Positions 1 to 64,000 of a DNA stretch of 64,000 bases are shown one piece after another; position 1 is the first letter of the stretch; the number at the start of each line of letters is the position of its first letter. This DNA comes from an uncultured Bacteroidia bacterium (GTDB lineage: Bacteria > Bacteroidota > Bacteroidia > Bacteroidales > F082): assembly GCA_902799345.1 (NCBI GenBank), contig CADBZW010000019.1, forward strand, positions 25,132 to 89,131, given 5' to 3'. The notes below the pieces were generated by a model. It was not told the origin of the DNA. It searched no databases and saw only the letters and a program-made list of their open reading frames with translations. Made by a program: the position numbers and the translations under genes.

Positions 1-2
1 AC

Positions 3-1061
3 ACGGCCTTCAGCATCGCCACCTTATTAAACGATAAGGCCATGCAGAGCGACATCTACCTGGAGATGGGTCGCGACTACTACCTGCCCGTGGGCAACTA
101 TCCCGAAGCCATGACTTGCGTTCGCCGCGCCTTGGAAGGCGAACTCGACGACAACAACACCGACATCGCCAACATGACGCTCGGCGTACTTTATTACTAC
201 ACAGACGATTACGCCACGGCGAAGACCCACCTCGAAGCCGCTCTCCGCAGCGAGAGGGCAGGGCTGAAGCAGTCGGTCTACCAGACGCTCTATGCCATCG
301 CCTACAACGAGGGCAACCTCGCGCAGGCCATGGAATACCAAGACCTGTTCACCGAGTGCATGATGCAGGCCGACAAGGAACACGCCTCCGACAACCTACA
401 ACGCCTCAAGGCCGAATACGAACTGAAGGCGCAGAAGAGCGAGATGGAGAGTCTGCTCCGCAACCGCAGTCTGAAGCTGTGGCTCATCATCGCCGCAACG
501 GTGATTGCACTGTTGGTCATCGTGCTGATTGTGAGGAAGAAGGTGAGCGACCATAAGTTGGCCGTGGAGCAGTTCCGCAGCCAGGTGGAGCGCGACCAAA
601 ACCGCATCCACGAGTTGGTAAGCGATATGGAAAACCTCATCCGCACCAACGACGACCTGCGCCGCGACCGTCAGACACTCTCGCAAAAAGACCTGCTGAT
701 GACAAGCAAGATCATGGGGCGCAACAAGGTCTACACCACAGCGCAAGGCCTTGGCGAGCAGGTGACCGCCGACACGATGAACTTCGCCCTCAGCGACGAC
801 GATTGGGCCGACTTCATCAGCCTTACCGACTTGGTGTACGACGGCTTCTCGCAGCGCCTCCTCGAACTCTATCCTAAACTCGGCAAGTGGGACGTGCGCA
901 TCTGTTGCCTCTCTAAGAACGGATTCTCCAACCAGGTGATTTCCATCCTCTTGGACACCCAAACTGAGTCGTACTACCGCCGCAAGACCCGCATCAAGCA
1001 AATGAAGATGAACCTTGCAGAGGACACACGGACTTTTGAGGAAATTGTGAATGCGGTTTAA
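3..1061 (+). CDS. TPR membrane regulator with C-terminal HTH-like domain (5' end outside window)
   Basis: The reading frame is open to the left edge, so the N-terminus is missing. The visible part has TPR-like helices (for example ALEGELDDNNTDIANMTLGVLYYY), one membrane helix at about 9/3-residue position 155-178 (LKLWLIIAATVIALLVIVLIV), a charged coiled coil after it, and a C-terminal domain (DWADFISLTDLVYDGFSQRL ... WDVRICCLSKNGFSNQVISI). That layout is typical of Bacteroidales TPR proteins with a C-terminal helix-turn-helix-like (DUF6377-type) region. The role is probably signal sensing linked to transcription, but no ligand or target can be inferred. The next gene is 240 bases downstream and unrelated in type. 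Confidence 0.7.
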   Translation, partial: TAFSIATLLNDKAMQSDIYLEMGRDYYLPVGNYPEAMTCVRRALEGELDDNNTDIANMTLGVLYYYTDDYATAKTHLEAALRSERAGLKQSVYQTLYAIAYNEGNLAQAMEYQDLFTECMMQADKEHASDNLQRLKAEYELKAQKSEMESLLRNRSLKLWLIIAATVIALLVIVLIVRKKVSDHKLAVEQFRSQVERDQNRIHELVSDMENLIRTNDDLRRDRQTLSQKDLLMTSKIMGRNKVYTTAQGLGEQVTADTMNFALSDDDWADFISLTDLVYDGFSQRLLELYPKLGKWDVRICCLSKNGFSNQVISILLDTQTESYYRRKTRIKQMKMNLAEDTRTFEEIVNAV

Positions 1062-1300
1062 TCACAAAACAAATAATATCTTATGAGAAACTACAGATTA
1101 CACAGATTTGACAGATATACGACGAGAAATTTGCAGGACGCAAGCGTCCAATTATTACAGATTTCCGCCTATGACAGTCTATCCGTATCAATCGGGAGCC
1201 TGCGACCCATAAATTCTACGGGAAGAAATCGGTACAATCTGTAAAATCTGTAGTTAAATAAAGTCGAAATCAAATAATTAACAATCAAATAATTAGATCT
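1062..1300. repeat. Intergenic region with CAGATT-type repeats and a small palindrome
   Basis: There is no gene here. The left part reads ACAGATTACACAGATTTGACAGAT and the right part AATCTGTAAAATCTGTAG, so the ends are roughly inverted copies. The same AATCTGTGTAATC wording recurs near 44910. A palindrome GGACGC-AA-GCGTCC lies at 1136-1149. No TAnnTTTG promoter box was found ahead of the next gene. Confidence 0.5.
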
Positions 1301-4300
1301 ATGAAAAAGTTAGTATCAACCCTCATCCTTTGCCTGGCTTGCTTCGGCGGCTTGAAGGCACAAAACTATTGGGAGTTCATCGACCATCCAGCCACCTCCT
1401 TGTTGGGTGTGGGACCCGATGGCAGCCTGTTTTTCAATGAAGGCAGCAGCGGCATCAGCCGTATGCAAATTCCAAACGGAGCTTGTACAACCGTGCTCGG
1501 ACCAGAGGCAGGCTACAATACGCATTGTTTCAGTGTGAGTCCTGAAGGAAGAATCTTCGTTTTTCATGATGACACACAGACCGTAATGTACTCCGACGAC
1601 AACGGCGACACTTGGCACCAAACCACTTCGCTTTCACCTAATTGCGCATTTCCCACTAAAGCAGGTTTGTATGCTGTATCCAATGACATTTTTGTCGTGT
1701 GGGCCAAAGAAGGGGAAATTCTCTATACCCTCGACGGAGGTGAGACGTGGAGTGGCTGTGTACTTGATTTTCTCGAAAACTCTGAATCCGTCAAAGACCT
1801 TATAGTCAATGAAAATGGAGATGTGTATGTCAGTGTATCCTATTACATTATGAATATCGTCGGCATTTATCATTCCACGTTGTCCGACATGCAAAACTGG
1901 GAACTCGTTGCCTTTGAAGGTGTTGACATAGAAGATATGGCCTTCGACCCCGAAGGCAATGTGGTGGCTTGCGGCTATAATGGCGATGGGAGCAGTGTTG
2001 GCTTCCAGCACATTCCTGGTTTTTACCTGTTTGCTGGCTCGAGTTTAGCCATTAGCGATGGCGGAGTGGTTTACACGCCTAATTTTGCAGGTCATTCGGC
2101 TGTGCTTTCCTATTCCCTCGACCATGGCGAGACGTTTGTCAGCGCAGGCGAGGACATCCCCCTTGTTGACATTGCTCCTGGCGATGGAAGCGGTTATCTT
2201 TTCAAAGGGTATGACAATTACCTGTATTTTGTCTCTGGAACTGAGTATTGGAAAAGCATCCCTAATGCCGACGAGATTCCCACATTCAACCCTTTGGTGG
2301 GCGTGAAGTTTTATGACGAAACCAGCCGTTTGTATTACATCATCACCAGCGGCAACACCGTGGAAGTGACCTATGACCAATGGCATTTCAACACTTACGT
2401 GGGCGACTATGTCGTGCCCGAAACGGTGACCTACGAGGGCGTTACCTATACCGTCACGGCCATTGGTGAGTTGGCCTTTGGCGGCTGCGAAGGCGAGCTG
2501 AACTCTGTGATTGTGCCTAATACTGTAACCACCATTGAAAGATCGGCGTTTGAGTCGAGCGCGAAACTGCGTACCGTTGTCCTGCCCAATTCCGTGGACA
2601 CCATCGCTCCGCGAACCTTTGCTAACTGCCCCAAACTGTCTTCGGTACGGCTTCCCGACGGCATCACCTATATCCCGAATTTCATGTTCGAGCGCTGCGA
2701 GAGCCTCACTTCGTTCACGATACCGCCCACGGTGACGCACATCGGCGAAAGTGCTTTTAATAATTCGGGCATCGTCATCAACAGCATTCCCGAAAATGTG
2801 ACCTCCATCGGAAACAACGCCTTCTATTACTGCGAAGGCATCACCTCGATGGTAATACCCAACACGGTGACATCATTGGGATGGGGCGTGTTTTGCTTTT
2901 GCAGGGAATTGCAATCCATCCAGCTGCCCGACAACCTTGAGGCGATTCCCGCCACGTTCTTGAAGAATTGTTTCGCCTTAAGTTCCATCACCATTCCTGA
3001 GTCGGTGACTTCGATAGGGGAGGAGGCGTTTTCGGGGTGTACGCATCTGACTTCGGTGGTGATTCCCGAAGCCGTCACTTCAATGGGCAATGGCGTTTTC
3101 CAGAATTGCTATAACTTGGCCTCCATCGACATGCCCGAAACCTTGGATTATCTTGGTGAAAAGGCGTTCCGTAAGTGCGAACGATTGACGAGCATCACCC
3201 TTCCCCGAAATTTGACCAAAGTATGCAATGAGGTGTTTGAAGGATGCTCTGCCTTGCATCAAATCGAAATTCCCGAATCGGTGACCTCGATTGGAAACAG
3301 GGCTTTTGTAGATTGTAATTTGGAAGAAGTTGTAATTCCTAACCAAGTGGATTCCATCGGGTTGAATGCGTTTGATGGCTGTCAAGGTCTGTCGCATGTG
3401 GTGTTAGGCACATCGGTCTCTTATCTTGGTGAGTACGCATTGAATACAGTGGAAAGTGTGGGCGATTCTCTCATCGTAGAATGCCTCGGCACTACGCCGC
3501 CACGATGCGGCTACACCACTTTCCCCGATGCTGCGCTACAAGGCAAGATGATTGTCCCATGCGGCTATGAGGATATCTATCGCGAGGCTTTGGGCGAGTA
3601 TTGGGCGAGCGGCAACTTTGAGGAAGACTGCGACTTTGCCGGTTTGGAATGGTACTACGAAATCTTGAACGAAAACGGTAGTATCACTTACCAGCATCTG
3701 GAATATACTGCTGACACGACCATCAACCATAAGGAAGTGCAAATTATCATCCGCACGAACACCTTATATGATAAGGGCGAGCACAGCGAGGTGACGCGAG
3801 AATATGTCTATGGTGAAGACGGCATAATCTATTGGTGGAACAAGGATTTGCAGGACTTTACGGTGCTATACGACTACAACGCCGAAGCCGGCGACGAATG
3901 GGAAATCAAGGTGGGTACACAACGTATCACCATGCATGTGGATGCCGTGGAGCAATACGAATATGAGAACCAACAATTCAGGCTGTTGCAGGTGCGCGAT
4001 GCAGACGATCTCTTCAGCGGCACCATCGTGTGTGGCGTTGGCCACTTGACCAGTTTCTTCCCCGAAAAACTGATGAACCGTGGCAAGAACTACCGCGTGG
4101 AAGGTATGCGCTGCTACTGGCGCGAAGGCGAATTGTTCTTCAAATACGGCGAAGAAGATTGCGATGCCGTTTACAAGGTTTATCACAACGGCCTCGATGA
4201 TCATGAGGATGATGTGTTTGCGGTTTATCCCAACCCGACCAATGGCGTTCTCGTTGTAGAGACGGTGTGCACACCGTCTCTACCAGCAGCAATCTACCGT

Positions 4301-4438
4301 ATCACCAACCTGATTGGCCAAACCCTAATGTCAGGCCAAATCACCTCCGAAACCCAACAAATTGATGTTTCCAATTTGCAAAAGGGAATGTATTTCATTA
4401 CCTTTGCAGGCGAAACACGAAAATTTGTGGTGCGTTAA
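1301..4438 (+). CDS. T9SS-secreted BspA-like leucine-rich repeat protein
   Basis: 1045-residue secreted protein. A signal peptide (1-20, ending GGLKAQ) is followed by a region with BNR/sortilin-like turns (DDNGDTWHQT, LDGGETWSG, LDHGETFVS) to about residue 330. About twenty LRR_5 (BspA/Treponema pallidum type) repeats follow, such as CEGITSMVIPNTVTSLG, between about 340 and 760. A WYYEI...EWEIKVG module (about 780-970) comes next, then a T9SS type A C-terminal domain (YPNPTNGV ... GMYFITFAGETRKFVVR). It is probably anchored on the cell surface and may act in adhesion. The last 265 residues are closely shared with the next gene. A 28-bp palindrome lies in frame inside the C-terminal domain at 4256-4283. 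Confidence 0.85.
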   Translation: MKKLVSTLILCLACFGGLKAQNYWEFIDHPATSLLGVGPDGSLFFNEGSSGISRMQIPNGACTTVLGPEAGYNTHCFSVSPEGRIFVFHDDTQTVMYSDDNGDTWHQTTSLSPNCAFPTKAGLYAVSNDIFVVWAKEGEILYTLDGGETWSGCVLDFLENSESVKDLIVNENGDVYVSVSYYIMNIVGIYHSTLSDMQNWELVAFEGVDIEDMAFDPEGNVVACGYNGDGSSVGFQHIPGFYLFAGSSLAISDGGVVYTPNFAGHSAVLSYSLDHGETFVSAGEDIPLVDIAPGDGSGYLFKGYDNYLYFVSGTEYWKSIPNADEIPTFNPLVGVKFYDETSRLYYIITSGNTVEVTYDQWHFNTYVGDYVVPETVTYEGVTYTVTAIGELAFGGCEGELNSVIVPNTVTTIERSAFESSAKLRTVVLPNSVDTIAPRTFANCPKLSSVRLPDGITYIPNFMFERCESLTSFTIPPTVTHIGESAFNNSGIVINSIPENVTSIGNNAFYYCEGITSMVIPNTVTSLGWGVFCFCRELQSIQLPDNLEAIPATFLKNCFALSSITIPESVTSIGEEAFSGCTHLTSVVIPEAVTSMGNGVFQNCYNLASIDMPETLDYLGEKAFRKCERLTSITLPRNLTKVCNEVFEGCSALHQIEIPESVTSIGNRAFVDCNLEEVVIPNQVDSIGLNAFDGCQGLSHVVLGTSVSYLGEYALNTVESVGDSLIVECLGTTPPRCGYTTFPDAALQGKMIVPCGYEDIYREALGEYWASGNFEEDCDFAGLEWYYEILNENGSITYQHLEYTADTTINHKEVQIIIRTNTLYDKGEHSEVTREYVYGEDGIIYWWNKDLQDFTVLYDYNAEAGDEWEIKVGTQRITMHVDAVEQYEYENQQFRLLQVRDADDLFSGTIVCGVGHLTSFFPEKLMNRGKNYRVEGMRCYWREGELFFKYGEEDCDAVYKVYHNGLDDHEDDVFAVYPNPTNGVLVVETVCTPSLPAAIYRITNLIGQTLMSGQITSETQQIDVSNLQKGMYFITFAGETRKFVVR
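4256..4283. repeat. 28-bp perfect palindrome inside a coding region (copy 1)
   Basis: GTAGAGACG, core GTGTGCACAC, CGTCTCTAC. It is read in frame as VETVCTPSL within the T9SS C-terminal domain. Other members of the family lie at 7583, 32726, 53191 and 59489. Confidence 0.9.
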
Positions 4439-4447
4439 TCGCGGTCC

Positions 4448-4519
4448 TGTAGGGCTGTCGTATTACGGCAGCCGCGCATGGTAAACCCAAGGCGGCTGCC
4501 ACGGTGTGACAGCCCTACA
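4448..4519. repeat. Nested inverted repeat after LRR gene (TGTAGGGCTGTC family, copy 1)
   Basis: Outer arms are TGTAGGGCTGTC (4448-4459) and GACAGCCCTACA (4508-4519). Inner arms are GGCAGCCGC (4467-4475) and GCGGCTGCC (4492-4500). It could fold as a cruciform or an mRNA 3' hairpin. An identical copy follows the next gene at 7775, and a half copy lies at 16923. Confidence 0.85.
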
Positions 4520-4564
4520 ACAGACCGAAACGAATAGATAAATAACAATCAAAAACATACGACA

Positions 4565-7500
4565 ATGAAAAAACTAGTTTTAACCTTAGCAATCCTGCTC
4601 GCCTTTGCGTTCAATGGCATGACGCAGCAAAGCAGTTTCGCTCCTCAAGGCGCGGAGTGGTATTTCAATGTCGCTTCCTTTATGGGCAGCCCAACCACTT
4701 ATTTCCACATGGAGGTATTGGACGATACGATTATCCAAGGCCACACCTGTAGCGTCATCTCGCCGCAGTATGGGGGTGGCAATGGCGACAAACAGTTTGT
4801 CTATGAAGACAACGGCGTGGTGTATTGGTATAACCAGACTATTCAAAATTTTACGACACTATATGACTTCAATGCTGAGGCAGGTGAATCGTGGTATTGC
4901 GACATCGATTCCTGCTCTTTTGAGTGTCAGGTGCAGTCTGTTGAAGAGGTTGCTTTGGAAGGCCGTACTTATCGTGTTCAAACCGTTATACCCTTAATTG
5001 GTGACAACAACTATAGTGCTGAGGTGTTTTTCTTTGGAGGGGGACGCATCATCGAAGGCATTGGAGCAGTAGGTTTGTTCCCTAATTCTTGGGCATGCTC
5101 TAATGAATTTGTGTGTGGGGCGTATCTCGATTATTTGCGCTGTTATCTCGTTGACGGCGAGATGGTGTTGCACCTTGGTGCATACGATTGTGATGAACAA
5201 GGCTATTGCTGGGACGGCACTGTGGCTGAATCCTACGGAGGTGGCGACGGTACCGAAGAGAACCCATATCAGATTTATACTTCAAATCAGTTGGCTTTAC
5301 TCGCCCAGCAAACCAACAATGGCACAGGTGGCGATGCCTATTACAAGATTATGGAGAATATCAATCTGGCCAATTGTGATGGCGGTATTCAGCAATGGAT
5401 TTCCATAGGGACACCCGAACATCCTTTCACGGGACATTTTGATGGCTGGGGCGATGCCAAAACCATTTTGAATTTGCATCAAACCATCACTGACGGTGAT
5501 GCACAGCCTGTGGGTGGTCTCTTCGGCTGCACCAACGGTGCCGAAATCAACAATGTCCATTTAGCGCAGTGTTATGTCAGCGGAAATGGAAAATATGTGG
5601 GCACCCTTGTGGGTTATGCTGGCTTGACCAACATTTCTAATTGCAGTATTTATGACGGACGCGCCTCAACTGACAAACAATATGGTATTGCGGGTGGTTT
5701 GGTAGGCTTGGCGGGCTACACTTACGGAGAACAGGGAGCGAGCGATCAGACATACTCCATCACGGCGTGTCAAGTGCAAGAGGCTGTGAAGGTGGAAGCC
5801 CATATTGCTGGTGGCGTTGTGGGCCAGATTAACGATTTGCGTGCGAAAGCACAATATGTGATGGATGGTTGCGTGATGAGTGGCTTGGCCGATAGTTTTT
5901 GTGTTCATGGAGGTTCTTCAACTGGTGGTATAGTTGGGATAATGTGGTGGGCGACGATATTGCGCTGCACTAACAATCAAAAAGTTGTTGGAGGTCTTTC
6001 ACCTGGTGGTGGAGGTGTCGGCGGTATTGTAGGAATGGTTGGCTATGGCAGTGTTGAGGAATGTATCAACAATGAAACAGGACAGATTAGTAGTGTCGAA
6101 GGCTTTAAAGGTGTTCATGTTGGTGGAATTATCGGTATTATTCATAGTAGCGTCGAGAGTAGGGCAAGTGATATAAGAGGTTGTCAGAACTTTGCCGATT
6201 TGTCTGGCACTGGTTGTTGTGGCGGCATTGTTGGTGGTTATCATTTGAATCATTCAGGTACGCCTTCTTTTGTACAACAATGTAATAATTATTCAAGGGT
6301 GACATGTCATCGTCCTGCAAACGCTATTGGCGTTGAAAGTGTTGGCGGCATTGTTGGCCATGTTGGGCAGGGCTTTGGAAATCTTTGTATCGTTGAATGT
6401 AGCAATTTCGGTGATATGGTGATGGAGAGTGAGGAGCAAGGAGATGCTGGCGGCATTTTAGGTTCAAGAGAAGCGGGCAATATATACATTGTGAATGTGT
6501 TCAACAGAGGAACAGTGAGTGCTCCCAAATATGCAGGCGGCATTATTGGCGGTGCTGAGAATATAGGTAACTGCGTCATCCAGAATGTGTATAATGCAGG
6601 CGAGGTGATTACCAGAGAAGAAATCAAAGGAGCCATCGCTTATAATCAGCAAGAAACAGACCATTTCAGCGATTGCTATTGGTTGGGCCATCTTGAAAAC
6701 CATGACGGCGTAAGCCAAGGTGAACCGTTGCAACATTCCTGTGCTTTCTGGCCTACCACTTATTTTGGTGAATGGAGTCTCGACAGCCTGCAATTCGGAC
6801 ACGATTTGGTAGAGGCTTTGAATACAGGCGCTGAAGCCTTGGTGGAGCAATATCCTACGGTACTTGCCATGGTTCACCGTTGGGATTATGACAATGACCA
6901 TAATAACGACGGCTTCCCCGTCTTTACTGGAGTTGAAGTTGGTTATCCCTTTGGTGAAACGGAATGGTACTACGAAATCGAGAACGAGAACGGCAGCATC
7001 ACTTATCAGCATCTGGAATATGCCGCCGACACGACCATCAACCATAAGGAAGTGGTTGTCATTATTCGAACCAACACGCTTTATGACAAGGGTGAACATC
7101 AGGAAGTCACTCGTGAATACCTTTATGAAGAAGACGGTGTGGTGTATTGGTGGAACAAGGATTTGCAGGAATTCACGACGCTCTACAATTTTGGCGCCGA
7201 GGAAGGCGACGAATGGGAAATCAAGGTGGGGATGGAAAGCATTCTTATGCATGTGGGTACTGTGGAGTATCAAGAATATGAAGGGAGTCTGTATAAAATG
7301 CTGATTGTGAGCGATGACCAAGATCTCTTCAGCGGTACCATCGTGTGTGGCATTGGCCACCTGACCAGTTTCTTCCCCGAAAAACTGATGACACGCGGCA
7401 AGGACTACCGTGTGGAAGGCATGCGCTGCTTCTGGCGCAACGGCGAATTGTTCTTCAAATATGGAGAAAGGGATTGCGACGAGGTGTATCAGGAAATCCA

Positions 7501-7765
7501 TAACGGCATCGAGGAAGACGGCCCTTCGACAGGCTCAGGGACCTTAACCATTTATCCCAACCCGACCAACGGCGTCCTCTTTGTAGAGACGGTGTGCACA
7601 CCGTCTCTACCAGCAGCAATCTACCGCATCACCAACCTGATGGGCCAAACCCTAATGACGGGCCAAACCACCTCCGAAACCGAACAAATCAACGTGTCCG
7701 GCCTGCCCGATGGGATGTATTTCATCACCGTGGGCGACACGACGCGGAAATTTGTGGTGCGTTAA
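4565..7765 (+). CDS. T9SS-secreted protein with GLUG-like repeats
   Basis: 1066 residues. The signal peptide (1-20) is followed by a first WYFNV...NFTTLYDFNAEAGESW module (about 27-215). Glycine-rich repeats of the GLUG type follow (GGLFGCTNGAEINNV, GGIVGIMWWATILRC, GGIIGIIHSS) from about 216 to 780. A second copy of the module (WYYEIENENGSITYQHLEY, about 797-990) and a T9SS C-terminal domain complete it. It is probably a surface adhesin or an extracellular repeat protein. The module therefore occurs three times in two adjacent genes. Two dispersed repeat elements are translated near the end: PSTGSG (7523-7543) and VETVCTPSL (7583-7610). The gene starts 126 bases after its paralogue and was probably formed by tandem duplication. 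Confidence 0.82.
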   Translation: MKKLVLTLAILLAFAFNGMTQQSSFAPQGAEWYFNVASFMGSPTTYFHMEVLDDTIIQGHTCSVISPQYGGGNGDKQFVYEDNGVVYWYNQTIQNFTTLYDFNAEAGESWYCDIDSCSFECQVQSVEEVALEGRTYRVQTVIPLIGDNNYSAEVFFFGGGRIIEGIGAVGLFPNSWACSNEFVCGAYLDYLRCYLVDGEMVLHLGAYDCDEQGYCWDGTVAESYGGGDGTEENPYQIYTSNQLALLAQQTNNGTGGDAYYKIMENINLANCDGGIQQWISIGTPEHPFTGHFDGWGDAKTILNLHQTITDGDAQPVGGLFGCTNGAEINNVHLAQCYVSGNGKYVGTLVGYAGLTNISNCSIYDGRASTDKQYGIAGGLVGLAGYTYGEQGASDQTYSITACQVQEAVKVEAHIAGGVVGQINDLRAKAQYVMDGCVMSGLADSFCVHGGSSTGGIVGIMWWATILRCTNNQKVVGGLSPGGGGVGGIVGMVGYGSVEECINNETGQISSVEGFKGVHVGGIIGIIHSSVESRASDIRGCQNFADLSGTGCCGGIVGGYHLNHSGTPSFVQQCNNYSRVTCHRPANAIGVESVGGIVGHVGQGFGNLCIVECSNFGDMVMESEEQGDAGGILGSREAGNIYIVNVFNRGTVSAPKYAGGIIGGAENIGNCVIQNVYNAGEVITREEIKGAIAYNQQETDHFSDCYWLGHLENHDGVSQGEPLQHSCAFWPTTYFGEWSLDSLQFGHDLVEALNTGAEALVEQYPTVLAMVHRWDYDNDHNNDGFPVFTGVEVGYPFGETEWYYEIENENGSITYQHLEYAADTTINHKEVVVIIRTNTLYDKGEHQEVTREYLYEEDGVVYWWNKDLQEFTTLYNFGAEEGDEWEIKVGMESILMHVGTVEYQEYEGSLYKMLIVSDDQDLFSGTIVCGIGHLTSFFPEKLMTRGKDYRVEGMRCFWRNGELFFKYGERDCDEVYQEIHNGIEEDGPSTGSGTLTIYPNPTNGVLFVETVCTPSLPAAIYRITNLMGQTLMTGQTTSETEQINVSGLPDGMYFITVGDTTRKFVVR
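7523..7543 (+). repeat. TTCGACAGGCTCAGG element translated as PSTGSG (copy in GLUG gene)
   Basis: The element starts CCTTCGACAGGCTC and ends AGGGACC. It sits in the linker just before the T9SS C-terminal domain. Related copies lie at 48590 (coding) and at 14293, 38405 and 62050 (intergenic). Confidence 0.8.
7583..7610. repeat. 28-bp perfect palindrome inside a coding region (copy 2)
   Basis: Same sequence as the copy at 4256, in the same codon phase and at the same place in the C-terminal domain. Confidence 0.9.
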
Positions 7766-7774
7766 TCGCGGTCC

Positions 7775-7846
7775 TGTAGGGCTGTCGTATTACGGCAGCC
7801 GCGCATGGTAAACCCAAGGCGGCTGCCACGGTGTGACAGCCCTACA
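7775..7846. repeat. Nested inverted repeat after GLUG gene (TGTAGGGCTGTC family, copy 2)
   Basis: Identical to the repeat at 4448-4519. The identity begins before it, in the last codons of both genes (AAATTTGTGGTGCGTTAATC), so roughly 95 bases are shared. This supports a segmental duplication of gene end plus 3' flank. Confidence 0.85.
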
Positions 7847-7897
7847 TACAGACCGAAACGAAATAACAAATTGATAAACTGTTAAAAATCAGATAAA

Positions 7898-8614
7898 ATG
7901 AAGAAATTGAATTTGTTATGGGCTGTTTTGCTGCTGCTTACGGCTTGCGGCAAGGATCTGTTGCCCACCGATGTCGTCGCAACCCATTCGCGCGACAACG
8001 ATGGAAGCATTTATATCCAAGTGGCCTACGGCGACGGCACCGAGCAGTATTTCAAGGTGCTTTCCGAAAACACCGCTGAGGTGGTAGGCGTCACGGAATA
8101 CTTCGGCGGCATTGAGCCTCCCATCGACTTTGGCGGCACGGAAGTGGTCATCCCTTCCGAAATCTCCCACGACGGACAAACCTATACCATTGTGGGCATC
8201 GGTAGCTATGCGTTCTATGACCGTCAAGAGTTGCGCTCGGTGGAGATTCCCGGCACCGTGCAATATGTGGGTGCTCGCGCTTTCGACTTCTGCCTCAAAC
8301 TCAAGACCATCAAACTGCCTGACGGCGTGAACCGAATCGGTAAAATGGCTTTCAGGAGTTGCGTTGAACTGACCACCGTGGAATTAGGCTCAGGACTTAC
8401 GGGCCTCTACTACGATGCTTTCGATGATTGTCGAGGACTTGCCACATTGGTTTGCCATGCGCCAACCCCTCCGGAAATCCTCGTTGATGTGCCAAATCCA
8501 AGTTTTTTATGGAATTGTCCCATCAACGAAATCAAGGTCCCTGCCGAGAGCGTGGAGGCTTACAAAACAGGCTACCTTTGGAACGAATTATCGGATAGGA
8601 TTGTGGCTTTGTAA
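7898..8614 (+). CDS. BspA-like LRR lipoprotein
   Basis: 238 residues. The N-terminus MKKLNLLWAVLLLLTACGKD has a lipobox (LTAC), so the protein should be lipidated at Cys17 and held in an outer or inner membrane. After a short linker come several LRR_5 repeats (IVGIGSYAFYDRQELRSVEI, YVGARAFDFCLKLKTIKLPD, RIGKMAFRSCVELTTVELG). It belongs to the same repeat family as the large LRR gene at 1301, but has no T9SS domain. It probably forms an operon with the next lipoprotein, 32 bases downstream. Specific role unknown. Confidence 0.78.
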   Translation: MKKLNLLWAVLLLLTACGKDLLPTDVVATHSRDNDGSIYIQVAYGDGTEQYFKVLSENTAEVVGVTEYFGGIEPPIDFGGTEVVIPSEISHDGQTYTIVGIGSYAFYDRQELRSVEIPGTVQYVGARAFDFCLKLKTIKLPDGVNRIGKMAFRSCVELTTVELGSGLTGLYYDAFDDCRGLATLVCHAPTPPEILVDVPNPSFLWNCPINEIKVPAESVEAYKTGYLWNELSDRIVAL

Positions 8615-8646
8615 CCAATTGATTATCAACTCAAAATTTAAATGTT

Positions 8647-9180
8647 ATGAAAACTATTGCAAAATCAGTGTTCTTGCTCTTGGTCGTGGTTTCTTTCGCG
8701 TCCTGCAAGAAAGACCCGCTTTACCTGTTTGACCCCGCACAGAATGAGATGGTCTTTGGCACCTACAAACAAGAGATGAATGTGGCTTACGCTGAATACG
8801 AAGACTATTTCAACATTAGTGCAGAATCCAAAGGTGGATTTATCACCCCGACGTTTATCTTCCGTTTTCGGAATGTTCCTTACGAAGTGGTGGGCCAAAC
8901 CATCCGTTTGGACGAAATGTCGGATTATACCTTGTCGTTTGAGCTTTTGGGCGAGGTGTCGTGGTTCACTTCTCCGGAGAAGGTCTGTGGCAAGATTTGG
9001 AATTGGGATGATCAGCTTGAACAAAACGTGGCTACCGACTATCCCGACAAATCGCCGTTCAGCAGCGGCTGGATGAAATTTGAGGAGGACGAAACGGGTC
9101 TCACCTTCACTCTTCACGGCGTGATGAGAAACGGCTACACTCTTCGGACGAAGCTGTTTTTCCCTGCTGAGGAGAAATAA
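8647..9180 (+). CDS. Lipoprotein of unknown function (DUF4984/DUF-type, small)
   Basis: 177 residues. The signal sequence ends in a lipobox (SFASCKKD), giving a lipidated Cys at about residue 19. The mature part is rich in beta-type patterns with aromatic residues (TPTFIFRFRNVPYEVVGQ, GLTFTLHGVMRNGYTLRTKL). That fits the small calycin or beta-sandwich lipoproteins common in Bacteroidales, but no family can be named with confidence. It follows the LRR lipoprotein closely and is followed by a strong terminator. Confidence 0.65.
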   Translation: MKTIAKSVFLLLVVVSFASCKKDPLYLFDPAQNEMVFGTYKQEMNVAYAEYEDYFNISAESKGGFITPTFIFRFRNVPYEVVGQTIRLDEMSDYTLSFELLGEVSWFTSPEKVCGKIWNWDDQLEQNVATDYPDKSPFSSGWMKFEEDETGLTFTLHGVMRNGYTLRTKLFFPAEEK

Positions 9181-9198
9181 TCGACGGATTGGTTTCCA

Positions 9199-9233
9199 AA
9201 AAACGCCCGAGAAGCGATTCTTGGGCGTTTTTT
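9199..9233 (+). terminator. Rho-independent terminator after lipoprotein pair
   Basis: Stem AACGCCCGAGAA / TTCTTGGGCGTT (one G-T pair) with a 3-4-nt loop, followed by a run of T. It ends the 7898-9180 unit. Confidence 0.85.
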
Positions 9234-9246
9234 ATGATGCTTTTTT

Positions 9247-9301
9247 CTACAGAAACGTGCCAAATCTATCAAATTTTTGAAGATTTGGCACGTTTCTGTA
9301 G
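9247..9301. repeat. 21-bp-arm hairpin repeat, downstream copy flanking ATPase gene
   Basis: Arms CTACAGAAACGTGCCAAATC(T) at 9247-9267 and its exact reverse complement at 9281-9301, with a 13-nt loop that can itself pair (TCAAA/TTTGA). It ends 6 bases before the ATPase stop codon. A second copy in the same orientation lies on the other side of the gene at 10770. Confidence 0.9.
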
Positions 9302-9307
9302 GATATT

Positions 9308-10726
9308 TTAGAATCTGAACAGGTCGTCTTCCGTTACATCATTCTGAATGTCAAACGAATTTGCGTTTCTAACCAAGCCCATCGAGGTAACCATCGTGAT
9401 ATGGACGGCTTTTGTGGTCTTGGTCTCTGTTTTAAACAATGCACGTCGTTGCTGAAGGGTTTGTGCGTAATCGTCGTCGATGGAAAAAGCTGTCTTCGAA
9501 TACTTCATTTCGCAAAGGTTGATGACATCGTCGTTCCGGTCAATCAGCAAGTCGATTTGTGCGCCGGGATGCTCTTTCGTCTTTTCCACGCGCCATGCGT
9601 ATTCGCTGCTGACGACACCACTGATACCCAGCTTCTCCTTGATTTGCCTTGAGTGTAGCAGGCAAACGCGCTCGAAGGCCAAGCCCGACCAAGTGGAAAA
9701 CAATGGGGTGTCGTGGCTTTTGGTCCAATAGTGCTCGTCGTTAATTAGGTTGTCTTCGATGAACTTGAAGTAGAATAATGTGTAATTGTCTATTAGTTGG
9801 AATATGGCGTTCTTGTTCTTCATCCCTATACTGTGGTATTTGCGAATGAATCCGCAACTTTCCAGGTCTTTCAGTATGGAGGTCAGCTTGCCGTTGCTGC
9901 TTTTTTTCCACGATTCCACCAGTTCCTTTCGGGTCATCCCTGTTTTTTTCTTTCCTAACAGGTTGATGATGTCGATATATGGTTCTGGATGGTCGAAAAG
10001 CGAGGCGTACAGTTGCGAGAACTCGTTGCGTAGCTCGCCGTTTTGGGCGAAAAACAAACGGTCGATGTTTTGCGCCAATGATTTCCCTTTTTTTAGTTTT
10101 GACCAATAGTAGGGGATGCCTCCCATGATCATATAGCACTCCATGATTTGCTTTCGGTTCATTTCCAAACGAAGGCCTTGGGCGTATTGCTCACATTCGT
10201 TCAGGGTGAAGGGCTGCAATTGGATGTTGTAAGTCAGGCGGTTGTGAAGTCCGCCATGATTGTGGACGATTTTGTTGATGATCCATGATGTTGACGAGCC
10301 ACAGATAATCAAAAGGATGTCTTTTCGAGCCGAGGCCCACCCGTTCCAAAAGTGTTCCAAGGCGGTCAGAAAACTTGAGCGGGGCGCGTCCATCCAAGGC
10401 ATTTCGTCGATGAAAACGATTTTCCGCTGGTCTTTCGACTGGGAAAGCAGAGCGGCCAGCAAATTGAAGGCTTGGAGCCAATTCTCAGGTTGTGGTGCCT
10501 TAGGCATGCCTTGCGATCGCAACGACGACTGGAAGTTTTGCAGTTGGGCTTTGGTGTTCTTTTTGGCCAAACCCGTATGCGAAAAAGTGAATTTGTAGTC
10601 GAAAGTCTCTCTGATGAGAAACGTCTTGCCCACCCTGCGGCGGCCATAAACCGCGACAAATTCAGAATACTCAGATTCGTATGCCGACCTCAGCTCTTCT
10701 TGTTCTTCAAGTCTTCCTATCAACAT
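9308..10726 (-). CDS. AAA ATPase of the archaeal-ATPase/DUF234 type
   Basis: 472 residues with the start at MLIGRLEEQEEL. An upstream start in the same frame would lie inside the flanking hairpin and is not used here. The protein has a P-loop (YGRRRVGKTFLI), a Walker B region (KIVFIDEMPWMDAP), a winged-helix segment (LGKKKTGMTRKELVESWKKS) and a C-terminal DUF234-like domain. The last part has a PD-(D/E)xK nuclease signature (GAQIDLLIDRN ... NLCEMKYSK). These ATPases are multi-copy in Bacteroidota and archaea, and their cellular role is not settled. Here the gene is single, has its own promoter, is AT-richer than its neighbours, and is bracketed by two copies of a hairpin repeat, which suggests it arrived as a unit. 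Confidence 0.85.
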   Translation of the reverse strand: MLIGRLEEQEELRSAYESEYSEFVAVYGRRRVGKTFLIRETFDYKFTFSHTGLAKKNTKAQLQNFQSSLRSQGMPKAPQPENWLQAFNLLAALLSQSKDQRKIVFIDEMPWMDAPRSSFLTALEHFWNGWASARKDILLIICGSSTSWIINKIVHNHGGLHNRLTYNIQLQPFTLNECEQYAQGLRLEMNRKQIMECYMIMGGIPYYWSKLKKGKSLAQNIDRLFFAQNGELRNEFSQLYASLFDHPEPYIDIINLLGKKKTGMTRKELVESWKKSSNGKLTSILKDLESCGFIRKYHSIGMKNKNAIFQLIDNYTLFYFKFIEDNLINDEHYWTKSHDTPLFSTWSGLAFERVCLLHSRQIKEKLGISGVVSSEYAWRVEKTKEHPGAQIDLLIDRNDDVINLCEMKYSKTAFSIDDDYAQTLQQRRALFKTETKTTKAVHITMVTSMGLVRNANSFDIQNDVTEDDLFRF

Positions 10727-10751
10727 CTTGTTATTCAGTTTGATTTTGCTG

Positions 10752-10759
10752 CAAAGGTA
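10752..10759 (-). promoter_or_regulatory. Bacteroidetes -7 box for the ATPase gene
   Basis: TACCTTTG on the minus strand, followed by GC, about 25 bases before the chosen ATG. It lies between the gene and the flanking hairpin. Confidence 0.6.
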
Positions 10760-10769
10760 ATCATTTTTT

Positions 10770-10824
10770 CTACAGAAACGTGCCAAATCTATCAATTTTT
10801 TGAAGATTTGGCAGGTTTACGTCG
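10770..10824. repeat. Hairpin repeat, upstream copy flanking ATPase gene
   Basis: The left arm is identical to that of the copy at 9247 and is preceded by the same T-run. The right arm has drifted at about four positions (CAGGTTTACGTCG against CACGTTTCTGTAG). The two copies form direct repeats around the ATPase gene. Confidence 0.85.
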
Positions 10825-10830
10825 GTTTTT

Positions 10831-10867
10831 CCAAAAACAAAGGCTGCCGCAACCCCGCGACAGCCTT
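10831..10867 (-). terminator. Terminator of the redox fusion gene
   Basis: Arms AAGGCTG (10840-10846) and CAGCCTT (10861-10867), with an A-rich stretch on the left that becomes a T tract on the minus strand. Confidence 0.6.
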
Positions 10868-10897
10868 AATTATCAATTGTCAATTGTCAATTTTCAA
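10868..10897. repeat. TCAATTG tandem repeat
   Basis: Several near-copies of TCAATTG in a row. The same element occurs at 52610-52640 before cvpA. It is a dispersed simple element with no known role. Confidence 0.6.
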
Positions 10898-13800
10898 TTA
10901 CTTAAACGCATTTTCGCTCAGTCCGTGTCCAGAGAGGGCCAAGTCCTTCATGTAGCCAGGAACCTCCTTGCCGAGGTACTTGTCCACATACAGTTTGGCG
11001 AGGTATTGGCCGAGCATGAAGCCGTGGCCGCGCAAGCCGGTGAGGATACCGACCTCCGGGTCGACGATGTAACGCGGCTCGGTGTAACGACCAGCCCAGC
11101 AAGCCAAGAAGCTCACCTCGCCCAGGTTGGGAATCCACTCGGCGAAGACCTCGGAGACAATCTCCAAGAACTCCTTGCTGTTGTACTTGATGTTCTGGCG
11201 TGCCTCGTAAGCGTCGGTGTCGGGGCTGGCGCAGCCGATGATCTGGCCGGTGTGGGCCCACTGCTGTCCGTAGACGGCGCTGAAGCCCTTGTAGTGACGA
11301 CGATCGATGATCATGTCGAGCGGGCCACCATTGGGTCCCATCATGGGCAAACGGCGCGTGATGAAGGCTTGGTGCTTCACTGGATAGAGACCCGTATCCA
11401 AGCCTAACATGTCGTTGAACTTCTCGGCACCCCAGCCCATTGCGTTGACGAAGTGGTCGCAGGTGTACTCGATGAACTCGCCCTCGTGGGTTCGCACCAA
11501 GGCGATGTAATGTCCATTGGCTTTCTGCACATGGAGCAGCTCGCAGTCCTCGAAGTAGCGGCCGCCCTGCTGCACGCCGATCCAGCGGATGTAGTCGATG
11601 ACGCGGCCAGGCGTGGCCTGCCAGCAGTCGCGGGTGATGAGGGCGTGGCTGTAGGTGTCCTTGCTGTCGTCCCACAGCGGCGAAATCTCTTTTTTGAAGT
11701 CCTTGCGCTCAATCATGTAGGCATCGCTCCATGCGCGTGATGCATCGAGAGAGTTGTAGGTGGCTTCATCGTGTACCAAGTTGACGTAATGCGTCGGGTG
11801 GTAGTTGATGTTGTGCTCCTTCTGCATGTTCTTGAAAATCTCGTGGTTGTGCACAGCGATGTCGGCGATGTCAGGGTTGGAGAAGGCCGGACGGCCGCCA
11901 CCGATGCAACGCCACGAAGCGCCACGGCTGTAGTTGATCATCACAGGTTTCTTGCCGGCTTCCGAGAAGTAGCGGAACAAGGCACTACCTGCGATGCCGC
12001 CACCCGCGATGAACACTTCGACCTGTTCTTTCTTCACGCCGTTCATTTCGGGGAAGATGAAGGTCTCTTTGGTGTGCGGGTTGTAGAGGTCGCCAAGGCT
12101 GACTTGGTTCGACAGCGGGGCACGTGGCGTGGCGTCGCCAACCAATTCGATGCCGTAGGAACGCAAGATTTGACGGGCGCGTGGGATGCAACGCTTACCG
12201 CGGCACGGACCCATACCCATGCGGGTGATGTGTTTCAGCTCGTCCACCGAGATGGTCTTGCGGTTGCCGATGACGCGCAGGATGCGGTCGAGTTTGATGT
12301 CCTCGCAGTGGCAGACGTAGGTCTCGCTCTCGCCTTCGGCCAGTTTCTTGGGCGAAATCGGGGTGGTGAGTTCCTTGTTGGCGTTGTAACGGTCTTTCAG
12401 GATGAAGCCTCTCACGTCGGTCAGCTCGAACACGCGGCTTGCCTCACCCGACGGACGTGACGAGCGGGCTTTCACGCGAGCCACGTTGGTCTTGTTCGAC
12501 TTCTTGAGGATCTTCTCGATGACGCCTTCGCCAATCTTTTGGCCGTCGTTGTCGACGAGATAGACCTCTGCGCCTTCCTGGGCTTCATATTCGATGGGCA
12601 GGAAGCAGGTCGACTTCTGCACGTCGTAACCGAAGATGGCCAAGCCCGGGCAACTGGAAACACACAGCATACAGCCGATGCACTTGTTGTAGTCGATGGT
12701 GGGTGTGCTGCTGGTGGAGGGCTTGGTGATGGCGCCTTGCGGGCAACTGAATGAGCAGGGGTTGCAGGCGAAGCCGTAGAGGCAGTCGGCCTGCACGAAA
12801 GCCTTCTGCATCATGCGCTCGGGCGTAGGCAGGTTGGGCTTTTCGAGGAGACGCACAGGATGCTGTTGCGAGTCGATATATTGTCTCGAAATCTCAAGAT
12901 AATCGTCGTAGTTGAAGCGCACGCCGATGGCTTGGGCCACCTCGTAGGCGACTTGTTTGCCACGCAGCACGGCGCTGGTGCCTTCGCCGATGCGGATGGC
13001 ATCGCCGGCACCGTAAGTGTTGAGGCCGAAGACCTCGCGTCCTTTCACCAACAGTTGGTTGTCGGGGATAAGGCCGGTGCAGATGTTGATGATGTCGATG
13101 TCGTCGATGACTTGCTCAGTGCCAGGGATGGCCTTGAAGTTCTCGCACTTGGCGATGACGGCGCCTGTGATGCCGGTGTAGTCGGCATTGGGGATAGCGC
13201 GCACCAGGACGTAGCTGGTCATGATCGGAATGCCGAGACGGCGCACACGGTTGGCTTGCACGGGGAAGCCGCCCTCGCGGGGCATGGCCTCGATGATAGC
13301 CTTGATGGTGGCACCCGCCTGCATGCCTTGGTAAGAGGTCAGGTAGCCGATGTTGCCAGCACCCACGGTGAGGACTTTCTTACCGAGCAAGGTGTGCTCT
13401 TGGTTCATCATCTTCTGGAACACGGCAGCGGTGTAAACGCCCGGCACGTCGTCGTTCTCGAAGGTCGGCATGAAGGGCACGGCACCCGTGGCCACCACGA
13501 GGTGTTGTGCGTCGATGTAGCCAATCTCGCCAGTGACGATGTTCTTGATGGCCACGCGACCGCCTTCAAGCAGGTCCCAAACGGTGTTGTTCAGCAGGAT
13601 GCCTTCGTGGTTGTCGCCCGCCAAGGTCTTGGCGATGTCGAAGCCACGCATGCCACCGAATTTCTTCTCCTTCTCGAAGAAGAAGAACTGGTGGGTCTGC
13701 ATGTTGAATTGGCCACCGATGTTGGCGTTGTTGTCGACGACGATGTTGCTGATGCCGAAGGCGTTGAGTTGCTCACGGCAGGCGAGACCCGCGGGACCGG

Positions 13801-14167
13801 CGCCGATGATGGCGACTTGGGTCTTGTAGACCTTCACCTCGCGGGGCTGCTGCTCCTTGGGCTCGGGAAGGATGGTGTCCTCCTTGTCGATGCGGCGCAC
13901 TTCCTTGACGCCATCGACTTTAGTGATGCAGATACGGCGTATCTTGCCATCGACCAGCATCTCGCAGGCACCGCATTTGCCGATGCCGCAGTTGAGGCTT
14001 CGGTTGCGGCCGTCGAGCGAGTGGCTGTGGACGGGATAACCGGCTTGGTGAAGGGCGGCGGCGATGGTCTTGCCGCGCTGACCTTTGACGGTCTTGCCTT
14101 CATATTGGAATTCCACAAGGTCTTCCTGCGGGATGTCCAAGATGGGGTGTTTCTCGATTTTGTACAT
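10898..14167 (-). CDS. Five-domain 2Fe-2S / FAD-NAD / 4Fe-4S / BFD / FAD oxidoreductase fusion
   Basis: 1089 residues with the start at MYKIEKHPIL; the frame upstream holds repeat DNA and is not counted. Domains in order: [2Fe-2S] ferredoxin (Cys60, 65, 68, 80 in CGIGKCGAC...C); FAD/NAD(P) disulfide-reductase-type domain (VAIIGAGPAGLAC from about 117, second GxGxxG at KVLTVGAGNIGY); two 4Fe-4S motifs (CNPCSFSCP about 466, CIGCMLCVSSCP about 492); a BFD-like [2Fe-2S] domain (CHCED about 617, CRGKRC about 654); and a DAO-type FAD oxidase domain (VFIAGGGIAGSA about 719). Its parts match the separate subunits of opine/proline dehydrogenases, HcnABC and sarcosine oxidase. The likely role is oxidation of an amino or imino acid with electron transfer to NAD or another carrier. 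The substrate is unknown and no neighbour points to a pathway. Confidence 0.8.
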   Translation of the reverse strand: MYKIEKHPILDIPQEDLVEFQYEGKTVKGQRGKTIAAALHQAGYPVHSHSLDGRNRSLNCGIGKCGACEMLVDGKIRRICITKVDGVKEVRRIDKEDTILPEPKEQQPREVKVYKTQVAIIGAGPAGLACREQLNAFGISNIVVDNNANIGGQFNMQTHQFFFFEKEKKFGGMRGFDIAKTLAGDNHEGILLNNTVWDLLEGGRVAIKNIVTGEIGYIDAQHLVVATGAVPFMPTFENDDVPGVYTAAVFQKMMNQEHTLLGKKVLTVGAGNIGYLTSYQGMQAGATIKAIIEAMPREGGFPVQANRVRRLGIPIMTSYVLVRAIPNADYTGITGAVIAKCENFKAIPGTEQVIDDIDIINICTGLIPDNQLLVKGREVFGLNTYGAGDAIRIGEGTSAVLRGKQVAYEVAQAIGVRFNYDDYLEISRQYIDSQQHPVRLLEKPNLPTPERMMQKAFVQADCLYGFACNPCSFSCPQGAITKPSTSSTPTIDYNKCIGCMLCVSSCPGLAIFGYDVQKSTCFLPIEYEAQEGAEVYLVDNDGQKIGEGVIEKILKKSNKTNVARVKARSSRPSGEASRVFELTDVRGFILKDRYNANKELTTPISPKKLAEGESETYVCHCEDIKLDRILRVIGNRKTISVDELKHITRMGMGPCRGKRCIPRARQILRSYGIELVGDATPRAPLSNQVSLGDLYNPHTKETFIFPEMNGVKKEQVEVFIAGGGIAGSALFRYFSEAGKKPVMINYSRGASWRCIGGGRPAFSNPDIADIAVHNHEIFKNMQKEHNINYHPTHYVNLVHDEATYNSLDASRAWSDAYMIERKDFKKEISPLWDDSKDTYSHALITRDCWQATPGRVIDYIRWIGVQQGGRYFEDCELLHVQKANGHYIALVRTHEGEFIEYTCDHFVNAMGWGAEKFNDMLGLDTGLYPVKHQAFITRRLPMMGPNGGPLDMIIDRRHYKGFSAVYGQQWAHTGQIIGCASPDTDAYEARQNIKYNSKEFLEIVSEVFAEWIPNLGEVSFLACWAGRYTEPRYIVDPEVGILTGLRGHGFMLGQYLAKLYVDKYLGKEVPGYMKDLALSGHGLSENAFK

Positions 14168-14494
14168 ATAGAATGTGATTTTGAGTCTTAAAAATACGGG
14201 CGCAAATTTAGGAAAAACATAAAAAGAGGAATCTTTTTTGTCTTTTTTTTGAAAAAAATGTACAAAAACCAAGGTTCCTGAGCCCAAGGTTGCTGAGCCT
14301 GTCGAAGTGTCGGGGAGCCGACAATAAAAGGTCTGGCTTCTACGGGCGACATCGATCCATGGGCCGTCATCGCGGACTTGATCCGCGATCTCCTGTGCAA
14401 AAGGGACTCCCTTCTGCGGAGGAGATGGCGGATGTCCCTCCGCCATGACGGCAAAGGGGGGCTGTTTTTGTTGTTTTGACTGGGTCGTCGGGTG
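14168..14494. repeat. Gene-free stretch with promoter and composite palindromic repeats
   Basis: It holds the promoter of the redox gene, a TGAGCCTGTCGAAG element (14293-14306, the reverse of the TTCGACAGGCTCA element), and a composite inverted repeat at 14364-14451. In the latter, the outer arms are CCGTCAT/ATGACGG, the inner arms GATCTCC/GGAGAT, with small hairpins CGCGG..CCGCG and GGCGG..CCGCC. No gene is supported. Confidence 0.75.
14203..14210 (-). promoter_or_regulatory. Bacteroidetes -7 box for the redox fusion gene
   Basis: TAAATTTG on the minus strand followed by CGCC, about 36 bases upstream of the ATG at 14167. This supports the shorter start. Confidence 0.65.
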
Positions 14495-15778
14495 TTAATA
14501 ACTTAACACGAACTGCATCGTACTCCTGCTCCCTTGTTTCACCAGGACCTTCTTCCCCTTGATGAAGTCAGTCTCCAAGCCGTCTTGGTAATGTCGAATA
14601 GTGAACAGCTGCAGTCCGTCGTTGTATTTGACGCTGAAATCGTCTTTGAGGTTGGCCCTCAGCTGTTTCAGCTTCTGTTCGTTGCTATCGAAACAGAACG
14701 AGAGCATCAAAGCGGAAGTCTGAATCATGTTGGCGTGGATGTTGAGGTCGGCGCAGACGGCGAAGATGGTCTTCAGGTTGCGCTCGTCCATGAACGAGTA
14801 GTCGCGGGGCGAGATGGAGACCAGCGTTTGGTTGTCCTTGACGATGTAGGAGGGGATGCTCTCGTCGTTTTTCCTATGGCCGCCGTCGATGAGCGATGGC
14901 TCGTGGCCGGGGTGGAGGAACGACTGCACTTTCAGTGTTATCCCCTTGTTTTGCAGCGGCTTGATGGTCTTGGGGTGGATGATGGTCGCGCCATAGAAAG
15001 CCAACTCAATGGCCTCGGAGTAGGGAATATGCGGCAGTTGAACCGTGTCGGCAAAGCGTTTCGGGTCGGCATTGAGCAGGCCGTCCACGTCTTTCCAGAT
15101 AGTGACCTCCTCGGCATCGAGGCAGTTGGCGAAGATGGCAGCGGTGAAGTCGGAGCCTTCACGTCCTAAGGTGACGCTGTGTTTGCCGTCGGCCGTACCT
15201 CCGATGAAGCCTTGCGTCAGGCATACGATGCCTCGGATATGCTCATCGTTCAACTTGCTGATTCTCAAACGGGTCTCATCCCAATCGGGGTTGGCGGCGC
15301 GGTAGTGGGTGTCGTCTTCAGCGATGACGTATTTTCGTGCGTCGAGCCAGCGTGTCGGGATGTCGCATTTGCTGAGGTATTCGTGGATGATGCTGGTCGA
15401 GATAAGTTCACCGTAGCAAACGGTCTGGTCATATTGGTAGTCGTAGGGCGTGTCGGTCTTCTGCAGCTTCTCCCACAGCTCGATGAAGAGTCCGGCGATG
15501 TTCTCTCCGAAGGCGGGGTTGGCGTCGTTGCCGAAGAGCTCGTTGATGATGCCGTCGTGGTAGGCGATGACGTCATGCAGGGCCTCCATGCCAAGTTGTC
15601 CGTCGTGTTCGCGGAAGTCGGCCAAGGCTTTTTCGAGGGCGTTGGTCGTTTTGCCCATAGCGGAGACCACCAACAGAATATCCTCGTCCTTATGTAGGCT
15701 GACGATGTCGGCCAAATTTCGCACGGCATCGGCATCCTTCACCGACGCGCCACCGAATTTATAGATTCTTTTGATCAT
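14495..15778 (-). CDS. lysC: Aspartate kinase (monofunctional)
   Basis: 427 residues with the start at MIKRIYKFGGASV. It phosphorylates L-aspartate, the first step to lysine, threonine, methionine and diaminopimelate. The kinase motifs are visible: KFGGASV at the N-terminus, VTLGREGSDFTAAIFA, and TIWKDVDGLLNADPK with FYGATIIHPKTIKPL. The C-terminal 130 residues look like ACT regulatory domains (QTLVSISPRDYSFM). There is no homoserine dehydrogenase part, and the length is that of a single-function enzyme. It is divergent from the moxR-bat cluster with about 145 bases between the starts, and has its own promoter. Confidence 0.9.
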   Translation of the reverse strand: MIKRIYKFGGASVKDADAVRNLADIVSLHKDEDILLVVSAMGKTTNALEKALADFREHDGQLGMEALHDVIAYHDGIINELFGNDANPAFGENIAGLFIELWEKLQKTDTPYDYQYDQTVCYGELISTSIIHEYLSKCDIPTRWLDARKYVIAEDDTHYRAANPDWDETRLRISKLNDEHIRGIVCLTQGFIGGTADGKHSVTLGREGSDFTAAIFANCLDAEEVTIWKDVDGLLNADPKRFADTVQLPHIPYSEAIELAFYGATIIHPKTIKPLQNKGITLKVQSFLHPGHEPSLIDGGHRKNDESIPSYIVKDNQTLVSISPRDYSFMDERNLKTIFAVCADLNIHANMIQTSALMLSFCFDSNEQKLKQLRANLKDDFSVKYNDGLQLFTIRHYQDGLETDFIKGKKVLVKQGSRSTMQFVLSY

Positions 15779-15799
15779 TTTAGTCACCGATTGAAGATG

Positions 15800-15807
15800 C
15801 AAAAGTA
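15800..15807 (-). promoter_or_regulatory. -7 box for aspartokinase
   Basis: TACTTTTG then CATC on the minus strand, about 22 bases upstream of the lysC ATG. Confidence 0.7.
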
Positions 15808-15859
15808 AGAAAACTCCGCAATAAATTTATTAAATAGGAGTTATTTACTCCGAAACTGC

Positions 15860-15896
15860 TATTTTTGCACGGTTTTTGCCATTCGGCAAAAACCGT
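15860..15896 (+). promoter_or_regulatory. moxR-bat promoter with hairpin at the transcription start
   Basis: TATTTTTG at 15860-15867 is followed at once by a perfect 12-bp inverted repeat, ACGGTTTTTGCC (15869-15880), loop ATTC, GGCAAAAACCGT (15885-15896). The arms straddle the expected start site, so it could be an operator or a 5' mRNA stem-loop. Confidence 0.65.
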
Positions 15897-15923
15897 ATAA
15901 CAGAACAATTAACAACTGACACA

Positions 15924-16888
15924 ATGATAGAAACTGACATTCGTGAACTGAACGAAAAAATCCAACGTGAGAGTCAATTCCTCGACCTCATCAACCTCGA
16001 AATGAACAAGGTCATCGTCGGATTGGCCTGCTGGCCAATGGACACATCCTTCTCGAAGGTGTGCCTGGCCTAGCCAAGACCTTGGCCATCAAGTCGATGG
16101 CCAGTGCCATCGACGCCGACTTCGCCCGTATCCAATTCACTCCCGACCTGCTGCCTGCCGACCTCATCGGCACGCTGATTTATAGTCAAAAGAAGGAGGA
16201 ATTTGTGGTGCGTCGTGGCCCCATCTTCGCCAATTTCGTGTTGGCTGACGAAATCAACCGTTCTCCCGCCAAGGTGCAGAGCGCCTTGCTCGAGGCCATG
16301 CAGGAGCATCAGGTGACCATCGGCGACGAGACCTTCAAGCTGCCGGATCCCTTCCTCGTCATGGCCACACAGAACCCCATCGAGCAGGAAGGTACCTATC
16401 CGCTGCCCGAGGCTCAGGTGGACCGTTTCATGCTGAAGGTCATCATCAACTACCCCAAGAAAGAGGAAGAGAAACTGATTTTGCGTCAGCAGATTGCCAG
16501 CGCAGGTGCCAAGATCAACGCCGTGGTGAAGCCCGAGGACATCATCCGCGCCCGCGAGGTGTGCCGCGAAATCTATCTCGACGAGAAGATTGAAAACTAC
16601 ATCACCGACATCGTCTTCGCCTCACGTTATCCTTCAGATTACAAACTGAAGAAGTTCGCCAATATGATCAGCTACGGCGGCTCGCCGCGTGCCACCATCA
16701 ACCTGGCCTTGGCTGCCAAGGCCTACGCCTTCATCAAGCACCGTGGCTATGTCATCCCCGAGGACATCCGTGCCGTGGCCCCTGACGTGCTGCGTCACCG
16801 TATCGGTCTGACCTACGAGGCCGAAGCCGAAAACATCACCACCGAAGAAATCATCAACGAGATCCTGAATACCATCGAGGTGCCGTGA
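15924..16888 (+). pseudogene. moxR: MoxR-family AAA ATPase, frameshifted by a small deletion
   Basis: The frame starting at 15924 encodes MIETDIRELNEKI...EMNKVIVG and then runs into a stop at 16071. From about 16022 a different frame encodes the rest: [20 protein letters not shown] (Walker A), then [18 protein letters not shown] and the lid, to 16888. Family members have about nine residues (of the type QKxMVDRLL) between VIVG and IGLL. These are missing here, and the junction lacks one more base, so about 28 bases appear lost at 16020-16024. MoxR ATPases act as chaperones for vWA proteins such as those encoded downstream. Either the gene is broken or the assembly has an error at this point. 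All downstream bat genes are intact. Confidence 0.85.
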
Positions 16889-16966
16889 TTTAGTTGAGAG
16901 TTTAGTGTTGAGAGTTTAGAGTTGTAGGGCTGTCACACTGTGGCAGCCGCACATTCGAAATAGCCA
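16889..16966. repeat. moxR-DUF58 gap with repeat fragments
   Basis: Contains GAGAGTTTAG direct repeats and a half copy of the TGTAGGGCTGTC element (16923-16934, with GGCAGCCGC at 16942-16950). The full element at 4448 has both arms; here only the left half is present. Confidence 0.6.
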
Positions 16967-17845
16967 ATGGAATCAACAGAAATATTCAAGAAAGTCCGCA
17001 AAATCGAAATCAAGACGCGAGGCCTCTCGAACCATATCTTCTCGGGGCAGTACCACAGCGCCTTCAAAGGGCGTGGTATGACCTTCAGCGAGGTGCGCGA
17101 GTACGAGTATGGCGACGATATCCGTAACATCGACTGGAACGTCACCGCCCGCTTCAACAAGCCTTTCGTCAAGATCTTCGAGGAAGAGCGTGAGATGACG
17201 GTCATGCTGCTCATCGACGTGTCGGGTTCCAACGACTTCGGCTCACAGAGTCAGTCGAAACGCGACCTGACTGCCGAATTGGCAGCCGTCTTGGCGTTTT
17301 CTGCCATCCAGAACAACGACAAGGTGGGCGTGATTTTCTTCAGCAGCAAAATCGAGAAGTTCATCCCGCCGAAGAAGGGCAGTTCACATATCTTGCGTAT
17401 CATCCGCGAGATCGTCGACTTCAAGCCGACGGAACGCGGCACCGACATTGGCGAGGGCTTGCGTTTCCTGACCTCGGCCATCAAGCGCCGCACCACGGCC
17501 TTCCTCATCTCCGACTTCATGACGGACAAGAGCTTCGAGAAGGAGATGCAGATTGCCGCCAACAAGCACGACCTCGTCGCCTTGCGTATCACCGACCGCC
17601 GTGAGATGGACATCCCCAAGGTGGGTCTGGTGAAGTTCCGCGACTCGGAGACGGGTAAGGAACGCTGGGTCGACACGTCGAGCCGCGCCTGGCACGATGC
17701 CTACCAGCAGATGATTCAATACAAATCGGCGGAGCTGAACCGTGAGTTTACCAAACACGGCATCGACAACTCGTTGATTTACACTGACGAAGACTATGTG
17801 AGACCTTTGATGCAACTCTTTAAGAAAAGGGAGGCAAGAAGATGA
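16967..17845 (+). CDS. DUF58 domain protein of the Bat cluster
   Basis: 292 residues. The DUF58 core is clear: GRGMTFSEVREYEYGDDIRNIDWNVTARFNKPFVK. It is followed by a degenerate vWA fold (MTVMLLIDVSGSNDFGS) whose DxSGS element resembles a MIDAS. The protein has no signal peptide or membrane helix and is expected in the cytoplasm. In Bacteroidota, DUF58 genes follow moxR and precede the bat genes, as here. The protein probably links the MoxR ATPase to the membrane vWA proteins. It overlaps the next gene by 4 bases. Confidence 0.85.
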   Translation: MESTEIFKKVRKIEIKTRGLSNHIFSGQYHSAFKGRGMTFSEVREYEYGDDIRNIDWNVTARFNKPFVKIFEEEREMTVMLLIDVSGSNDFGSQSQSKRDLTAELAAVLAFSAIQNNDKVGVIFFSSKIEKFIPPKKGSSHILRIIREIVDFKPTERGTDIGEGLRFLTSAIKRRTTAFLISDFMTDKSFEKEMQIAANKHDLVALRITDRREMDIPKVGLVKFRDSETGKERWVDTSSRAWHDAYQQMIQYKSAELNREFTKHGIDNSLIYTDEDYVRPLMQLFKKREARR

Positions 17846-18870
17846 AGAAAACTATTTTGATATTGATGGCGGCGTTCGCCCTGCTGGGTGGCCTCAAGGC
17901 ACAAAACGTGGAGGTGGAAGGCAAGGTCAACGACACGAAAGTGCAGGTGGGCAAGCCCTTCACGCTCGACTTGAGCCTCAAGGTGCCCTACGGCTGGTTC
18001 GTGGAATGGAACGACTTCGCCATCGACACGCTGTCGGAGCAACTCGACATCATCAAGCGCAGCGAGGTGGAACGCACCGCCGATGCGGATAGCAATGTCA
18101 TCGTCCGTCAGCAACTGACTTTGATGACCTTCGACACGGGAGCGGTGCAGGTGCCGTCAGTCGGCCTGACCTATGCCCGTTCCTTCGACGACCCGAACCG
18201 CCTGATGGCCTATACCGACCCCATCGACCTGTATTCGACCACCATCACGGTCGACACCACCATGGCCTACAAACCCATCGTGGAGCCGCTGGCAGCGCCG
18301 ATTCAGATGAGAGAGGTGTTTCCTTGGATTCTGGGTGCTCTGCTGCTCGTGCTGGTGTGTCTCGGCATCTGGCTGCTCCTCAAACGCCGCAAGACGAGGG
18401 TCGACGAGAACGGCAACATCGTCCGTGGCCCCGTCATCCCGCCTTACGACAAGGCGGTTACTGACCTCGAGAACCTGCGCCAACAGAAGCTATGGCAGTC
18501 GGGCAAGGTGAAGGAGTATTTCTCCTCGCTGACCGACATCGCCCGCGAATACATCGAAGGCCAGTTTGGCGTCAACGCCGTCGAGATGACTACCGACGAC
18601 ATCTTGGAGGAAGTCAAGCCGTTGCGTTTCTCGCAAGAGACCTACGACAAGCTGAAGGAGACCATGGAAGTGGCCGACTTGGTGAAGTTCGCCAAGTACA
18701 CGTCATCCAACCTAGAGAGCGAGAACGCCATGAACCGCATGACGGAATTCGTCAACGAGAGCCATGAGCAGTATCAGAAGCGTAAGGCCGAAGAGGAGGC
18801 GCGACTCGCCGAGATGAAGAAACAGAAACAAGAAGAACCCGCAGGAAAGGAGGACCAGACAAATGTTTGA
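17842..18870 (+). CDS. Membrane protein of the Bat cluster (DUF4381-like)
   Basis: 342 residues. A signal peptide (1-20, ending LKAQ) is followed by a periplasmic beta domain of about 130 residues (VEGKVNDTKVQVGKPFTLDLSL), similar in style to BatD. One membrane helix follows at about 156-173 (ILGALLLVLVCLGIWLLL), then a cytoplasmic helical tail with a charged C-terminus (KRKAEEEARLAEMKKQKQEE). The position between DUF58 and batA is conserved in Bacteroidota. The function is not established, but it is probably a membrane partner of the vWA proteins. It overlaps batA by 8 bases, which points to translational coupling. Confidence 0.7.
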   Translation: MKKTILILMAAFALLGGLKAQNVEVEGKVNDTKVQVGKPFTLDLSLKVPYGWFVEWNDFAIDTLSEQLDIIKRSEVERTADADSNVIVRQQLTLMTFDTGAVQVPSVGLTYARSFDDPNRLMAYTDPIDLYSTTITVDTTMAYKPIVEPLAAPIQMREVFPWILGALLLVLVCLGIWLLLKRRKTRVDENGNIVRGPVIPPYDKAVTDLENLRQQKLWQSGKVKEYFSSLTDIAREYIEGQFGVNAVEMTTDDILEEVKPLRFSQETYDKLKETMEVADLVKFAKYTSSNLESENAMNRMTEFVNESHEQYQKRKAEEEARLAEMKKQKQEEPAGKEDQTNV

Positions 18871-19864
18871 AAACATTGAATTTGCGAATCCCAAGTTGTT
18901 GTGGCTCTTATTGTTGGTGCCATTAGCCATCGTATGGTACATCCTGCGTCACAAGAAACAGGAGGCTGCAGTGACCTTCTCCGACCTGAAAGGCATGATG
19001 AAATTGCCGAAGACCTGGAAGGCCTACCTGCGTCACCTGCTTTTCGCCTTGAAGATGGCGGCCTTAGCACTGCTCATCGTGGCTTTGGCCCGTCCTCAGA
19101 GCTCCTCGACCAACTCGACCTCCAACATTGAAGGCATCGACATCGTCATGGCCATGGACGTCTCAGGCTCCATGCTGGCCCGCGACCTCAAGCCCGACCG
19201 TCTGACGGCTGCCAAGAATGTGGCCTCCGACTTCGTGAAGAATCGCCCCGGCGACCGCATGGGCCTGGTCATCTTCTCGGGTGAGACCTTCACCCAGGTG
19301 CCGCTGACCACCGACCATGGCGTGATGCTCAACATGCTGGCCGAGATGAAGAACGGCCTCATCGAAGACGGCACCGCCATCGGCGACGGCTTGGCCACGG
19401 CCATCAGCCGACTCAAGGACAGCGAAGCCGTCTCCAAAGTGGTCATCCTGCTCACCGACGGCATGAACAACGCCGGTTCCGTCGACCCCTATACCGCTGC
19501 CGAGATCGCCAAGCTCTATGGCATCCGTGTCTACACTATTGGCGTGGGTACCTATGGCATGGCACCTTACCCCGTGCAGGACTTCTTCGGCAGGACGGTG
19601 ATGCAGCAGATGAAGGTTGAAATCGACGAGAAGCTGCTGTCCAACATCGCCAACTCGACGGGTGGCAAGTATTTCCGTGCCAACAACAACCAGAAGTTGG
19701 ACGAGATTTATCAGGAAATCGACAAGCTGGAACGCTCCAAGATCGAGGTGACCGAGTTCCGCCGCCTCCACGAGGAGTTCTATCCTTTGGTGGCATGGGC
19801 CTTGGCCTTGCTGCTGCTCGAGTTCCTGCTGCGTAAGACTATTTTCAGAACTTTAACCGATTAA
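18863..19864 (+). CDS. batA: BatA, membrane vWA-domain protein
   Basis: 333 residues. Two N-terminal membrane helices (about 11-27 and 55-75), a vWA domain with an intact MIDAS (DVSGSM, then T-x-D in VVILLTDGMNN), and a C-terminal helix (LVAWALALLLLEFLL) form the standard BatA layout. BatA and BatB are inner-membrane proteins with the vWA domain in the periplasm. The Bat (Bacteroides aerotolerance) genes were named for an effect on oxygen tolerance in B. fragilis, and their biochemical role remains unclear. It is followed by batB 4 bases later. Confidence 0.9.
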   Translation: MFENIEFANPKLLWLLLLVPLAIVWYILRHKKQEAAVTFSDLKGMMKLPKTWKAYLRHLLFALKMAALALLIVALARPQSSSTNSTSNIEGIDIVMAMDVSGSMLARDLKPDRLTAAKNVASDFVKNRPGDRMGLVIFSGETFTQVPLTTDHGVMLNMLAEMKNGLIEDGTAIGDGLATAISRLKDSEAVSKVVILLTDGMNNAGSVDPYTAAEIAKLYGIRVYTIGVGTYGMAPYPVQDFFGRTVMQQMKVEIDEKLLSNIANSTGGKYFRANNNQKLDEIYQEIDKLERSKIEVTEFRRLHEEFYPLVAWALALLLLEFLLRKTIFRTLTD

Positions 19865-19868
19865 AGCC

Positions 19869-20921
19869 ATGGAAAACGTATTGCGATTTGAACACCCCGA
19901 GTACCTCTACTGGTTGATTCTCATCCCGGTATTGGTCATCATCTATATCCTGTTCCGCCTCGGTCAGAAGCGCCGTTTCGAGCGTTTCGCCAAAATCGGG
20001 ATGCGCGAACATCTGGTGCCGAGTTATTCCACCCGTCGTGCCAACTTCAAGTTCGTCATCTTCTTGCTTATCGTCGCTTGCTCCGTCTTGGCGTTGGCCA
20101 ACCTGCAGAGCGGCAGCAAGATGGAGGAGGTGAAACGCGAAGGCATCGACCTCTATTTGGCCGTCGACGTGTCCAACTCGATGAACGCCGAGGACATCGT
20201 TCCGAGCCGTATGGAACGCTCCAAGCAGGCCATCAACAAACTCATCGGCGACATGCGTGGCGACCGCATCGGCGTCATCGTCTTCGCCGACAAGGCCTTT
20301 GTGCAACTGCCCATCACCACCGACTATTCAGCAGCGAGGATGTTCCTCTCTACCATCAACACGGGCCTCGTGGCCTCGCAGGGTACCGCCATCGCCGAAG
20401 CCATCAACTTGGCGCTCAAGTCGTTCCCCGACGAAGCCCACAGCCGAGCGATCATCATCATCTCCGATGGCGAGGACCATGAGAACGACGCCGCGGTGAA
20501 GGCGGCGCAAGAGGCGGCCAAGCAAGGCGTGCACGTCTATACCATCGGCATGGGTCTGCCCGACGGCGCCCCCATCCCGGAATACAACCAATACGGCCAT
20601 CAGACGGGTTACCGCAAGGACCGCAACGGCAACACCATCATCACTCGTTTGGACGAGCAGATGCTGCAAAAGATTGCGTCGGCAGGCAACGGCATCTATG
20701 TCCGTGCTAGCAACTCCAACGTGGGTCTGGAGAAGATCTACGACGACATCAACAAACTCGACAAGACTGAAATAGATGCCAAGGTCTTCACCGACTATGA
20801 GGACCAGTTCCAGTGGTTTGTGGCCACCGCCATCGTCCTCCTGCTGATTGAGATTTTCATCTCATCGGGTAAGCGAGCCTGGGAGCGGAAGTTTAACATT
20901 TTTGAGAAGAAAGATGAATAA
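19869..20921 (+). CDS. batB: BatB, membrane vWA-domain protein
   Basis: 350 residues. Membrane helices lie at about 14-32 and 60-78 and near the C-terminus (FVATAIVLLLIEIFI). The vWA domain has DVSNSM, where the usual Gly of DxSxS is Asn; that still fits the motif. It continues with AIIIISDGEDHEND. It is paralogous to BatA and probably pairs with it. It overlaps batC by 8 bases (the batC ATG is at 20914). Confidence 0.9.
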   Translation: MENVLRFEHPEYLYWLILIPVLVIIYILFRLGQKRRFERFAKIGMREHLVPSYSTRRANFKFVIFLLIVACSVLALANLQSGSKMEEVKREGIDLYLAVDVSNSMNAEDIVPSRMERSKQAINKLIGDMRGDRIGVIVFADKAFVQLPITTDYSAARMFLSTINTGLVASQGTAIAEAINLALKSFPDEAHSRAIIIISDGEDHENDAAVKAAQEAAKQGVHVYTIGMGLPDGAPIPEYNQYGHQTGYRKDRNGNTIITRLDEQMLQKIASAGNGIYVRASNSNVGLEKIYDDINKLDKTEIDAKVFTDYEDQFQWFVATAIVLLLIEIFISSGKRAWERKFNIFEKKDE

Positions 20922-22545
20922 GCTTGTTAAATATCTGACAATCATTGTTTTTCTGTCGTCTGCTTTGACTCTCTCGGCACAAAGCGACGAGAAGGCCATA
21001 CGCAAAGGCAACCGAAACTACAAGAGCGGTAACTATGAAGAAGCCATCGCCAAATATCGGGAAGCCTTGGAAATCAGGCCGAACAATGCCAAGGCACAGT
21101 TCAACTTAGGTGATGTGTACTATGCCAAGCAGTCGTACGACACGGCGTATGCCGAGTTCCAGAAGGTGCTTGAGATTTCGCCCGATGCCAAGCTGAAGTC
21201 GGATGCCGTCTACAACATGGGCAACTGCCTCTTGGCGCAGGACAAATACTACGATGCCTTTAATGTATATAAGGTGTCGCTGAAACTGAATCCGGAGAAC
21301 GAAAATGCCTTGTATAACCTTGAGTACTGCCGTGCCCACCTCGTCAAGAGTGAGGTATGGGTGGTGCAGCCCGAGCATGGCACGGTGGAGGCTAAGGAAA
21401 AAATGGCCTTCAACGGGCAGCGCGTGACGTTGACTTCGCGCCCCGACGAGGATTATGCCTTGTCGGAGTACATCGTGGCGAGAGCCGACAACATGGAGGT
21501 GAAGGTCGATGTGAGCGGCAGCAGCTTTATCATGCCAAAGTTTGATGTGATGGTAACGGCTGTGTTTAAGCCTTCACATAAGATCGAAATCGACAAGGAC
21601 ATCAAGCACGGCACGGTGCGCGCCGACCGCCAAAAGGCTGTCGAAGGACAAAGCGTAAAGCTGGAAGCCCAGGGCGAGGATGACTATGTGCTCGATAAGT
21701 ACACGGTCTACCGCACGGGCAATGTAAAAGACACCATCCCGGTCAACAAGGATGTTTTCCAGATGCCTAACTTTGATGTGACGGTGACGGCAACGTTCCG
21801 CACGGCTTTGAAAGTCAGCATCGACAGCGTGGCTAACGGCACGATCTCGGTAACCGACAGCCTGGTGAAGCCCGGACAAGACGTGGGCATCATCGTGAGG
21901 CCCAACAAGGGCTACCAGTTGGGCGACCTGCAGGTGGTCAGCCAAAAGGATGCCACCGAGTCGGCTCCCGTTTCCGACGACAATATGTTCCAGATGCTCG
22001 ACTCCGACGTGACGGTGAAAGCCACTTTCGTGGAGGCGACAGACTATTATAAGGTGCAGCCCGACACCGCGGTGAAAGGCGGCCATGTGTTGCTCGACCA
22101 GACCGAAGCCACGCGCCGCGAGACGGTGAAGCTCGACAACGCCCCCGAGCCAGGTTACCAGTTCAAGGAGTATGTCATCCATCAGGTGGGCGACACCGCC
22201 GTGAAGGTGCAAGCCTTGGGTAATTTCTTCACCATGCCCGACTTCGATGTGGAGGTCTCGGCCATCTTCGAGAAGAGCGAAGGCGAAGACCAGCAGCAAC
22301 AACAGCAACAACAAGAACAGCAGCAAGATCAGCAACAAGAGCAGGAGCAACAACAAGACCAGCAACAAAACCAAGACCAGCAACAGCAGCAGCAAAACCA
22401 GCAGCAGCAGAGTCAGCAGATGTCGAAGGAAGACGCCCAGCGTATGCTCGACGCTCTTGAAAACCAAGAGAAGAAGACCATGGAAAAGGTCAACGAACAG
22501 AAAGTAAGACAACAACCCAAAAAGAAATCCGACAAAGACTGGTAG
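20914..22545 (+). CDS. batC: BatC, TPR protein with four extra InlB-B-like repeats and a Gln-rich tail
   Basis: 543 residues with the start at MNKLVKYLTIIVFL. Signal peptide 1-22; TPR repeats 25-145 (NYEEAIAKYREALEIRPNN); then four repeats of about 76 residues from 148 to about 455, each ending in a pattern such as MPxFDVxVTAxFxxS. These resemble the divergent InlB B-repeat / Flg_new_2 family. A Gln-rich stretch (about 458-505) and the BatC-type tail (KEDAQRMLDALENQEKKTMEK) end the protein. Ordinary BatC has the TPR part and tail but is near 240-300 residues, so the repeats look like an insertion. The stop codon TAG lies in a palindromic element (22543-22564). Confidence 0.85.
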   Translation: MNKLVKYLTIIVFLSSALTLSAQSDEKAIRKGNRNYKSGNYEEAIAKYREALEIRPNNAKAQFNLGDVYYAKQSYDTAYAEFQKVLEISPDAKLKSDAVYNMGNCLLAQDKYYDAFNVYKVSLKLNPENENALYNLEYCRAHLVKSEVWVVQPEHGTVEAKEKMAFNGQRVTLTSRPDEDYALSEYIVARADNMEVKVDVSGSSFIMPKFDVMVTAVFKPSHKIEIDKDIKHGTVRADRQKAVEGQSVKLEAQGEDDYVLDKYTVYRTGNVKDTIPVNKDVFQMPNFDVTVTATFRTALKVSIDSVANGTISVTDSLVKPGQDVGIIVRPNKGYQLGDLQVVSQKDATESAPVSDDNMFQMLDSDVTVKATFVEATDYYKVQPDTAVKGGHVLLDQTEATRRETVKLDNAPEPGYQFKEYVIHQVGDTAVKVQALGNFFTMPDFDVEVSAIFEKSEGEDQQQQQQQQEQQQDQQQEQEQQQDQQQNQDQQQQQQNQQQQSQQMSKEDAQRMLDALENQEKKTMEKVNEQKVRQQPKKKSDKDW

Positions 22546-22564
22546 GGACGCAACGCTTGCGTCC
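22541..22564. repeat. Palindrome at the batC stop codon
   Basis: GGACGCAA (22546-22553), CGC, TTGCGTCC (22557-22564), preceded by GGTAG which contains the stop codon. It is related in form to the GTAGAGACG family and to the small palindrome at 1136. Confidence 0.75.
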
Positions 22565-22588
22565 GCAAAAAAAACGGACAAAATATGT

Positions 22589-22596
22589 TATTTTTG
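22589..22596 (+). promoter_or_regulatory. -7 box for batD
   Basis: TATTTTTG then CATC, about 22 bases before the batD ATG. With the hairpin at 22546 it suggests batD-batE can be transcribed apart from batA-C. Confidence 0.65.
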
Positions 22597-22617
22597 CATC
22601 GTGAAAACAATAGATCA

Positions 22618-24495
22618 ATGAAGACAATATTCAGGCTAGTATTATTCATCGTGTGTGCCGTGCCTATGACAATGTGGGCACAGGATGACCCGACCTTGAA
22701 GGCCTCGGCCCCCAAACAAGTCATGGTAGGCGAGCGTTTTCAGGTGGTGTTTGAAGCCAACGCAGAAGGCAAGAATTTCCAGGCCCCTTCGTTTGGCAAC
22801 CTCACGTTGCTGGGCGGCCCGTTTACTTCGACGAGCTCCAGCTTCTCGATGGTCAACGGCTCAATGTCACATTCCGTCAAGTGCACCTACACCTTCGCCC
22901 TGCAGGCCAATCATGAAGGTACTGTCCATGTGGGTGCGGCCTCGCTGACCGTCAAGGGCGACAAAGTCAGCAGCCAGCCATTCGACATCCAGGTGGTGCC
23001 AGACGATGGCAGCCATAACGACAATTCAGGTGGCGGATATGGCGGCGGACACGGCAGCCAAGGAGGACAACAGCAAAATACCAACGACCCGCAAGTTAGC
23101 GGCAAGGACTTGTTCCTCAGGGTTATACCCTCTAAGAAATCGGCATACGTCGGCGAGCAGGTCGTGCTGACCTACAAGCTCTATACCAAGGTGGCGGTGT
23201 CGTCGGTGTCGCTCTCCAAGATGCCCTCATACGCCGGCTTCTGGACCAAGGACATCTCCGACAACAGCGGCACGCTGAACCAATCCAGCGAATACGTCAA
23301 CGGCATCGAATATACCACGGCGGAGATCCAGAAGGTGATCGTCGTCCCGCAGCGTTCAGGCAAACTCACCCTCGACCCGATGACGATGGAATGTATCGCA
23401 CAAATCCGCACCGAGCGTAACAACAGCCGTAGCATGGATCCTTTCGAGGCCTTCTTCAACGACCCCTTCTTCAACCGTAACATCGTCAACGTGAAGAAGG
23501 AACTCACTTCGCAGCCGTTCACCCTCGACGTGAAGAGCCTCCCCGAAAACGGCAAGCCCGCATCCTTTGCAGGAGCTGTGGGCAACTATAACTTCAAGTC
23601 GGAAATCGACAAGAAGGAGCTGAGCACCAACGAAGCCGTCACCATCACCTTGACGGTGTCGGGCACGGGCAACGTAGAGCTGCTGCAGATGCCAGCGCCC
23701 GTCTTCCCACCTGACTTTGAATTGTACGACCCGAAAGTCACCACATCAAGCAATGTCGGTTCACAAGGCCTGACGGGGACGAAGAAAGCAGAGTATCTGG
23801 CGATTCCTCGTCGTGCAGGCACCTTCACCATCCCAGCCGTGGAGTTTTCCTATTTCAACCCCACAAGTGGAAGCTATGAGACGATAATGTCAGAGCCCTA
23901 CGAAATCAATGTGGAGAAAGGCTCTGGCTCTGACGATGGCGGTGGCATCTATGCCTCCAACCAAGAGGACATCAAATATTTGGGTAGCGACATCCGCCAT
24001 ATCATGACGGGCAAAGCGCATCTGAAGCCCATGCATACGGTGTTCTTTGGGTCAGCGGCCTATTTTGTGGCGTTGCTGGTCTTGTTGGCGCTCTTTGTCA
24101 TGCTGCTGTTTGTCCTGAAAAAACGCGAGCAGCTGACCCAAGACACGGCAGCCAACCGTAACCGCAAGGCCGACAAGGTTGCCCGTGGCCGCCTCAAGAA
24201 CGCCTACCAGCATCTGAAAGCCAAGGACCAAGAGAAGTTCTATGTGGAGATGTCACAGGCTTTATGGGGCTACATCGCCGACAAGCTCGGCATCGAGCGC
24301 TCCAAGCTCTCGATGGACACGGTCAGCGAGACCATGAAGGGCAAGAACGTGCCCGAAGAGCTGACGCAACAGTTCATCGACACCCTCAACAGCTGTGAGT
24401 TCGCCCGCTTCGCCCCTGGCAGTGCCGAGGAGAAGATGGACGACCTCTACCAGAAGGGCATCGACGTGATATCGAAAGCGGAAAAAGTCTTGTAA
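22618..24495 (+). CDS. batD: BatD, oxygen-tolerance membrane protein
   Basis: 625 residues with the start at MKTIFRLVLFIV, just after a promoter box. A signal peptide (to about 22) is followed by a long periplasmic region of beta-sandwich domains typical of BatD (VMVGERFQVVFEANAEGKNF, DLFLRVIPSKKSAYVGEQVV, ELSTNEAVTITLTVSGTGNV). A Gly/Gln-rich linker separates the first two domains. One membrane helix lies near residue 485-505 (AAYFVALLVLLALFVMLLFVL), followed by a cytoplasmic helical domain (QALWGYIADKLGIERSKLSMD). The C-terminal part resembles that of the gene at 17842. It acts with the other Bat proteins in the cell envelope. Confidence 0.9.
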   Translation: MKTIFRLVLFIVCAVPMTMWAQDDPTLKASAPKQVMVGERFQVVFEANAEGKNFQAPSFGNLTLLGGPFTSTSSSFSMVNGSMSHSVKCTYTFALQANHEGTVHVGAASLTVKGDKVSSQPFDIQVVPDDGSHNDNSGGGYGGGHGSQGGQQQNTNDPQVSGKDLFLRVIPSKKSAYVGEQVVLTYKLYTKVAVSSVSLSKMPSYAGFWTKDISDNSGTLNQSSEYVNGIEYTTAEIQKVIVVPQRSGKLTLDPMTMECIAQIRTERNNSRSMDPFEAFFNDPFFNRNIVNVKKELTSQPFTLDVKSLPENGKPASFAGAVGNYNFKSEIDKKELSTNEAVTITLTVSGTGNVELLQMPAPVFPPDFELYDPKVTTSSNVGSQGLTGTKKAEYLAIPRRAGTFTIPAVEFSYFNPTSGSYETIMSEPYEINVEKGSGSDDGGGIYASNQEDIKYLGSDIRHIMTGKAHLKPMHTVFFGSAAYFVALLVLLALFVMLLFVLKKREQLTQDTAANRNRKADKVARGRLKNAYQHLKAKDQEKFYVEMSQALWGYIADKLGIERSKLSMDTVSETMKGKNVPEELTQQFIDTLNSCEFARFAPGSAEEKMDDLYQKGIDVISKAEKVL

Positions 24496-24515
24496 ACAAT
24501 GAAAGGGAAACAGAA

Positions 24516-25274
24516 ATGAAACGATACACCTTATTTATATTAATGACGCTTTTCGCCTTGGCGGGCAAGGCCCAGGAAAATGTAGACGTCTGGTTTGAAC
24601 AAGCCAACAAGGCCTATACCATGGGCAACTACGACTCGGCTAAAATCGTCTATGAGAAGATATTGGCTGCCGACATGGAGTCGGTGCCGCTCTATTACAA
24701 TTTGGGCAATGCCTACTACAAGATGCACGAGTATCCCATGGCAATCTGGTGCTACGAGAAGGCCTTGAAACTCGACCCTTCCAACGAAGAGGTGCAGACC
24801 AACCTGGCCATCGCCAACCATGCCATCGTCGACAAGATAGAGCCTGTGCCGCAGTCGTTTATCGTCAAGGGATGGCGCAACGCCAGGGCATCGCTGTCGG
24901 GTGACGGATGGGCATGGTGTTCCATTGTCTTTTTTGCTCTGTTGTTGGTTTCTCTGTTTTTGTTCCTGCGTTCGCGTAAGGTGGGACTGAGGAAACTGGG
25001 CTTCTTCACGGGACTTGTATTCCTGTTGGCTTTCGCCTTGTCGGTGGTCTTTGCCGCACAGCTGAAGCAGGCCTCGACAACGCAGGACCAGGCCATCTTG
25101 ATGACCCCTACGGTGACGGTGAAAAGCTCTCCTAGCGAGGCCAGCGTCGACCTTTTTGTGCTACACGAAGGCACCAAAGTCAGCGTTTTGGATACCGCCA
25201 ACGGGTGGTGTAAAATCAAAATCGCCAACGGAAGCGTGGGATGGCTTGAAGCGGATAATATGCGCTTTTTCTGA
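24516..25274 (+). CDS. batE: BatE, TPR and SH3-like membrane protein
   Basis: 252 residues. Signal peptide (1-18, AGKAQ), TPR repeats (about 25-110, VPLYYNLGNAYYKMHEYPMA), two membrane helices (about 132-150 and 160-182) and a C-terminal SH3-like domain (VTVKSSPSEASVDLFVLHEG ... WCKIKIANGSVGWLEADN) form the known BatE layout. It is the last gene of the bat cluster. Confidence 0.88.
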   Translation: MKRYTLFILMTLFALAGKAQENVDVWFEQANKAYTMGNYDSAKIVYEKILAADMESVPLYYNLGNAYYKMHEYPMAIWCYEKALKLDPSNEEVQTNLAIANHAIVDKIEPVPQSFIVKGWRNARASLSGDGWAWCSIVFFALLLVSLFLFLRSRKVGLRKLGFFTGLVFLLAFALSVVFAAQLKQASTTQDQAILMTPTVTVKSSPSEASVDLFVLHEGTKVSVLDTANGWCKIKIANGSVGWLEADNMRFF

Positions 25275-25358
25275 CCATTTTTGGGGTTTAAAATGACTTT
25301 TTTGAAAAAAACTGAAATTTTTTTTCTTCAAAATGTTTTTTCTTTCAAAGAATGTCCT

Positions 25359-25366
25359 ATATTTGC
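25359..25366 (+). promoter_or_regulatory. -7 box for the T9SS propeller gene
   Basis: TATATTTG followed by CAG, 80 bases ahead of the start at 25447, leaving an AT-rich leader. Confidence 0.65.
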
Positions 25367-25446
25367 AGACCATATTAAAGTGAAAAAGTGTCATTAGACG
25401 CGTAAAATTGTAGTGTAAAACAGAGAATTAATTAAAATTTCGTGAT

Positions 25447-28389
25447 ATGAAAAAGAGATTTTTACCTTTCAGTTTACTTCTGGTAATCATGATCTTGGGA
25501 CAGTCGGTTATCGCTGACCAAGGTGGACACTATGTGCCGCGCACGCAACCCACAATGAACGCGGAGAGCTACATGGGCAGCCTTCGTGCCAACCAAAACA
25601 CGGGCTTGATTGACCCGGCCGACATGTTCAAGGCCATGCAAGCCCCTGCGACGAAAGATGCCGCCAACGATCCTTTGTATTGGATTAGCATGGGCCCCGA
25701 CAACATGGGCGGTCAGACGACGGCTATCGTTTATGACAACCAATCCAATGTCGTCTACATCGGCTCCAAAGGCGGTGGTGTCTATAAGACTTACAACTTT
25801 GGTGTCACCTGGCACCAAGTGGGAAACCTTGACCTTATGGTTAGCACCATGGTGCAAGACGAAAACGGTATCATCTATGTGGGTACCGGTGACGGTGGTG
25901 TCAACATTGACCACAACGGTCTCACGGATTTGAACTACAGCAACAGCTTTATCGGCACGGGTATCTACACCGTTGATGTCCGCAACAACGACTTGATGAC
26001 GCAGGTCGTCGCCCCCACCGCTGACGAATGGCTGTATATCAACGAGCTTGCCGTCGCTGGCAATAAGCTGTTGGCTGCCACTCCCGAAGGCCTGAAATAT
26101 TCTACCGATAAAGGCCAAACCTGGCAGGTGGCCCTCGAAGGCAATGCCGAAGAGGTGAAGGTCGGTAGTGGCAATGTCATCGTCGCTTCCGTCGATGGCA
26201 TGGTTTACATCGGCACCGATGTCAACAATCTCGAATGCCATTCACATTCCGGTACGAACGAAATGCAAGGCGACACGCTGCTTCCCAAAGCTGCCGGCCT
26301 GGTTGATATCGCTATTGCCCCTAAGGACGATAACGTCATCTATGCTTCGTGCATCGATGCTAACGGTGACCATACTGGTGTGTTTGTCTCCAGAGACAAA
26401 GGCGCTACTTGGGCTAAGGCTTTGCCCAAAGTCACTAGTAATTTGGGTCATACCATCTATGACGGCCAAGGCCGTTACAACCACGGCATCGTTGTCGATC
26501 CGACCGACGACGGCATCCTTTATGTCACGGGTTACAAACTGTGGCGCTTGACGCGCCCCGCTAGCGGCGACGGTTACTATCAGTGCCTCAACCTTACTTC
26601 AAACACCACGATTTCTTCTACCGCTTACCTCCATGTCGGTCTTCATGTGATGGCCTTCAACCCCAAAAACAGCAATGAGTACTACATCGGCACCGATGGT
26701 GGCGTCTACAAAGGCGATAGGAACTTCGAGTTCTTTAACTGCAACAGACAATATGTCACCAGCCGTATGTTCAATGTGGCCTTCTCTGGCAAGGACACGC
26801 GCGTCATGGCTGCCGGCCTTGACCACGGCTTGGTGATGATTGAAGGTGAAGAAAACACGAACACCCCTGGCACTGGTGCATGGATCAATCCTTCGGGCGA
26901 CGATATGGGCTTGTGGTCCGAAAGCTCATCAGCTGGTCCTTGCGCCTTCTCGATGATCAACCCCAACACGATTTTCGTCACCTCGAAGGAGGGCGGCTTT
27001 AATCGTTCTGAGACTGCTGGTCAGGACTGGGTGTCCACCAACTTCATCTCCTCCATCAGCTTTAGCACGACCAATTTCCGTTTGCCTATCGTGTTGTTCG
27101 AAAGCTATGATGCCGACTGGAATCCTGGCACTGTTTGGTATTACAACACCAGCGGTCATACCCAACATGCTGACGATGTTGTGGAGTGCATGAGCAACAG
27201 CAACTACCCGTTCAACTACACCTTGGAAGCGAATTTGCCCAATGGCGACTCAATCGAAGTGCATGACCCCATCGGAGCCAAGCTGTTCTTCACCGTCAAG
27301 GATAACCTCTACATGACGTTGACTCCCTTGAACTTCGCTGTTGAAACGCAATGGATTAAGCTTGCTGGTAAGGTTAGCAATACGGTGATTAACCATCAAC
27401 CCGAAGCCGCTGAGTACAACTATACTGGTGGCGAGCCTGTTTGCATGAGCATCTCCGCTGATGGCGACATCCTGTATGTGGGTTACAGAAACGGTAAATT
27501 GTATCGTCTGACCAATTTGAACACGGTCGTCGACGCTGCCACGGGTACCTATTACAACTCTGGCGACACCATCCTCAACCCCGATTGCCAAGTGGTTACC
27601 AAGTCACTCGCCTTCGAAGTGAATGGCACGGCTATCACTCAAGCCATCACCTCGGTCTCTATCGACCCGCGTAATCCCAATAAGGTCATTGTTACCTGCG
27701 GTAACTATGGCAACGACAGCTATGTGTTCTATTCGAACAACGCCATGTCCGATAACCCGACCTTCGTTTCAGTGCAAGGCAACCTGCCTAAGATGCCCGT
27801 CTATTCTTCAGTGATTGAGATGGCCACGGGCGATGTCATCCTCGGCACGGAACGCGGTATCTACAGAACCAAGAATATCGGTGCCTCCAATGTGGAATGG
27901 ATTGCCAACAACCACATGATGGGTGAAGTGCCGGTGATGGATCTGAAGCAACAGCTGATGAGCCAAGAGGACAAGGAAGTCTCCCACGTGACCGAAGACG
28001 GCATCTTCATCACCGAATATCCTGGCGTTCACAACACGGGTGTCATCTATGCCGCCACCTATGGCAAGGGCGTGTTCCGCTGCGAGAACTACAAGGTCAG
28101 TGGCACCAGCGTTACTGAAGCCCCCGCCGCTGTTGAGACTACCGTGTCGCTCTATCCTAACCCGGTTCAGGGTATGGCTACCGTCAGCTTCAACGCTACT
28201 GAGAACACGGACGTCAATTATCAAGTGTTCGACTTGACGGGCCGTATGGTGATGAGCCAAAACATCGGCCGTGTTGCCGAAGGCACACAAGAGTTCAGCA
28301 TCAACACCGAAAACCTCAGCACTGGCTCCTACATCCTGCGCCTCAACCAGGGTGCCAATAGCAGCTGCACGAAGTTCATGGTGTATTGA
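25447..28389 (+). CDS. T9SS-secreted BNR/sortilin-like beta-propeller protein
   Basis: 980 residues. A signal peptide (1-23, ending VIADQ) is followed by a long region of BNR/sortilin-type blades (TYNFGVTWHQVGN, TDKGQTWQVALEG, RDKGATWAKALPK, ETAGQDWVSTNF), each preceded by short beta patterns such as VYIGSKGGGVYKT. The last 75 residues form a T9SS type A domain (LYPNPVQGMATVSFNATENTD ... GSYILRLNQGANSSCTKFMV). It is expected on the outer surface or in the medium. It has its own promoter and terminator, and its codons are even and C-ending like a highly expressed gene. The ligand is unknown. Confidence 0.82.
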   Translation: MKKRFLPFSLLLVIMILGQSVIADQGGHYVPRTQPTMNAESYMGSLRANQNTGLIDPADMFKAMQAPATKDAANDPLYWISMGPDNMGGQTTAIVYDNQSNVVYIGSKGGGVYKTYNFGVTWHQVGNLDLMVSTMVQDENGIIYVGTGDGGVNIDHNGLTDLNYSNSFIGTGIYTVDVRNNDLMTQVVAPTADEWLYINELAVAGNKLLAATPEGLKYSTDKGQTWQVALEGNAEEVKVGSGNVIVASVDGMVYIGTDVNNLECHSHSGTNEMQGDTLLPKAAGLVDIAIAPKDDNVIYASCIDANGDHTGVFVSRDKGATWAKALPKVTSNLGHTIYDGQGRYNHGIVVDPTDDGILYVTGYKLWRLTRPASGDGYYQCLNLTSNTTISSTAYLHVGLHVMAFNPKNSNEYYIGTDGGVYKGDRNFEFFNCNRQYVTSRMFNVAFSGKDTRVMAAGLDHGLVMIEGEENTNTPGTGAWINPSGDDMGLWSESSSAGPCAFSMINPNTIFVTSKEGGFNRSETAGQDWVSTNFISSISFSTTNFRLPIVLFESYDADWNPGTVWYYNTSGHTQHADDVVECMSNSNYPFNYTLEANLPNGDSIEVHDPIGAKLFFTVKDNLYMTLTPLNFAVETQWIKLAGKVSNTVINHQPEAAEYNYTGGEPVCMSISADGDILYVGYRNGKLYRLTNLNTVVDAATGTYYNSGDTILNPDCQVVTKSLAFEVNGTAITQAITSVSIDPRNPNKVIVTCGNYGNDSYVFYSNNAMSDNPTFVSVQGNLPKMPVYSSVIEMATGDVILGTERGIYRTKNIGASNVEWIANNHMMGEVPVMDLKQQLMSQEDKEVSHVTEDGIFITEYPGVHNTGVIYAATYGKGVFRCENYKVSGTSVTEAPAAVETTVSLYPNPVQGMATVSFNATENTDVNYQVFDLTGRMVMSQNIGRVAEGTQEFSINTENLSTGSYILRLNQGANSSCTKFMVY

Positions 28390-28414
28390 TTTTGATTCAC
28401 TAAGTTAAAGATTA

Positions 28415-28446
28415 GAGGACGACCTTTTGGGCCGTCCTCTTTTTTG
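28415..28446 (+). terminator. Strong terminator immediately upstream of the carboxylase gene
   Basis: GAGGACG-GCC type stem with a TTTT loop (GAGGACGACC / GGGCCGTCCTC) and a T6 tail. It ends 5 bases before the next ATG. Confidence 0.9.
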
Positions 28447-28450
28447 AAAC

Positions 28451-30442
28451 ATGAACAGCAAGAGAATACATAAAGTCCTCATTGCCAACCGTGGCGAGAT
28501 AGCGGTGCGTATCATAAAGACCTTACGCAAACTGCATATCGCCTCCGTGGCCGTCTTTGCCGACAACGACGCCAACGCCCTGCACCGTCGTATGGCCGAC
28601 GAGGCCTGCCCCTTGGGCAACGGCACCTTGAAAGACACCTACCTTAACGTCCGTAAGATCATCGACGCGGCCCTGGATGCTGGTGCCGACGCCATCCATC
28701 CTGGCTATGGCTTCCTCTCCGAGAGCCCCGAGCTGGTGGAGGCATGCGAGGCCAACAACCTCATCTTCATTGGCCCCGACGCCCAGTCGATGCGCCTGAT
28801 GGGCAACAAGATTGAAGCGAGGAAGGTAGCCATCAAAAACGGCATCCCCGTCACCTTCGGCGCCATGGGCTGCCACGAAGACATCATGGCACAAGCCGAC
28901 AAACTGCCTTATCCCGTCCTGATCAAGGCGGCGGCAGGCGGTGGCGGCAAAGGCATGCACATCGTATGGAAAAAAGAGGACTTGAAAGACGAACTGGAAC
29001 GCGCCTCACGCGAAGCGGAGAAATACTTTGGCGACGGCACGGTGTTCGTGGAGCAATACATCGAGAACCCGCGCCATATCGAAGTGCAGGTGCTCGCCGA
29101 CCACTTCGGCAACGTCATCCATCTACATGAGCGTGAATGCACCATACAACGCCGCTACCAGAAAATCATCGAGGAGTCGCCCTCGCCGACGCTGACAGAA
29201 GACAGACGCCAACAACTGTGCGAAACCGCCGTCAAGCTGTGCAAGGCCATAGGCTACCGCAACGCAGGCACGGTGGAGTTTCTCGTCGACAAGGACTTGA
29301 ACTTCTATTTCCTTGAAATGAACACCCGCATCCAGGTGGAGCATCCCGTCACAGAGATGCGCACGGGCATCGACATCGTGGAGGAGCAAATCCGTATCGC
29401 GAGAGGGAAGGAGATGGGGTGGACACAAGACGCCATCCAGCCTCAAGGCCACGCCATAGAGTTGCGTATCTACGCCGAAGACCCCGCCAATGGCTTCCTG
29501 CCCACGCCAGGTAAGGTGACCGCCTACCACGAGCCACAGGTGCGTGGCACCCGTGTCGACAGCAGCATCGACGGCGCATGCCAGATCTCGGAGGCCTACG
29601 ACCCGATGATCGCCAAGCTGACTTGCCACGGCAAAGACCGTCAAACGGTTCTCGAAACCGCACGACAGGCATTGCGAGAGTTCATCATCCAAGGCCTGAC
29701 CACCAACAAGGCGTATCTTTGGGAGGTCGTCAAGGACGAAGACTTCGTCGCCAATAAGATCGACACTTCGTTCTGCGCCACCCATCAAGAGACGCTGTTG
29801 AAGGCCATGGAGATGAGCCGCAACAACCAGAATGTGAACGACATCGTGTCCGCTTTCCTGATGTATGACTTCTGTAAGAAACAAGTGGAACAGCATCCCG
29901 AGAACGTCTGGGAGGAGATCGGCTATTGGCGTTATCAGATGCAGTTGACCGTCGACGTGGAAGGCAAGAAGGTGCCGGTGAGCATCAAGGCGGCCGAGGC
30001 CGGAAAGATCATCGGCGTGATAGGGGAGACACCTTTCGTGGTGGAGTTCATCCAATACGATAACAAACAACTGAAAATCATGCTCAACGGCCGCACAGAG
30101 ACGGTGTATTGTTCCGTCAACGACGAGCAAAAGACCATCGTCAACTTCCACGGCCTCAACTTCACCTGCTGCCGCACCGACCAGCTGAACGAGACATGGG
30201 ACTACGCCAGCAAGGAGATGGTGAACGACAAGACCAGACTGGTGTCGCCCATGCCAGGCAAGGTGGTGAAAATCAACGTCAAGGAAGGCGATGAGGTGAA
30301 AGAAGGAACGATAATGATGGTGGTGGAGGCCATGAAGATGGAGAACAACATCGTGGCTTCGGGCACCGCTAAGGTGAAGAAGATTCTTGTCACCGAAGGT
30401 CAGATGGTAGACAATAAAATGCAGCTATTGGAGTTGGAATAA
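28451..30442 (+). CDS. Acyl-CoA carboxylase biotin carboxylase / biotin carrier subunit (methylcrotonyl- or propionyl-CoA type)
   Basis: 663 residues. The biotin carboxylase half shows KVLIANRGEIAVRI (start), the ATP-binding GGGGKGMH loop, FLEMNTRIQVEHPVTE and RIYAEDP. A linker leads to a biotinyl domain at the end with VVEAMKMEN; the biotinylated lysine is about residue 629. The length and two-part structure match MccA/PccA-type alpha subunits, which carboxylate biotin and pass CO2 to a carboxyltransferase. The partner is probably the beta subunit at 35804, whose sequence looks like MccB. No promoter box was found in the 61 bases upstream, which are mostly a terminator. Confidence 0.85.
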   Translation: MNSKRIHKVLIANRGEIAVRIIKTLRKLHIASVAVFADNDANALHRRMADEACPLGNGTLKDTYLNVRKIIDAALDAGADAIHPGYGFLSESPELVEACEANNLIFIGPDAQSMRLMGNKIEARKVAIKNGIPVTFGAMGCHEDIMAQADKLPYPVLIKAAAGGGGKGMHIVWKKEDLKDELERASREAEKYFGDGTVFVEQYIENPRHIEVQVLADHFGNVIHLHERECTIQRRYQKIIEESPSPTLTEDRRQQLCETAVKLCKAIGYRNAGTVEFLVDKDLNFYFLEMNTRIQVEHPVTEMRTGIDIVEEQIRIARGKEMGWTQDAIQPQGHAIELRIYAEDPANGFLPTPGKVTAYHEPQVRGTRVDSSIDGACQISEAYDPMIAKLTCHGKDRQTVLETARQALREFIIQGLTTNKAYLWEVVKDEDFVANKIDTSFCATHQETLLKAMEMSRNNQNVNDIVSAFLMYDFCKKQVEQHPENVWEEIGYWRYQMQLTVDVEGKKVPVSIKAAEAGKIIGVIGETPFVVEFIQYDNKQLKIMLNGRTETVYCSVNDEQKTIVNFHGLNFTCCRTDQLNETWDYASKEMVNDKTRLVSPMPGKVVKINVKEGDEVKEGTIMMVVEAMKMENNIVASGTAKVKKILVTEGQMVDNKMQLLELE

Positions 30443-30540
30443 TAAATAAAGCCATCAGCTTTCAGCGGTCAGCTATCAGCCTTGGTGCCACCAAGCTGAA
30501 AGCTGAAGGCTGATAGCTGAAAGCAAACAAATACAAAATT
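30443..30540. repeat. CAGCTTTCAGC inverted repeat
   Basis: GCTTTCAGCGGTCAGCTATCAGCC faces GGCTGATAGCTGAAAGC across a short loop that includes CTTGGTGCCACCAAG (30453-30524). Part of the same element occurs at 45081-45128. Confidence 0.75.
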
Positions 30541-31683
30541 ATGAATTTCGACCTCACCAAAGAACAGGAAGCCCTCCGCCAGCGTGTGCGCGACTTCGCC
30601 GAACAGGAAGTGAAACCTGTAGCCCGCGAAAATGACGAAGACCAGCATTTCGATGTCGGCCTGACCCTCAAGATGGCTGAACTCGGCCTGCTGGGCATGA
30701 CCGTCCCGAAAGAATATGGCGGTCAAGGACTCGACAACCTGAGCTATATCATCGCCGTGGAAGAGCTGGCCCGTGTGGACGGCAGCACCGCCGCCACCAT
30801 CGCCGCCGACAACTCACTCGGTATCGGCCCCATCAAAGACTATGGCACCGAGGAGCAGAAACGCAAATACCTGCCCCAGCTTTGCAAGGACCGTCTTTGG
30901 GGCTTCGGCCTGACGGAAGAAGACGCCGGCAGCGACTCGCGTGGCACCAAGACGACCGCCCAATACGACGGCACCTTCTGGCACCTCAACGGCTCGAAGA
31001 TCTTCATCACCAACAGCGCGACGCCCATCAGCCTCGGCACCACCGTGCAGGCCGTGTCGGGCATAAAGGACGGCAAGCCGGAGTTCACCGCCTTGTTGGT
31101 GGAGAACAAGAAAGAAGGCTTCACGCAGACGCCCATGCACGACAAGATGATGTGGCGTGCCTCCAACACGGGCAAGCTCATCTTCAACGACGTGCGCCTC
31201 TCCGACGACTGCATCCTCGGCAAGCCAGGCGAAGGCTCACATATCATGCTTGCCACCTTGGACTCAGGCCGTCTTTCCATCGCCGCCATGGGTCTGGGAT
31301 GTGCACAAGGCGCCTATGAGATGGCGTTGGCCTACTCCAAGAAACGCGAGCAGTTCGGCAAGCCGGTGTGCAAGTTCCAGGCGGTGAGTTTCAAGCTGGC
31401 CGACATGGCCATGAAGATCGACGCCGCTCGTGGCTTGCTCTATCGTGCCTGCTGGCTCAAGGACCAACATCGTCCCTTCGGCAAGGAAGCCGCCATGGCC
31501 AAGCTGTATTGCTCAGAGGTGGCTGCCGAGGTCTGCGACAAAGCCGTCCAGGTAATGGGCGGTCACGGCCTGCTGAAGGAGTTCGACATGGAACGCTTCT
31601 ACCGCGACCAACGCATCCTGCAAATCGGAGAAGGCACCTCCGAGATTCTTCGTCTCGTGATCTCACGTGCCATCGGCTGCTGA
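30541..31683 (+). CDS. Acyl-CoA dehydrogenase
   Basis: 380 residues, the usual length. It uses FAD to make a 2,3-double bond in an acyl-CoA. Visible motifs are the FAD-site stretch WGFGLTEEDAGSDSRGTKTTA, KIFITNSATPISLGTTVQAV, the C-terminal RDQRILQIGEGTSEILRLVI and KREQFGKPVCKFQAV. The Glu in IGEGTSEI sits at the position of the catalytic base of medium- and short-chain enzymes; isovaleryl-CoA dehydrogenases have a small residue there. So a straight- or short branched-chain substrate is more likely than isovaleryl-CoA. It lies 98 bases after the carboxylase alpha gene and the two may share a pathway. Confidence 0.88.
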   Translation: MNFDLTKEQEALRQRVRDFAEQEVKPVARENDEDQHFDVGLTLKMAELGLLGMTVPKEYGGQGLDNLSYIIAVEELARVDGSTAATIAADNSLGIGPIKDYGTEEQKRKYLPQLCKDRLWGFGLTEEDAGSDSRGTKTTAQYDGTFWHLNGSKIFITNSATPISLGTTVQAVSGIKDGKPEFTALLVENKKEGFTQTPMHDKMMWRASNTGKLIFNDVRLSDDCILGKPGEGSHIMLATLDSGRLSIAAMGLGCAQGAYEMALAYSKKREQFGKPVCKFQAVSFKLADMAMKIDAARGLLYRACWLKDQHRPFGKEAAMAKLYCSEVAAEVCDKAVQVMGGHGLLKEFDMERFYRDQRILQIGEGTSEILRLVISRAIGC

Positions 31684-31700
31684 TCAATCGTCATCGTGTT

Positions 31701-32717
31701 ATGGAAAAACAGATTCTTTTAGGCAAGACGCCTGCCGAGTTGCAGGAGGTCGTCGAACAGTTGGGACTGCCCAAGTTCACGGGTAAGCAACTCGTTGACT
31801 GGCTTTATCAGAAGCGTTGTGCGTCGTTCGACGACATGACCAACCTCAGCAAGGCCTCAAGGGCATTGCTGGCCGAACACTATGAGACCGGTTTGCAGGC
31901 TCCTGTCAAGGAGCAGGTGTCGACCGACGGCACGAAGAAATATCTCTTCCCTGCAGGTGAGCATTTCGTCGAGGCGGCCTACATCCCCGATAGGGAGCGT
32001 GCCACGCTCTGCGTCTCCACGCAGGTGGGCTGCCAGATGGACTGCCTCTTCTGCGCCACGGGCAAACAAGGCTTCCAGAAGAACCTCTCCGTGGCCGAAA
32101 TCATGAACCAGATCCTCAGCCTGCCCGAGTTCGACGAGCTGACGAACATCGTCTTCATGGGCATGGGTGAGCCTTTGGCCAACTATGACAACCTGATGCG
32201 CTCGCTCGACATCCTCACGCAGGAATGGGCACTCGGGTGGAGCCCGACCCGCATCACCGTCTCCACCAGCGGCCTCATCCCCAACCTCAAACGTTTCCTC
32301 GAAGAGTCGAAGTGTAACCTCGCCATCAGCATGCACAGCCCCTTCCACGACGAGCGCCTCAAGCTGATGCCCGTCGAGAAGAGCTATCCCATCAAGGAAG
32401 TGATTCACGCCGTGAAACAGCATGACTGGCACGGGCAACGCCGCCTCTCCTTCGAGTACATCATCTTTAAGGACTTGAACGCCACTAAGGACCATGTCAA
32501 GGAAATCGCTAGACTGTTGGGCAGTACAAGGTGTCGTTTTAATTTAATAAGGTATCACGCCGTGCCCGGCATCCCGCTGAAGAGCCCTGATGCCGCCACG
32601 ATGACGTGGTTCCGCGACGCCTTGAACGAGAAAGGCATCGTCGCCACCATACGAGCGTCACGAGGGCAAGACATCGACGCTGCCTGTGGGCTGCTGTCGA
32701 CGAAAAATCTGTTGTAA
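31701..32717 (+). CDS. rlmN: 23S rRNA/tRNA adenine-C2 methyltransferase RlmN
   Basis: 338 residues with the start at MEKQILLGKTPAEL. A radical SAM enzyme that methylates C2 of A2503 in 23S rRNA and A37 of some tRNAs. The CxxxCxxC cluster motif is present as CQMDCLFCATGKQG, with VFMGMGEPLANYDN and ITVSTSGLIPNL typical of the family. The conserved C-terminal Cys is in DIDAACG, so the enzyme appears complete. It starts 18 bases after the acyl-CoA dehydrogenase. Confidence 0.92.
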   Translation: MEKQILLGKTPAELQEVVEQLGLPKFTGKQLVDWLYQKRCASFDDMTNLSKASRALLAEHYETGLQAPVKEQVSTDGTKKYLFPAGEHFVEAAYIPDRERATLCVSTQVGCQMDCLFCATGKQGFQKNLSVAEIMNQILSLPEFDELTNIVFMGMGEPLANYDNLMRSLDILTQEWALGWSPTRITVSTSGLIPNLKRFLEESKCNLAISMHSPFHDERLKLMPVEKSYPIKEVIHAVKQHDWHGQRRLSFEYIIFKDLNATKDHVKEIARLLGSTRCRFNLIRYHAVPGIPLKSPDAATMTWFRDALNEKGIVATIRASRGQDIDAACGLLSTKNLL

Positions 32718-32725
32718 TAAAACTG

Positions 32726-32753
32726 GTAGAGACGTAGCGCGCTACGTCTCTAC
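32726..32753. repeat. 28-bp perfect palindrome between convergent genes
   Basis: GTAGAGACG, core TAGCGCGCTA, CGTCTCTAC. It lies between rlmN and the GH97 gene, which converge here, and could serve as a shared terminator hairpin, although no T tract follows it. Confidence 0.9.
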
Positions 32754-32758
32754 ACATA

Positions 32759-35724
<2,966 letters not shown>

Positions 35725-35756
35725 CAAACTCTGTAGGTTTCATCGAAAATCGGGTG

Positions 35757-35764
35757 CAAAGATA
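35757..35764 (-). promoter_or_regulatory. -7 box for the small barrel protein
   Basis: TATCTTTG on the minus strand, 33 bases upstream of the ATG. Confidence 0.65.
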
Positions 35765-35803
35765 GGGAAAATATGTGAACGCTTGATGATTTGTGTAGGG
35801 CTC

Positions 35804-37411
<1,608 letters not shown>

Positions 37412-37435
37412 GTTCGTTGATAGTAAAACAAAGCA

Positions 37436-37443
37436 CAAAAATA
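37436..37443 (-). promoter_or_regulatory. -7 box for the carboxylase beta gene
   Basis: TATTTTTG on the minus strand, 25 bases ahead of the ATG at 37411; back to back with the ftsX promoter. Confidence 0.65.
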
Positions 37444-37475
37444 GGTTTTTTTTCCAATACCCCGCAAGATTTGTT

Positions 37476-37483
37476 TATCTTTG
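37476..37483 (+). promoter_or_regulatory. -7 box for ftsX
   Basis: TATCTTTG followed by CC, 42 bases upstream of the ftsX ATG. It forms a divergent promoter pair with 37436. Confidence 0.65.
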
Positions 37484-37524
37484 CCGTTTCAAATTTATAG
37501 TTTGGCAATTAGTACCAACAAAAA

Positions 37525-38403
37525 ATGTCCGAAAAGAGTTCAAGCAGACGCCGCGTGGCAGGGTCTTATTTTATGTCGCTGATGAGTATCGCATTGGTAC
37601 TCTTCCTGTTAGGCATATTCGCCCTGCTCATGTTGCACGCCCATAAACTCTCCAACTACCTCAAGGAAAACATCGGCTTCGAAATCGTGATGAACAGCAA
37701 CGTCAAGGAAGCCAACATCCTCAAGCTGCAAAGCGAACTCGACGCCATGCCCGCCGTGAAGTCGACGGAATACATCACCAAGGAGGAGGCCATCCGCCGC
37801 CTCAGCGACGACCTCGGCGAGGACTTCCTGCAATGGCTCGGCAACGAGGAGAACCCGCTGCTGCCCTCCATCGACGTGCGCTTCAACGCCGACTGGGCCA
37901 ACAACGACAGCATCGTGGCGTTGCAGACACAGCTGCTGAAAAACTCCGACGTCAAGGAGATCTATTACCAGAAGTCGCTCGTCGGCCTCATCAACCAGAA
38001 CGTGCGTCGCATCGGCTTTGCGCTGATGGTGGCCAGCGTCGTGCTGCTCATCATCGCCATCACGCTGATACGCAACACCATACGTCTTAGCATCTACTCC
38101 AAACGATTCCTCGTGCGCTCCATGCAGCTCGTGGGCGCCACGTCGGCTTACATCCGTCGTCCCTTCATCCGCAGCGGCGTCACGCAGGGCTTCTTCGGCG
38201 CCTTGATTGCCGACGCCATGCTGGCCCTTCTGCTCTATGGCCTCATGCAACGCATCCCCGAACTGACCTTCGTACAAGACTATAAACTCATCATCGGCAT
38301 CTTCGTCGGCATCATCCTGTTGGGTATCCTGCTCGGTGGACTCTCCACACGGCTGGCCTTGCAGAAATACCTCCATGCCGACATCGACCGACTCTACGCA
38401 TAA
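37525..38403 (+). CDS. ftsX: Cell division protein FtsX
   Basis: 292 residues. N-terminal membrane helix (SYFMSLMSIALVLFLLGIFALLML), an extracytoplasmic loop (about 45-160, with MPAVKSTEYITKEEAIRRLSD) and three C-terminal helices (FALMVASVVLLIIAITLI, FFGALIADAMLALLLYGLM, LIIGIFVGIILLGILLGGL). FtsEX couples ATP hydrolysis to activation of cell-wall hydrolases at division. ftsE is not in the window. It heads the conserved Bacteroidota order ftsX-DUF3098-uppP-truB-queA. Confidence 0.9.
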   Translation: MSEKSSSRRRVAGSYFMSLMSIALVLFLLGIFALLMLHAHKLSNYLKENIGFEIVMNSNVKEANILKLQSELDAMPAVKSTEYITKEEAIRRLSDDLGEDFLQWLGNEENPLLPSIDVRFNADWANNDSIVALQTQLLKNSDVKEIYYQKSLVGLINQNVRRIGFALMVASVVLLIIAITLIRNTIRLSIYSKRFLVRSMQLVGATSAYIRRPFIRSGVTQGFFGALIADAMLALLLYGLMQRIPELTFVQDYKLIIGIFVGIILLGILLGGLSTRLALQKYLHADIDRLYA

Positions 38404-38502
38404 GGGTCCCTGAGCCTGAGGTTGCTGAGCAAAGTCGAAGCATCGAAGGGCCCGAATTGAATTTTGAAATTATAAATCTTGAAATTTTGAAATAAAGAAT
38501 AT
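38404..38502. repeat. ftsX-DUF3098 gap with TGAGCC element and TTTTGAAAT repeats
   Basis: GGGTCCCTGAGCCTGAGG ... AAGTCGAAG is a diverged copy of the TTCGACAGGCTCAGG element. It is followed by TTGAAATTATAAATCTTGAAATTTTGAAAT, a simple AT-rich repeat. Confidence 0.6.
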
Positions 38503-38772
38503 ATGGCAAAAGAAACAAACAAGAAAGAAATGGCTCAACCCACCGACGAACAGAAGGCCCTGCCCTTCGGCAAACAGAACTTCATCATCGTGCTCATCGG
38601 CCTCGCCCTCATCGCCTTGGGCTTCATCCTGATGATTGGCGGCGGCTCCGACGACCCCAAGGTGTTCAACGAATCCATGTTCAACTTCCAGCGCATCACC
38701 CTTGCCCCGATTTTGGTCTTGGCAGGATTTGTGGTGGAGATCGTGGCCATCTTTTGGAGAGGGAAAAAATAA
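38503..38772 (+). CDS. DUF3098 small membrane protein
   Basis: 89 residues with two membrane helices (FIIVLIGLALIALGFILMIGG and LAPILVLAGFVVEIVAIFW) joined by SDDPKVFNESMFNFQRI, the mark of DUF3098. Its position between ftsX and uppP is conserved in Bacteroidota, so a role in envelope growth or division is likely but unproven. Confidence 0.88.
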   Translation: MAKETNKKEMAQPTDEQKALPFGKQNFIIVLIGLALIALGFILMIGGGSDDPKVFNESMFNFQRITLAPILVLAGFVVEIVAIFWRGKK

Positions 38773-38924
38773 TCACAAAACTTACAAAACGAGCAAAACA
38801 TAAAGGAACAGATGGGGAAAGCACGCCAACTGGCTGCTTTCCGGCGGCGACCGGTTGGGACGCCGCCCAAACCAAGTAAAGTTTTGGTGGGTTTTGAGCG
38901 TTTTGTGACAAATACAACATAATT
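38773..38924. repeat. TCACAAAAC inverted repeat ahead of uppP
   Basis: TCACAAAAC (38774) and GTTTTGTGA (38901) enclose GGGAAAGC..GCTTTCC and GGCGGCG..CGCCGCC hairpins. This is a dispersed palindromic element; no gene and no promoter box were seen. Confidence 0.65.
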
Positions 38925-39734
38925 ATGAACTGGATAGAAGCATTAATACTCGGTATCATCCAAGGCCTGACGGAATACCTGCCCGTCAGCAGCAGCGGTC
39001 ACCTTGCCATCGGCCAGTACCTCTTTGGCGTCGACCCTGAGAAAGCCCTTGACTTCACCATTATCGTGCACATCGCCACGGTGTTGAGCACCTGCCTGAT
39101 CCTCTGGAAGGAAATCGTGTGGCTCTTCAAGGACCTCTTCAAGTTCAAGTGGAATGACGGCACGAGATACGTCGTCAACATCCTCATCTCCATGATCCCC
39201 GTGATGATTGTGGGCTTCTTCTTCAAGGACAAGGTGGAAGCCGTGTTCGGCTCCGGACTGCTCGTCGTGGGCATCTGCCTGCTGGTCACCGCCTCGTTGC
39301 TGGCCTTCTCTTATTTCGCCAAGCCGCGCCAAAAGGAAAACATCAGCCCCCTGCACGCCTTCGTCATCGGTATCGCGCAGGCTGTGGCCGTGCTGCCCGG
39401 ACTGTCGCGCTCAGGCTCCACCATCGCCACGGGCTTGCTGCTCGGCAACAAGAAGGAAAAGTTGGCCCAGTTCTCCTTCCTGATGGTCATCCCGCCCATC
39501 CTCGGCGAGGCCCTTTTGGATGCCAAAGACCTGTTTTCCCCTGCGGCTGATGCGGTGGCGACGGCCTCGACCCCCACATGGGTGCTGCTCATCGGCTTCT
39601 TCGCCGCCTTCGTCACGGGATGCTTCGCCTGCAAGTGGATGATCAACATCGTGAAGAAAGGCAAGCTGATTTGGTTCGCCGTGTATTGCGCCATCGTCGG
39701 CATTTTGGCTATCGTTCTGCCGTATCTGTTTTAA
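38925..39734 (+). CDS. uppP: Undecaprenyl-diphosphatase UppP (BacA)
   Basis: 269 residues. It removes one phosphate from undecaprenyl diphosphate at the inner membrane to recycle the lipid carrier of peptidoglycan. The conserved [13 protein letters not shown] (residues 17-29) and [14 protein letters not shown] (about 151) motifs are present, with six to eight hydrophobic helices. Bacitracin resistance follows from overexpression in other species. It is third in the ftsX-queA order. Confidence 0.93.
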
Positions 39735-39738
39735 TAGA

Positions 39739-39822
39739 CGCGGGACTGCGAGACTGCGGGACACGGGACTTTCAACCGCATGAGAACAAGTCCCGAAGTC
39801 TCGTGTCTCGAAGTCCCGAGTC
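39739..39822. repeat. GGGACT/AGTCCC inverted repeat between uppP and truB
   Basis: GGGACTGCGAGACTGCGGGAC faces AAGTCCCGAAGTCTCGTG and TCGAAGTCCCGAGTC. Related copies lie at 57457-57533 and 63140-63214. Confidence 0.75.
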
Positions 39823-39835
39823 AAAAAATATCTAT

Positions 39836-40585
39836 ATGTTTCACTTCGAAGAAGGCGAGGTCATCCTCATCGACAAACCCCTTGACTGGACGTCGTTCGA
39901 CACGGTCAACTTCATCCGCAGCCTGCTCAACCGTTGCTATGGCATCCGCAAGCTGAAGGTGGGCCATGCCGGCACGTTGGACCCCTTGGCGACGGGCCTC
40001 CTCATCCTCTGCACGGGCAAGATGACCAAGCAAATCGACAACTACCAGGCACAGGTGAAGACCTACACGGGCACTATCCTGCTCGGCCAGACCACCCCGA
40101 CCTTCGACCTCGAGAGCGAACCCGATGCTTTCTTCCCGACGGACGGCATCACGCCCGAGCAGATCGAAGCCGCACGGCAACAGTTCATCGGCGAACTCAA
40201 GCAATACCCACCCAAGTATTCCGCCATCAAAATCAAGGGGAAACGCGCCTTCGACTACGCCCGCTCCGACGAGGAGATAGAGCTGAAGGCCCGTGACGTC
40301 CGCATCGACGACTTCCGCCTGAACCTCGACCGCTTCCCCGAATTGGACTTCGAGGTGACGTGCAGCAAAGGCACCTACATCCGCAGCCTCGCCCACGACT
40401 TCGGCAAGGCCTTGGGCAACGGCGCCTGCCTGACAGCCCTGCGCCGCACCCGCATCGGCGACTTCAAGGTTGAAGACGCCTGGCCGCTGGAGAAACTGCG
40501 GCAGTATATTGTTGATACGGGGGAGGAGTTCAAGGCTTGGAAGAGGGAACAAGAAAAAAAGGAATTCAATCCTATAAAAAACTAA
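39836..40585 (+). CDS. truB: tRNA pseudouridine(55) synthase TruB
   Basis: 249 residues with the start at MFHFEEGEVILIDKP, placed 14 bases after the repeat. It makes pseudouridine 55 in the T-loop of tRNAs. Motifs are IDKPLDWTSFDTVN and HAGTLDPLATGLLI, where the Asp of GTLDP is catalytic, plus KYSAIKIKGKRAFDYA and the C-terminal CSKGTYIRSLAHD. The length is slightly short compared with E. coli (314) because the C-terminal extension is absent, as in other Bacteroidota. Confidence 0.92.
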   Translation: MFHFEEGEVILIDKPLDWTSFDTVNFIRSLLNRCYGIRKLKVGHAGTLDPLATGLLILCTGKMTKQIDNYQAQVKTYTGTILLGQTTPTFDLESEPDAFFPTDGITPEQIEAARQQFIGELKQYPPKYSAIKIKGKRAFDYARSDEEIELKARDVRIDDFRLNLDRFPELDFEVTCSKGTYIRSLAHDFGKALGNGACLTALRRTRIGDFKVEDAWPLEKLRQYIVDTGEEFKAWKREQEKKEFNPIKN

Positions 40586-40639
40586 ACCCACCAGTTTGAC
40601 TTTCGTCAGGGACAGGTGGGATTCAACGCTGCAAAGATA
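40576..40639 (-). ncRNA. Candidate small RNA with GAAA-capped hairpin and own promoter
   Basis: On the minus strand a -7 box TATCTTTG (40632-40639) is followed after about 12 bases by CCCACC ... GGTGGG (40587-40620), enclosing TGAC-GAAA-GTCA, a GNRA-capped stem. TTTAGTTTTTTAT follows. No reading frame fits, and the leftward transcript runs only into the 3' end of truB. The predicted RNA is about 45-50 nt. It could also be a terminator region with a chance promoter. Confidence 0.5.
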
Positions 40640-40763
40640 CAACTTTTTTGAAATAATACTAAAAGTTTGTAGCAAAATAAATGGGCTAAAATAATATCAA
40701 AAATTATTAAATTGACAATCAGCGTATTAAGAAAAAACACTTGACAAAATTTCGTTTTTGTCG

Positions 40764-40771
40764 TATATTTG
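40764..40771 (+). promoter_or_regulatory. -7 box for queA
   Basis: TATATTTG preceded by TTGACA at 40741-40746, 17 bases apart; the gene starts 40 bases later. Confidence 0.65.
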
Positions 40772-40810
40772 TAATTTGTACCGGACGAAAAACAACATAA
40801 TCATCATACA

Positions 40811-41860
40811 ATGAAACTCTCACAATTCAAATTCAACCTTCCCAGCGAGCTCATCGCCCTGCAGCCCACGCAGAACCGCGACGAAGCCCGCCTCATGGTC
40901 GTCGACCGCAAGACCGGAAAGATCGAGCACCGCATCTTCAAGGACCTGGTGGACTACACCAAGGACGGCGACGTGTTCGTCATTAATAATACTAAGGTGT
41001 TTCCCGCCAAGCTCTACGGCGAGAAGGAAAAGACCGGCGCCAAGATCGAGGTGCTGCTGCTGCGTGAGCTGGACCACGAGAGCCGTCTGTGGGACGTGCT
41101 CGTCGACCCGGCCCGTAAGATCCGTATCGGCAACAAACTCTACTTCGGCGAAGGCGACGAGCTGGTGGCCGAAGTCATCGACAACACCACCTCGCGCGGC
41201 CGCACGCTGCGCTTCCTCTTCGACGGCACCTACGACGAGTTCAAGAAGACGCTTTCTTCTCTCGGCCACACGCCCATTCCGCGTGAGCTGAACCGTGAGG
41301 AGCGCCCCGAAGACGCCGAGGACTTCCAGACCATCTACGCCAAGGTGGAAGGCGCCGTGTCGGCACCCACCGCAGGCATGCACTTCAGCAAGATCCTGAT
41401 GAAACGCCTCGAGATCATCGGCGCCAGCTTCGCCGAGCTGACACTGCACCCCGGCATGGGCAACTTCCGCGACATCGAAGTGGAAGACCTCACCAAGCAC
41501 AAGCCCGACTCGGAGGAGATGTACATCGACGAGGAGTGCTGCACCCTGGTCAACGAGGCCAACGCCCGCCACAACAACGTCATCGCCGTGGGCACCACCT
41601 CGCTGAAGGCCCTCGAGACCGCCATGACCATCGGCGGCAAGATCAAGCCGTACAAGGGCTGGACCAACAAGTTCATCTTCCCGCCCTACACCTTCTCGGT
41701 GGCCAACTGCATGATCACCAACTTCCACCTGCCCAAGTCGCCCATGATGATGGAGGTGGCCGCCTTCACCGGCTACGACCTGCTGATGAAGGCTTACAAG
41801 GAAGCCATCGCCGAGAAGTACCGCTTCTTCACCTATGGCGACGCCATGTTGATAATCTAG
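40811..41860 (+). CDS. queA: tRNA preQ1(34) S-adenosylmethionine ribosyltransferase-isomerase QueA
   Basis: 349 residues. It moves the ribosyl part of SAM onto preQ1 in tRNA to make epoxyqueuosine. Diagnostic segments are [23 protein letters not shown] at the start, [50 protein letters not shown] and [19 protein letters not shown]. It is last in the ftsX-queA block, with a separate promoter. No preQ1 riboswitch was seen. Confidence 0.93.
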
Positions 41861-41871
41861 CGTTTTCTTTT

Positions 41872-42333
41872 ATGGCGAAAAAGACGAAACCGGAATCCAA
41901 AGTTGTCGATGCTGGGCAATTGGATATCACAAATTGTGACATCCAACAGGTCGGTTTAGAGCACCTTATTTATGTCTTCAGAGACAAACAGGTGATGCTC
42001 GATAGGGATATTGCCTTGTTGTATGGCGTTGAAACAAGGAGACTTAACGAGCAGGTGAAAAGAAATTTGGAAAGATTTCCAAAGGATTTTATGTTTCAAC
42101 TCAACCAAGAAGAGTTTAATAATTGGAAATCGCAATTTGCGACATCCAATTCTATTCTCATGGGAGCTCGTAAGAGGCCTTATGCCTTCACCGAAAACGG
42201 CATAGCCATGCTCTCCAGCGTGCTTCGCTCACCAACAGCAATCGAAGCCAATATCCGTATAATGAGGGCTTCCTTCACCCTGATGCAAGATATTAAGAAG
42301 GAAGACCTTATTAATAAAATTCAAGGGAAATAA
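41872..42333 (+). CDS. ORF6N-domain protein
   Basis: 153 residues. The ORF6N (KilA-N related) domain covers most of it: LIYVFRDKQVMLDRDIALLYGVETRRLNEQVKRNLERFPKDFMF, continuing to RKRPYAFTENGIAMLSSVLRS. Such proteins are found in phages, mobile elements and host genomes, and are thought to bind DNA. The N-terminal 30 residues are variable. The gene is clearly AT-richer than queA, 11 bases upstream, and probably came by transfer. Confidence 0.85.
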   Translation: MAKKTKPESKVVDAGQLDITNCDIQQVGLEHLIYVFRDKQVMLDRDIALLYGVETRRLNEQVKRNLERFPKDFMFQLNQEEFNNWKSQFATSNSILMGARKRPYAFTENGIAMLSSVLRSPTAIEANIRIMRASFTLMQDIKKEDLINKIQGK

Positions 42334-42366
42334 AAAACTATCAAATATCAAATTTATAAAATCCAA

Positions 42367-44013
42367 ATGAAAATCAAACACTTAGCAATCATCGCAGTGG
42401 TGGCGCTTGTGGCCACCGCCTGCGGCAACAAGAACGTTGAACAGCCTCAAGAGCCTGTCCAAGAACCCACCACCAACCTTTCAGACAAGTATGCCGAGTA
42501 CACGCTGACGACCGACATCAGCCACCTCAGCGACAACGAGCGCGAGATGCTGAAACTGCTCTTCGAAGCCGCCGACATCATGGACGGCCTCTTCTGGCTT
42601 GAGAACTACGGCGACAACGCCGAGCTGATGGCCCGCATCGCCGACAACCCCGACCTCGTCAAGATGGCCACCATCGCCTACGGCCCTTGGGACGGCCTCG
42701 ACGGCAACAAGCCCTTCGTGGAAGGCATCGGCCCCAAGCCTGCCGGCGCACAGTTCTATCCCGCCGACATGACCGAGGAAGAATGGAACGCCTTCGACGA
42801 CCCCAACAAGACCAGCCAATACACCATGATCGTCCGCGACGAGAACGGCAACCTGAAGTGCGTGTGGTATCACGACTACTTCGCCGAACAAATTGAAAAA
42901 GCCGCCTCGCTGCTTGACCAAGCCTCCGAGCTCGCTGGCGACGAGGAGTTTGCCGAATACCTGAAGCTGCGCGCCAAGGCACTCCGCACCGACGACTACC
43001 TGGAGAGCGACATGCAGTGGATGGACGTCCGCAACAACAACGTCGACCTGGTGATCGGACCCATCGAGAACTACACCGACGCCCGCTATGGCATCAAGGC
43101 CTCGCACGAAGCCTTCATCCTCATCAAGGACCAGGAATGGACCAAGCAGCTGGCCCGCTATGCCGCCTTCGTGCCCGAGCTGCAGAAGCAACTGCCTGTG
43201 CCGGAAGAATATAAGAAAGAAGTGCCGGGCAGCGACGTCGACCTGGCCGCCTACGACGTGGTCTACTACGCCGGCGACTGCAACGCCAACAGCAAGACCA
43301 TCGCCATCAACCTGCCCAACGACGAGCGCGTGCAACTCGAGCGCGGCACTCGCAAGCTTCAGCTCAAGAACGCCATGCAGGCCAAGTTCGACAAGATCCT
43401 CGAACCCATCGCCAAGGAGCTGATGACGCCCGAGTCGATGGAACACATCAAGTTTGACGCCTTCTTCGCCAACGTCATGTTCCACGAGACCGCCCACGGC
43501 ATGGGCATCAAGAACACCATCACGGGCAAGGGCACCGTCCGCGAGGCCCTCGGCAACCAATACAACGCCCTCGAAGAGGCCAAGGCCGACGTCTTGGGTC
43601 TCTACCTCGTCACCAAGCTCGCCGAGATGGGTGAATACACCAACACCACCATGGAAGACAACTACACCACCTTCATGGCGGGCATCTTCCGCTCGGTGCG
43701 CTTCGGCGCCGCCAGCGCCCACGGCAAGGCCAACATGCTTACCTTCAACTACTTCCAGAACGAAGGCGCCTTCGTGCGCAACGAAGACGGCCGCTATGCC
43801 ATCGACTTCGACAAGATGAAGGTGGCTGTGGAGAAGCTCGCTGGCGACATCCTGAAGCACCAGGGCGACGGCGACTACGAGGCCACCAAGGCTTGGATGG
43901 GTGAGATGACCGTCATCAAGCCCGAGCTGCAGGCCGACCTCGACAAGGTGAATGCCGCCGGCATCCCCACCGACATCTACTTCAACATGGGACCCGATGT
44001 CCTGCTGAAGTAA
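42367..44013 (+). CDS. M49-like (DPP III-related) zinc peptidase lipoprotein
   Basis: 548 residues. The signal sequence ends in a lipobox (LVATACGNK; Cys19). The zinc-peptidase core is FHETAHGMGIKN (HExxH) with the third ligand Glu in EEAKADVLGLY about 50 residues later. The DPP III family has HExxGH and EECRAE, so the spacing and second motif fit an M49-like group that is common as lipoproteins in Bacteroidota. The likely site is the periplasm, cleaving short peptides. High GC and even codon use suggest good expression. Confidence 0.75.
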   Translation: MKIKHLAIIAVVALVATACGNKNVEQPQEPVQEPTTNLSDKYAEYTLTTDISHLSDNEREMLKLLFEAADIMDGLFWLENYGDNAELMARIADNPDLVKMATIAYGPWDGLDGNKPFVEGIGPKPAGAQFYPADMTEEEWNAFDDPNKTSQYTMIVRDENGNLKCVWYHDYFAEQIEKAASLLDQASELAGDEEFAEYLKLRAKALRTDDYLESDMQWMDVRNNNVDLVIGPIENYTDARYGIKASHEAFILIKDQEWTKQLARYAAFVPELQKQLPVPEEYKKEVPGSDVDLAAYDVVYYAGDCNANSKTIAINLPNDERVQLERGTRKLQLKNAMQAKFDKILEPIAKELMTPESMEHIKFDAFFANVMFHETAHGMGIKNTITGKGTVREALGNQYNALEEAKADVLGLYLVTKLAEMGEYTNTTMEDNYTTFMAGIFRSVRFGAASAHGKANMLTFNYFQNEGAFVRNEDGRYAIDFDKMKVAVEKLAGDILKHQGDGDYEATKAWMGEMTVIKPELQADLDKVNAAGIPTDIYFNMGPDVLLK

Positions 44014-44041
44014 GACCCTGCAGGCTTTTCCTGTAGAGCCT

Positions 44042-44164
44042 AAGTCCGCCCTCTATGTCATTGACTCCGTCGAAATCGAAGATTGGCTAACGCCGAATTA
44101 AAATTTCAACGCAGTTAATGCTTAGCATTTCCCTTGGGAATCTATAGAGGGCGGACTTTTTTGT
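44042..44164 (+). terminator. Long inverted repeat with T tract after the M49-like gene
   Basis: AAGTCCGCCCTCTAT (44042-44056) and ATAGAGGGCGGACTT (44144-44158) are exact 15-nt complements 87 bases apart, and the right arm runs into TTTTTTG. The loop holds AATGCTAAGCATT on the reverse strand, itself a palindrome. It could be a terminator or a small non-autonomous element. Confidence 0.6.
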
Positions 44165-44195
44165 TGCCCCCACTTGCCGTCGTCGCAAAAATGTG

Positions 44196-44203
44196 TATCT
44201 TTG
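44196..44203 (+). promoter_or_regulatory. -7 box for the toxin-antitoxin pair
   Basis: TATCTTTG followed by CAGGC, 22 bases ahead of the antitoxin ATG. Confidence 0.65.
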
Positions 44204-44224
44204 CAGGCAGAAAAACAATAAGAC

Positions 44225-44503
44225 ATGAGCGAAGCGACATTGACAAACCTTTTGGAGTACCTCTACGGCACCCTCACGCCGAGCAATCAGCTTTGGTTGG
44301 CTGAGCATTTGATAGCCAATGCCAAAGGTGAAGAAGTTCCCGTGAAGCCATATACCATGGATGAGCTGAATGCCATGCTCGATGCGGCAGAGGCTGACAT
44401 TGAAGCTGGCAGGACCTCTTCGCATGAGGACGTGATGCGTGAATGGGATGAGGAAATCGCACGCATGGAGCGTGAAGAACATGAAATGGCCAAAGCGGTA
44501 TGA
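44225..44503 (+). CDS. Antitoxin of a ParE/RelE-type module
   Basis: 92 residues, acidic and mostly helical. The N-terminal half (LLEYLYGTLTPSNQLWLAEHL) looks like a small dimerisation or DNA-binding part. The C-terminal half (DIEAGRTSSHEDVMREWDEE) is the kind of tail that wraps around a ParE toxin. It overlaps the toxin gene by 4 bases (ATGA), the usual arrangement. Confidence 0.75.
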   Translation: MSEATLTNLLEYLYGTLTPSNQLWLAEHLIANAKGEEVPVKPYTMDELNAMLDAAEADIEAGRTSSHEDVMREWDEEIARMEREEHEMAKAV

Positions 44504-44811
44504 AGGTAGAATGGGCCGACCATGCCAAAAGGCAGAAAAACCAAATTGCCTATTACATACGTAGGCGGTTTGGACTCAATAGCGAGAAAAAATTCAAACA
44601 AGAGGTTGACCAGACAATTAAGATGATCATGCGTCATCCTAATCTGGGTCCTATCGATCCGCTTTTCAGCGACCGCCCCACCACTTATAGAAGCGTTGTT
44701 GTTAACGGTTTGAGCAAAATGGTCTATTGTATTGGCGATGAGACCATTTATATCGTCGCTTTCTGGGATACCCGTCGCGAGCCTCAGCAGCAAGCCAAAG
44801 AAACAAAGTAG
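44500..44811 (+). CDS. ParE/RelE-family toxin
   Basis: 103 residues. The RelE/ParE fold pattern is visible: VEWADHAKRQKNQIAYYI at the N-terminus, then MIMRHPNLGPIDPLFS, YRSVVVNGLSKMVYCI and YIVAFWDTRREPQQQ. ParE members poison DNA gyrase and RelE members cut mRNA; the sequence alone does not decide between them, but the helical N-terminus favours ParE. It is translated with its antitoxin. Confidence 0.82.
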   Translation: MKVEWADHAKRQKNQIAYYIRRRFGLNSEKKFKQEVDQTIKMIMRHPNLGPIDPLFSDRPTTYRSVVVNGLSKMVYCIGDETIYIVAFWDTRREPQQQAKETK

Positions 44812-44985
44812 AGTAGAACCCTCGAATATCCTCAACCGGGTTCGCCAACAACCGGCCGTGCCAGGTGCGTGGGCCGTGGCCGACAAGGCATCTTCCGCTC
44901 GGCACCATCCCGTGTAATCCGTGTAATCTGTGTGACGTAAGAAAAACAGTCTTTTGGCCTCCCGAGACGGCACTTTCAGGTAAGG

Positions 44986-45073
44986 GAACCCTTGGGTAAG
45001 CCAAGTGTAAGCCAAGTGTAAGCCAAGTGTAAGCCAAGTGTAAGCCAAGTCTAACCCTTGGGTAAGCCTTGGG
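44986..45073. repeat. Tandem array of 11-bp units
   Basis: Units begin at 44997, 45008, 45019, 45030, 45041, 45052 and 45063, with a degenerate unit before. Five are TAAGCCAAGTG-like and the outer ones TAACCCTTGGG-like. There are no spacers, so it is not CRISPR. Confidence 0.9.
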
Positions 45074-45211
45074 TGACCCATGGTGCTACCAAGCTGAAAG
45101 CTGACGGCTGATTGCTTACAGCTAAAAAGCTTATAATAATGCAGCTTAATTTGAACAGTTGTTTATTGAAAAATATCTTCCAAACTTTGTTAAACCAACC
45201 CCAAAAAACTG

Positions 45212-45219
45212 TACCTTTG
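45212..45219 (+). promoter_or_regulatory. -7 box for the 45323 T9SS gene
   Basis: TACCTTTG followed by CACC, with TTTG at 45186-45189, 22 bases upstream. The leader to the ATG is about 100 bases. Confidence 0.75.
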
Positions 45220-45322
45220 CACCCAAATAAAAAAGGCAGGGCAGAGCCTAATCGCTCTGTCAATCTTAAACACTGAATATCAAATAATTAAAATAATAAA
45301 CAAACAAAACAACAACACAAAA

Positions 45323-48300
45323 ATGAAAAGAGAATTTACAAAATTGATGGCAGCTTTGGCGCTGCTATTGTTTATCGCCCCGCTGGGGATGTGGGGACAA
45401 GAGCAAACATGGACTTGGACGGCAACAAGCGGTGCTTTGGGCACGGCTACAAGTTATGATGCCACCCTTAACGGGAAAGCATGGCATGTAAATAGAAACA
45501 AAGTGGTCTATACGGGTTATACATCCTCATGTATTCAATTAGGAAGTAGTAGCGGTGCTGAAACGGTGACCCTTTCATCTTCTGCTTTTGAAGGCACAGT
45601 CAAGTCCGTGTTTGTTGATTGTAGTAGTTATAATGGTGCACATAAGGTTGCAATAACAGTAAATGGAGATACTTATCTTTCGTCAACAAATACTGCTTCG
45701 TGGACTACGGTATTTTCAAAAGGTGGTACTGGTATTTCTTCTGGTGAAATTGTAATATCATTTACACCTGGTTCAAGAGCGCTTTATATTAAGAAAATTA
45801 CTGTTGTCACAGACAATACTCCTGCTTACACTATTACCGCCCAAAGTAACAATCTTTCTTTGGGTACGGTTTCTCTTTCTGGTAACAGAATTACGGCTGC
45901 GCCTGCCAGTGGCTGCCGCTATGCTACGCCTGCTTATACTGTGTCGCCAGCCAACTCGGCTACAGTGGCCCAAAATGGTAATGAATTTACCGTTACGCCA
46001 TCTTCTAATACTACGGTTACCATCAATTTTGAGGCTATTCCTTCCCATACCGCCACGTTCTCTGTTAATAATGATAATGAATTAACAACCTCATCGCAGG
46101 TTATTGAAGGTGCAGCCATCACCTTCCCCGCCGACCCTGATGACATCGGCGACATGACTTTCATGGGTTGGACTGATGCTGCCATCGAGGGCACTCAAAG
46201 CGAGGCCCCCACTTTCGTGACTTCTGCAACAATGAGTAGCAGTGATGTTACTTTCTATGCTGTGTTTGCTGAAGTAGGTGAGGGCGGCCCAGATACTTAC
46301 GAAAAGCTGAATTCGAATAGTTTTGATGCCAATGCAAAATATGTAATTGGTGCGACCCAGTTATCTAATGATAATACAATGTGGTATTTTTATTCTTATG
46401 ACGATGTTGACGAAACCATTAGTTGGGGCGTAATGACCAATTCTCCAGCCACAAATTTGCCTGTGGAATTCACTTTGTCAGGAACAGCATCAAGTCTCGT
46501 TGCCCAAGATGATAATGGCAATTATCTTGCAGGTCTTACTACTGGTAAATTTAAGATGTCATCAACTTCGACGACAATCGCTCTCACAGAATCAGGTACA
46601 ATCAAGAATACCGGTACAGGCTCTTACTATCTTAAACACAATTATAATGGTGGGAGTGGAGGCCTTCGTTGGTATAATTCCAATACGGGAACTTATGCAT
46701 ATTTTTATAAAGTTATCCCTGGTGTGACTTATTCCAACTACTGCACCACCATCGTCGTCTCTACCGACCCCAGCATCACCGCCAATCCGGCCACGATTGA
46801 AATTGCCGCCGATGAAATGGATGGCACCACGGACGTCATCTTCGCCAACCTGGAGATTGTTGATCCTTGGGAGAATTGCCATGTCACTTTCTATGATGCC
46901 ACGGGAACCACAGAGGTGCCCCAACCCGATTGGGTTATCAAAGCCTTGGTGGCTGAAGACGGTGACGCCTACCTCGTTTCGTGCGCCGTGTATGCCAACG
47001 AAGGCCCCGCCCGCACGGCTTACTTCAAGGTGTATGCCAACGACGAGAACAACAACGCAGTCTATTCCAACCTCGTCACCCTCAGCCAAGCGGGTTATGT
47101 AATGCCTTCTTCTGTTGAGACGTGGGAACTTACCCCACTTAGCGAACTTACCGCTGACGATGTGTTCGTGATTGTATGTTATGATGAAGATTTGGAAACC
47201 TCATACGCCATGGCCAATAATAATGGAACTTCTGCTCCATCAGCAGTGGATGTGACTGTAGAAAACGATGCCCTTACCACAGCGCCGGCCGATAACCTCA
47301 AATGGAACGTTGAAAGTACTGAAAATGGTTATATATTCTATCCTAATGGTTCAAGCGATATATGGCTGTACTGTATTAACGATAACAACGGCGTTCGTGT
47401 TGGTACAGGCGAGGCTAAACATTTCACTATTGATGGTGAAACTGGCTATTTGACTACTATAGAAACTAGCAATCAAAGATATCTTGGTGTCTATACTAGC
47501 ACTCCTGATTGGAGATGCTACACATCCATCAATGACAACATTGTGAATCAAACCTTCGCTTTCTACAAGAAAGTAGCTGCTCCTACGGATACTAATACCA
47601 AGTCCATCCTGCCTTATAGCAGCGATCGTGATCATTATTATCTGATTGCCTCGCCCGTTATGGCCGTTGTGCCTTCGGCTGAAAATGGCTTCCTCACCAA
47701 CAACTACGACCTCTATCGCTTCGATCAATCCCGCGAAGACGAAGAATGGCTGAACTATGAGGTCACGCCTTTCTATCTCCTTTCGGGCAAAGGCTACCTT
47801 TATGCCAATAGCGGAAACGGTGGCAATGCCACCACGATTACTTTCACCGGCGTGCCTTACAACGGCACCGGCGAAGTCACGTTGAGCAAAGTTCCGAGCG
47901 TCAAATTCTCGGGTTGGAACCTCATCGGCAACCCCTGGAACAATGAAGCTATCCTTAAGGATGACAACGACCAAAGTCAAGCTTACTACACGATTAACCA
48001 AATCAACAACGAAGTTGCAGCTGGCACGCTTGGCGCATCTATCTCAGCCATGGAAGGCGTGTTTGTCCTCGCCGCCAAAGACGGTGATGTGGTTACCTTC
48101 GAAAAACAGACCCCGGATGAACCGAACAGCGGCAACGCCGTGTCACAGCTCAGCATCAACGTCAGCAAGAGCCGTGGCCAATCCATCGACCGCGCCATCG
48201 TCCGCTTCGACAATGGCAACCAACTGCCCAAGTTCCAACTTAACCCGAAGCACACGAAGGTTTACTTCCAACAAGACAATAAAGACTACGCCGTGGTGCG

Positions 48301-48769
48301 CAGCGCCAACGAAGGCGAAATGCCCGTCAACTTCAAGGCTGAGAAGAGCGGCACCTACACCCTCAGCGTCAATGCCGAGAACGTGGAGATGAGCTACCTC
48401 CACCTCTTCGACAACAAGACCGGCGCCGACGTCGACCTGCTCGCCACCCCGAGCTACACCTTCGAGGCCAACAGCAGCGACTACGAGAGCCGCTTCCGCC
48501 TGGTGTTCAAGGCTAACGCGGACGTCGAAGAGAACGCCGCCACTGAGACCTTCGCCTACTTCAACGGCAGCGAATGGGTCATCAACAATCCTTCGACAGG
48601 CTCAGGAGACAACGCCACCCTGCAGGTCGTCGACATGATGGGCCGTGTGCTCAGCAGCCAGACCCTCAACGGCAACGCCAACGTCACCCTCAACCAAGCC
48701 GCCGGCATCTACATGCTCCGCCTCGTCAACGGCGAGAACGTGAAGGTACAAAAGGTGGTGGTGAGATGA
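45323..48769 (+). CDS. Large T9SS-secreted surface protein
   Basis: 1148 residues. Signal peptide 1-25 (LGMWGQ). A beta-rich N-terminal domain (about 30-170, TWTWTATSGALGTATSYDATLN) is followed by low-complexity Ser/Thr-rich domains. One is an InlB B-like segment (HTATFSVNNDNELTTSSQVIEG ... MTFMGWTDAAIEG) at about 240-315. The C-terminal third (about 790-1075) has EDRDHYYLIASPV-like and GWNLIGNPWNN patterns seen in Bacteroidales surface proteins. It ends with a T9SS type A domain (DMMGRVLSSQTL ... GIYMLRLVNGENVKVQKVVV). A TTCGACAGGCTCAGG element is read as PSTGSG just before the last 55 residues. Possibly an adhesin. Confidence 0.82.
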   Translation: MKREFTKLMAALALLLFIAPLGMWGQEQTWTWTATSGALGTATSYDATLNGKAWHVNRNKVVYTGYTSSCIQLGSSSGAETVTLSSSAFEGTVKSVFVDCSSYNGAHKVAITVNGDTYLSSTNTASWTTVFSKGGTGISSGEIVISFTPGSRALYIKKITVVTDNTPAYTITAQSNNLSLGTVSLSGNRITAAPASGCRYATPAYTVSPANSATVAQNGNEFTVTPSSNTTVTINFEAIPSHTATFSVNNDNELTTSSQVIEGAAITFPADPDDIGDMTFMGWTDAAIEGTQSEAPTFVTSATMSSSDVTFYAVFAEVGEGGPDTYEKLNSNSFDANAKYVIGATQLSNDNTMWYFYSYDDVDETISWGVMTNSPATNLPVEFTLSGTASSLVAQDDNGNYLAGLTTGKFKMSSTSTTIALTESGTIKNTGTGSYYLKHNYNGGSGGLRWYNSNTGTYAYFYKVIPGVTYSNYCTTIVVSTDPSITANPATIEIAADEMDGTTDVIFANLEIVDPWENCHVTFYDATGTTEVPQPDWVIKALVAEDGDAYLVSCAVYANEGPARTAYFKVYANDENNNAVYSNLVTLSQAGYVMPSSVETWELTPLSELTADDVFVIVCYDEDLETSYAMANNNGTSAPSAVDVTVENDALTTAPADNLKWNVESTENGYIFYPNGSSDIWLYCINDNNGVRVGTGEAKHFTIDGETGYLTTIETSNQRYLGVYTSTPDWRCYTSINDNIVNQTFAFYKKVAAPTDTNTKSILPYSSDRDHYYLIASPVMAVVPSAENGFLTNNYDLYRFDQSREDEEWLNYEVTPFYLLSGKGYLYANSGNGGNATTITFTGVPYNGTGEVTLSKVPSVKFSGWNLIGNPWNNEAILKDDNDQSQAYYTINQINNEVAAGTLGASISAMEGVFVLAAKDGDVVTFEKQTPDEPNSGNAVSQLSINVSKSRGQSIDRAIVRFDNGNQLPKFQLNPKHTKVYFQQDNKDYAVVRSANEGEMPVNFKAEKSGTYTLSVNAENVEMSYLHLFDNKTGADVDLLATPSYTFEANSSDYESRFRLVFKANADVEENAATETFAYFNGSEWVINNPSTGSGDNATLQVVDMMGRVLSSQTLNGNANVTLNQAAGIYMLRLVNGENVKVQKVVVR
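48590..48606 (+). repeat. TTCGACAGGCTCAGG element translated as PSTGSG
   Basis: CCTTCGACAGGCTCAGG in frame as N-PSTGSG-D, at the start of the C-terminal domain of the 1148-residue protein. The same peptide appears at 7523. Confidence 0.85.
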
Positions 48770-48770
48770 T

Positions 48771-48855
48771 GATGGCTATTGGCCACTGGCTATTGGCTAC
48801 TGGCAGTCCCAACCATGAGACTGCCAGGAGCCAGAAGCCAAAAGCCAAAGGCTAA
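48771..48855. repeat. TGGCTATTGGC / CTGGCAGTC inverted repeat
   Basis: CTGGCAGTC (48800-48808) pairs with GACTGCCAG (48819-48827), flanked by TGGCTATTGGC and GCCAAAAGCCAAAGGC. A dispersed element in the gap before the 94-residue gene. Confidence 0.7.
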
Positions 48856-48910
48856 CAAAACCGAAACACGAAAGTCAAAACAAGAAAAAAACATAAAAAC
48901 CTAATATACG

Positions 48911-49195
48911 ATGAAGAAACTAACACTGACAATAGCAATCCTCCTCGGAATCACCATGACCACCTTCGCCGACGGCGGCTTGTTCAACCGTGGCTACAAC
49001 GCCGAGAACGGCTACTCGGGCTACAACTACTTCGGCGCCAAGGTAGAAGGCGACAACGCCGGCAGCCCGGCCATGCCACTGCTGCCCAACCATGGCGAGA
49101 GCGGCAACCAGCCTGCCCCTGTGGGCAGCGGCATCGCCGTCCTCATGGGCCTCGGCGCCGCCTACATGGTCGCCAAGAAACGCAGAGAGGAATAA
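48911..49195 (+). CDS. Small exported protein with C-terminal sorting-signal-like tail
   Basis: 94 residues. N-terminal signal peptide (1-20, TTFADGG), a short Gly/Asn/Tyr-rich middle (RGYNAENGYSGYNYFGAKVE), then NQPAPVGSGIAVLMGLGAAYM and a basic end VAKKRREE. Motif, hydrophobic stretch and basic tail is the layout of sortase/exosortase-type sorting signals. Such proteins recur beside T9SS genes in Bacteroidales. It could equally be a small membrane protein. No enzymatic function is suggested. Confidence 0.7.
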   Translation: MKKLTLTIAILLGITMTTFADGGLFNRGYNAENGYSGYNYFGAKVEGDNAGSPAMPLLPNHGESGNQPAPVGSGIAVLMGLGAAYMVAKKRREE

Positions 49196-49545
49196 GAATG
49201 GGATACGCTTCGCGTAGAAATGCTTTGCATTCGGCGCAGCCAAATCTGTCAAAAATCAAATCAAAAATCTGAGAAAATCATTTTGAAAGATTTTAAAACA
49301 GATTTTTGAAAGATTTTTTGCCGAAGGCAATCCAATAGTTTAACCCTAATAGGGAAGGACCACACCCTGTCCTTGCCGTCCTCAAGGGCGCATGCCCGTG
49401 ACGACGCGTCGAGGAGAGAGTGTAGTCCTTCCCTTATTTGTTTGAGCACGAACAGTTTTCCACATTCCTTGCGGGTTAATGGAAAAGTTGTATTTCACGA
49501 AAGATTTATGGCAGATTTGTTTCCTTCCTCAAAAAAAAGAAATCT
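49196..49545. repeat. 350-base gene-free region with hairpins and a branched structure
   Basis: Hairpins TACGCTTCGCGTA and AATGCTTTGCATT (49205-49232) come first. Next are TCAAAAATCTGA/CAGATTTTTGA arms (about 49258 and 49299), then TTGCCGAAGGCAA (49318). The branched element at 49351-49434 is listed separately. No gene is supported. Confidence 0.7.
49348..49438. ncRNA. Candidate branched structured RNA or DNA element
   Basis: Outer arms AGGGAAGGACCACAC (49351-49365) and GTGTAGTCCTTCCCT (49420-49434) pair with one mismatch. Inside are CCTC..GAGG, GGGC-GCAT-GCCC and CGACGCGTCG. The strand is not fixed by the sequence: both sides have A/T-rich ends and neither has a nearby TAnnTTTG box. It may be a terminator for the ABC gene (minus) or an independent RNA. 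Confidence 0.45.
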
Positions 49546-51270
49546 TTAATTTCCCTTCCCTCGCCCGGGCAAGGCAGCGATGAGCTTCTTCGTGTAGTCG
49601 TTCTGCGGATGCTCGAAGAGCACGTCGGCGTCGTCCATCTCGACGGGCTTGCCGTTGTACATCACCACCACGCGGTCGCTCATGAAACGCACCACGCTGA
49701 GGTCGTGGGAGATGAAGATATAGGTGAGGTGACGCTCTGCCTTCAGGCGGTTCAAGAGGTTCAACACCTGCGCCTGCACGCTGACGTCGAGCGCTGACAC
49801 CGACTCGTCGCAGATCACCAGCCTGGGATTCACCGCCAAGGCACGGGCGATGCAGATACGCTGGCGCTGGCCGCCAGAGAACTCATGGGGGTAACGGTCG
49901 TAATGCTCGGCCTTCAACCCCACCTGCTCCAATAAGTCGCACACTATGGTGCGGCTTTTTTTTCTGTCTTTCTCGATGCCGTGTACCAGCATCGGCTCGG
50001 CGATGGCCTCGCCGATGGTGAGACGTGGGTTGAGGGAAGAGTAGGGGTCCTGGAAGACGATCTGGGCCTGTTTGCGGAAGTCGCGCAAGGCCTGTCCCTT
50101 CAAGGCCGTCACCTCGATGCCGTCGAACCATACCTTGCCGCCTGTAGGCTCTGCCAGACGCAGGATGCTGCGTCCCAACGTGGTCTTGCCGCAGCCCGAC
50201 TCGCCCACGAGGCCGAGGGTCTCGCCTTCGTAGACCTCGAGGCTCACGTCGTTGACGGCCTTCACGTGGCCGTAGACACGACTGAACACGCCCTTGCGCA
50301 GGGGGTACCACGTCTGCAGGTGCTCCACCTTCAGCAACGGCTCGCGGCTGTAGAGCTGCTTGAGGTGTGCCCGACGTTCCTCGTCGGTGATTTGCAGGTC
50401 GCGCAGGATTTGCTCCTTGCCGCCTTGCCACTCACCGTCGAGGAACTCCTTGACGATGGGCAGCCTTTTGAGGCGCACGTCGATGGGCGGACGGCAGGCG
50501 AGGAGACCTTGGGTGTAGGGATGCTGTGGGTGGTTGAGGATGTCGTTTACCGTGCCGCGCTCCAGTATCTCGCCGTTGTGCATCACGGCGACGTCGTCGG
50601 CGATTTCGGCCACCACGCCGAGGTCGTGGGTGATGAAGATCATACCCATGCCTGTCTCGGCTTGCAACTTGCGCAGCAGCTTGAGGATCTCGAGTTGCAC
50701 GGTGACGTCGAGGGCGGTGGTAGGCTCGTCGGCAATGAGCAGCTGGGGATGGCAGGCGATGGCCATGGCGATCATCACGCGCTGCTTCTGTCCGCCCGAG
50801 AGCTCATGGGGATAGCTGTCGTAGATGGCCTCGGGACGAGGCAGCATCACCTGCTTGAAGAGGCTGACGACACGCTCCTTGGCTTCGGCTTTGCTTACTT
50901 CTTCATGCTGCAAGATCATCTCGCTCACCTGGTACCCGCATTTGTAGACGGGGTTGAGCGAGGTCATCGGCTCCTGGAAGATCATGGCGATGCGTTTGCC
51001 ACGCACGTCGGCCATCTGGCGCTCCGTGTAGTCCTTGATTTCGTCGCCGCCGATGACGACGCTGTCGGCGCTGATGCGGCTGATTTTGTCGTTCAGCAGA
51101 CGCATCACGGCTAGCGAACTCACCGACTTGCCCGAGCCCGACTCGCCCACGAGGCCGAGGGTGCGGCCCGCCATCACGTCGAGGTCGATGCCATGCACGG
51201 CCTCGGTCCATTTCCCCTCGCGGGAAAAGGAGACACGGAGGTTACGGACGGATAATAAGGGAGTCGGCAT
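49546..51270 (-). CDS. Oligopeptide ABC transporter ATPase, two fused domains (OppDF/DppDF-like)
   Basis: 574 residues with two nucleotide-binding domains. Domain 1: [38 protein letters not shown]. Domain 2: [38 protein letters not shown], where the usual DEP reads DES. C-terminal oligopeptide-binding extensions follow each domain ([39 protein letters not shown]). It powers import of peptides or nickel-type ligands. No permease or binding protein is adjacent; a permease of the same class is 8 kb away at 57529. Promoter at 51288. Confidence 0.92.
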
Positions 51271-51287
51271 GGGGGATAGATTTGGTG

Positions 51288-51295
51288 CAAAGGTA
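51288..51295 (-). promoter_or_regulatory. -7 box for the ABC ATPase
   Basis: TACCTTTG followed by CACC on the minus strand, 18 bases from the ATG. Confidence 0.7.
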
Positions 51296-51308
51296 TCAAA
51301 ATAATGCT

Positions 51309-51316
51309 TATCTTTG
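51309..51316 (+). promoter_or_regulatory. -7 box for the M64 peptidase
   Basis: TATCTTTG, 17 bases before the ATG at 51333; divergent with the ABC promoter 14 bases away. Confidence 0.7.
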
Positions 51317-51332
51317 TGAAAAATTTACCGCA

Positions 51333-52601
51333 ATGAAAAAAAGCATCCTTTTCCTTTTGGCCTTCGTGCCTTTGATGGCCTGCGCCCAATTCGACAATTA
51401 CTTCACCGAAGCCTCGTTGCGTGTGGACTATTGCCTCACCGGCAACCACAACACGACCACCATCTCCCTCAAGGAACTCATCCGCGAGCCGTATTGGAGC
51501 GGCTCCAAGACCAACCTCGTCGACGACCTGGAGTTTGGCAGCTATATCGTCAAGGTGTTTGAGGCAGGCACCGACCATCTGCTGTTCTCCAAGGGCTACC
51601 AGAACCTTTATGGCGAGTGGCAGACCACCGACGAGGCCAAAGTCGTCACCAAGACCTTCGACGAGTCGGTCATCGTGCCCTTCCCCAAGGTGAAGATTGA
51701 CGTCGTCATTTGCTACAAGACCTGGGAAGGCAAGCTGGTGGAGGGGCTGCGCATCACGGTCAACCCGAACGATTATTTCATCCGCGACTACGACAACCTG
51801 AACTTGCCCGTCTATGAGGCCTGGATTGGCAACAAAGACATCACCAAGGCCGTCGACATCGTCATCCTGCCCGAGGGCTACACCCAAGCCGAGATGGGTA
51901 AGTTCATCAAGGACTGCGACTTCTTCGTTGAGAGCATGTTCAGCTATGCGCCCTACGACCGCTATCGCCAGAGCTTCAATATCCGTGGCGTGATGGCCCC
52001 TTCGGCGGAGAGTGGCTGCACCATGCCCGGCGACCATATCTACAAGAACACCGTCATGCGCTTCAGCTTCTGGACCTTCGACTCGGAGCGTTACTGCATG
52101 AGCACCGACAACCGCGACATCCGTGACCTGGCGGGACAGGTGCCATACGACCAGATCTATATCTTGATGAACACCGAGAAATATGGTGGGGGAGGGATTT
52201 ACAACTTCTATTGCTCGAGCGCAAGCAGCAATGGTTTTTCGAGCGACGTCATCATCCACGAGTTCGGGCATGGCTTCGCGGGCCTCGCCGACGAATACTA
52301 CAATGACGACACCTACGGCGACATGTACAACAACGACCTGGAGCCTTGGGAACCCAATATCACCACGTTGGTCGACTTCGACAAGAAGTGGAAGGACATG
52401 ATGGACAAGAAGACGCCCGTTCCCACGCCGCGCGAGAAGAGATATGAAAGCACGATTGGCGTTTTCGAAGGCGGTGGCTATGAGGCCGAGGGTGTCTACA
52501 GCCCCCGCATGGACTGCCTGATGAAGACCTTCAACGGCCACGAGTTCTGCCCCGTCTGCCAACGCGCTATTGAACGCATGATTCTCTATTACTCCAGATA
52601 A
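51333..52601 (+). CDS. M64-family (IgA peptidase-like) secreted metallopeptidase
   Basis: 422 residues with the start at MKKSILFLLAFVPLMACAQF. The signal sequence may end in a lipobox (LMAC). The catalytic part has VDIVILPEGYTQAEMGKF and the zinc motif SDVIIHEFGHGFAGLADEYY, which is HExxHxxGxxD-like (HEFGHGFAGLADE) as in peptidase M64. An N-terminal beta domain of about 140 residues comes first, as in other Bacteroidales members. It probably digests host or dietary proteins outside the cell or at the outer membrane. Confidence 0.9.
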   Translation: MKKSILFLLAFVPLMACAQFDNYFTEASLRVDYCLTGNHNTTTISLKELIREPYWSGSKTNLVDDLEFGSYIVKVFEAGTDHLLFSKGYQNLYGEWQTTDEAKVVTKTFDESVIVPFPKVKIDVVICYKTWEGKLVEGLRITVNPNDYFIRDYDNLNLPVYEAWIGNKDITKAVDIVILPEGYTQAEMGKFIKDCDFFVESMFSYAPYDRYRQSFNIRGVMAPSAESGCTMPGDHIYKNTVMRFSFWTFDSERYCMSTDNRDIRDLAGQVPYDQIYILMNTEKYGGGGIYNFYCSSASSNGFSSDVIIHEFGHGFAGLADEYYNDDTYGDMYNNDLEPWEPNITTLVDFDKKWKDMMDKKTPVPTPREKRYESTIGVFEGGGYEAEGVYSPRMDCLMKTFNGHEFCPVCQRAIERMILYYSR

Positions 52602-52607
52602 CCCCCT

Positions 52608-52641
52608 AATTATCAATTGTCAATTATCAATTGTCAATTAA
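52608..52641. repeat. TCAATTG tandem repeat before cvpA
   Basis: TTATCAATTGTCAATTATCAATTGTCAATTA-type run, the same element as at 10868. It overlaps an unused in-frame TTG start. Confidence 0.7.
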
Positions 52642-52645
52642 AAAA

Positions 52646-53194
52646 ATGAACTACCTAGACATCATCATCGCCATAATCCTCCTCCTCTTCGGATTCAAGG
52701 GCTTCCGCAAGGGCCTCGTCATCGAGGTGGTGACGCTGCTGGCCTTCGGCGTGGGCATCTACGGCGCCATGCACTTCTCCGACTTCACCGCTGAGCATCT
52801 GCAGGACTTCATGGAAATCAACCCGAAATACCTCAACACCATCGCCTTTGTGCTGACCTTTATCCTCTTGGTGATTGGAGTCAACCTCCTCGGGAGGTGG
52901 GTGACCAGCCTGGTGAAGGCGATGAACCTGAATTTCTGGAACAAATTGGGCGGTGGCGTCTTCGGCTTGGCCAAGGGACTACTGCTGTGTAGCACGATGT
53001 TATTGATATTCAATAATTTTCAGTGGACGGGTCTCATCAAGGAAGAGGTGAGGAAGGAGTCGTTGCTCTATCCCTACGTGGAGAAGACGGTGCCGTATCT
53101 CTACAAGGGCTTCGACCTGGTGAAAGGCTATGCCAAGGATGTATTACCCAACGAGGAAAAAGAAACAACGGAGCCTGATGGCCCCGTTGTGTAG
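52646..53194 (+). CDS. CvpA-family membrane protein
   Basis: 182 residues with the start at MNYLDIIIAIILLLFGFKGF. Four hydrophobic helices (about 5-22, 27-45, 65-85, 103-125) with the CvpA signature KGFRKGLVIEVVTLLAFGVG and GVFGLAKGLLLCSTMLLI. CvpA is needed for colicin V production and envelope homeostasis in enterobacteria; the role in Bacteroidota is unclear. Its stop codon TAG lies inside a GTAGAGACG palindrome. Confidence 0.85.
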   Translation: MNYLDIIIAIILLLFGFKGFRKGLVIEVVTLLAFGVGIYGAMHFSDFTAEHLQDFMEINPKYLNTIAFVLTFILLVIGVNLLGRWVTSLVKAMNLNFWNKLGGGVFGLAKGLLLCSTMLLIFNNFQWTGLIKEEVRKESLLYPYVEKTVPYLYKGFDLVKGYAKDVLPNEEKETTEPDGPVV

Positions 53195-53216
53195 AGACGC
53201 GATTCATCGCGTCTCC
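53191..53216. repeat. GTAGAGACG palindrome at the cvpA stop codon
   Basis: GAGACGCGAT (53194-53203), TC, ATCGCGTCTC (53206-53215). It is the 28-bp family with a changed right end. TAG at 53192-53194 is the cvpA stop. Confidence 0.85.
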
Positions 53217-53231
53217 AAAACGCGTTTGAGA

Positions 53232-53909
53232 TTATATTACCCCTCTTTCCAATAAAGTCATTATCGTTTCGATTTCGTCGTCTTCGGGGTTGTTGTGCGG
53301 GTCGTATTCCTCTTTGAGGTTGTAGCCCCACAGCCTGGCGAAGCCTTGGTAGAAGAAGGCACGCACCTTGCCGCGCAGTTCCTGCACCACTTGGTAGGAG
53401 GTGTTGCCCGTCTCGCGGTCGATGAGGCGCACGAGGATGAGGCCTTGCGTGATGGTGAGGTTCTTCAGCTCTGCGGTATATTGGTCGGTGATTTCCTTTT
53501 CGGCTTGTCGCATCAGCCGGTTGCGTTCCGCCTTGTTGTCAACGTGGGCCAAAATCGAGTCGTATTCCTGCATCTTGGCGCCTGCGAGTTTGGCATAGGG
53601 GAACACCTTCTTCACGTTGTTGGCCAGACGGCGGCCTTGGCGTGTGTCGGTGATTTGCAGGTAACGCTGCATCAGGTCGATGTCGACTTCGGGCAGGTAG
53701 ACGATCAGCGTGGTGTCGCCGTTGTCTTCGATTCTGCCGTACACCACGGTGCCTTTGACGGGCTCGGTGGGGTTCGAGAAGTCGACCACACTCGACGTCG
53801 GTTGTGCCTTTTGGTAGGCAACGGTTTTGCCGTTACGTTTCATGATGAGTTGGGCTTGGGTGGTCAGGCTCATCAAGGCGATCAATGCGATTAAGGCTAT
53901 TCTTTTCAT
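53232..53909 (-). CDS. DUF4294 protein, exported
   Basis: 225 residues with the start at MKRIALIALIALMSLTTQAQ, which is a signal peptide. The rest contains the DUF4294 pattern (VVYGRIEDNGDTTLIVYLPEVDI, ADNVKKVFPYAKLAGAKMQEYDS is seen as RRLANNVKKVFPYAK), followed by a helical region and an acidic tail. The family is restricted to Bacteroidota and has no known function. It converges with cvpA. Confidence 0.8.
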   Translation of the reverse strand: MKRIALIALIALMSLTTQAQLIMKRNGKTVAYQKAQPTSSVVDFSNPTEPVKGTVVYGRIEDNGDTTLIVYLPEVDIDLMQRYLQITDTRQGRRLANNVKKVFPYAKLAGAKMQEYDSILAHVDNKAERNRLMRQAEKEITDQYTAELKNLTITQGLILVRLIDRETGNTSYQVVQELRGKVRAFFYQGFARLWGYNLKEEYDPHNNPEDDEIETIMTLLERGVI

Positions 53910-53962
53910 GGCGTTTGCGTTTTTACATTGTTCAACGCAATAGGTTATGCAACTATTGTGCC

Positions 53963-53991
53963 AAAAAAAAGCATCGGAGCTTCCGATGCTT
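53963..53991 (-). terminator. Terminator after clpX
   Basis: GCATCGGA-GCT-TCCGATGC with A8 on the left and T7 on the right, so it can act in both directions. On the minus strand it follows clpX by a few bases. Confidence 0.88.
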
Positions 53992-53994
53992 TTT

Positions 53995-55227
53995 TTAGTC
54001 GCCCACATGCAGTTTCTGTAGCCCCGACTTCTCTAGCTTCGCCTCGGCGTAGGCTCGGTCGATGACCAGCTCCGTGGCGTTGATGTCGGAGGGCATCTCA
54101 AACATGGCGTCGTTGAGGATGGCTTCCATGATGGAACGCAGTCCGCGCGCGCCCACCTTGAACTCGATGGCTTTGTCGACCACGAAGTCGAGCACCTCGT
54201 CCTTGACGACCAAGTTGATCTTGTCCATGGCGAAGAGCTTCTGGAACTGTTTCACCAGGGCGTTCTTAGGCTCGGTGAGGATGCGTTTCAGCGCCTCGGC
54301 GTCCAAGGGGTTGAGGTGGGTGATGATGGGCAGACGTCCGACGATCTCGGGGATGAGGCCGAACTTCTTCAGGTCGGCGGGCGACAGGTATTGGAGCATG
54401 TTGTCCTTGTCGAGGACCTCGTTGCCGCCTGTGCCGTAGCCGATGACGTTGGTGCGCTTGCGTGCGGCGATGAGGCGTTCGATGCCGTCGAAGGCGCCGC
54501 CAGCGATGAAGAGGATGTCCTTCGTGTTGACGGGGATCATCTTCTGCTCGGGGTGTTTGCGACCGCCTTGGGGCGGCACGTTGACGACGGAGCCTTCCAG
54601 CAGCTTCAGCATGGCTTGCTGCACGCCTTCGCCCGACACGTCGCGGGTGATGCTGGGGTTGTCGCTCTTACGAGCGATCTTGTCGATCTCGTCGATGAAG
54701 ACGATGCCGCGTTCGGTGGCTTCCACGTCGTAGTCGGCGGCCTGCAGCAGCTTGACGAGGATGTTCTCCACGTCTTCGCCCACATAGCCGGCCTCGGTGA
54801 GCACCGTGGCGTCGGCGATGGCGAAGGGCACGTTGAGCATCTTGGCGATGGTGCGGGCCAGCAGGGTCTTGCCCGTACCGGTCTCACCCACGAGGATGAT
54901 GTTCGACTTCTCGATCTCCACCTCGTCGGCTTCCACCTTCTGGCTGATGCGCTTGTAGTGGTTGTAGACCGCCACGGCGAGGGTGCGTTTGGCTTCGTCC
55001 TGCCCGATGACATACTGGTCGAGGAAGGCCTTGATTTCGGCGGGTTTCTTCAACGCCAGTCCCTTGCGGGAATAGGTCTTCTTGTCCTCCCCGAACTGTT
55101 CCTTGACGATGGCATGGGCCTGTTCGGCGCAGCTGTCGCAAATCTCGGCTTCGATGCCTTGGATGAGCAGCCTTACCTCGCTGGCTTTACGTCCGCAGAA
55201 AGCACAAACTCCTGACTTCTTAGCCAT
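53995..55227 (-). CDS. clpX: ATP-dependent Clp protease ATPase subunit ClpX
   Basis: 410 residues with the start at [18 protein letters not shown]. Zinc-binding domain (C-x2-C ... C-x2-C in CAFCG and CDSCA), Walker [12 protein letters not shown], pore loop AGYVGED, Walker [12 protein letters not shown] and sensor regions are all present. ClpX unfolds substrates and feeds them to ClpP, which is encoded 5 bases upstream. Order tig-clpP-clpX as in many bacteria. Confidence 0.96.
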
Positions 55228-55232
55228 TGTTT

Positions 55233-55910
55233 TTAGGCTTGTTTCTTGATGAGGACTTCGTCGATCATGCCGTAAGCCTTGGCTTCCTCGGCGGTCATCC
55301 AGTAGTCGCGGTCGCTGTCGGCCCACACCTTGTCGTAGGTCTGGCCCGAGTGGAGGGCGATGATTTCGTACAGCTCCTTCTTCAGCTTCTGGATCTCGCG
55401 GGCCGTGATTTCGATCTCGGTGGCCTGACCTTCCACGCCGCCCATGGGCTGGTGGATCATGATACGCGAGTGGGGCAGGGCTGAGCGCTTGCCTTTGGCG
55501 CCGGAGCACATCAGCACGGCGGCCATCGAAGCGGCCATGCCGGTGCAGATGGTGGCCACCTCGGGCTTGATGAACTGCATGGTGTCGTAGATGCCCAAGC
55601 CAGCGTACACGCTGCCACCAGGTGAGTTGAGGTAGATGTTGATGTCGCGCTTCGAGTCGGTCGACTCAAGGAAGAGCAGCTGGGCTTGGATGATGTTGGC
55701 CACATAGTCGTCGATGGCGGTGCCGAGGAAGATGATGCGGTCCATCATCAGGCGGCTGAACACGTCCATCTGCGCCACGTTGAGCTGACGCTCTTCGATG
55801 ACGGTGGGGCTGATGTAGCCGCTGTTGTTGATCTTGGAGATGTATTGCTCCAGGCCGAGGGTGTTCAGGCCCACGTGCTTGGTGGCATATTTGAAGAATT
55901 CGTTGCTCAT
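55233..55910 (-). CDS. clpP: ATP-dependent Clp protease proteolytic subunit ClpP
   Basis: 225 residues. The Ser-His-Asp triad is visible: Ser in [12 protein letters not shown], His in [10 protein letters not shown], and Asp in the region of [13 protein letters not shown]. The N-terminal extension is about 20 residues longer than in E. coli, with a putative propeptide ([20 protein letters not shown]). It overlaps tig by 4 bases. Confidence 0.96.
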
Positions 55911-57268
55911 TTCTTGTTTTGTTTTCTTTCCTTTTCCAGTTTCTTCATGAACTCGGCGGGCGTGACTTCGGCGTAGTTGATGTTCATCTTGCCCTTCAGG
56001 AAGGCGGTCATCTTGACGTCGGCGAGTTGGTTCTTGAGGCCGCTCACCTGTTGTTCGTCCTTGAGGTAGTTGGCGGCGATCTTGTCGAGGTTGGCCTTCA
56101 TGTCGTCTTCGAGGGTGGCATAGTCGATGCCGGGGAAGATCTGCTTCAGCACGAAGTTCTTCACCTCCTCGTCCTTGATGATGAGTTCGGGGTTGGCCTT
56201 CACGATGCTGTCTTCGATGAGCTGCCAGCGCAGACCCTTGGCGTAGTCGTTTTCATAGTTCTTCTCGATGTCGTCGGCTGAAATCTTGCCTTGGCTGTTT
56301 TCGACGATCCAACGCTTCATGAAGGCGTCGGGCATGTCGAACTTCACGGCGGCCACCAACTCGTCGATCATCTTGGTGAAGAGGATGGGGTCGGCCTCGG
56401 CTTCATGCTGCTTCTCCATCTCGGCTTTGACGGCGGCCTTGAAGGCGTCGAGGTCCTTGATGTCCTTGTCGGGGAAGATCTTCTTGAAGAAGTCTTCGTT
56501 GAGCTCGGGCTTCTCGTTGCGGATGGCGTCGTCGATGATGATGTTGAAGTCGGCGGCGGCGGGAGCGTCTTTACCCAAGACCTTGGCGGCTTCCTCTTCC
56601 GAGCCGAACACCTTGGCGAAGTTGACGATGAACTCGGAACCCACTTCCTTGTCGACGAACTTCTTGCGTTGCGTCTTGTTCTTGATCTGGCTCATGTTGA
56701 AGTAGACGCCGTCTTTCTCGAAGCCGCCTTCCACTTCCTTGCCGTTCTTGGCTTCGCGGATCTTGATTTCGAGGCGGTCGTCTTCGCCCACGGTCTCAGG
56801 ATGGCTGGTGTTGGGGTTGCGTTGTTGCAGGTCTTCCACGACCTTGTCCACCTCTTCGTCGGTGGGGATGATATGGTAGAAGTCGACCATGGTGTTGGTG
56901 AAGTCGACGTTGATTTCGGGACGCAGGGCGGCTTCGAAGTAGAAGTCGAGGTTGTCGTCCTTCTCAAGGTCGGCAGGCTGCTGCTCGGGGTCGTTGAGCG
57001 GATAGCCGAGGAGGTCGAGCTTGTTGTCGATGATATGCTTGTTGAGGGCGTCGGAGACGACGGTGTTCAAGGCTTCCATCTTGGCGCTGGCGCCATACAT
57101 CTTCTTAATCATGCCCATCGGCACCATGCCGGGACGGAAACCGGGTACGTTGGCCCGATGTCTCAGCTGTCTCAGTGACTTCTCTAATGACTCTTGATAG
57201 TCTGCTTGCTCTACGCTAATCTTGATGGAGATAAGGTTTTCTCCTTTGTTGCTTTGTGTGATGTTCAT
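55907..57268 (-). CDS. tig: Trigger factor
   Basis: 453 residues. A ribosome-bound chaperone at the exit tunnel. The N-terminal ribosome-binding signature is GFRPGMVPMGMIKKMYG. The peptidyl-prolyl isomerase (FKBP) part is weak, as in other Bacteroidota, and a C-terminal helical arm domain is present (about 250-430). First coding gene of the tig-clpP-clpX unit, 28 bases behind tRNA-Leu. Confidence 0.94.
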   Translation of the reverse strand: MNITQSNKGENLISIKISVEQADYQESLEKSLRQLRHRANVPGFRPGMVPMGMIKKMYGASAKMEALNTVVSDALNKHIIDNKLDLLGYPLNDPEQQPADLEKDDNLDFYFEAALRPEINVDFTNTMVDFYHIIPTDEEVDKVVEDLQQRNPNTSHPETVGEDDRLEIKIREAKNGKEVEGGFEKDGVYFNMSQIKNKTQRKKFVDKEVGSEFIVNFAKVFGSEEEAAKVLGKDAPAAADFNIIIDDAIRNEKPELNEDFFKKIFPDKDIKDLDAFKAAVKAEMEKQHEAEADPILFTKMIDELVAAVKFDMPDAFMKRWIVENSQGKISADDIEKNYENDYAKGLRWQLIEDSIVKANPELIIKDEEVKNFVLKQIFPGIDYATLEDDMKANLDKIAANYLKDEQQVSGLKNQLADVKMTAFLKGKMNINYAEVTPAEFMKKLEKERKQNKK

Positions 57269-57296
57269 TTCTATATTATTGATAATCTTTAACTTG

Positions 57297-57378
57297 TGCG
57301 GATGAAGGGACTCGAACCCTTACTTCGTGAGAAACTAGATCCTAAGTCTAGCGCGTCTACCAATTTCGCCACACCCGC
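57297..57378 (-). tRNA. tRNA-Leu (anticodon TAG)
   Basis: The acceptor GCGGGTG pairs with CATCCGC (one G-T). The anticodon arm is CTAGA-CTTAGGA-TCTAG with TAG in the loop, there is a short variable arm, and the T arm has GGTTCGAGTCC. CCA is not encoded. A -7 box lies 25 bases upstream. Confidence 0.93.
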
Positions 57379-57402
57379 AAGTTAGAGGCGTTTTTGAGGG
57401 CG

Positions 57403-57410
57403 CAAAGATA
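57403..57410 (-). promoter_or_regulatory. -7 box for tRNA-Leu-tig-clpP-clpX
   Basis: TATCTTTG then CGCCC on the minus strand, about 25 bases upstream of the tRNA. No other box lies between the tRNA and tig. Confidence 0.7.
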
Positions 57411-57456
57411 CAAATTTTTGGAATATCCTCACCTTAATTAACATGCTTTTCTTTTT

Positions 57457-57533
57457 GACTGCGGGACTTCGTGACACGGGACTTCGGGCTTTGCTCGTCT
57501 CGCAGTCCCGTAGTCTCGCAGTCTCGTGTCAGT
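57457..57533. repeat. GGGACT/AGTCCC inverted repeat at the permease stop codon
   Basis: GACTGCGGGACTTCGTGACACGG faces TCTCGCAGTCCCGTAGTCTCG. Its right edge overlaps the TGA stop of the permease gene by 3 bases. Confidence 0.75.
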
Positions 57534-58671
57534 TTTTCACATCAAGAGCCTCTCGTAGCGCGTTTCCGATGAGCATAAACGCCAGCACGAGTAGCATGAT
57601 GGCGATACCCGGGAGGATGGCGAGGTAGGCGGCGTCAAGGATGATGAAGGCGTAGTTTTCCTTGATCATGCTGCCCCACGAGGGCATGGGAGGCTGCACG
57701 CCGATGCCCAGGAAACTCAAGCCTGCCTCCAGCAGGATGGCCGAAGCGAAGTTGGCCGCCGACACCACGATGATAGGGTTGAGGATGTTGGGTAGGATAT
57801 GCCGAAAGATGATACGCAAATTCTTGAAGCCTAATGCTTTGCCTGCCTCCACAAACGTCGTCTCGCGGATGGAGAGGATTTGTCCACGGACGATGCGTGC
57901 CACCTCGACCCACATGGTGAGACCCACGGCGATGAACACCTGTGCGATGCCCTTGCCCAAGGCGAAGGTGATGGCGATGACGAGCAGCAGGGTAGGGATG
58001 GACCACACCACGTTGATGAACCACACCACCGCGTCGTCGACCTTGCCACGGAAGAAGCCGCCCAGGCTACCCATGACGATGCCTATCATCAGGCTGAGCA
58101 GCACGGCGATGAAGCCCACGGTGAGGCTGATGCGGCTACCCAACACCAAGCGGCTGAGGAAGTCGCGCCCAAACTGGTCGGTGCCCAAAAGGAACTTACG
58201 GTGCTTCACGCAATGGCTTCTTATATAGGTGTCGGCCTCGGCGGCAGTCGCAAAGGCTTTCGCTGTGAGTTCTTGGTTGTCAAGGATTTCGGTTCTGGTG
58301 CTTTGGCTCTCCTCCGCCTGATAGAGATACACTGTCGTTGCGGTGGCATCCACGCGGAGGCTGTCGAAAGGCAGGTAGATGCAGTCGTCGGGCCGACCAT
58401 TGAAGAGGAACTGGAAGAACGGCGTCTTGGCGGGCGGCGTCTCCTTGGGCACCATCAGCATGTCGACCTCGAAGCCGGGTTTTTTCGTGCTGATTTCGAG
58501 GATCTGCCGGTTGGCGTTGGGTGTCTTGTCGGGGATGACGAGGTAGGCAAACAAAGCCAGCAAAGCCCAAAGGAGCACGAAGCCGCAAGAGGCCATCCCG
58601 AGCTTGTTGCTCCGGAACCGCTTCCATGCCAACGCTTTAGGGGATTGGTTTTGCTTCGGTTGTTCGTCCAT
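57529..58671 (-). CDS. Oligopeptide ABC transporter permease (OppC/DppC-like)
   Basis: 380 residues. Membrane helix near the N-terminus (MASCGFVLLWALLALFAYLVI), then a periplasmic insertion of about 110 residues (about 50-165), then five helices. The EAA loop (EAGKALGFKNLRIIFRHILPN) that contacts the ATPase is intact. A partner for the fused ATPase at 49546 is likely. No OppB-type permease or binding protein is nearby. Confidence 0.9.
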   Translation of the reverse strand: MDEQPKQNQSPKALAWKRFRSNKLGMASCGFVLLWALLALFAYLVIPDKTPNANRQILEISTKKPGFEVDMLMVPKETPPAKTPFFQFLFNGRPDDCIYLPFDSLRVDATATTVYLYQAEESQSTRTEILDNQELTAKAFATAAEADTYIRSHCVKHRKFLLGTDQFGRDFLSRLVLGSRISLTVGFIAVLLSLMIGIVMGSLGGFFRGKVDDAVVWFINVVWSIPTLLLVIAITFALGKGIAQVFIAVGLTMWVEVARIVRGQILSIRETTFVEAGKALGFKNLRIIFRHILPNILNPIIVVSAANFASAILLEAGLSFLGIGVQPPMPSWGSMIKENYAFIILDAAYLAILPGIAIMLLVLAFMLIGNALREALDVKN

Positions 58672-58695
58672 GGGTGCTTTTGTATTGCGCCGTCA

Positions 58696-58703
58696 AAAAT
58701 ACG
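58696..58703 (-). promoter_or_regulatory. -7 box for the permease gene
   Basis: TATTTTTG on the minus strand, 25 bases before the ATG. Confidence 0.65.
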
Positions 58704-58785
58704 GAATTCGCCCTTGATTTCGAGGTGAAAAGAAGAAAAATTGAAAAAAATGCACAAAAAGCATCGCTGTTATGGAAAAATGTTG

Positions 58786-58793
58786 TATTTTTG
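58786..58793 (+). promoter_or_regulatory. -7 box for tRNA-His
   Basis: TATTTTTG then CAGCC, 30 bases upstream of the tRNA. Confidence 0.7.
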
Positions 58794-58823
58794 CAGCCGA
58801 TTTCCGTGGGAACGGATCAGATG

Positions 58824-58897
58824 GTGGATTTAGCTCAGCTGGTTAGAGTACCGGATTGTGGTTCCGTGGGTCGTGGGTTCGAATCCCACATTCCACC
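58824..58897 (+). tRNA. tRNA-His (anticodon GTG)
   Basis: The anticodon loop TTGTGGT has GTG, and a G at 58823 sits where the extra G-1 of tRNA-His is expected. The acceptor GTGGATT/ATTCCAC and anticodon stem CCGGA/TCCGT each have one mismatch, so the gene is a little degenerate. CCA is not encoded. Confidence 0.9.
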
Positions 58898-58904
58898 CAG
58901 AAAG

Positions 58905-58932
58905 AAGAGGTTCGAGAGAGCCTCTTTTTTTT
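58905..58932 (+). terminator. Terminator after tRNA-His
   Basis: AAGAGG / CCTCTT stem followed by a T8 tract. Confidence 0.7.
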
Positions 58933-58935
58933 GTC

Positions 58936-59035
58936 CCGTGCATAGATTCCTTTCGGATTTTGAAGGCATGTCATGCCGACCGAGGAACGAGGGAGTGCAT
59001 CTATGCCTTCAAAATCCTCGGGGTGACATGCACGG
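58936..59035. repeat. Large composite inverted repeat (CCGTGCAT ... ATGCACGG)
   Basis: Outer arms CCGTGCAT and ATGCACGG. Inner arms GGATTTTGAAGGCAT and ATGCCTTCAAAATCC. The loop carries GTCATGCCGACCGAGGAACG, of the widespread GTCATGC...GGTGACA kind. It ends just before the ruvX promoter. Confidence 0.85.
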
Positions 59036-59050
59036 AAAGCGGAAAATTTG

Positions 59051-59058
59051 TATTTTTG
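59051..59058 (+). promoter_or_regulatory. -7 box for ruvX
   Basis: TATTTTTG then CACC, 19 bases before the ATG. Confidence 0.7.
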
Positions 59059-59076
59059 CACCTCAATTTAAACGAC

Positions 59077-59529
59077 ATGGCAAGGATAATGGCTATCGAC
59101 CTTGGACGCAAACGTAGCGGCATCGCCGTCACCGACCCGTTGCAGATCATCGCAAACGGGCTGACGACGGTGGAGTCGCACAAACTCGTCGACTTCGTGC
59201 TGAACTATGTGAAGCAAGAGGAGGTGGAGCAAATCGTCATCGGCGAGCCAAAGGACATGAAAAACAACCCTTCCGACTGCTCCAAGTACATCGAGCCTAT
59301 CGTCAACCGGCTGAAGAAGTTGCTGCCCGACATGAAGATCGTGCGCTACGACGAGCGTTTCACCTCAGTGATGGCACACCAGGCCATGATTGATGCTGGC
59401 CTCAGCAAGTCGCGCCGCCAGGACAAGGAACTCGTCGACACCATCGCCGCCACCATCATCCTGCAATCTTATATGGAATCAAAATCTTGTAGAGACGCGA
59501 TTAATCGCGTCTCTACCAACAATCAATAA
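59077..59529 (+). CDS. ruvX: RuvX (YqgF) Holliday-junction resolvase-like / pre-16S rRNA nuclease
   Basis: 150 residues with the start at MARIMAIDLGRKRSGIA. An RNase H fold protein that matures the 16S rRNA 5' end. Motifs are IDLGRKRSGIAVTD, VIGEPKDMKNNP and RYDERFTSVMAHQAM, with the last acidic residue in DKELVDTIAATIIL. The family is usually 135-140 residues. Here the last 13 residues (CRDAINRVSTNNQ) come from a 28-bp palindrome plus a few bases, so the gene has been lengthened. Confidence 0.92.
   Translation: MARIMAIDLGRKRSGIAVTDPLQIIANGLTTVESHKLVDFVLNYVKQEEVEQIVIGEPKDMKNNPSDCSKYIEPIVNRLKKLLPDMKIVRYDERFTSVMAHQAMIDAGLSKSRRQDKELVDTIAATIILQSYMESKSCRDAINRVSTNNQ
59489..59516. repeat. 28-bp perfect palindrome at the 3' end of ruvX
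   Basis: GTAGAGACG, core CGATTAATCG, CGTCTCTAC. It is read as RDAINRVST in the ruvX frame. Confidence 0.92.
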
Positions 59530-59533
59530 AACA

Positions 59534-60103
59534 ATGATTTTACCTATCGTAGCCTACGGCCACCCCACCCTAAAGGCCATCGCCCAGCCCGTCACCCCCG
59601 ATTATCCTGAATTGGGCACCCTCATACAAGACATGTGGGAGACGCTGGCCCATTCCGAAGGCGTCGGCCTCGCCGCACCACAAGTCAACAAGTCCATCCA
59701 ACTCTTCCTCGTCGACGGCAACCCGTTCTATCCCGACTATCCGGCCGCCAAGGACTTCAAGCAGGTCTTCATCAATGCCGAGCTGCTGGAGGCCTCCGAA
59801 GAGATGGAACCTTTTAGGGAAGGCTGCCTCAGCCTGCCCAATATCTACGAGGAGGTGATGCGTCCCAACAAGATTCGCCTCAAATACCTCGACGAGAACT
59901 TCCAAGAGCACGAGGAGGTCTTCGAAGGCATCCGCGCCCGCATCATCCAACACGAGTACGAACACCTGCAAGGCCATGTGTTTGTCGACGATATCGCGCC
60001 GCTGCGTAAGACCCTGCTGCAAGGCAAGCTCCGCGCCATCAGCGAAGGCAAGTGCGACGTGGACTACCGCATGATTTTCCCACGCAAGAAAAAACATAGA
60101 TAA
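59534..60103 (+). CDS. def: Peptide deformylase
   Basis: 189 residues. It removes the N-formyl group from new proteins. The three motifs are GVGLAAPQV, EGCLSLPNIYEEV (EGCLS) and IIQHEYEHLQGHV (HExxH type: HEYEH). The Cys and two His bind the metal. It starts 4 bases after ruvX and lies upstream of a TPR lipoprotein. Confidence 0.95.
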   Translation: MILPIVAYGHPTLKAIAQPVTPDYPELGTLIQDMWETLAHSEGVGLAAPQVNKSIQLFLVDGNPFYPDYPAAKDFKQVFINAELLEASEEMEPFREGCLSLPNIYEEVMRPNKIRLKYLDENFQEHEEVFEGIRARIIQHEYEHLQGHVFVDDIAPLRKTLLQGKLRAISEGKCDVDYRMIFPRKKKHR

Positions 60104-60114
60104 AAACGAATACG

Positions 60115-60660
60115 ATGAAAAAGACTTTGAGAATGATGGTTGTCGTCGGGTTGGCATTGGCCATGTTTGCTTGCGGCAACAAAGAACAGAAACTCACGCT
60201 CGACGACCTCAGGGCGGCACAGGCGACCTTGTTCAACCAGGACCGCAGCGTCAACGAGGCAGTGGCACCCGAGGTGGCGGAGAAATACTGCCAGTTTGTG
60301 AAGCAGAACCCCGACGACTCCACCGCTGCCCAATGGCTCTATCATGCCATGGAAATCAACGTGCTGCTGAAGGATGCCGAAAAGAGCGCTGCGATTTGCG
60401 ACCAGCTGACCACCAACTATCCCGAGTCGAGCTGGGCACCGATGAGCCTTTTCCTGATGGGTTCGTATGTCTATAACGACCAACTCAACGACACGGCAAA
60501 GGCCCATGTCATGTTCCAACGCCTGATTGACGAATATCCCGATAGCGAGCTCGTCGACGACGCCCAGAAGTCCATCGAATACCTCGGCCTCACGCCTGAG
60601 GAAATCATGGCGCGCATCATGATGCAGCAGATGGAGGATGATGGCGCTTTTGACGAATGA
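60115..60660 (+). CDS. TPR lipoprotein
   Basis: 181 residues. Lipobox AMFACGNK gives a lipidated Cys at about 20. The rest is helical with TPR-like repeats (AEKYCQFVKQNPDDSTAAQW, AAICDQLTTNYPESSWAPMS, AHVMFQRLIDEYPDSELVDD) similar to BamD-type proteins. It may help outer-membrane assembly or act as a scaffold; the short length and lack of conserved partners leave the role open. Confidence 0.75.
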   Translation: MKKTLRMMVVVGLALAMFACGNKEQKLTLDDLRAAQATLFNQDRSVNEAVAPEVAEKYCQFVKQNPDDSTAAQWLYHAMEINVLLKDAEKSAAICDQLTTNYPESSWAPMSLFLMGSYVYNDQLNDTAKAHVMFQRLIDEYPDSELVDDAQKSIEYLGLTPEEIMARIMMQQMEDDGAFDE

Positions 60661-60682
60661 GGCGCTTCTGTATTGATACACA

Positions 60683-60713
60683 AAAAAAGCCTGCGTGTTA
60701 ACGCAGGCTTTTT
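60683..60713. terminator. Bidirectional terminator between TPR lipoprotein and metK
   Basis: AAAAGCCTGCGT-GTTA-ACGCAGGCTTTTT with A/T runs on both sides, serving both converging genes. Confidence 0.9.
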
Positions 60714-60716
60714 CGT

Positions 60717-61991
60717 TTAGCAGCCAAAGGCTTCTTTTAGTTTGTCCACCAAGTCGAGTTTCTCCCAAGCGAAGAACTCCACGTCTTTGTAGGTCTTGCC
60801 GTCCTTCTCGTAGGTGGTGTCGTCCTTGTAGTGCACTTCGACAGGCTCGATGACGGGCTTTCTGCCGAAGTGACCATAGGATGCCGTCCTCTCGAAGATG
60901 GGGTTGGTGAGGCCGAAGCGCTTCACGATGAAGTAAGGTCTCAGGTCGACTAAGTCTTTCACCTTGAGGGCAATCTCGGCGTCGCTCATCTTGACGTGCG
61001 AGGTGCCTTCGGTGTTGATGTAGAAGCCCACAGGCTCGGCCTTGCCGATGGCGTAGGCAATCTGCACCAGCACTTGGTCGCAGACGCCGGCAGCCACGAG
61101 GTTCTTGGCGATGTGGCGTGCGGCATAGGCTGCCGAGCGGTCCACCTTCGAGCTGTCCTTGCCCGAGAAGGCGCCGCCGCCGTGGGCACCGCGACCGCCG
61201 TAGGTGTCGACGATGATCTTACGACCCGTCACGCCCGCGTCGCCGTGGGGACCGCCGATGACGAACTTGCCCGTCGGGTTCACGTAGAGTTTCATGTCGT
61301 CGCCGAAGAGTTTCTTCAAGCGGGCAGGCAGTTGTTTCTTGACCCTCGGGATGAGGATGTGGCGCACGTCGGCCTCGATCTTCTCCTGCATGAACTTGTC
61401 GTTCTTCAGGAACTCGTCGTGTTGCGTGCTGATGACGATGGTGTCGATGCGTAGGGGCTTCCAGCCTTCGTCATATTCCACCGTCACCTGCGACTTGGCG
61501 TCGGGGCGGAGGTACTTCATGTGGCGACCTTCTTTGCGGATGGCTGCCAGCTCTTGCAGCAGCATGTGTGCCAGGTCGATGGTGAGCGGCATGTAGTTCT
61601 CGGTCTCCTTGCAGGCGAAGCCGAACATCATGCCTTGGTCGCCGGCGCCCTGGTCTTCAGGCTTTTGGCGTCCAACGCCTTGGTAGATGTCGTTTGACTG
61701 TCCGTGCAGGGCCGACATGACGCCGCACGACTGCGCGTCGAACTGATACTCCGACTTGTTGTATCCGATTTTGTCGATGACACGGCGTGCCACATCGGGC
61801 ACTTCGACGTAGGCATTGGTGCGGATTTCGCCCGCCACCACGACGAGGCCTGTGGTCACTAAGGTTTCGCAAGCCACCTTAGAGGTGGGGTCTTGGCTGA
61901 GAGTCGCGTCCAGAATGGCATCCGAGATCTGGTCGGCTACCTTGTCGGGATGACCCGCTGAGACGGATTCTGAAGTGAAATAATAACCCAT
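60717..61991 (-). CDS. metK: S-adenosylmethionine synthetase
   Basis: 424 residues. It makes SAM from methionine and ATP. Motifs are [16 protein letters not shown] at the start, [40 protein letters not shown] and the C-terminal [11 protein letters not shown]. It is slightly longer than the E. coli enzyme (384), with the extra part spread over loops, as in Bacteroidota. A probable SAM-II riboswitch lies in the leader, which would turn it off when SAM is plentiful. Confidence 0.95.
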
Positions 61992-62049
61992 AACAAATTG
62001 TTTATTAGTTAGTTAATAATAAATTTGTGTGGGAAGTGTTGACTGAAAG

Positions 62050-62074
62050 GGTCCTTCGGCAGGCTCAGGAACCC
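62050..62074. repeat. TTCGGCAGGCTCAGG element inside the metK leader
   Basis: GGGTCC..GGAACCC arms with CTTCGGCAGGCTCAGG between, a variant of the element at 7523 and 48590. It lies between the riboswitch and the metK start. Confidence 0.65.
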
Positions 62075-62083
62075 AAGGAAAAA

Positions 62084-62138
62084 GCATTGGTTTAGCATTT
62101 TTTCTTGTGGTTGCAATCAAATCAAATCTTTCCACGTT
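62084..62138 (-). promoter_or_regulatory. Candidate SAM-II riboswitch upstream of metK
   Basis: On the minus strand the leader begins just after the promoter with GTGG, then GATTTGATTTGATTGCAACCAC. It continues AAGAAAAAATGCTAAACC and AATGC. The first stem is GTGG/CCAC and the loop segment ATTG can pair with CAAT after GCTAAA. That is the SAM-II pseudoknot plan. The conserved parts GATTT, TTGCAA and AAAATGCTAAA are all there. The identification is by eye. Confidence 0.62.
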
Positions 62139-62145
62139 GCGGGTG

Positions 62146-62153
62146 CAAAAATA
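62146..62153 (-). promoter_or_regulatory. -7 box for metK
   Basis: TATTTTTG then CACCCG on the minus strand; the transcript would start about 62140, at the edge of the riboswitch. Confidence 0.75.
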
Positions 62154-62186
62154 CAAAAAAAAATGAGAGCGATAGCATCGCTCTCA
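62154..62186 (-). terminator. Terminator of the gldA-like gene
   Basis: GAGAGCGAT-AGC-ATCGCTCTC with a T9 tract on the minus strand. The T tract runs into the metK promoter. Confidence 0.85.
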
Positions 62187-62189
62187 AAT

Positions 62190-63098
62190 TTATTTTGTCA
62201 GCTTCTGGAACGCCTCCTCAATACTTAAATCCTCTTTCTGCAAGGTCTTGATGATGAGGTTGTTGTCGACCGACCACTTCATCAAGCTGGCACGGATGTC
62301 GGTGTCGCCCTGCGGCTCGAGGATCCAGTGGTTGCCTTTGACGCGTTGCACGCGGCCTACTTGCGGGATGCCACGCAACAGCACCTCGTCCACCTCGTTC
62401 TCAAACTCCACGACGACGACGTTGCTGGCCGAGTTGTCCTGTTTCAGGTTCTCGATCTTGTCGTCGGCCACCACCACACCTTTATTAATAATAATGGCGC
62501 GTTCGCAGATGGCTTCCACCTCCTGCATGATGTGGGTGCTGAGCAGCACGGTCTTCTCTTTGCCGAGGTTGGAGATGAGGTTGCGGATGTCGATGAGCTG
62601 GTTGGGGTCGAGGCCGGAGGTAGGCTCGTCGAGGATGAGCACCTGCGGGTCGTGCATCATGGCTTGGGCGAGGCCGACGCGCTGGCGGTAGCCTTTCGAC
62701 AAGGCCCCGATCTTCTTGTGTGCTTCGATGCCGAGGCCTGTCTCGTCAATCATCGCTTCAATGCGCTTGTGGGCGGCTTCGCCTTTCAGCTGGTGGACGC
62801 CGGCCACGAACTCAAGGTATTCGCGGACGTACATGTCCAAGTAGAGAGGATTGTGTTCCGGCAGGTAGCCCACGATGCGCTTGACGGCCATCGGGTCGTC
62901 CATGACGTCGTGCCCTTCCACGCTCACTGTGCCCGAGGTGGGCGGGATGAAGCAGGTGATGATTTTCATCAGCGTCGACTTGCCTGCACCGTTGGGCCCG
63001 AGCAGTCCGACGATACCTTTATTAATAGTGAGCGTCACGTCATTGAGGGCGAGTTGCTCGCCGTATTGTTTGGTGATATGGTTGATTTGGATGGACAT
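62190..63098 (-). CDS. gldA: ABC transporter ATPase, GldA-like
   Basis: 302 residues with the start at MSIQINHITKQYG. Single nucleotide-binding domain: GLLGPNGAGKSTLM, LSKGYRQRVGLAQAM, VLILDEPTSGLDPNQ, with a C-terminal extension of about 80 residues (NVVVVEFENEVDEVLLRGI). The sequence type is that of GldA, the ATPase of the gliding-associated exporter in Bacteroidota; in non-gliding Bacteroidales it is an exporter of unknown cargo. No permease is adjacent in the window. Confidence 0.82.
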   Translation of the reverse strand: MSIQINHITKQYGEQLALNDVTLTINKGIVGLLGPNGAGKSTLMKIITCFIPPTSGTVSVEGHDVMDDPMAVKRIVGYLPEHNPLYLDMYVREYLEFVAGVHQLKGEAAHKRIEAMIDETGLGIEAHKKIGALSKGYRQRVGLAQAMMHDPQVLILDEPTSGLDPNQLIDIRNLISNLGKEKTVLLSTHIMQEVEAICERAIIINKGVVVADDKIENLKQDNSASNVVVVEFENEVDEVLLRGIPQVGRVQRVKGNHWILEPQGDTDIRASLMKWSVDNNLIIKTLQKEDLSIEEAFQKLTK

Positions 63099-63256
63099 CT
63101 TAGTTGTTTTTGCGGCTGCAAAGATAGGAAAAAACAAAAAGACGCGAGACTTCGAGACGCGAGACGTGAGACTTTTTTGTTGTCCCCAAGTCCCGCAGTC
63201 CCGCGTCTCGCGTCAAAAAAATACAATTAATGTATTGCTAGTAACCAAAAAAGTAG

Positions 63257-63264
63257 TACTTTTG
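63257..63264 (+). promoter_or_regulatory. First upstream -7 box before rplM
   Basis: TACTTTTG then CGGCC. It is followed by CGTTAG ... CTAACG arms (about 63271 and 63305), which could form a hairpin in the leader. Confidence 0.6.
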
Positions 63265-63374
63265 CGGCCTCGTTAGTAAAGTCCATCATCGGTCTTCTGA
63301 ACGCGCTAACGCATTGATTTATGGGCGAAAATGAATTAATGCAAAAAAAAGTTGGAGCGTAAAGGAGAAAGGTG

Positions 63375-63382
63375 TATTTTTG
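63375..63382 (+). promoter_or_regulatory. Second -7 box before rplM
   Basis: TATTTTTG then CACGCCC, with TTG 20 bases upstream. It lies 58 bases ahead of the ATG. Confidence 0.7.
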
Positions 63383-63439
63383 CACGCCCAAAAATAGGGT
63401 AGTGTCTTATAGAATTGGATAAACATTATTAAACACAAA

Positions 63440-63904
63440 ATGAACTACTTAAGTTACAAGACAGTAAGCGTCAACAAAGAGAATGCCAACAAGAAATGGT
63501 ATGTCGTCGACGCTGAAGGACAAATCCTCGGCCGTCTGGCTAGCGAGGTTGCCATGATTCTGCGTGGCAAAAGGAAGGCATGCTTTACTCCCCACAGCGA
63601 TTGTGGTGATAATGTCATCATCATCAATGCAGAGAAAGTGGTCCTGACCGGAAACAAATTCACCCAGAGGTACTACATGCGCTACACGGGCTATCCGGGT
63701 GGCCAGCGTACCAGAACCGTTGCCGAGTACATGAAGCGCAAGCCCACGTTCGTCCTCGAACACGCCGTGCGCGGCATGCTCCCCAAGAACAAGCTTGGCG
63801 ACGCCATCTTCAAGAACCTCTACGTTTACGAAGGTCCCAACCACAACCACGAGGCACAACAGCCCCAAGAACTCAAAATCAACACAATTAAGAATAAAGA
63901 CTAA
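63440..63904 (+). CDS. rplM: 50S ribosomal protein L13
   Basis: 154 residues, the usual size for Bacteroidota. Family features are WYVVDAEGQILGRLASEVAM, GDNVIIINAEKVVLTGNK, YMRYTGYPGGQRTRT and AVRGMLPKNKLG. It forms the standard rplM-rpsI pair, with rpsI starting 2 bases after its stop codon. Confidence 0.97.
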   Translation: MNYLSYKTVSVNKENANKKWYVVDAEGQILGRLASEVAMILRGKRKACFTPHSDCGDNVIIINAEKVVLTGNKFTQRYYMRYTGYPGGQRTRTVAEYMKRKPTFVLEHAVRGMLPKNKLGDAIFKNLYVYEGPNHNHEAQQPQELKINTIKNKD

Positions 63905-63906
63905 TC

Positions 63907-64000
63907 ATGGAAGTTATCAACGCTTTAGGTAGAAGAAAGACCGCCGTTGCCCGTATCTATATGAAGGCCGGCAGTGGTAACATTACGGTGAACAAGCGCG
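63907..64000 (+). CDS. rpsI: 30S ribosomal protein S9 (cut by window end)
   Basis: Only the first 31 codons are visible: MEVINALGRRKTAVARIYMK and then AGSGNITVNKR. The GRRKTAVARIY motif is that of S9. It follows rplM directly. Confidence 0.95.
   Translation, partial: MEVINALGRRKTAVARIYMKAGSGNITVNKR

Follow-up and report, generated by a model that had tools for sequence, protein, structure and literature searches.

Probable double-foot GTAG REPs spread by RAYT-like genes in a Bacteroidales genome, with wholesale core differences at sites shared between relatives

The window considered here is a 64,000-nt stretch of DNA from a genome assembly that is 91% complete. It contains five near-identical palindromes, located by a first-pass annotation and recovered at the same positions (Table 1), whereas 100 shuffles of the window yielded none. 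The altered right end of the copy at 53191 consists of two mismatches in the right arm. The coding assignments of that annotation were also reproduced: both copies in the T9SS genes and the copy in RuvX (PF03652) are translated, the copy at 53191 supplies the stop codon of the CvpA gene (PF02674), and a shorter palindrome does the same for the batC-like gene (the name is that of the annotation). The copy at 32726 is neighbored by what we take to be an rlmN-like ORF and a minus-strand GH97-like ORF, and in the relative G107 its place is held by an unrelated terminator-like hairpin. As single-stranded DNA, the predicted fold of each of the window's three perfect forms is a 12-bp stem closed by a 4-nt loop, and that of the 53191 form is a 9-bp stem. 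Two of the three reading frames through the palindrome are open, and the third leads to a TAG stop.

Table 1. Palindromes, host ORFs and second-family repeats in the window.
Feature	Position	Strand	Remarks
Double-foot REP, core GTGTGCACAC	4256..4283		In frame in T9SS C-terminal domain (TIGR04183), VETVCTPSL
Double-foot REP, core GTGTGCACAC	7583..7610		Neighboring T9SS paralogue, same place and peptide
Double-foot REP, core TAGCGCGCTA	32726..32753		Between convergent gene ends
Double-foot REP, core CGATTCATCG	53191..53218		Right foot degenerate; TAG ends CvpA gene
Double-foot REP, core CGATTAATCG	59489..59516		In frame, RuvX C-terminus, RDAINRVST
One-footed GTAG hairpin GTAGGGACGCAACGCTTGCGTCC	22542..22564	+	TAG stop for upstream gene; by eye
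Host ORF, T9SS-sorted protein, 1045 aa	1301..4438	+	C-terminal 197 aa scanned
Host ORF, T9SS-sorted paralogue, 1066 aa	4565..7765	+	C-terminal part 71% identity
Host ORF, CvpA/Colicin_V family	52646..53194	+	Start placed at the ATG inside ORF 52631-53194
Host ORF, RuvX, 150 aa	59077..59529	+	Start placed inside ORF 58858-59529
Second REP family, inverted pair of GTAGGGCTGTC hairpins	4448..4519		Its RAYT elsewhere in genome
Second REP family, inverted pair	7775..7846		

Across the genome, 81 copies were found with up to two mismatches (the reversed control pattern gave none). They form, as first described, one dispersed family that is translated in place and has constant arms around a variable core; core variants differing by one or two bases are present among them. 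The palindrome occurs in all 99 genomes of the genus and in 16 of 74 other genomes of the family, and identical arms appear in Cyanobacteria and other phyla among the matches listed. The two bases next to the element are mostly T. No target duplication with a clean empty site was seen, and two empty sites in G107 show small local changes.

Are the translated copies insertions? For RuvX, 30 orthologous loci were compared, out of 94 found within the genus: the element sits at this position in five, and the remaining 25 end in different tails. The absence of the element from most of these loci supports insertion, and an identical peptide at the corresponding position in unrelated species, which the first-pass annotation had named as contrary evidence, was not encountered for RuvX within the genus. 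The two T9SS copies are indeed translated but do not represent two independent insertions, since the site is common to many paralogues and congeners. This codon position is filled differently from one T9SS locus to the next, with REPs of many core classes, members of the second REP family or ATTCATCATTC repeats, and in some it is empty (86 sites could be parsed in a set of 95 loci, with 15 loci outside the pattern used).

The Rickettsia palindromic element, previously proposed as the closest precedent, resembles the present family in its in-frame insertion in genes. Such elements are longer as a rule, and they were set apart here by description, not sequence. A closer kind is the double-foot GTAG REP. 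In the available text of Di Nocera et al. (2013, PMC3733652), GTAG REPs comprise 24 families of 20-40 bp hairpins with a GTAG end, which supply TAG stops and have copies inside ORFs, many of them DNA repair genes; that text lists them for phyla other than Bacteroidetes and assigns RPE-4 and RPE-6 to the CGTC REPs. At 28 bp and 81 copies, the present palindrome has the size and high copy number of such REPs, and the hairpin at 22542 has, by eye, one unpaired foot. Unlike the unpaired foot described there, GTAG in the window palindromes pairs with CTAC, which is the published double-foot variant. According to the available text of Quentin et al. (2018, PMC6006769), this variant belongs to RAYT subclass 2.4 of Cyanobacteria and Bacteroidetes and has a 5′ GT[AG]G and its 3′ complement; the REPs flank the RAYT gene and also lie in frame inside it, between the HUH and Y motifs, each gene has its own REP family, and the protein motifs are NH[IFV]H, WQ and YIxNNP. 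The window palindromes have the expected GT[AG]G 5′ and C[TC]AC 3′ ends, and REPs of the genus both flank RAYT genes and lie in frame inside them. Differently from the published subclass, one arm sequence is found here across many phyla while the core varies by RAYT lineage, and the RAYT motifs deviate in part. REPINs, described in the accessible part of Bertels and Rainey (2011, PMC3116915) as REP pairs round a spacer, likewise form a RAYT-linked population. However, the unit counted here is one symmetrical hairpin (the 50 own copies listed are so by choice of pattern), and inverted pairs, with one foot apiece, occur at the RAYT locus L326.

A search for a RayT-like partner had been proposed, and such a protein was found. 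Four RAYT-like genes of full length are present in the genome; they escape Pfam Y1_Tnp and were detected solely by a profile (A1) built from palindrome-bearing contigs; since A1 contained REP-encoded columns, the search favored RAYTs with internal REPs. Three of the genes (L325-L327) hold the palindrome REP in frame internally and the fourth (L328) holds the second REP family. The core is CAAAATTTTG in L325, TAGC/TTGC in L326 and of the CGATGAATCG type in L327, and one foot is degenerate in each of the internal copies of L326 and L327. All four proteins have NHIH or NHVH together with WQ, followed by YIQNNV, YIENNV, YVANNV or YIQHNP. Among eight aligned RAYTs, NHxH is present in all (NH[IFV]H in three, NHLH in the others), WQ in six, YIxNNP in seven and YIIDNP in one; the comparison with subclass 2.4 is one of motif matching, not of a joint tree with published members. 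The match of the C5 RAYT to NCBIfam REP_Tyr_transpos (4e-15) lies under the family cut-off. The 91% complete assembly yielded no RAYT for its cores GTGTGCACAC, CGCCATGGCA and GTGCATGCAC, which have RAYTs in congeners; for core CGGCGCGCCA none was found, and only a CGGCATGCCA relative was seen.

Pfam Y1_Tnp itself (PF01797), with matches in three genes of this genome and in 70 of the 99 genus genomes, was rejected as the partner. At the 32 loci inspected in the genus (L016-L018, L039-L067), those in which the motif was found are IS200-type (YIxxQ or alike). The genome's own genes L016-L018 read YIQNQ, YIETQ and YIRTQ, with CCCCGTAGGGG hairpins at L016 and L017 and no TAGAGACG within about 1.5 kb; an exact palindrome copy lies 0.95 kb from L039 and a near one by L063. 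Membership of the palindrome in IS200/IS605 was also discarded, as none lies beside the genome's own PF01797 transposase genes.

REPs (scored as AGACG-N10-CGTCT, allowing one mismatch and irrespective of feet) lie inside the gene at 36 of the 53 genus RAYT loci and within 700 bp at 41, compared with 7 of 58 control windows of 2 kb; an internal REP of this pattern is missing at 17 loci, and at 12 none lies within 700 bp. The internal REP sits between the HUH and Y motifs, both in the RAYT alignment and in L325-L327. Core purity over 34 RAYT loci reached 113 of 127 REPs (shuffled mean 50.9, maximum 61 in 10,000), and 83 of 95 at the 24 genus loci alone, values that local duplication at RAYT loci could have raised. 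On a quick RAYT tree of 64 rows, which gave long-branch warnings, the core classes (defined after the data were seen) require 17 changes, with a minimum possible of 13 and a shuffled mean of 40.1, none of 200 shuffles being as low; class GTGCATGCAC is not clustered on this tree. That each RAYT lineage tends toward its own core explains the combination of constant arms and variable core. Genomes with a full-length RAYT match (n = 55) have a median of 49 copies vs. 13 in those with none (n = 27; p = 5e-6), and weaker matches (n = 17) go with a median of 16. Several near-complete genomes, such as G135 (99% complete, 40 copies), have many copies and no RAYT match; thus, a RAYT is not required for REP persistence.

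We consider it highly probable (about 0.88) that the palindromes are non-autonomous double-foot GTAG REPs, spread by RAYT genes of the subclass 2.4 type, with the core acting as the address of a RAYT lineage. The RAYT (TnpA_REP), an HUH/Y1 single-strand nuclease, would spread REP copies; the foot and outer stem (GTAGAGACG) would be common to many RAYTs, and the 10-nt core, presumably recognized by the protein, would pair each lineage with its own copies. Comparative evidence argues for such movement: the copy number, the RAYT-like genes with REPs inside or beside them, the match of core and RAYT, the absence from most compared orthologues and the wholesale core differences. Copies would persist where the hairpin is tolerated, namely in the space between gene ends, at C-termini and in loops. 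The earlier suggestion that the element is read by a protein or copied as a unit is probably right.

Insertion in genes and the supply of TAG stops are already published REP behavior; core replacement at shared sites is less expected. Thirty-eight sites, drawn from 50 exact copies of the 81 so as to leave aside T9SS and RAYT copies, close pairs, flanks with other REP pieces and contig ends, were sought in G107: 22 were co-occupied, 4 empty or otherwise occupied and 12 unplaced. Between this genome (G000) and G107, the core is unchanged at 16 co-occupied sites (0-1 of 10 bases), including L337 with its poor match of the 110-nt flanks, and replaced at six (6-10 of 10), including L004 (flanks 80%) and L345:1442 (right flank altered), with none between. 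Replaced sites keep their arms and have flanks 80-99% alike; over all co-occupied sites, differences number 4 in 396 arm positions and 356 in 4840 flank positions. One replaced site is in frame inside an AlkZ-like glycosylase, whose peptides in three species are VETVCTPSL, VETWRAASL and VETHGRASL. In G114, eight own sites are clearly co-occupied, three with the own class and five with another, the flanks being less exact.

What replaces the core? We read the change, at somewhat less than even odds, as an exchange of one REP for another in place: RAYTs with a common arm site and different core addresses would convert each other's resident REPs, overwriting one with another. A REP locus, once founded, would then be a docking site with a core that is rewritten again and again, giving REPs a second way to spread in addition to insertion. 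Alternatively, the resident REP may have disappeared and another may have entered the same favored target in an independent event, which is doubtful but deserves serious weight. The prevalence of T next to the element fits such a target, as do the one-sided flank changes next to several replaced REPs (6 nt at L012, about 4 nt at L336, more at L345:1442 and L004). However, the junctions of L333:1486 are identical on both sides, and a REP is missing in G107 at only 4 of the 26 resolved own sites, so that an empty intermediate appears to be uncommon.

Ordinary point mutation, with the palindrome kept by compensating changes, is an improbable source of the core differences. The one- and two-base variants are in its favor, and so is a second pair of genomes, G110/G071. 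Among 44 own G110 sites, 18 are co-occupied in G071, five of them in T9SS matches; outside those matches, 7 of 13 cores are identical and six differ at 1, 2, 2, 4, 4 and 8 of 10 bases, graded and not all-or-none in this weaker pair. Two of these six (L564/L596 and L603/L557) we regard as class changes, and in both the bases beside the REP are altered. Against mutation stand the gap between 1 and 6 differences in G000/G107, where arms and flanks have changed little, and the fact that every replacing core belongs, or comes close, to a standard class. Homologous gene conversion with paralogous flanks, as opposed to an action on the REP itself, also has little chance of accounting for the exchange. 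It suits the T9SS genes, with their many domain paralogues and a G110/G071 core difference that sits within a block of clustered differences; as paralogue conversion explains their core variety equally well, these genes were rejected as proof and left out of the exchange evidence. It also suits L336, where the right flank is a dispersed repeat in its own right. At the remaining five replaced sites, by contrast, the flanks map to a single place in each of G000 and G107 (among the candidates scored, 40 of 71 and 40 of 60), and those of L333:1486 and L333:2619 are 93% and 99% identical. Least probable are fixed, immobile regulatory hairpins (terminators or protein sites), an idea that fits the copy at 32726, with its terminator-like counterpart in G107, and others near gene ends, but not the copies inside enzymes and within a RAYT gene, the 25 RuvX loci without the element or, for translated copies, presence and absence at orthologous places.

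Six long element strings had no match in the open full-text papers searched, and GTAGAGACG gave no REP-themed title among the matches listed. A 1988 title by Higgins et al. reportedly poses the question of REP gene conversion. In recB of two Xanthomonas species, different REPs lie at about the same site (PMC3733652, available text). A change of REP class at an orthologous place, the “orthoswitch,” has been reported at RAYT-flanking REPs and ascribed to mutation, its mechanism unknown (Nunvar et al., 2013, PMC3686654, accessible part); unlike these, the core changes described here are at ordinary sites. The available text of the open REP/RAYT literature (including PMC3733652, PMC6006769, PMC3686654, PMC3116915, PMC8266576, PMC8049555, and PMC12306157) yielded no account of cores being exchanged at ordinary sites, and parts of it call the mechanism of REP spread poorly understood or not known (PMC8266576, PMC3686654).

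If exchange in place does occur, it offers a possible mechanism for the orthoswitch, and in coding copies it would exchange a stretch of roughly nine residues within a conserved protein, the AlkZ-like glycosylase of three species being an example. The system combines many RAYT paralogues, one arm sequence, differing 10-nt cores and relatives with wholesale core differences, which makes RAYT specificity and in-place conversion directly testable. REP copies also explain the short odd peptides (VET...SL, RD...VST) found in annotated proteins.

The five palindromes reported by the first-pass annotation lie at the starts it gave (Table), and none was found in 100 shuffles of the window. The genome-wide search that it proposed, covering 3.13 Mb in 51 contigs (91% complete) whose genes suggest a Bacteroidales-like bacterium, returned 81 copies at up to two mismatches, against none for a reversed control pattern. 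Within the genus the palindrome occurs in 99 of 99 genomes examined, with 1 to 122 copies each; among other genomes of the family it occurs in 16 of 74, with a maximum of 11. A scan of named genomes recovered at least 118 stretches carrying it, the matches listed coming from Bacteroidota, Chloroflexi, Planctomycetes, Acidobacteria, Spirochaetales, Desulfo-groups and others, with Cyanobacteria numerous among them (Nostoc, Calothrix, Scytonema, Planktothrix); many of these phylum labels derive from metagenome bins and are taken as given. Of 319 exact-arm palindromes from fetched loci (duplicates included), 167 have complementary bases at all five core pairs and a further 117 at four of the five. 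Viral contigs L189, L190, L191, L204 and L210 each hold two palindromes 1857 bp apart, with cores CAAAATATTG and CAAGCTATTG. At L524/L554 in the related genome G114 (contig C86), the core contains an extra insert, GACTACGTCGAATCTTCG, perhaps a nested element.

Table. Repeats located in the window.
Feature	Position	Remark
28-bp palindromes (REP)	4256, 7583, 32726, 53191, 59489	start positions
Second REP family, inverted GTAGGGCTGTC hairpins	4448-4519, 7775-7846, 16924	
21-bp perfect inverted repeat CTACAGAAACGTGCCAAATCT	9247-9301; 10776-10818	second copy decayed, 1.5 kb on
Tandem 11-bp units AAGCCAAGTGT	44976-45096	with CCCTTGGGT variants
CAATTATCAATTGTCAATT-type intergenic repeats	10864-10900, 52604-52654	

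Of the 81 own copies, 50 exact ones were read, and about 16 of these fall within a gene that can be recognised or at its end. The hosts are T9SS domains, RAYT, RuvX, an AlkZ-like DNA glycosylase, a methylguanine-DNA methyltransferase domain protein, a macro-domain protein, a U32 peptidase and a PhoH-like protein. Included in the 16 are also three hosts assigned by reading, without a family match at cut-off: a Vsr-like endonuclease and proteins resembling a GHMP kinase and a sugar isomerase. Counted automatically, an ORF of at least 100 aa spans 30 of these 50 copies, many such ORFs being spurious. By this list the hosts appear to lean to DNA repair genes, which is similar to what Di Nocera et al. 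reported. Two frames, VET and RD, are open; the third contains a TAG, which supplies the CvpA stop codon, as had been claimed. RuvX has a match in 94 of the 99 genus genomes, and the idea that its tail had been extended by the palindrome agrees with the 30 loci read, where 5 carry the element at the same position and 25 have unrelated tails. In relatives, ATTCATCATTC repeats occupy the same T9SS loop that elsewhere carries a REP.

What is the partner of these repeats? Pfam Y1_Tnp, the family tried first, was rejected as a guide: it matched three own-genome genes, all IS200-type, two of them adjoined by other hairpins. Those two, the solo TnpA genes L016 and L017 (C20 and C10), have CCCCGTAGGGG hairpins, another GTAG-containing family with a different transposase type. 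A RAYT profile built from ORFs with HUH and YI..NP motifs on palindrome-bearing contigs of other species found in the own genome, besides weaker matches, four full-length RAYT-like genes, a partner of the kind the first-pass annotation had suggested looking for. The C5 gene has CAAAATTTTG-core REPs upstream and inside, the C13 gene TAGC and TTGC cores, the C37 gene CGATGAATCG cores, and the C2 gene (L328) the separate GTAGGGCTGTC family, whose repeats lie inside and around it. L329 (C5:160647-161231), a 402-aa RAYT-like ORF of twice the usual length and weaker profile match, has a neighbourhood without the REPs seen at other RAYTs. Counting AGACG-N10-CGTCT with at most one mismatch (one foot may be absent), a REP lies inside 39 of 47 RAYT ORFs, from loci fetched for various reasons and including the own C5 gene twice (L303, L325). 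Across the genus, 36 of 53 RAYT loci have a REP inside and 41 of 53 have one no further than 700 bp away; in control windows the figure is 7 of 58.

The core mostly follows the RAYT lineage. At 34 RAYT loci with at least two REPs, the main core class of the locus accounts for 113 of 127 (shuffles: mean 50.9, maximum 61), and for 123 of 127 under coarser classes. A quick tree of 64 RAYT proteins, REP-encoded residues removed (54 rows labelled, 14 core classes), requires 17 class changes, where the minimum is 13 and shuffles need 40; CAAAATTTTG, TAGC/TTGC and CGATTAATCG-type cores form clades and other classes are split, placements being unsure owing to long branches. The constant arms and variable core noticed at the outset are thus explained by many RAYT lineages that share one foot and one outer stem but for the most part have a core of their own. 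The RAYT enzyme may read the core; in PMC8266576, two group 3 enzymes depend critically on loop positions and the E. coli enzyme does not.

Two related genomes, G107 and G114, were searched with the flanks of 38 own copies. G107 shares 22 occupied sites: at 16 the core class is the same (0-1 of 10 bases differ) and at 6 it is different (6-10 of 10). Across the 22 sites together, 4 of 396 arm positions differ, against 356 of 4840 in the flanks. Own copies were picked for perfect arms, so selection accounts for some of the low arm divergence; even so, a rate half that of the flanks would by our estimate predict about 15 arm changes rather than the 4 seen. Flanks of the replaced sites are 93, 99, 91, 92, 91 and 80% identical. 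For five of the six, the scored candidates put the flanks at a single location per genome; at the remaining site, L336, the right flank is itself a dispersed repeat. At L333:1486 (C9) the junctions are identical and within the REP the core alone differs. L333:2619 has changed likewise, CGGCGCGCCA versus GTGTGCACAC, with the foot's first base altered as well. These two sites, separated by 1.1 kb and unrelated in their flanks, changed in the same direction, as if exchange were locally concerted. In the AlkZ-like gene, conserved residues enclose VETVCTPSL here, VETWRAASL in G107 and VETHGRASL in G114, with a 6-nt difference adjoining the REP. The genomes G110 and G071 show a weaker effect, with graded core differences. 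Core differences in T9SS genes were left out of the count, since conversion between paralogues explains them. One genome pair thus supports exchange in place as a pattern, and others hint at it; the agent could be RAYT, recombination through the arms, or loss followed by re-insertion. At window position 32726 the REP lies between convergent genes, where G107 (C16, L541) has, by eye, an unrelated terminator-like hairpin.

PMC6006769 and PMC3733652 already describe this type of element and of partner, the in-frame insertions and the supply of stop codons, and PMC3686654 describes an orthoswitch, in which REPs at orthologous RAYT genes change class by an unknown mechanism. As far as our searches of the literature reach, what is new is a single arm sequence shared by many phyla, its core tied to the RAYT lineage, together with wholesale exchange of cores at ordinary sites as well as coding ones.
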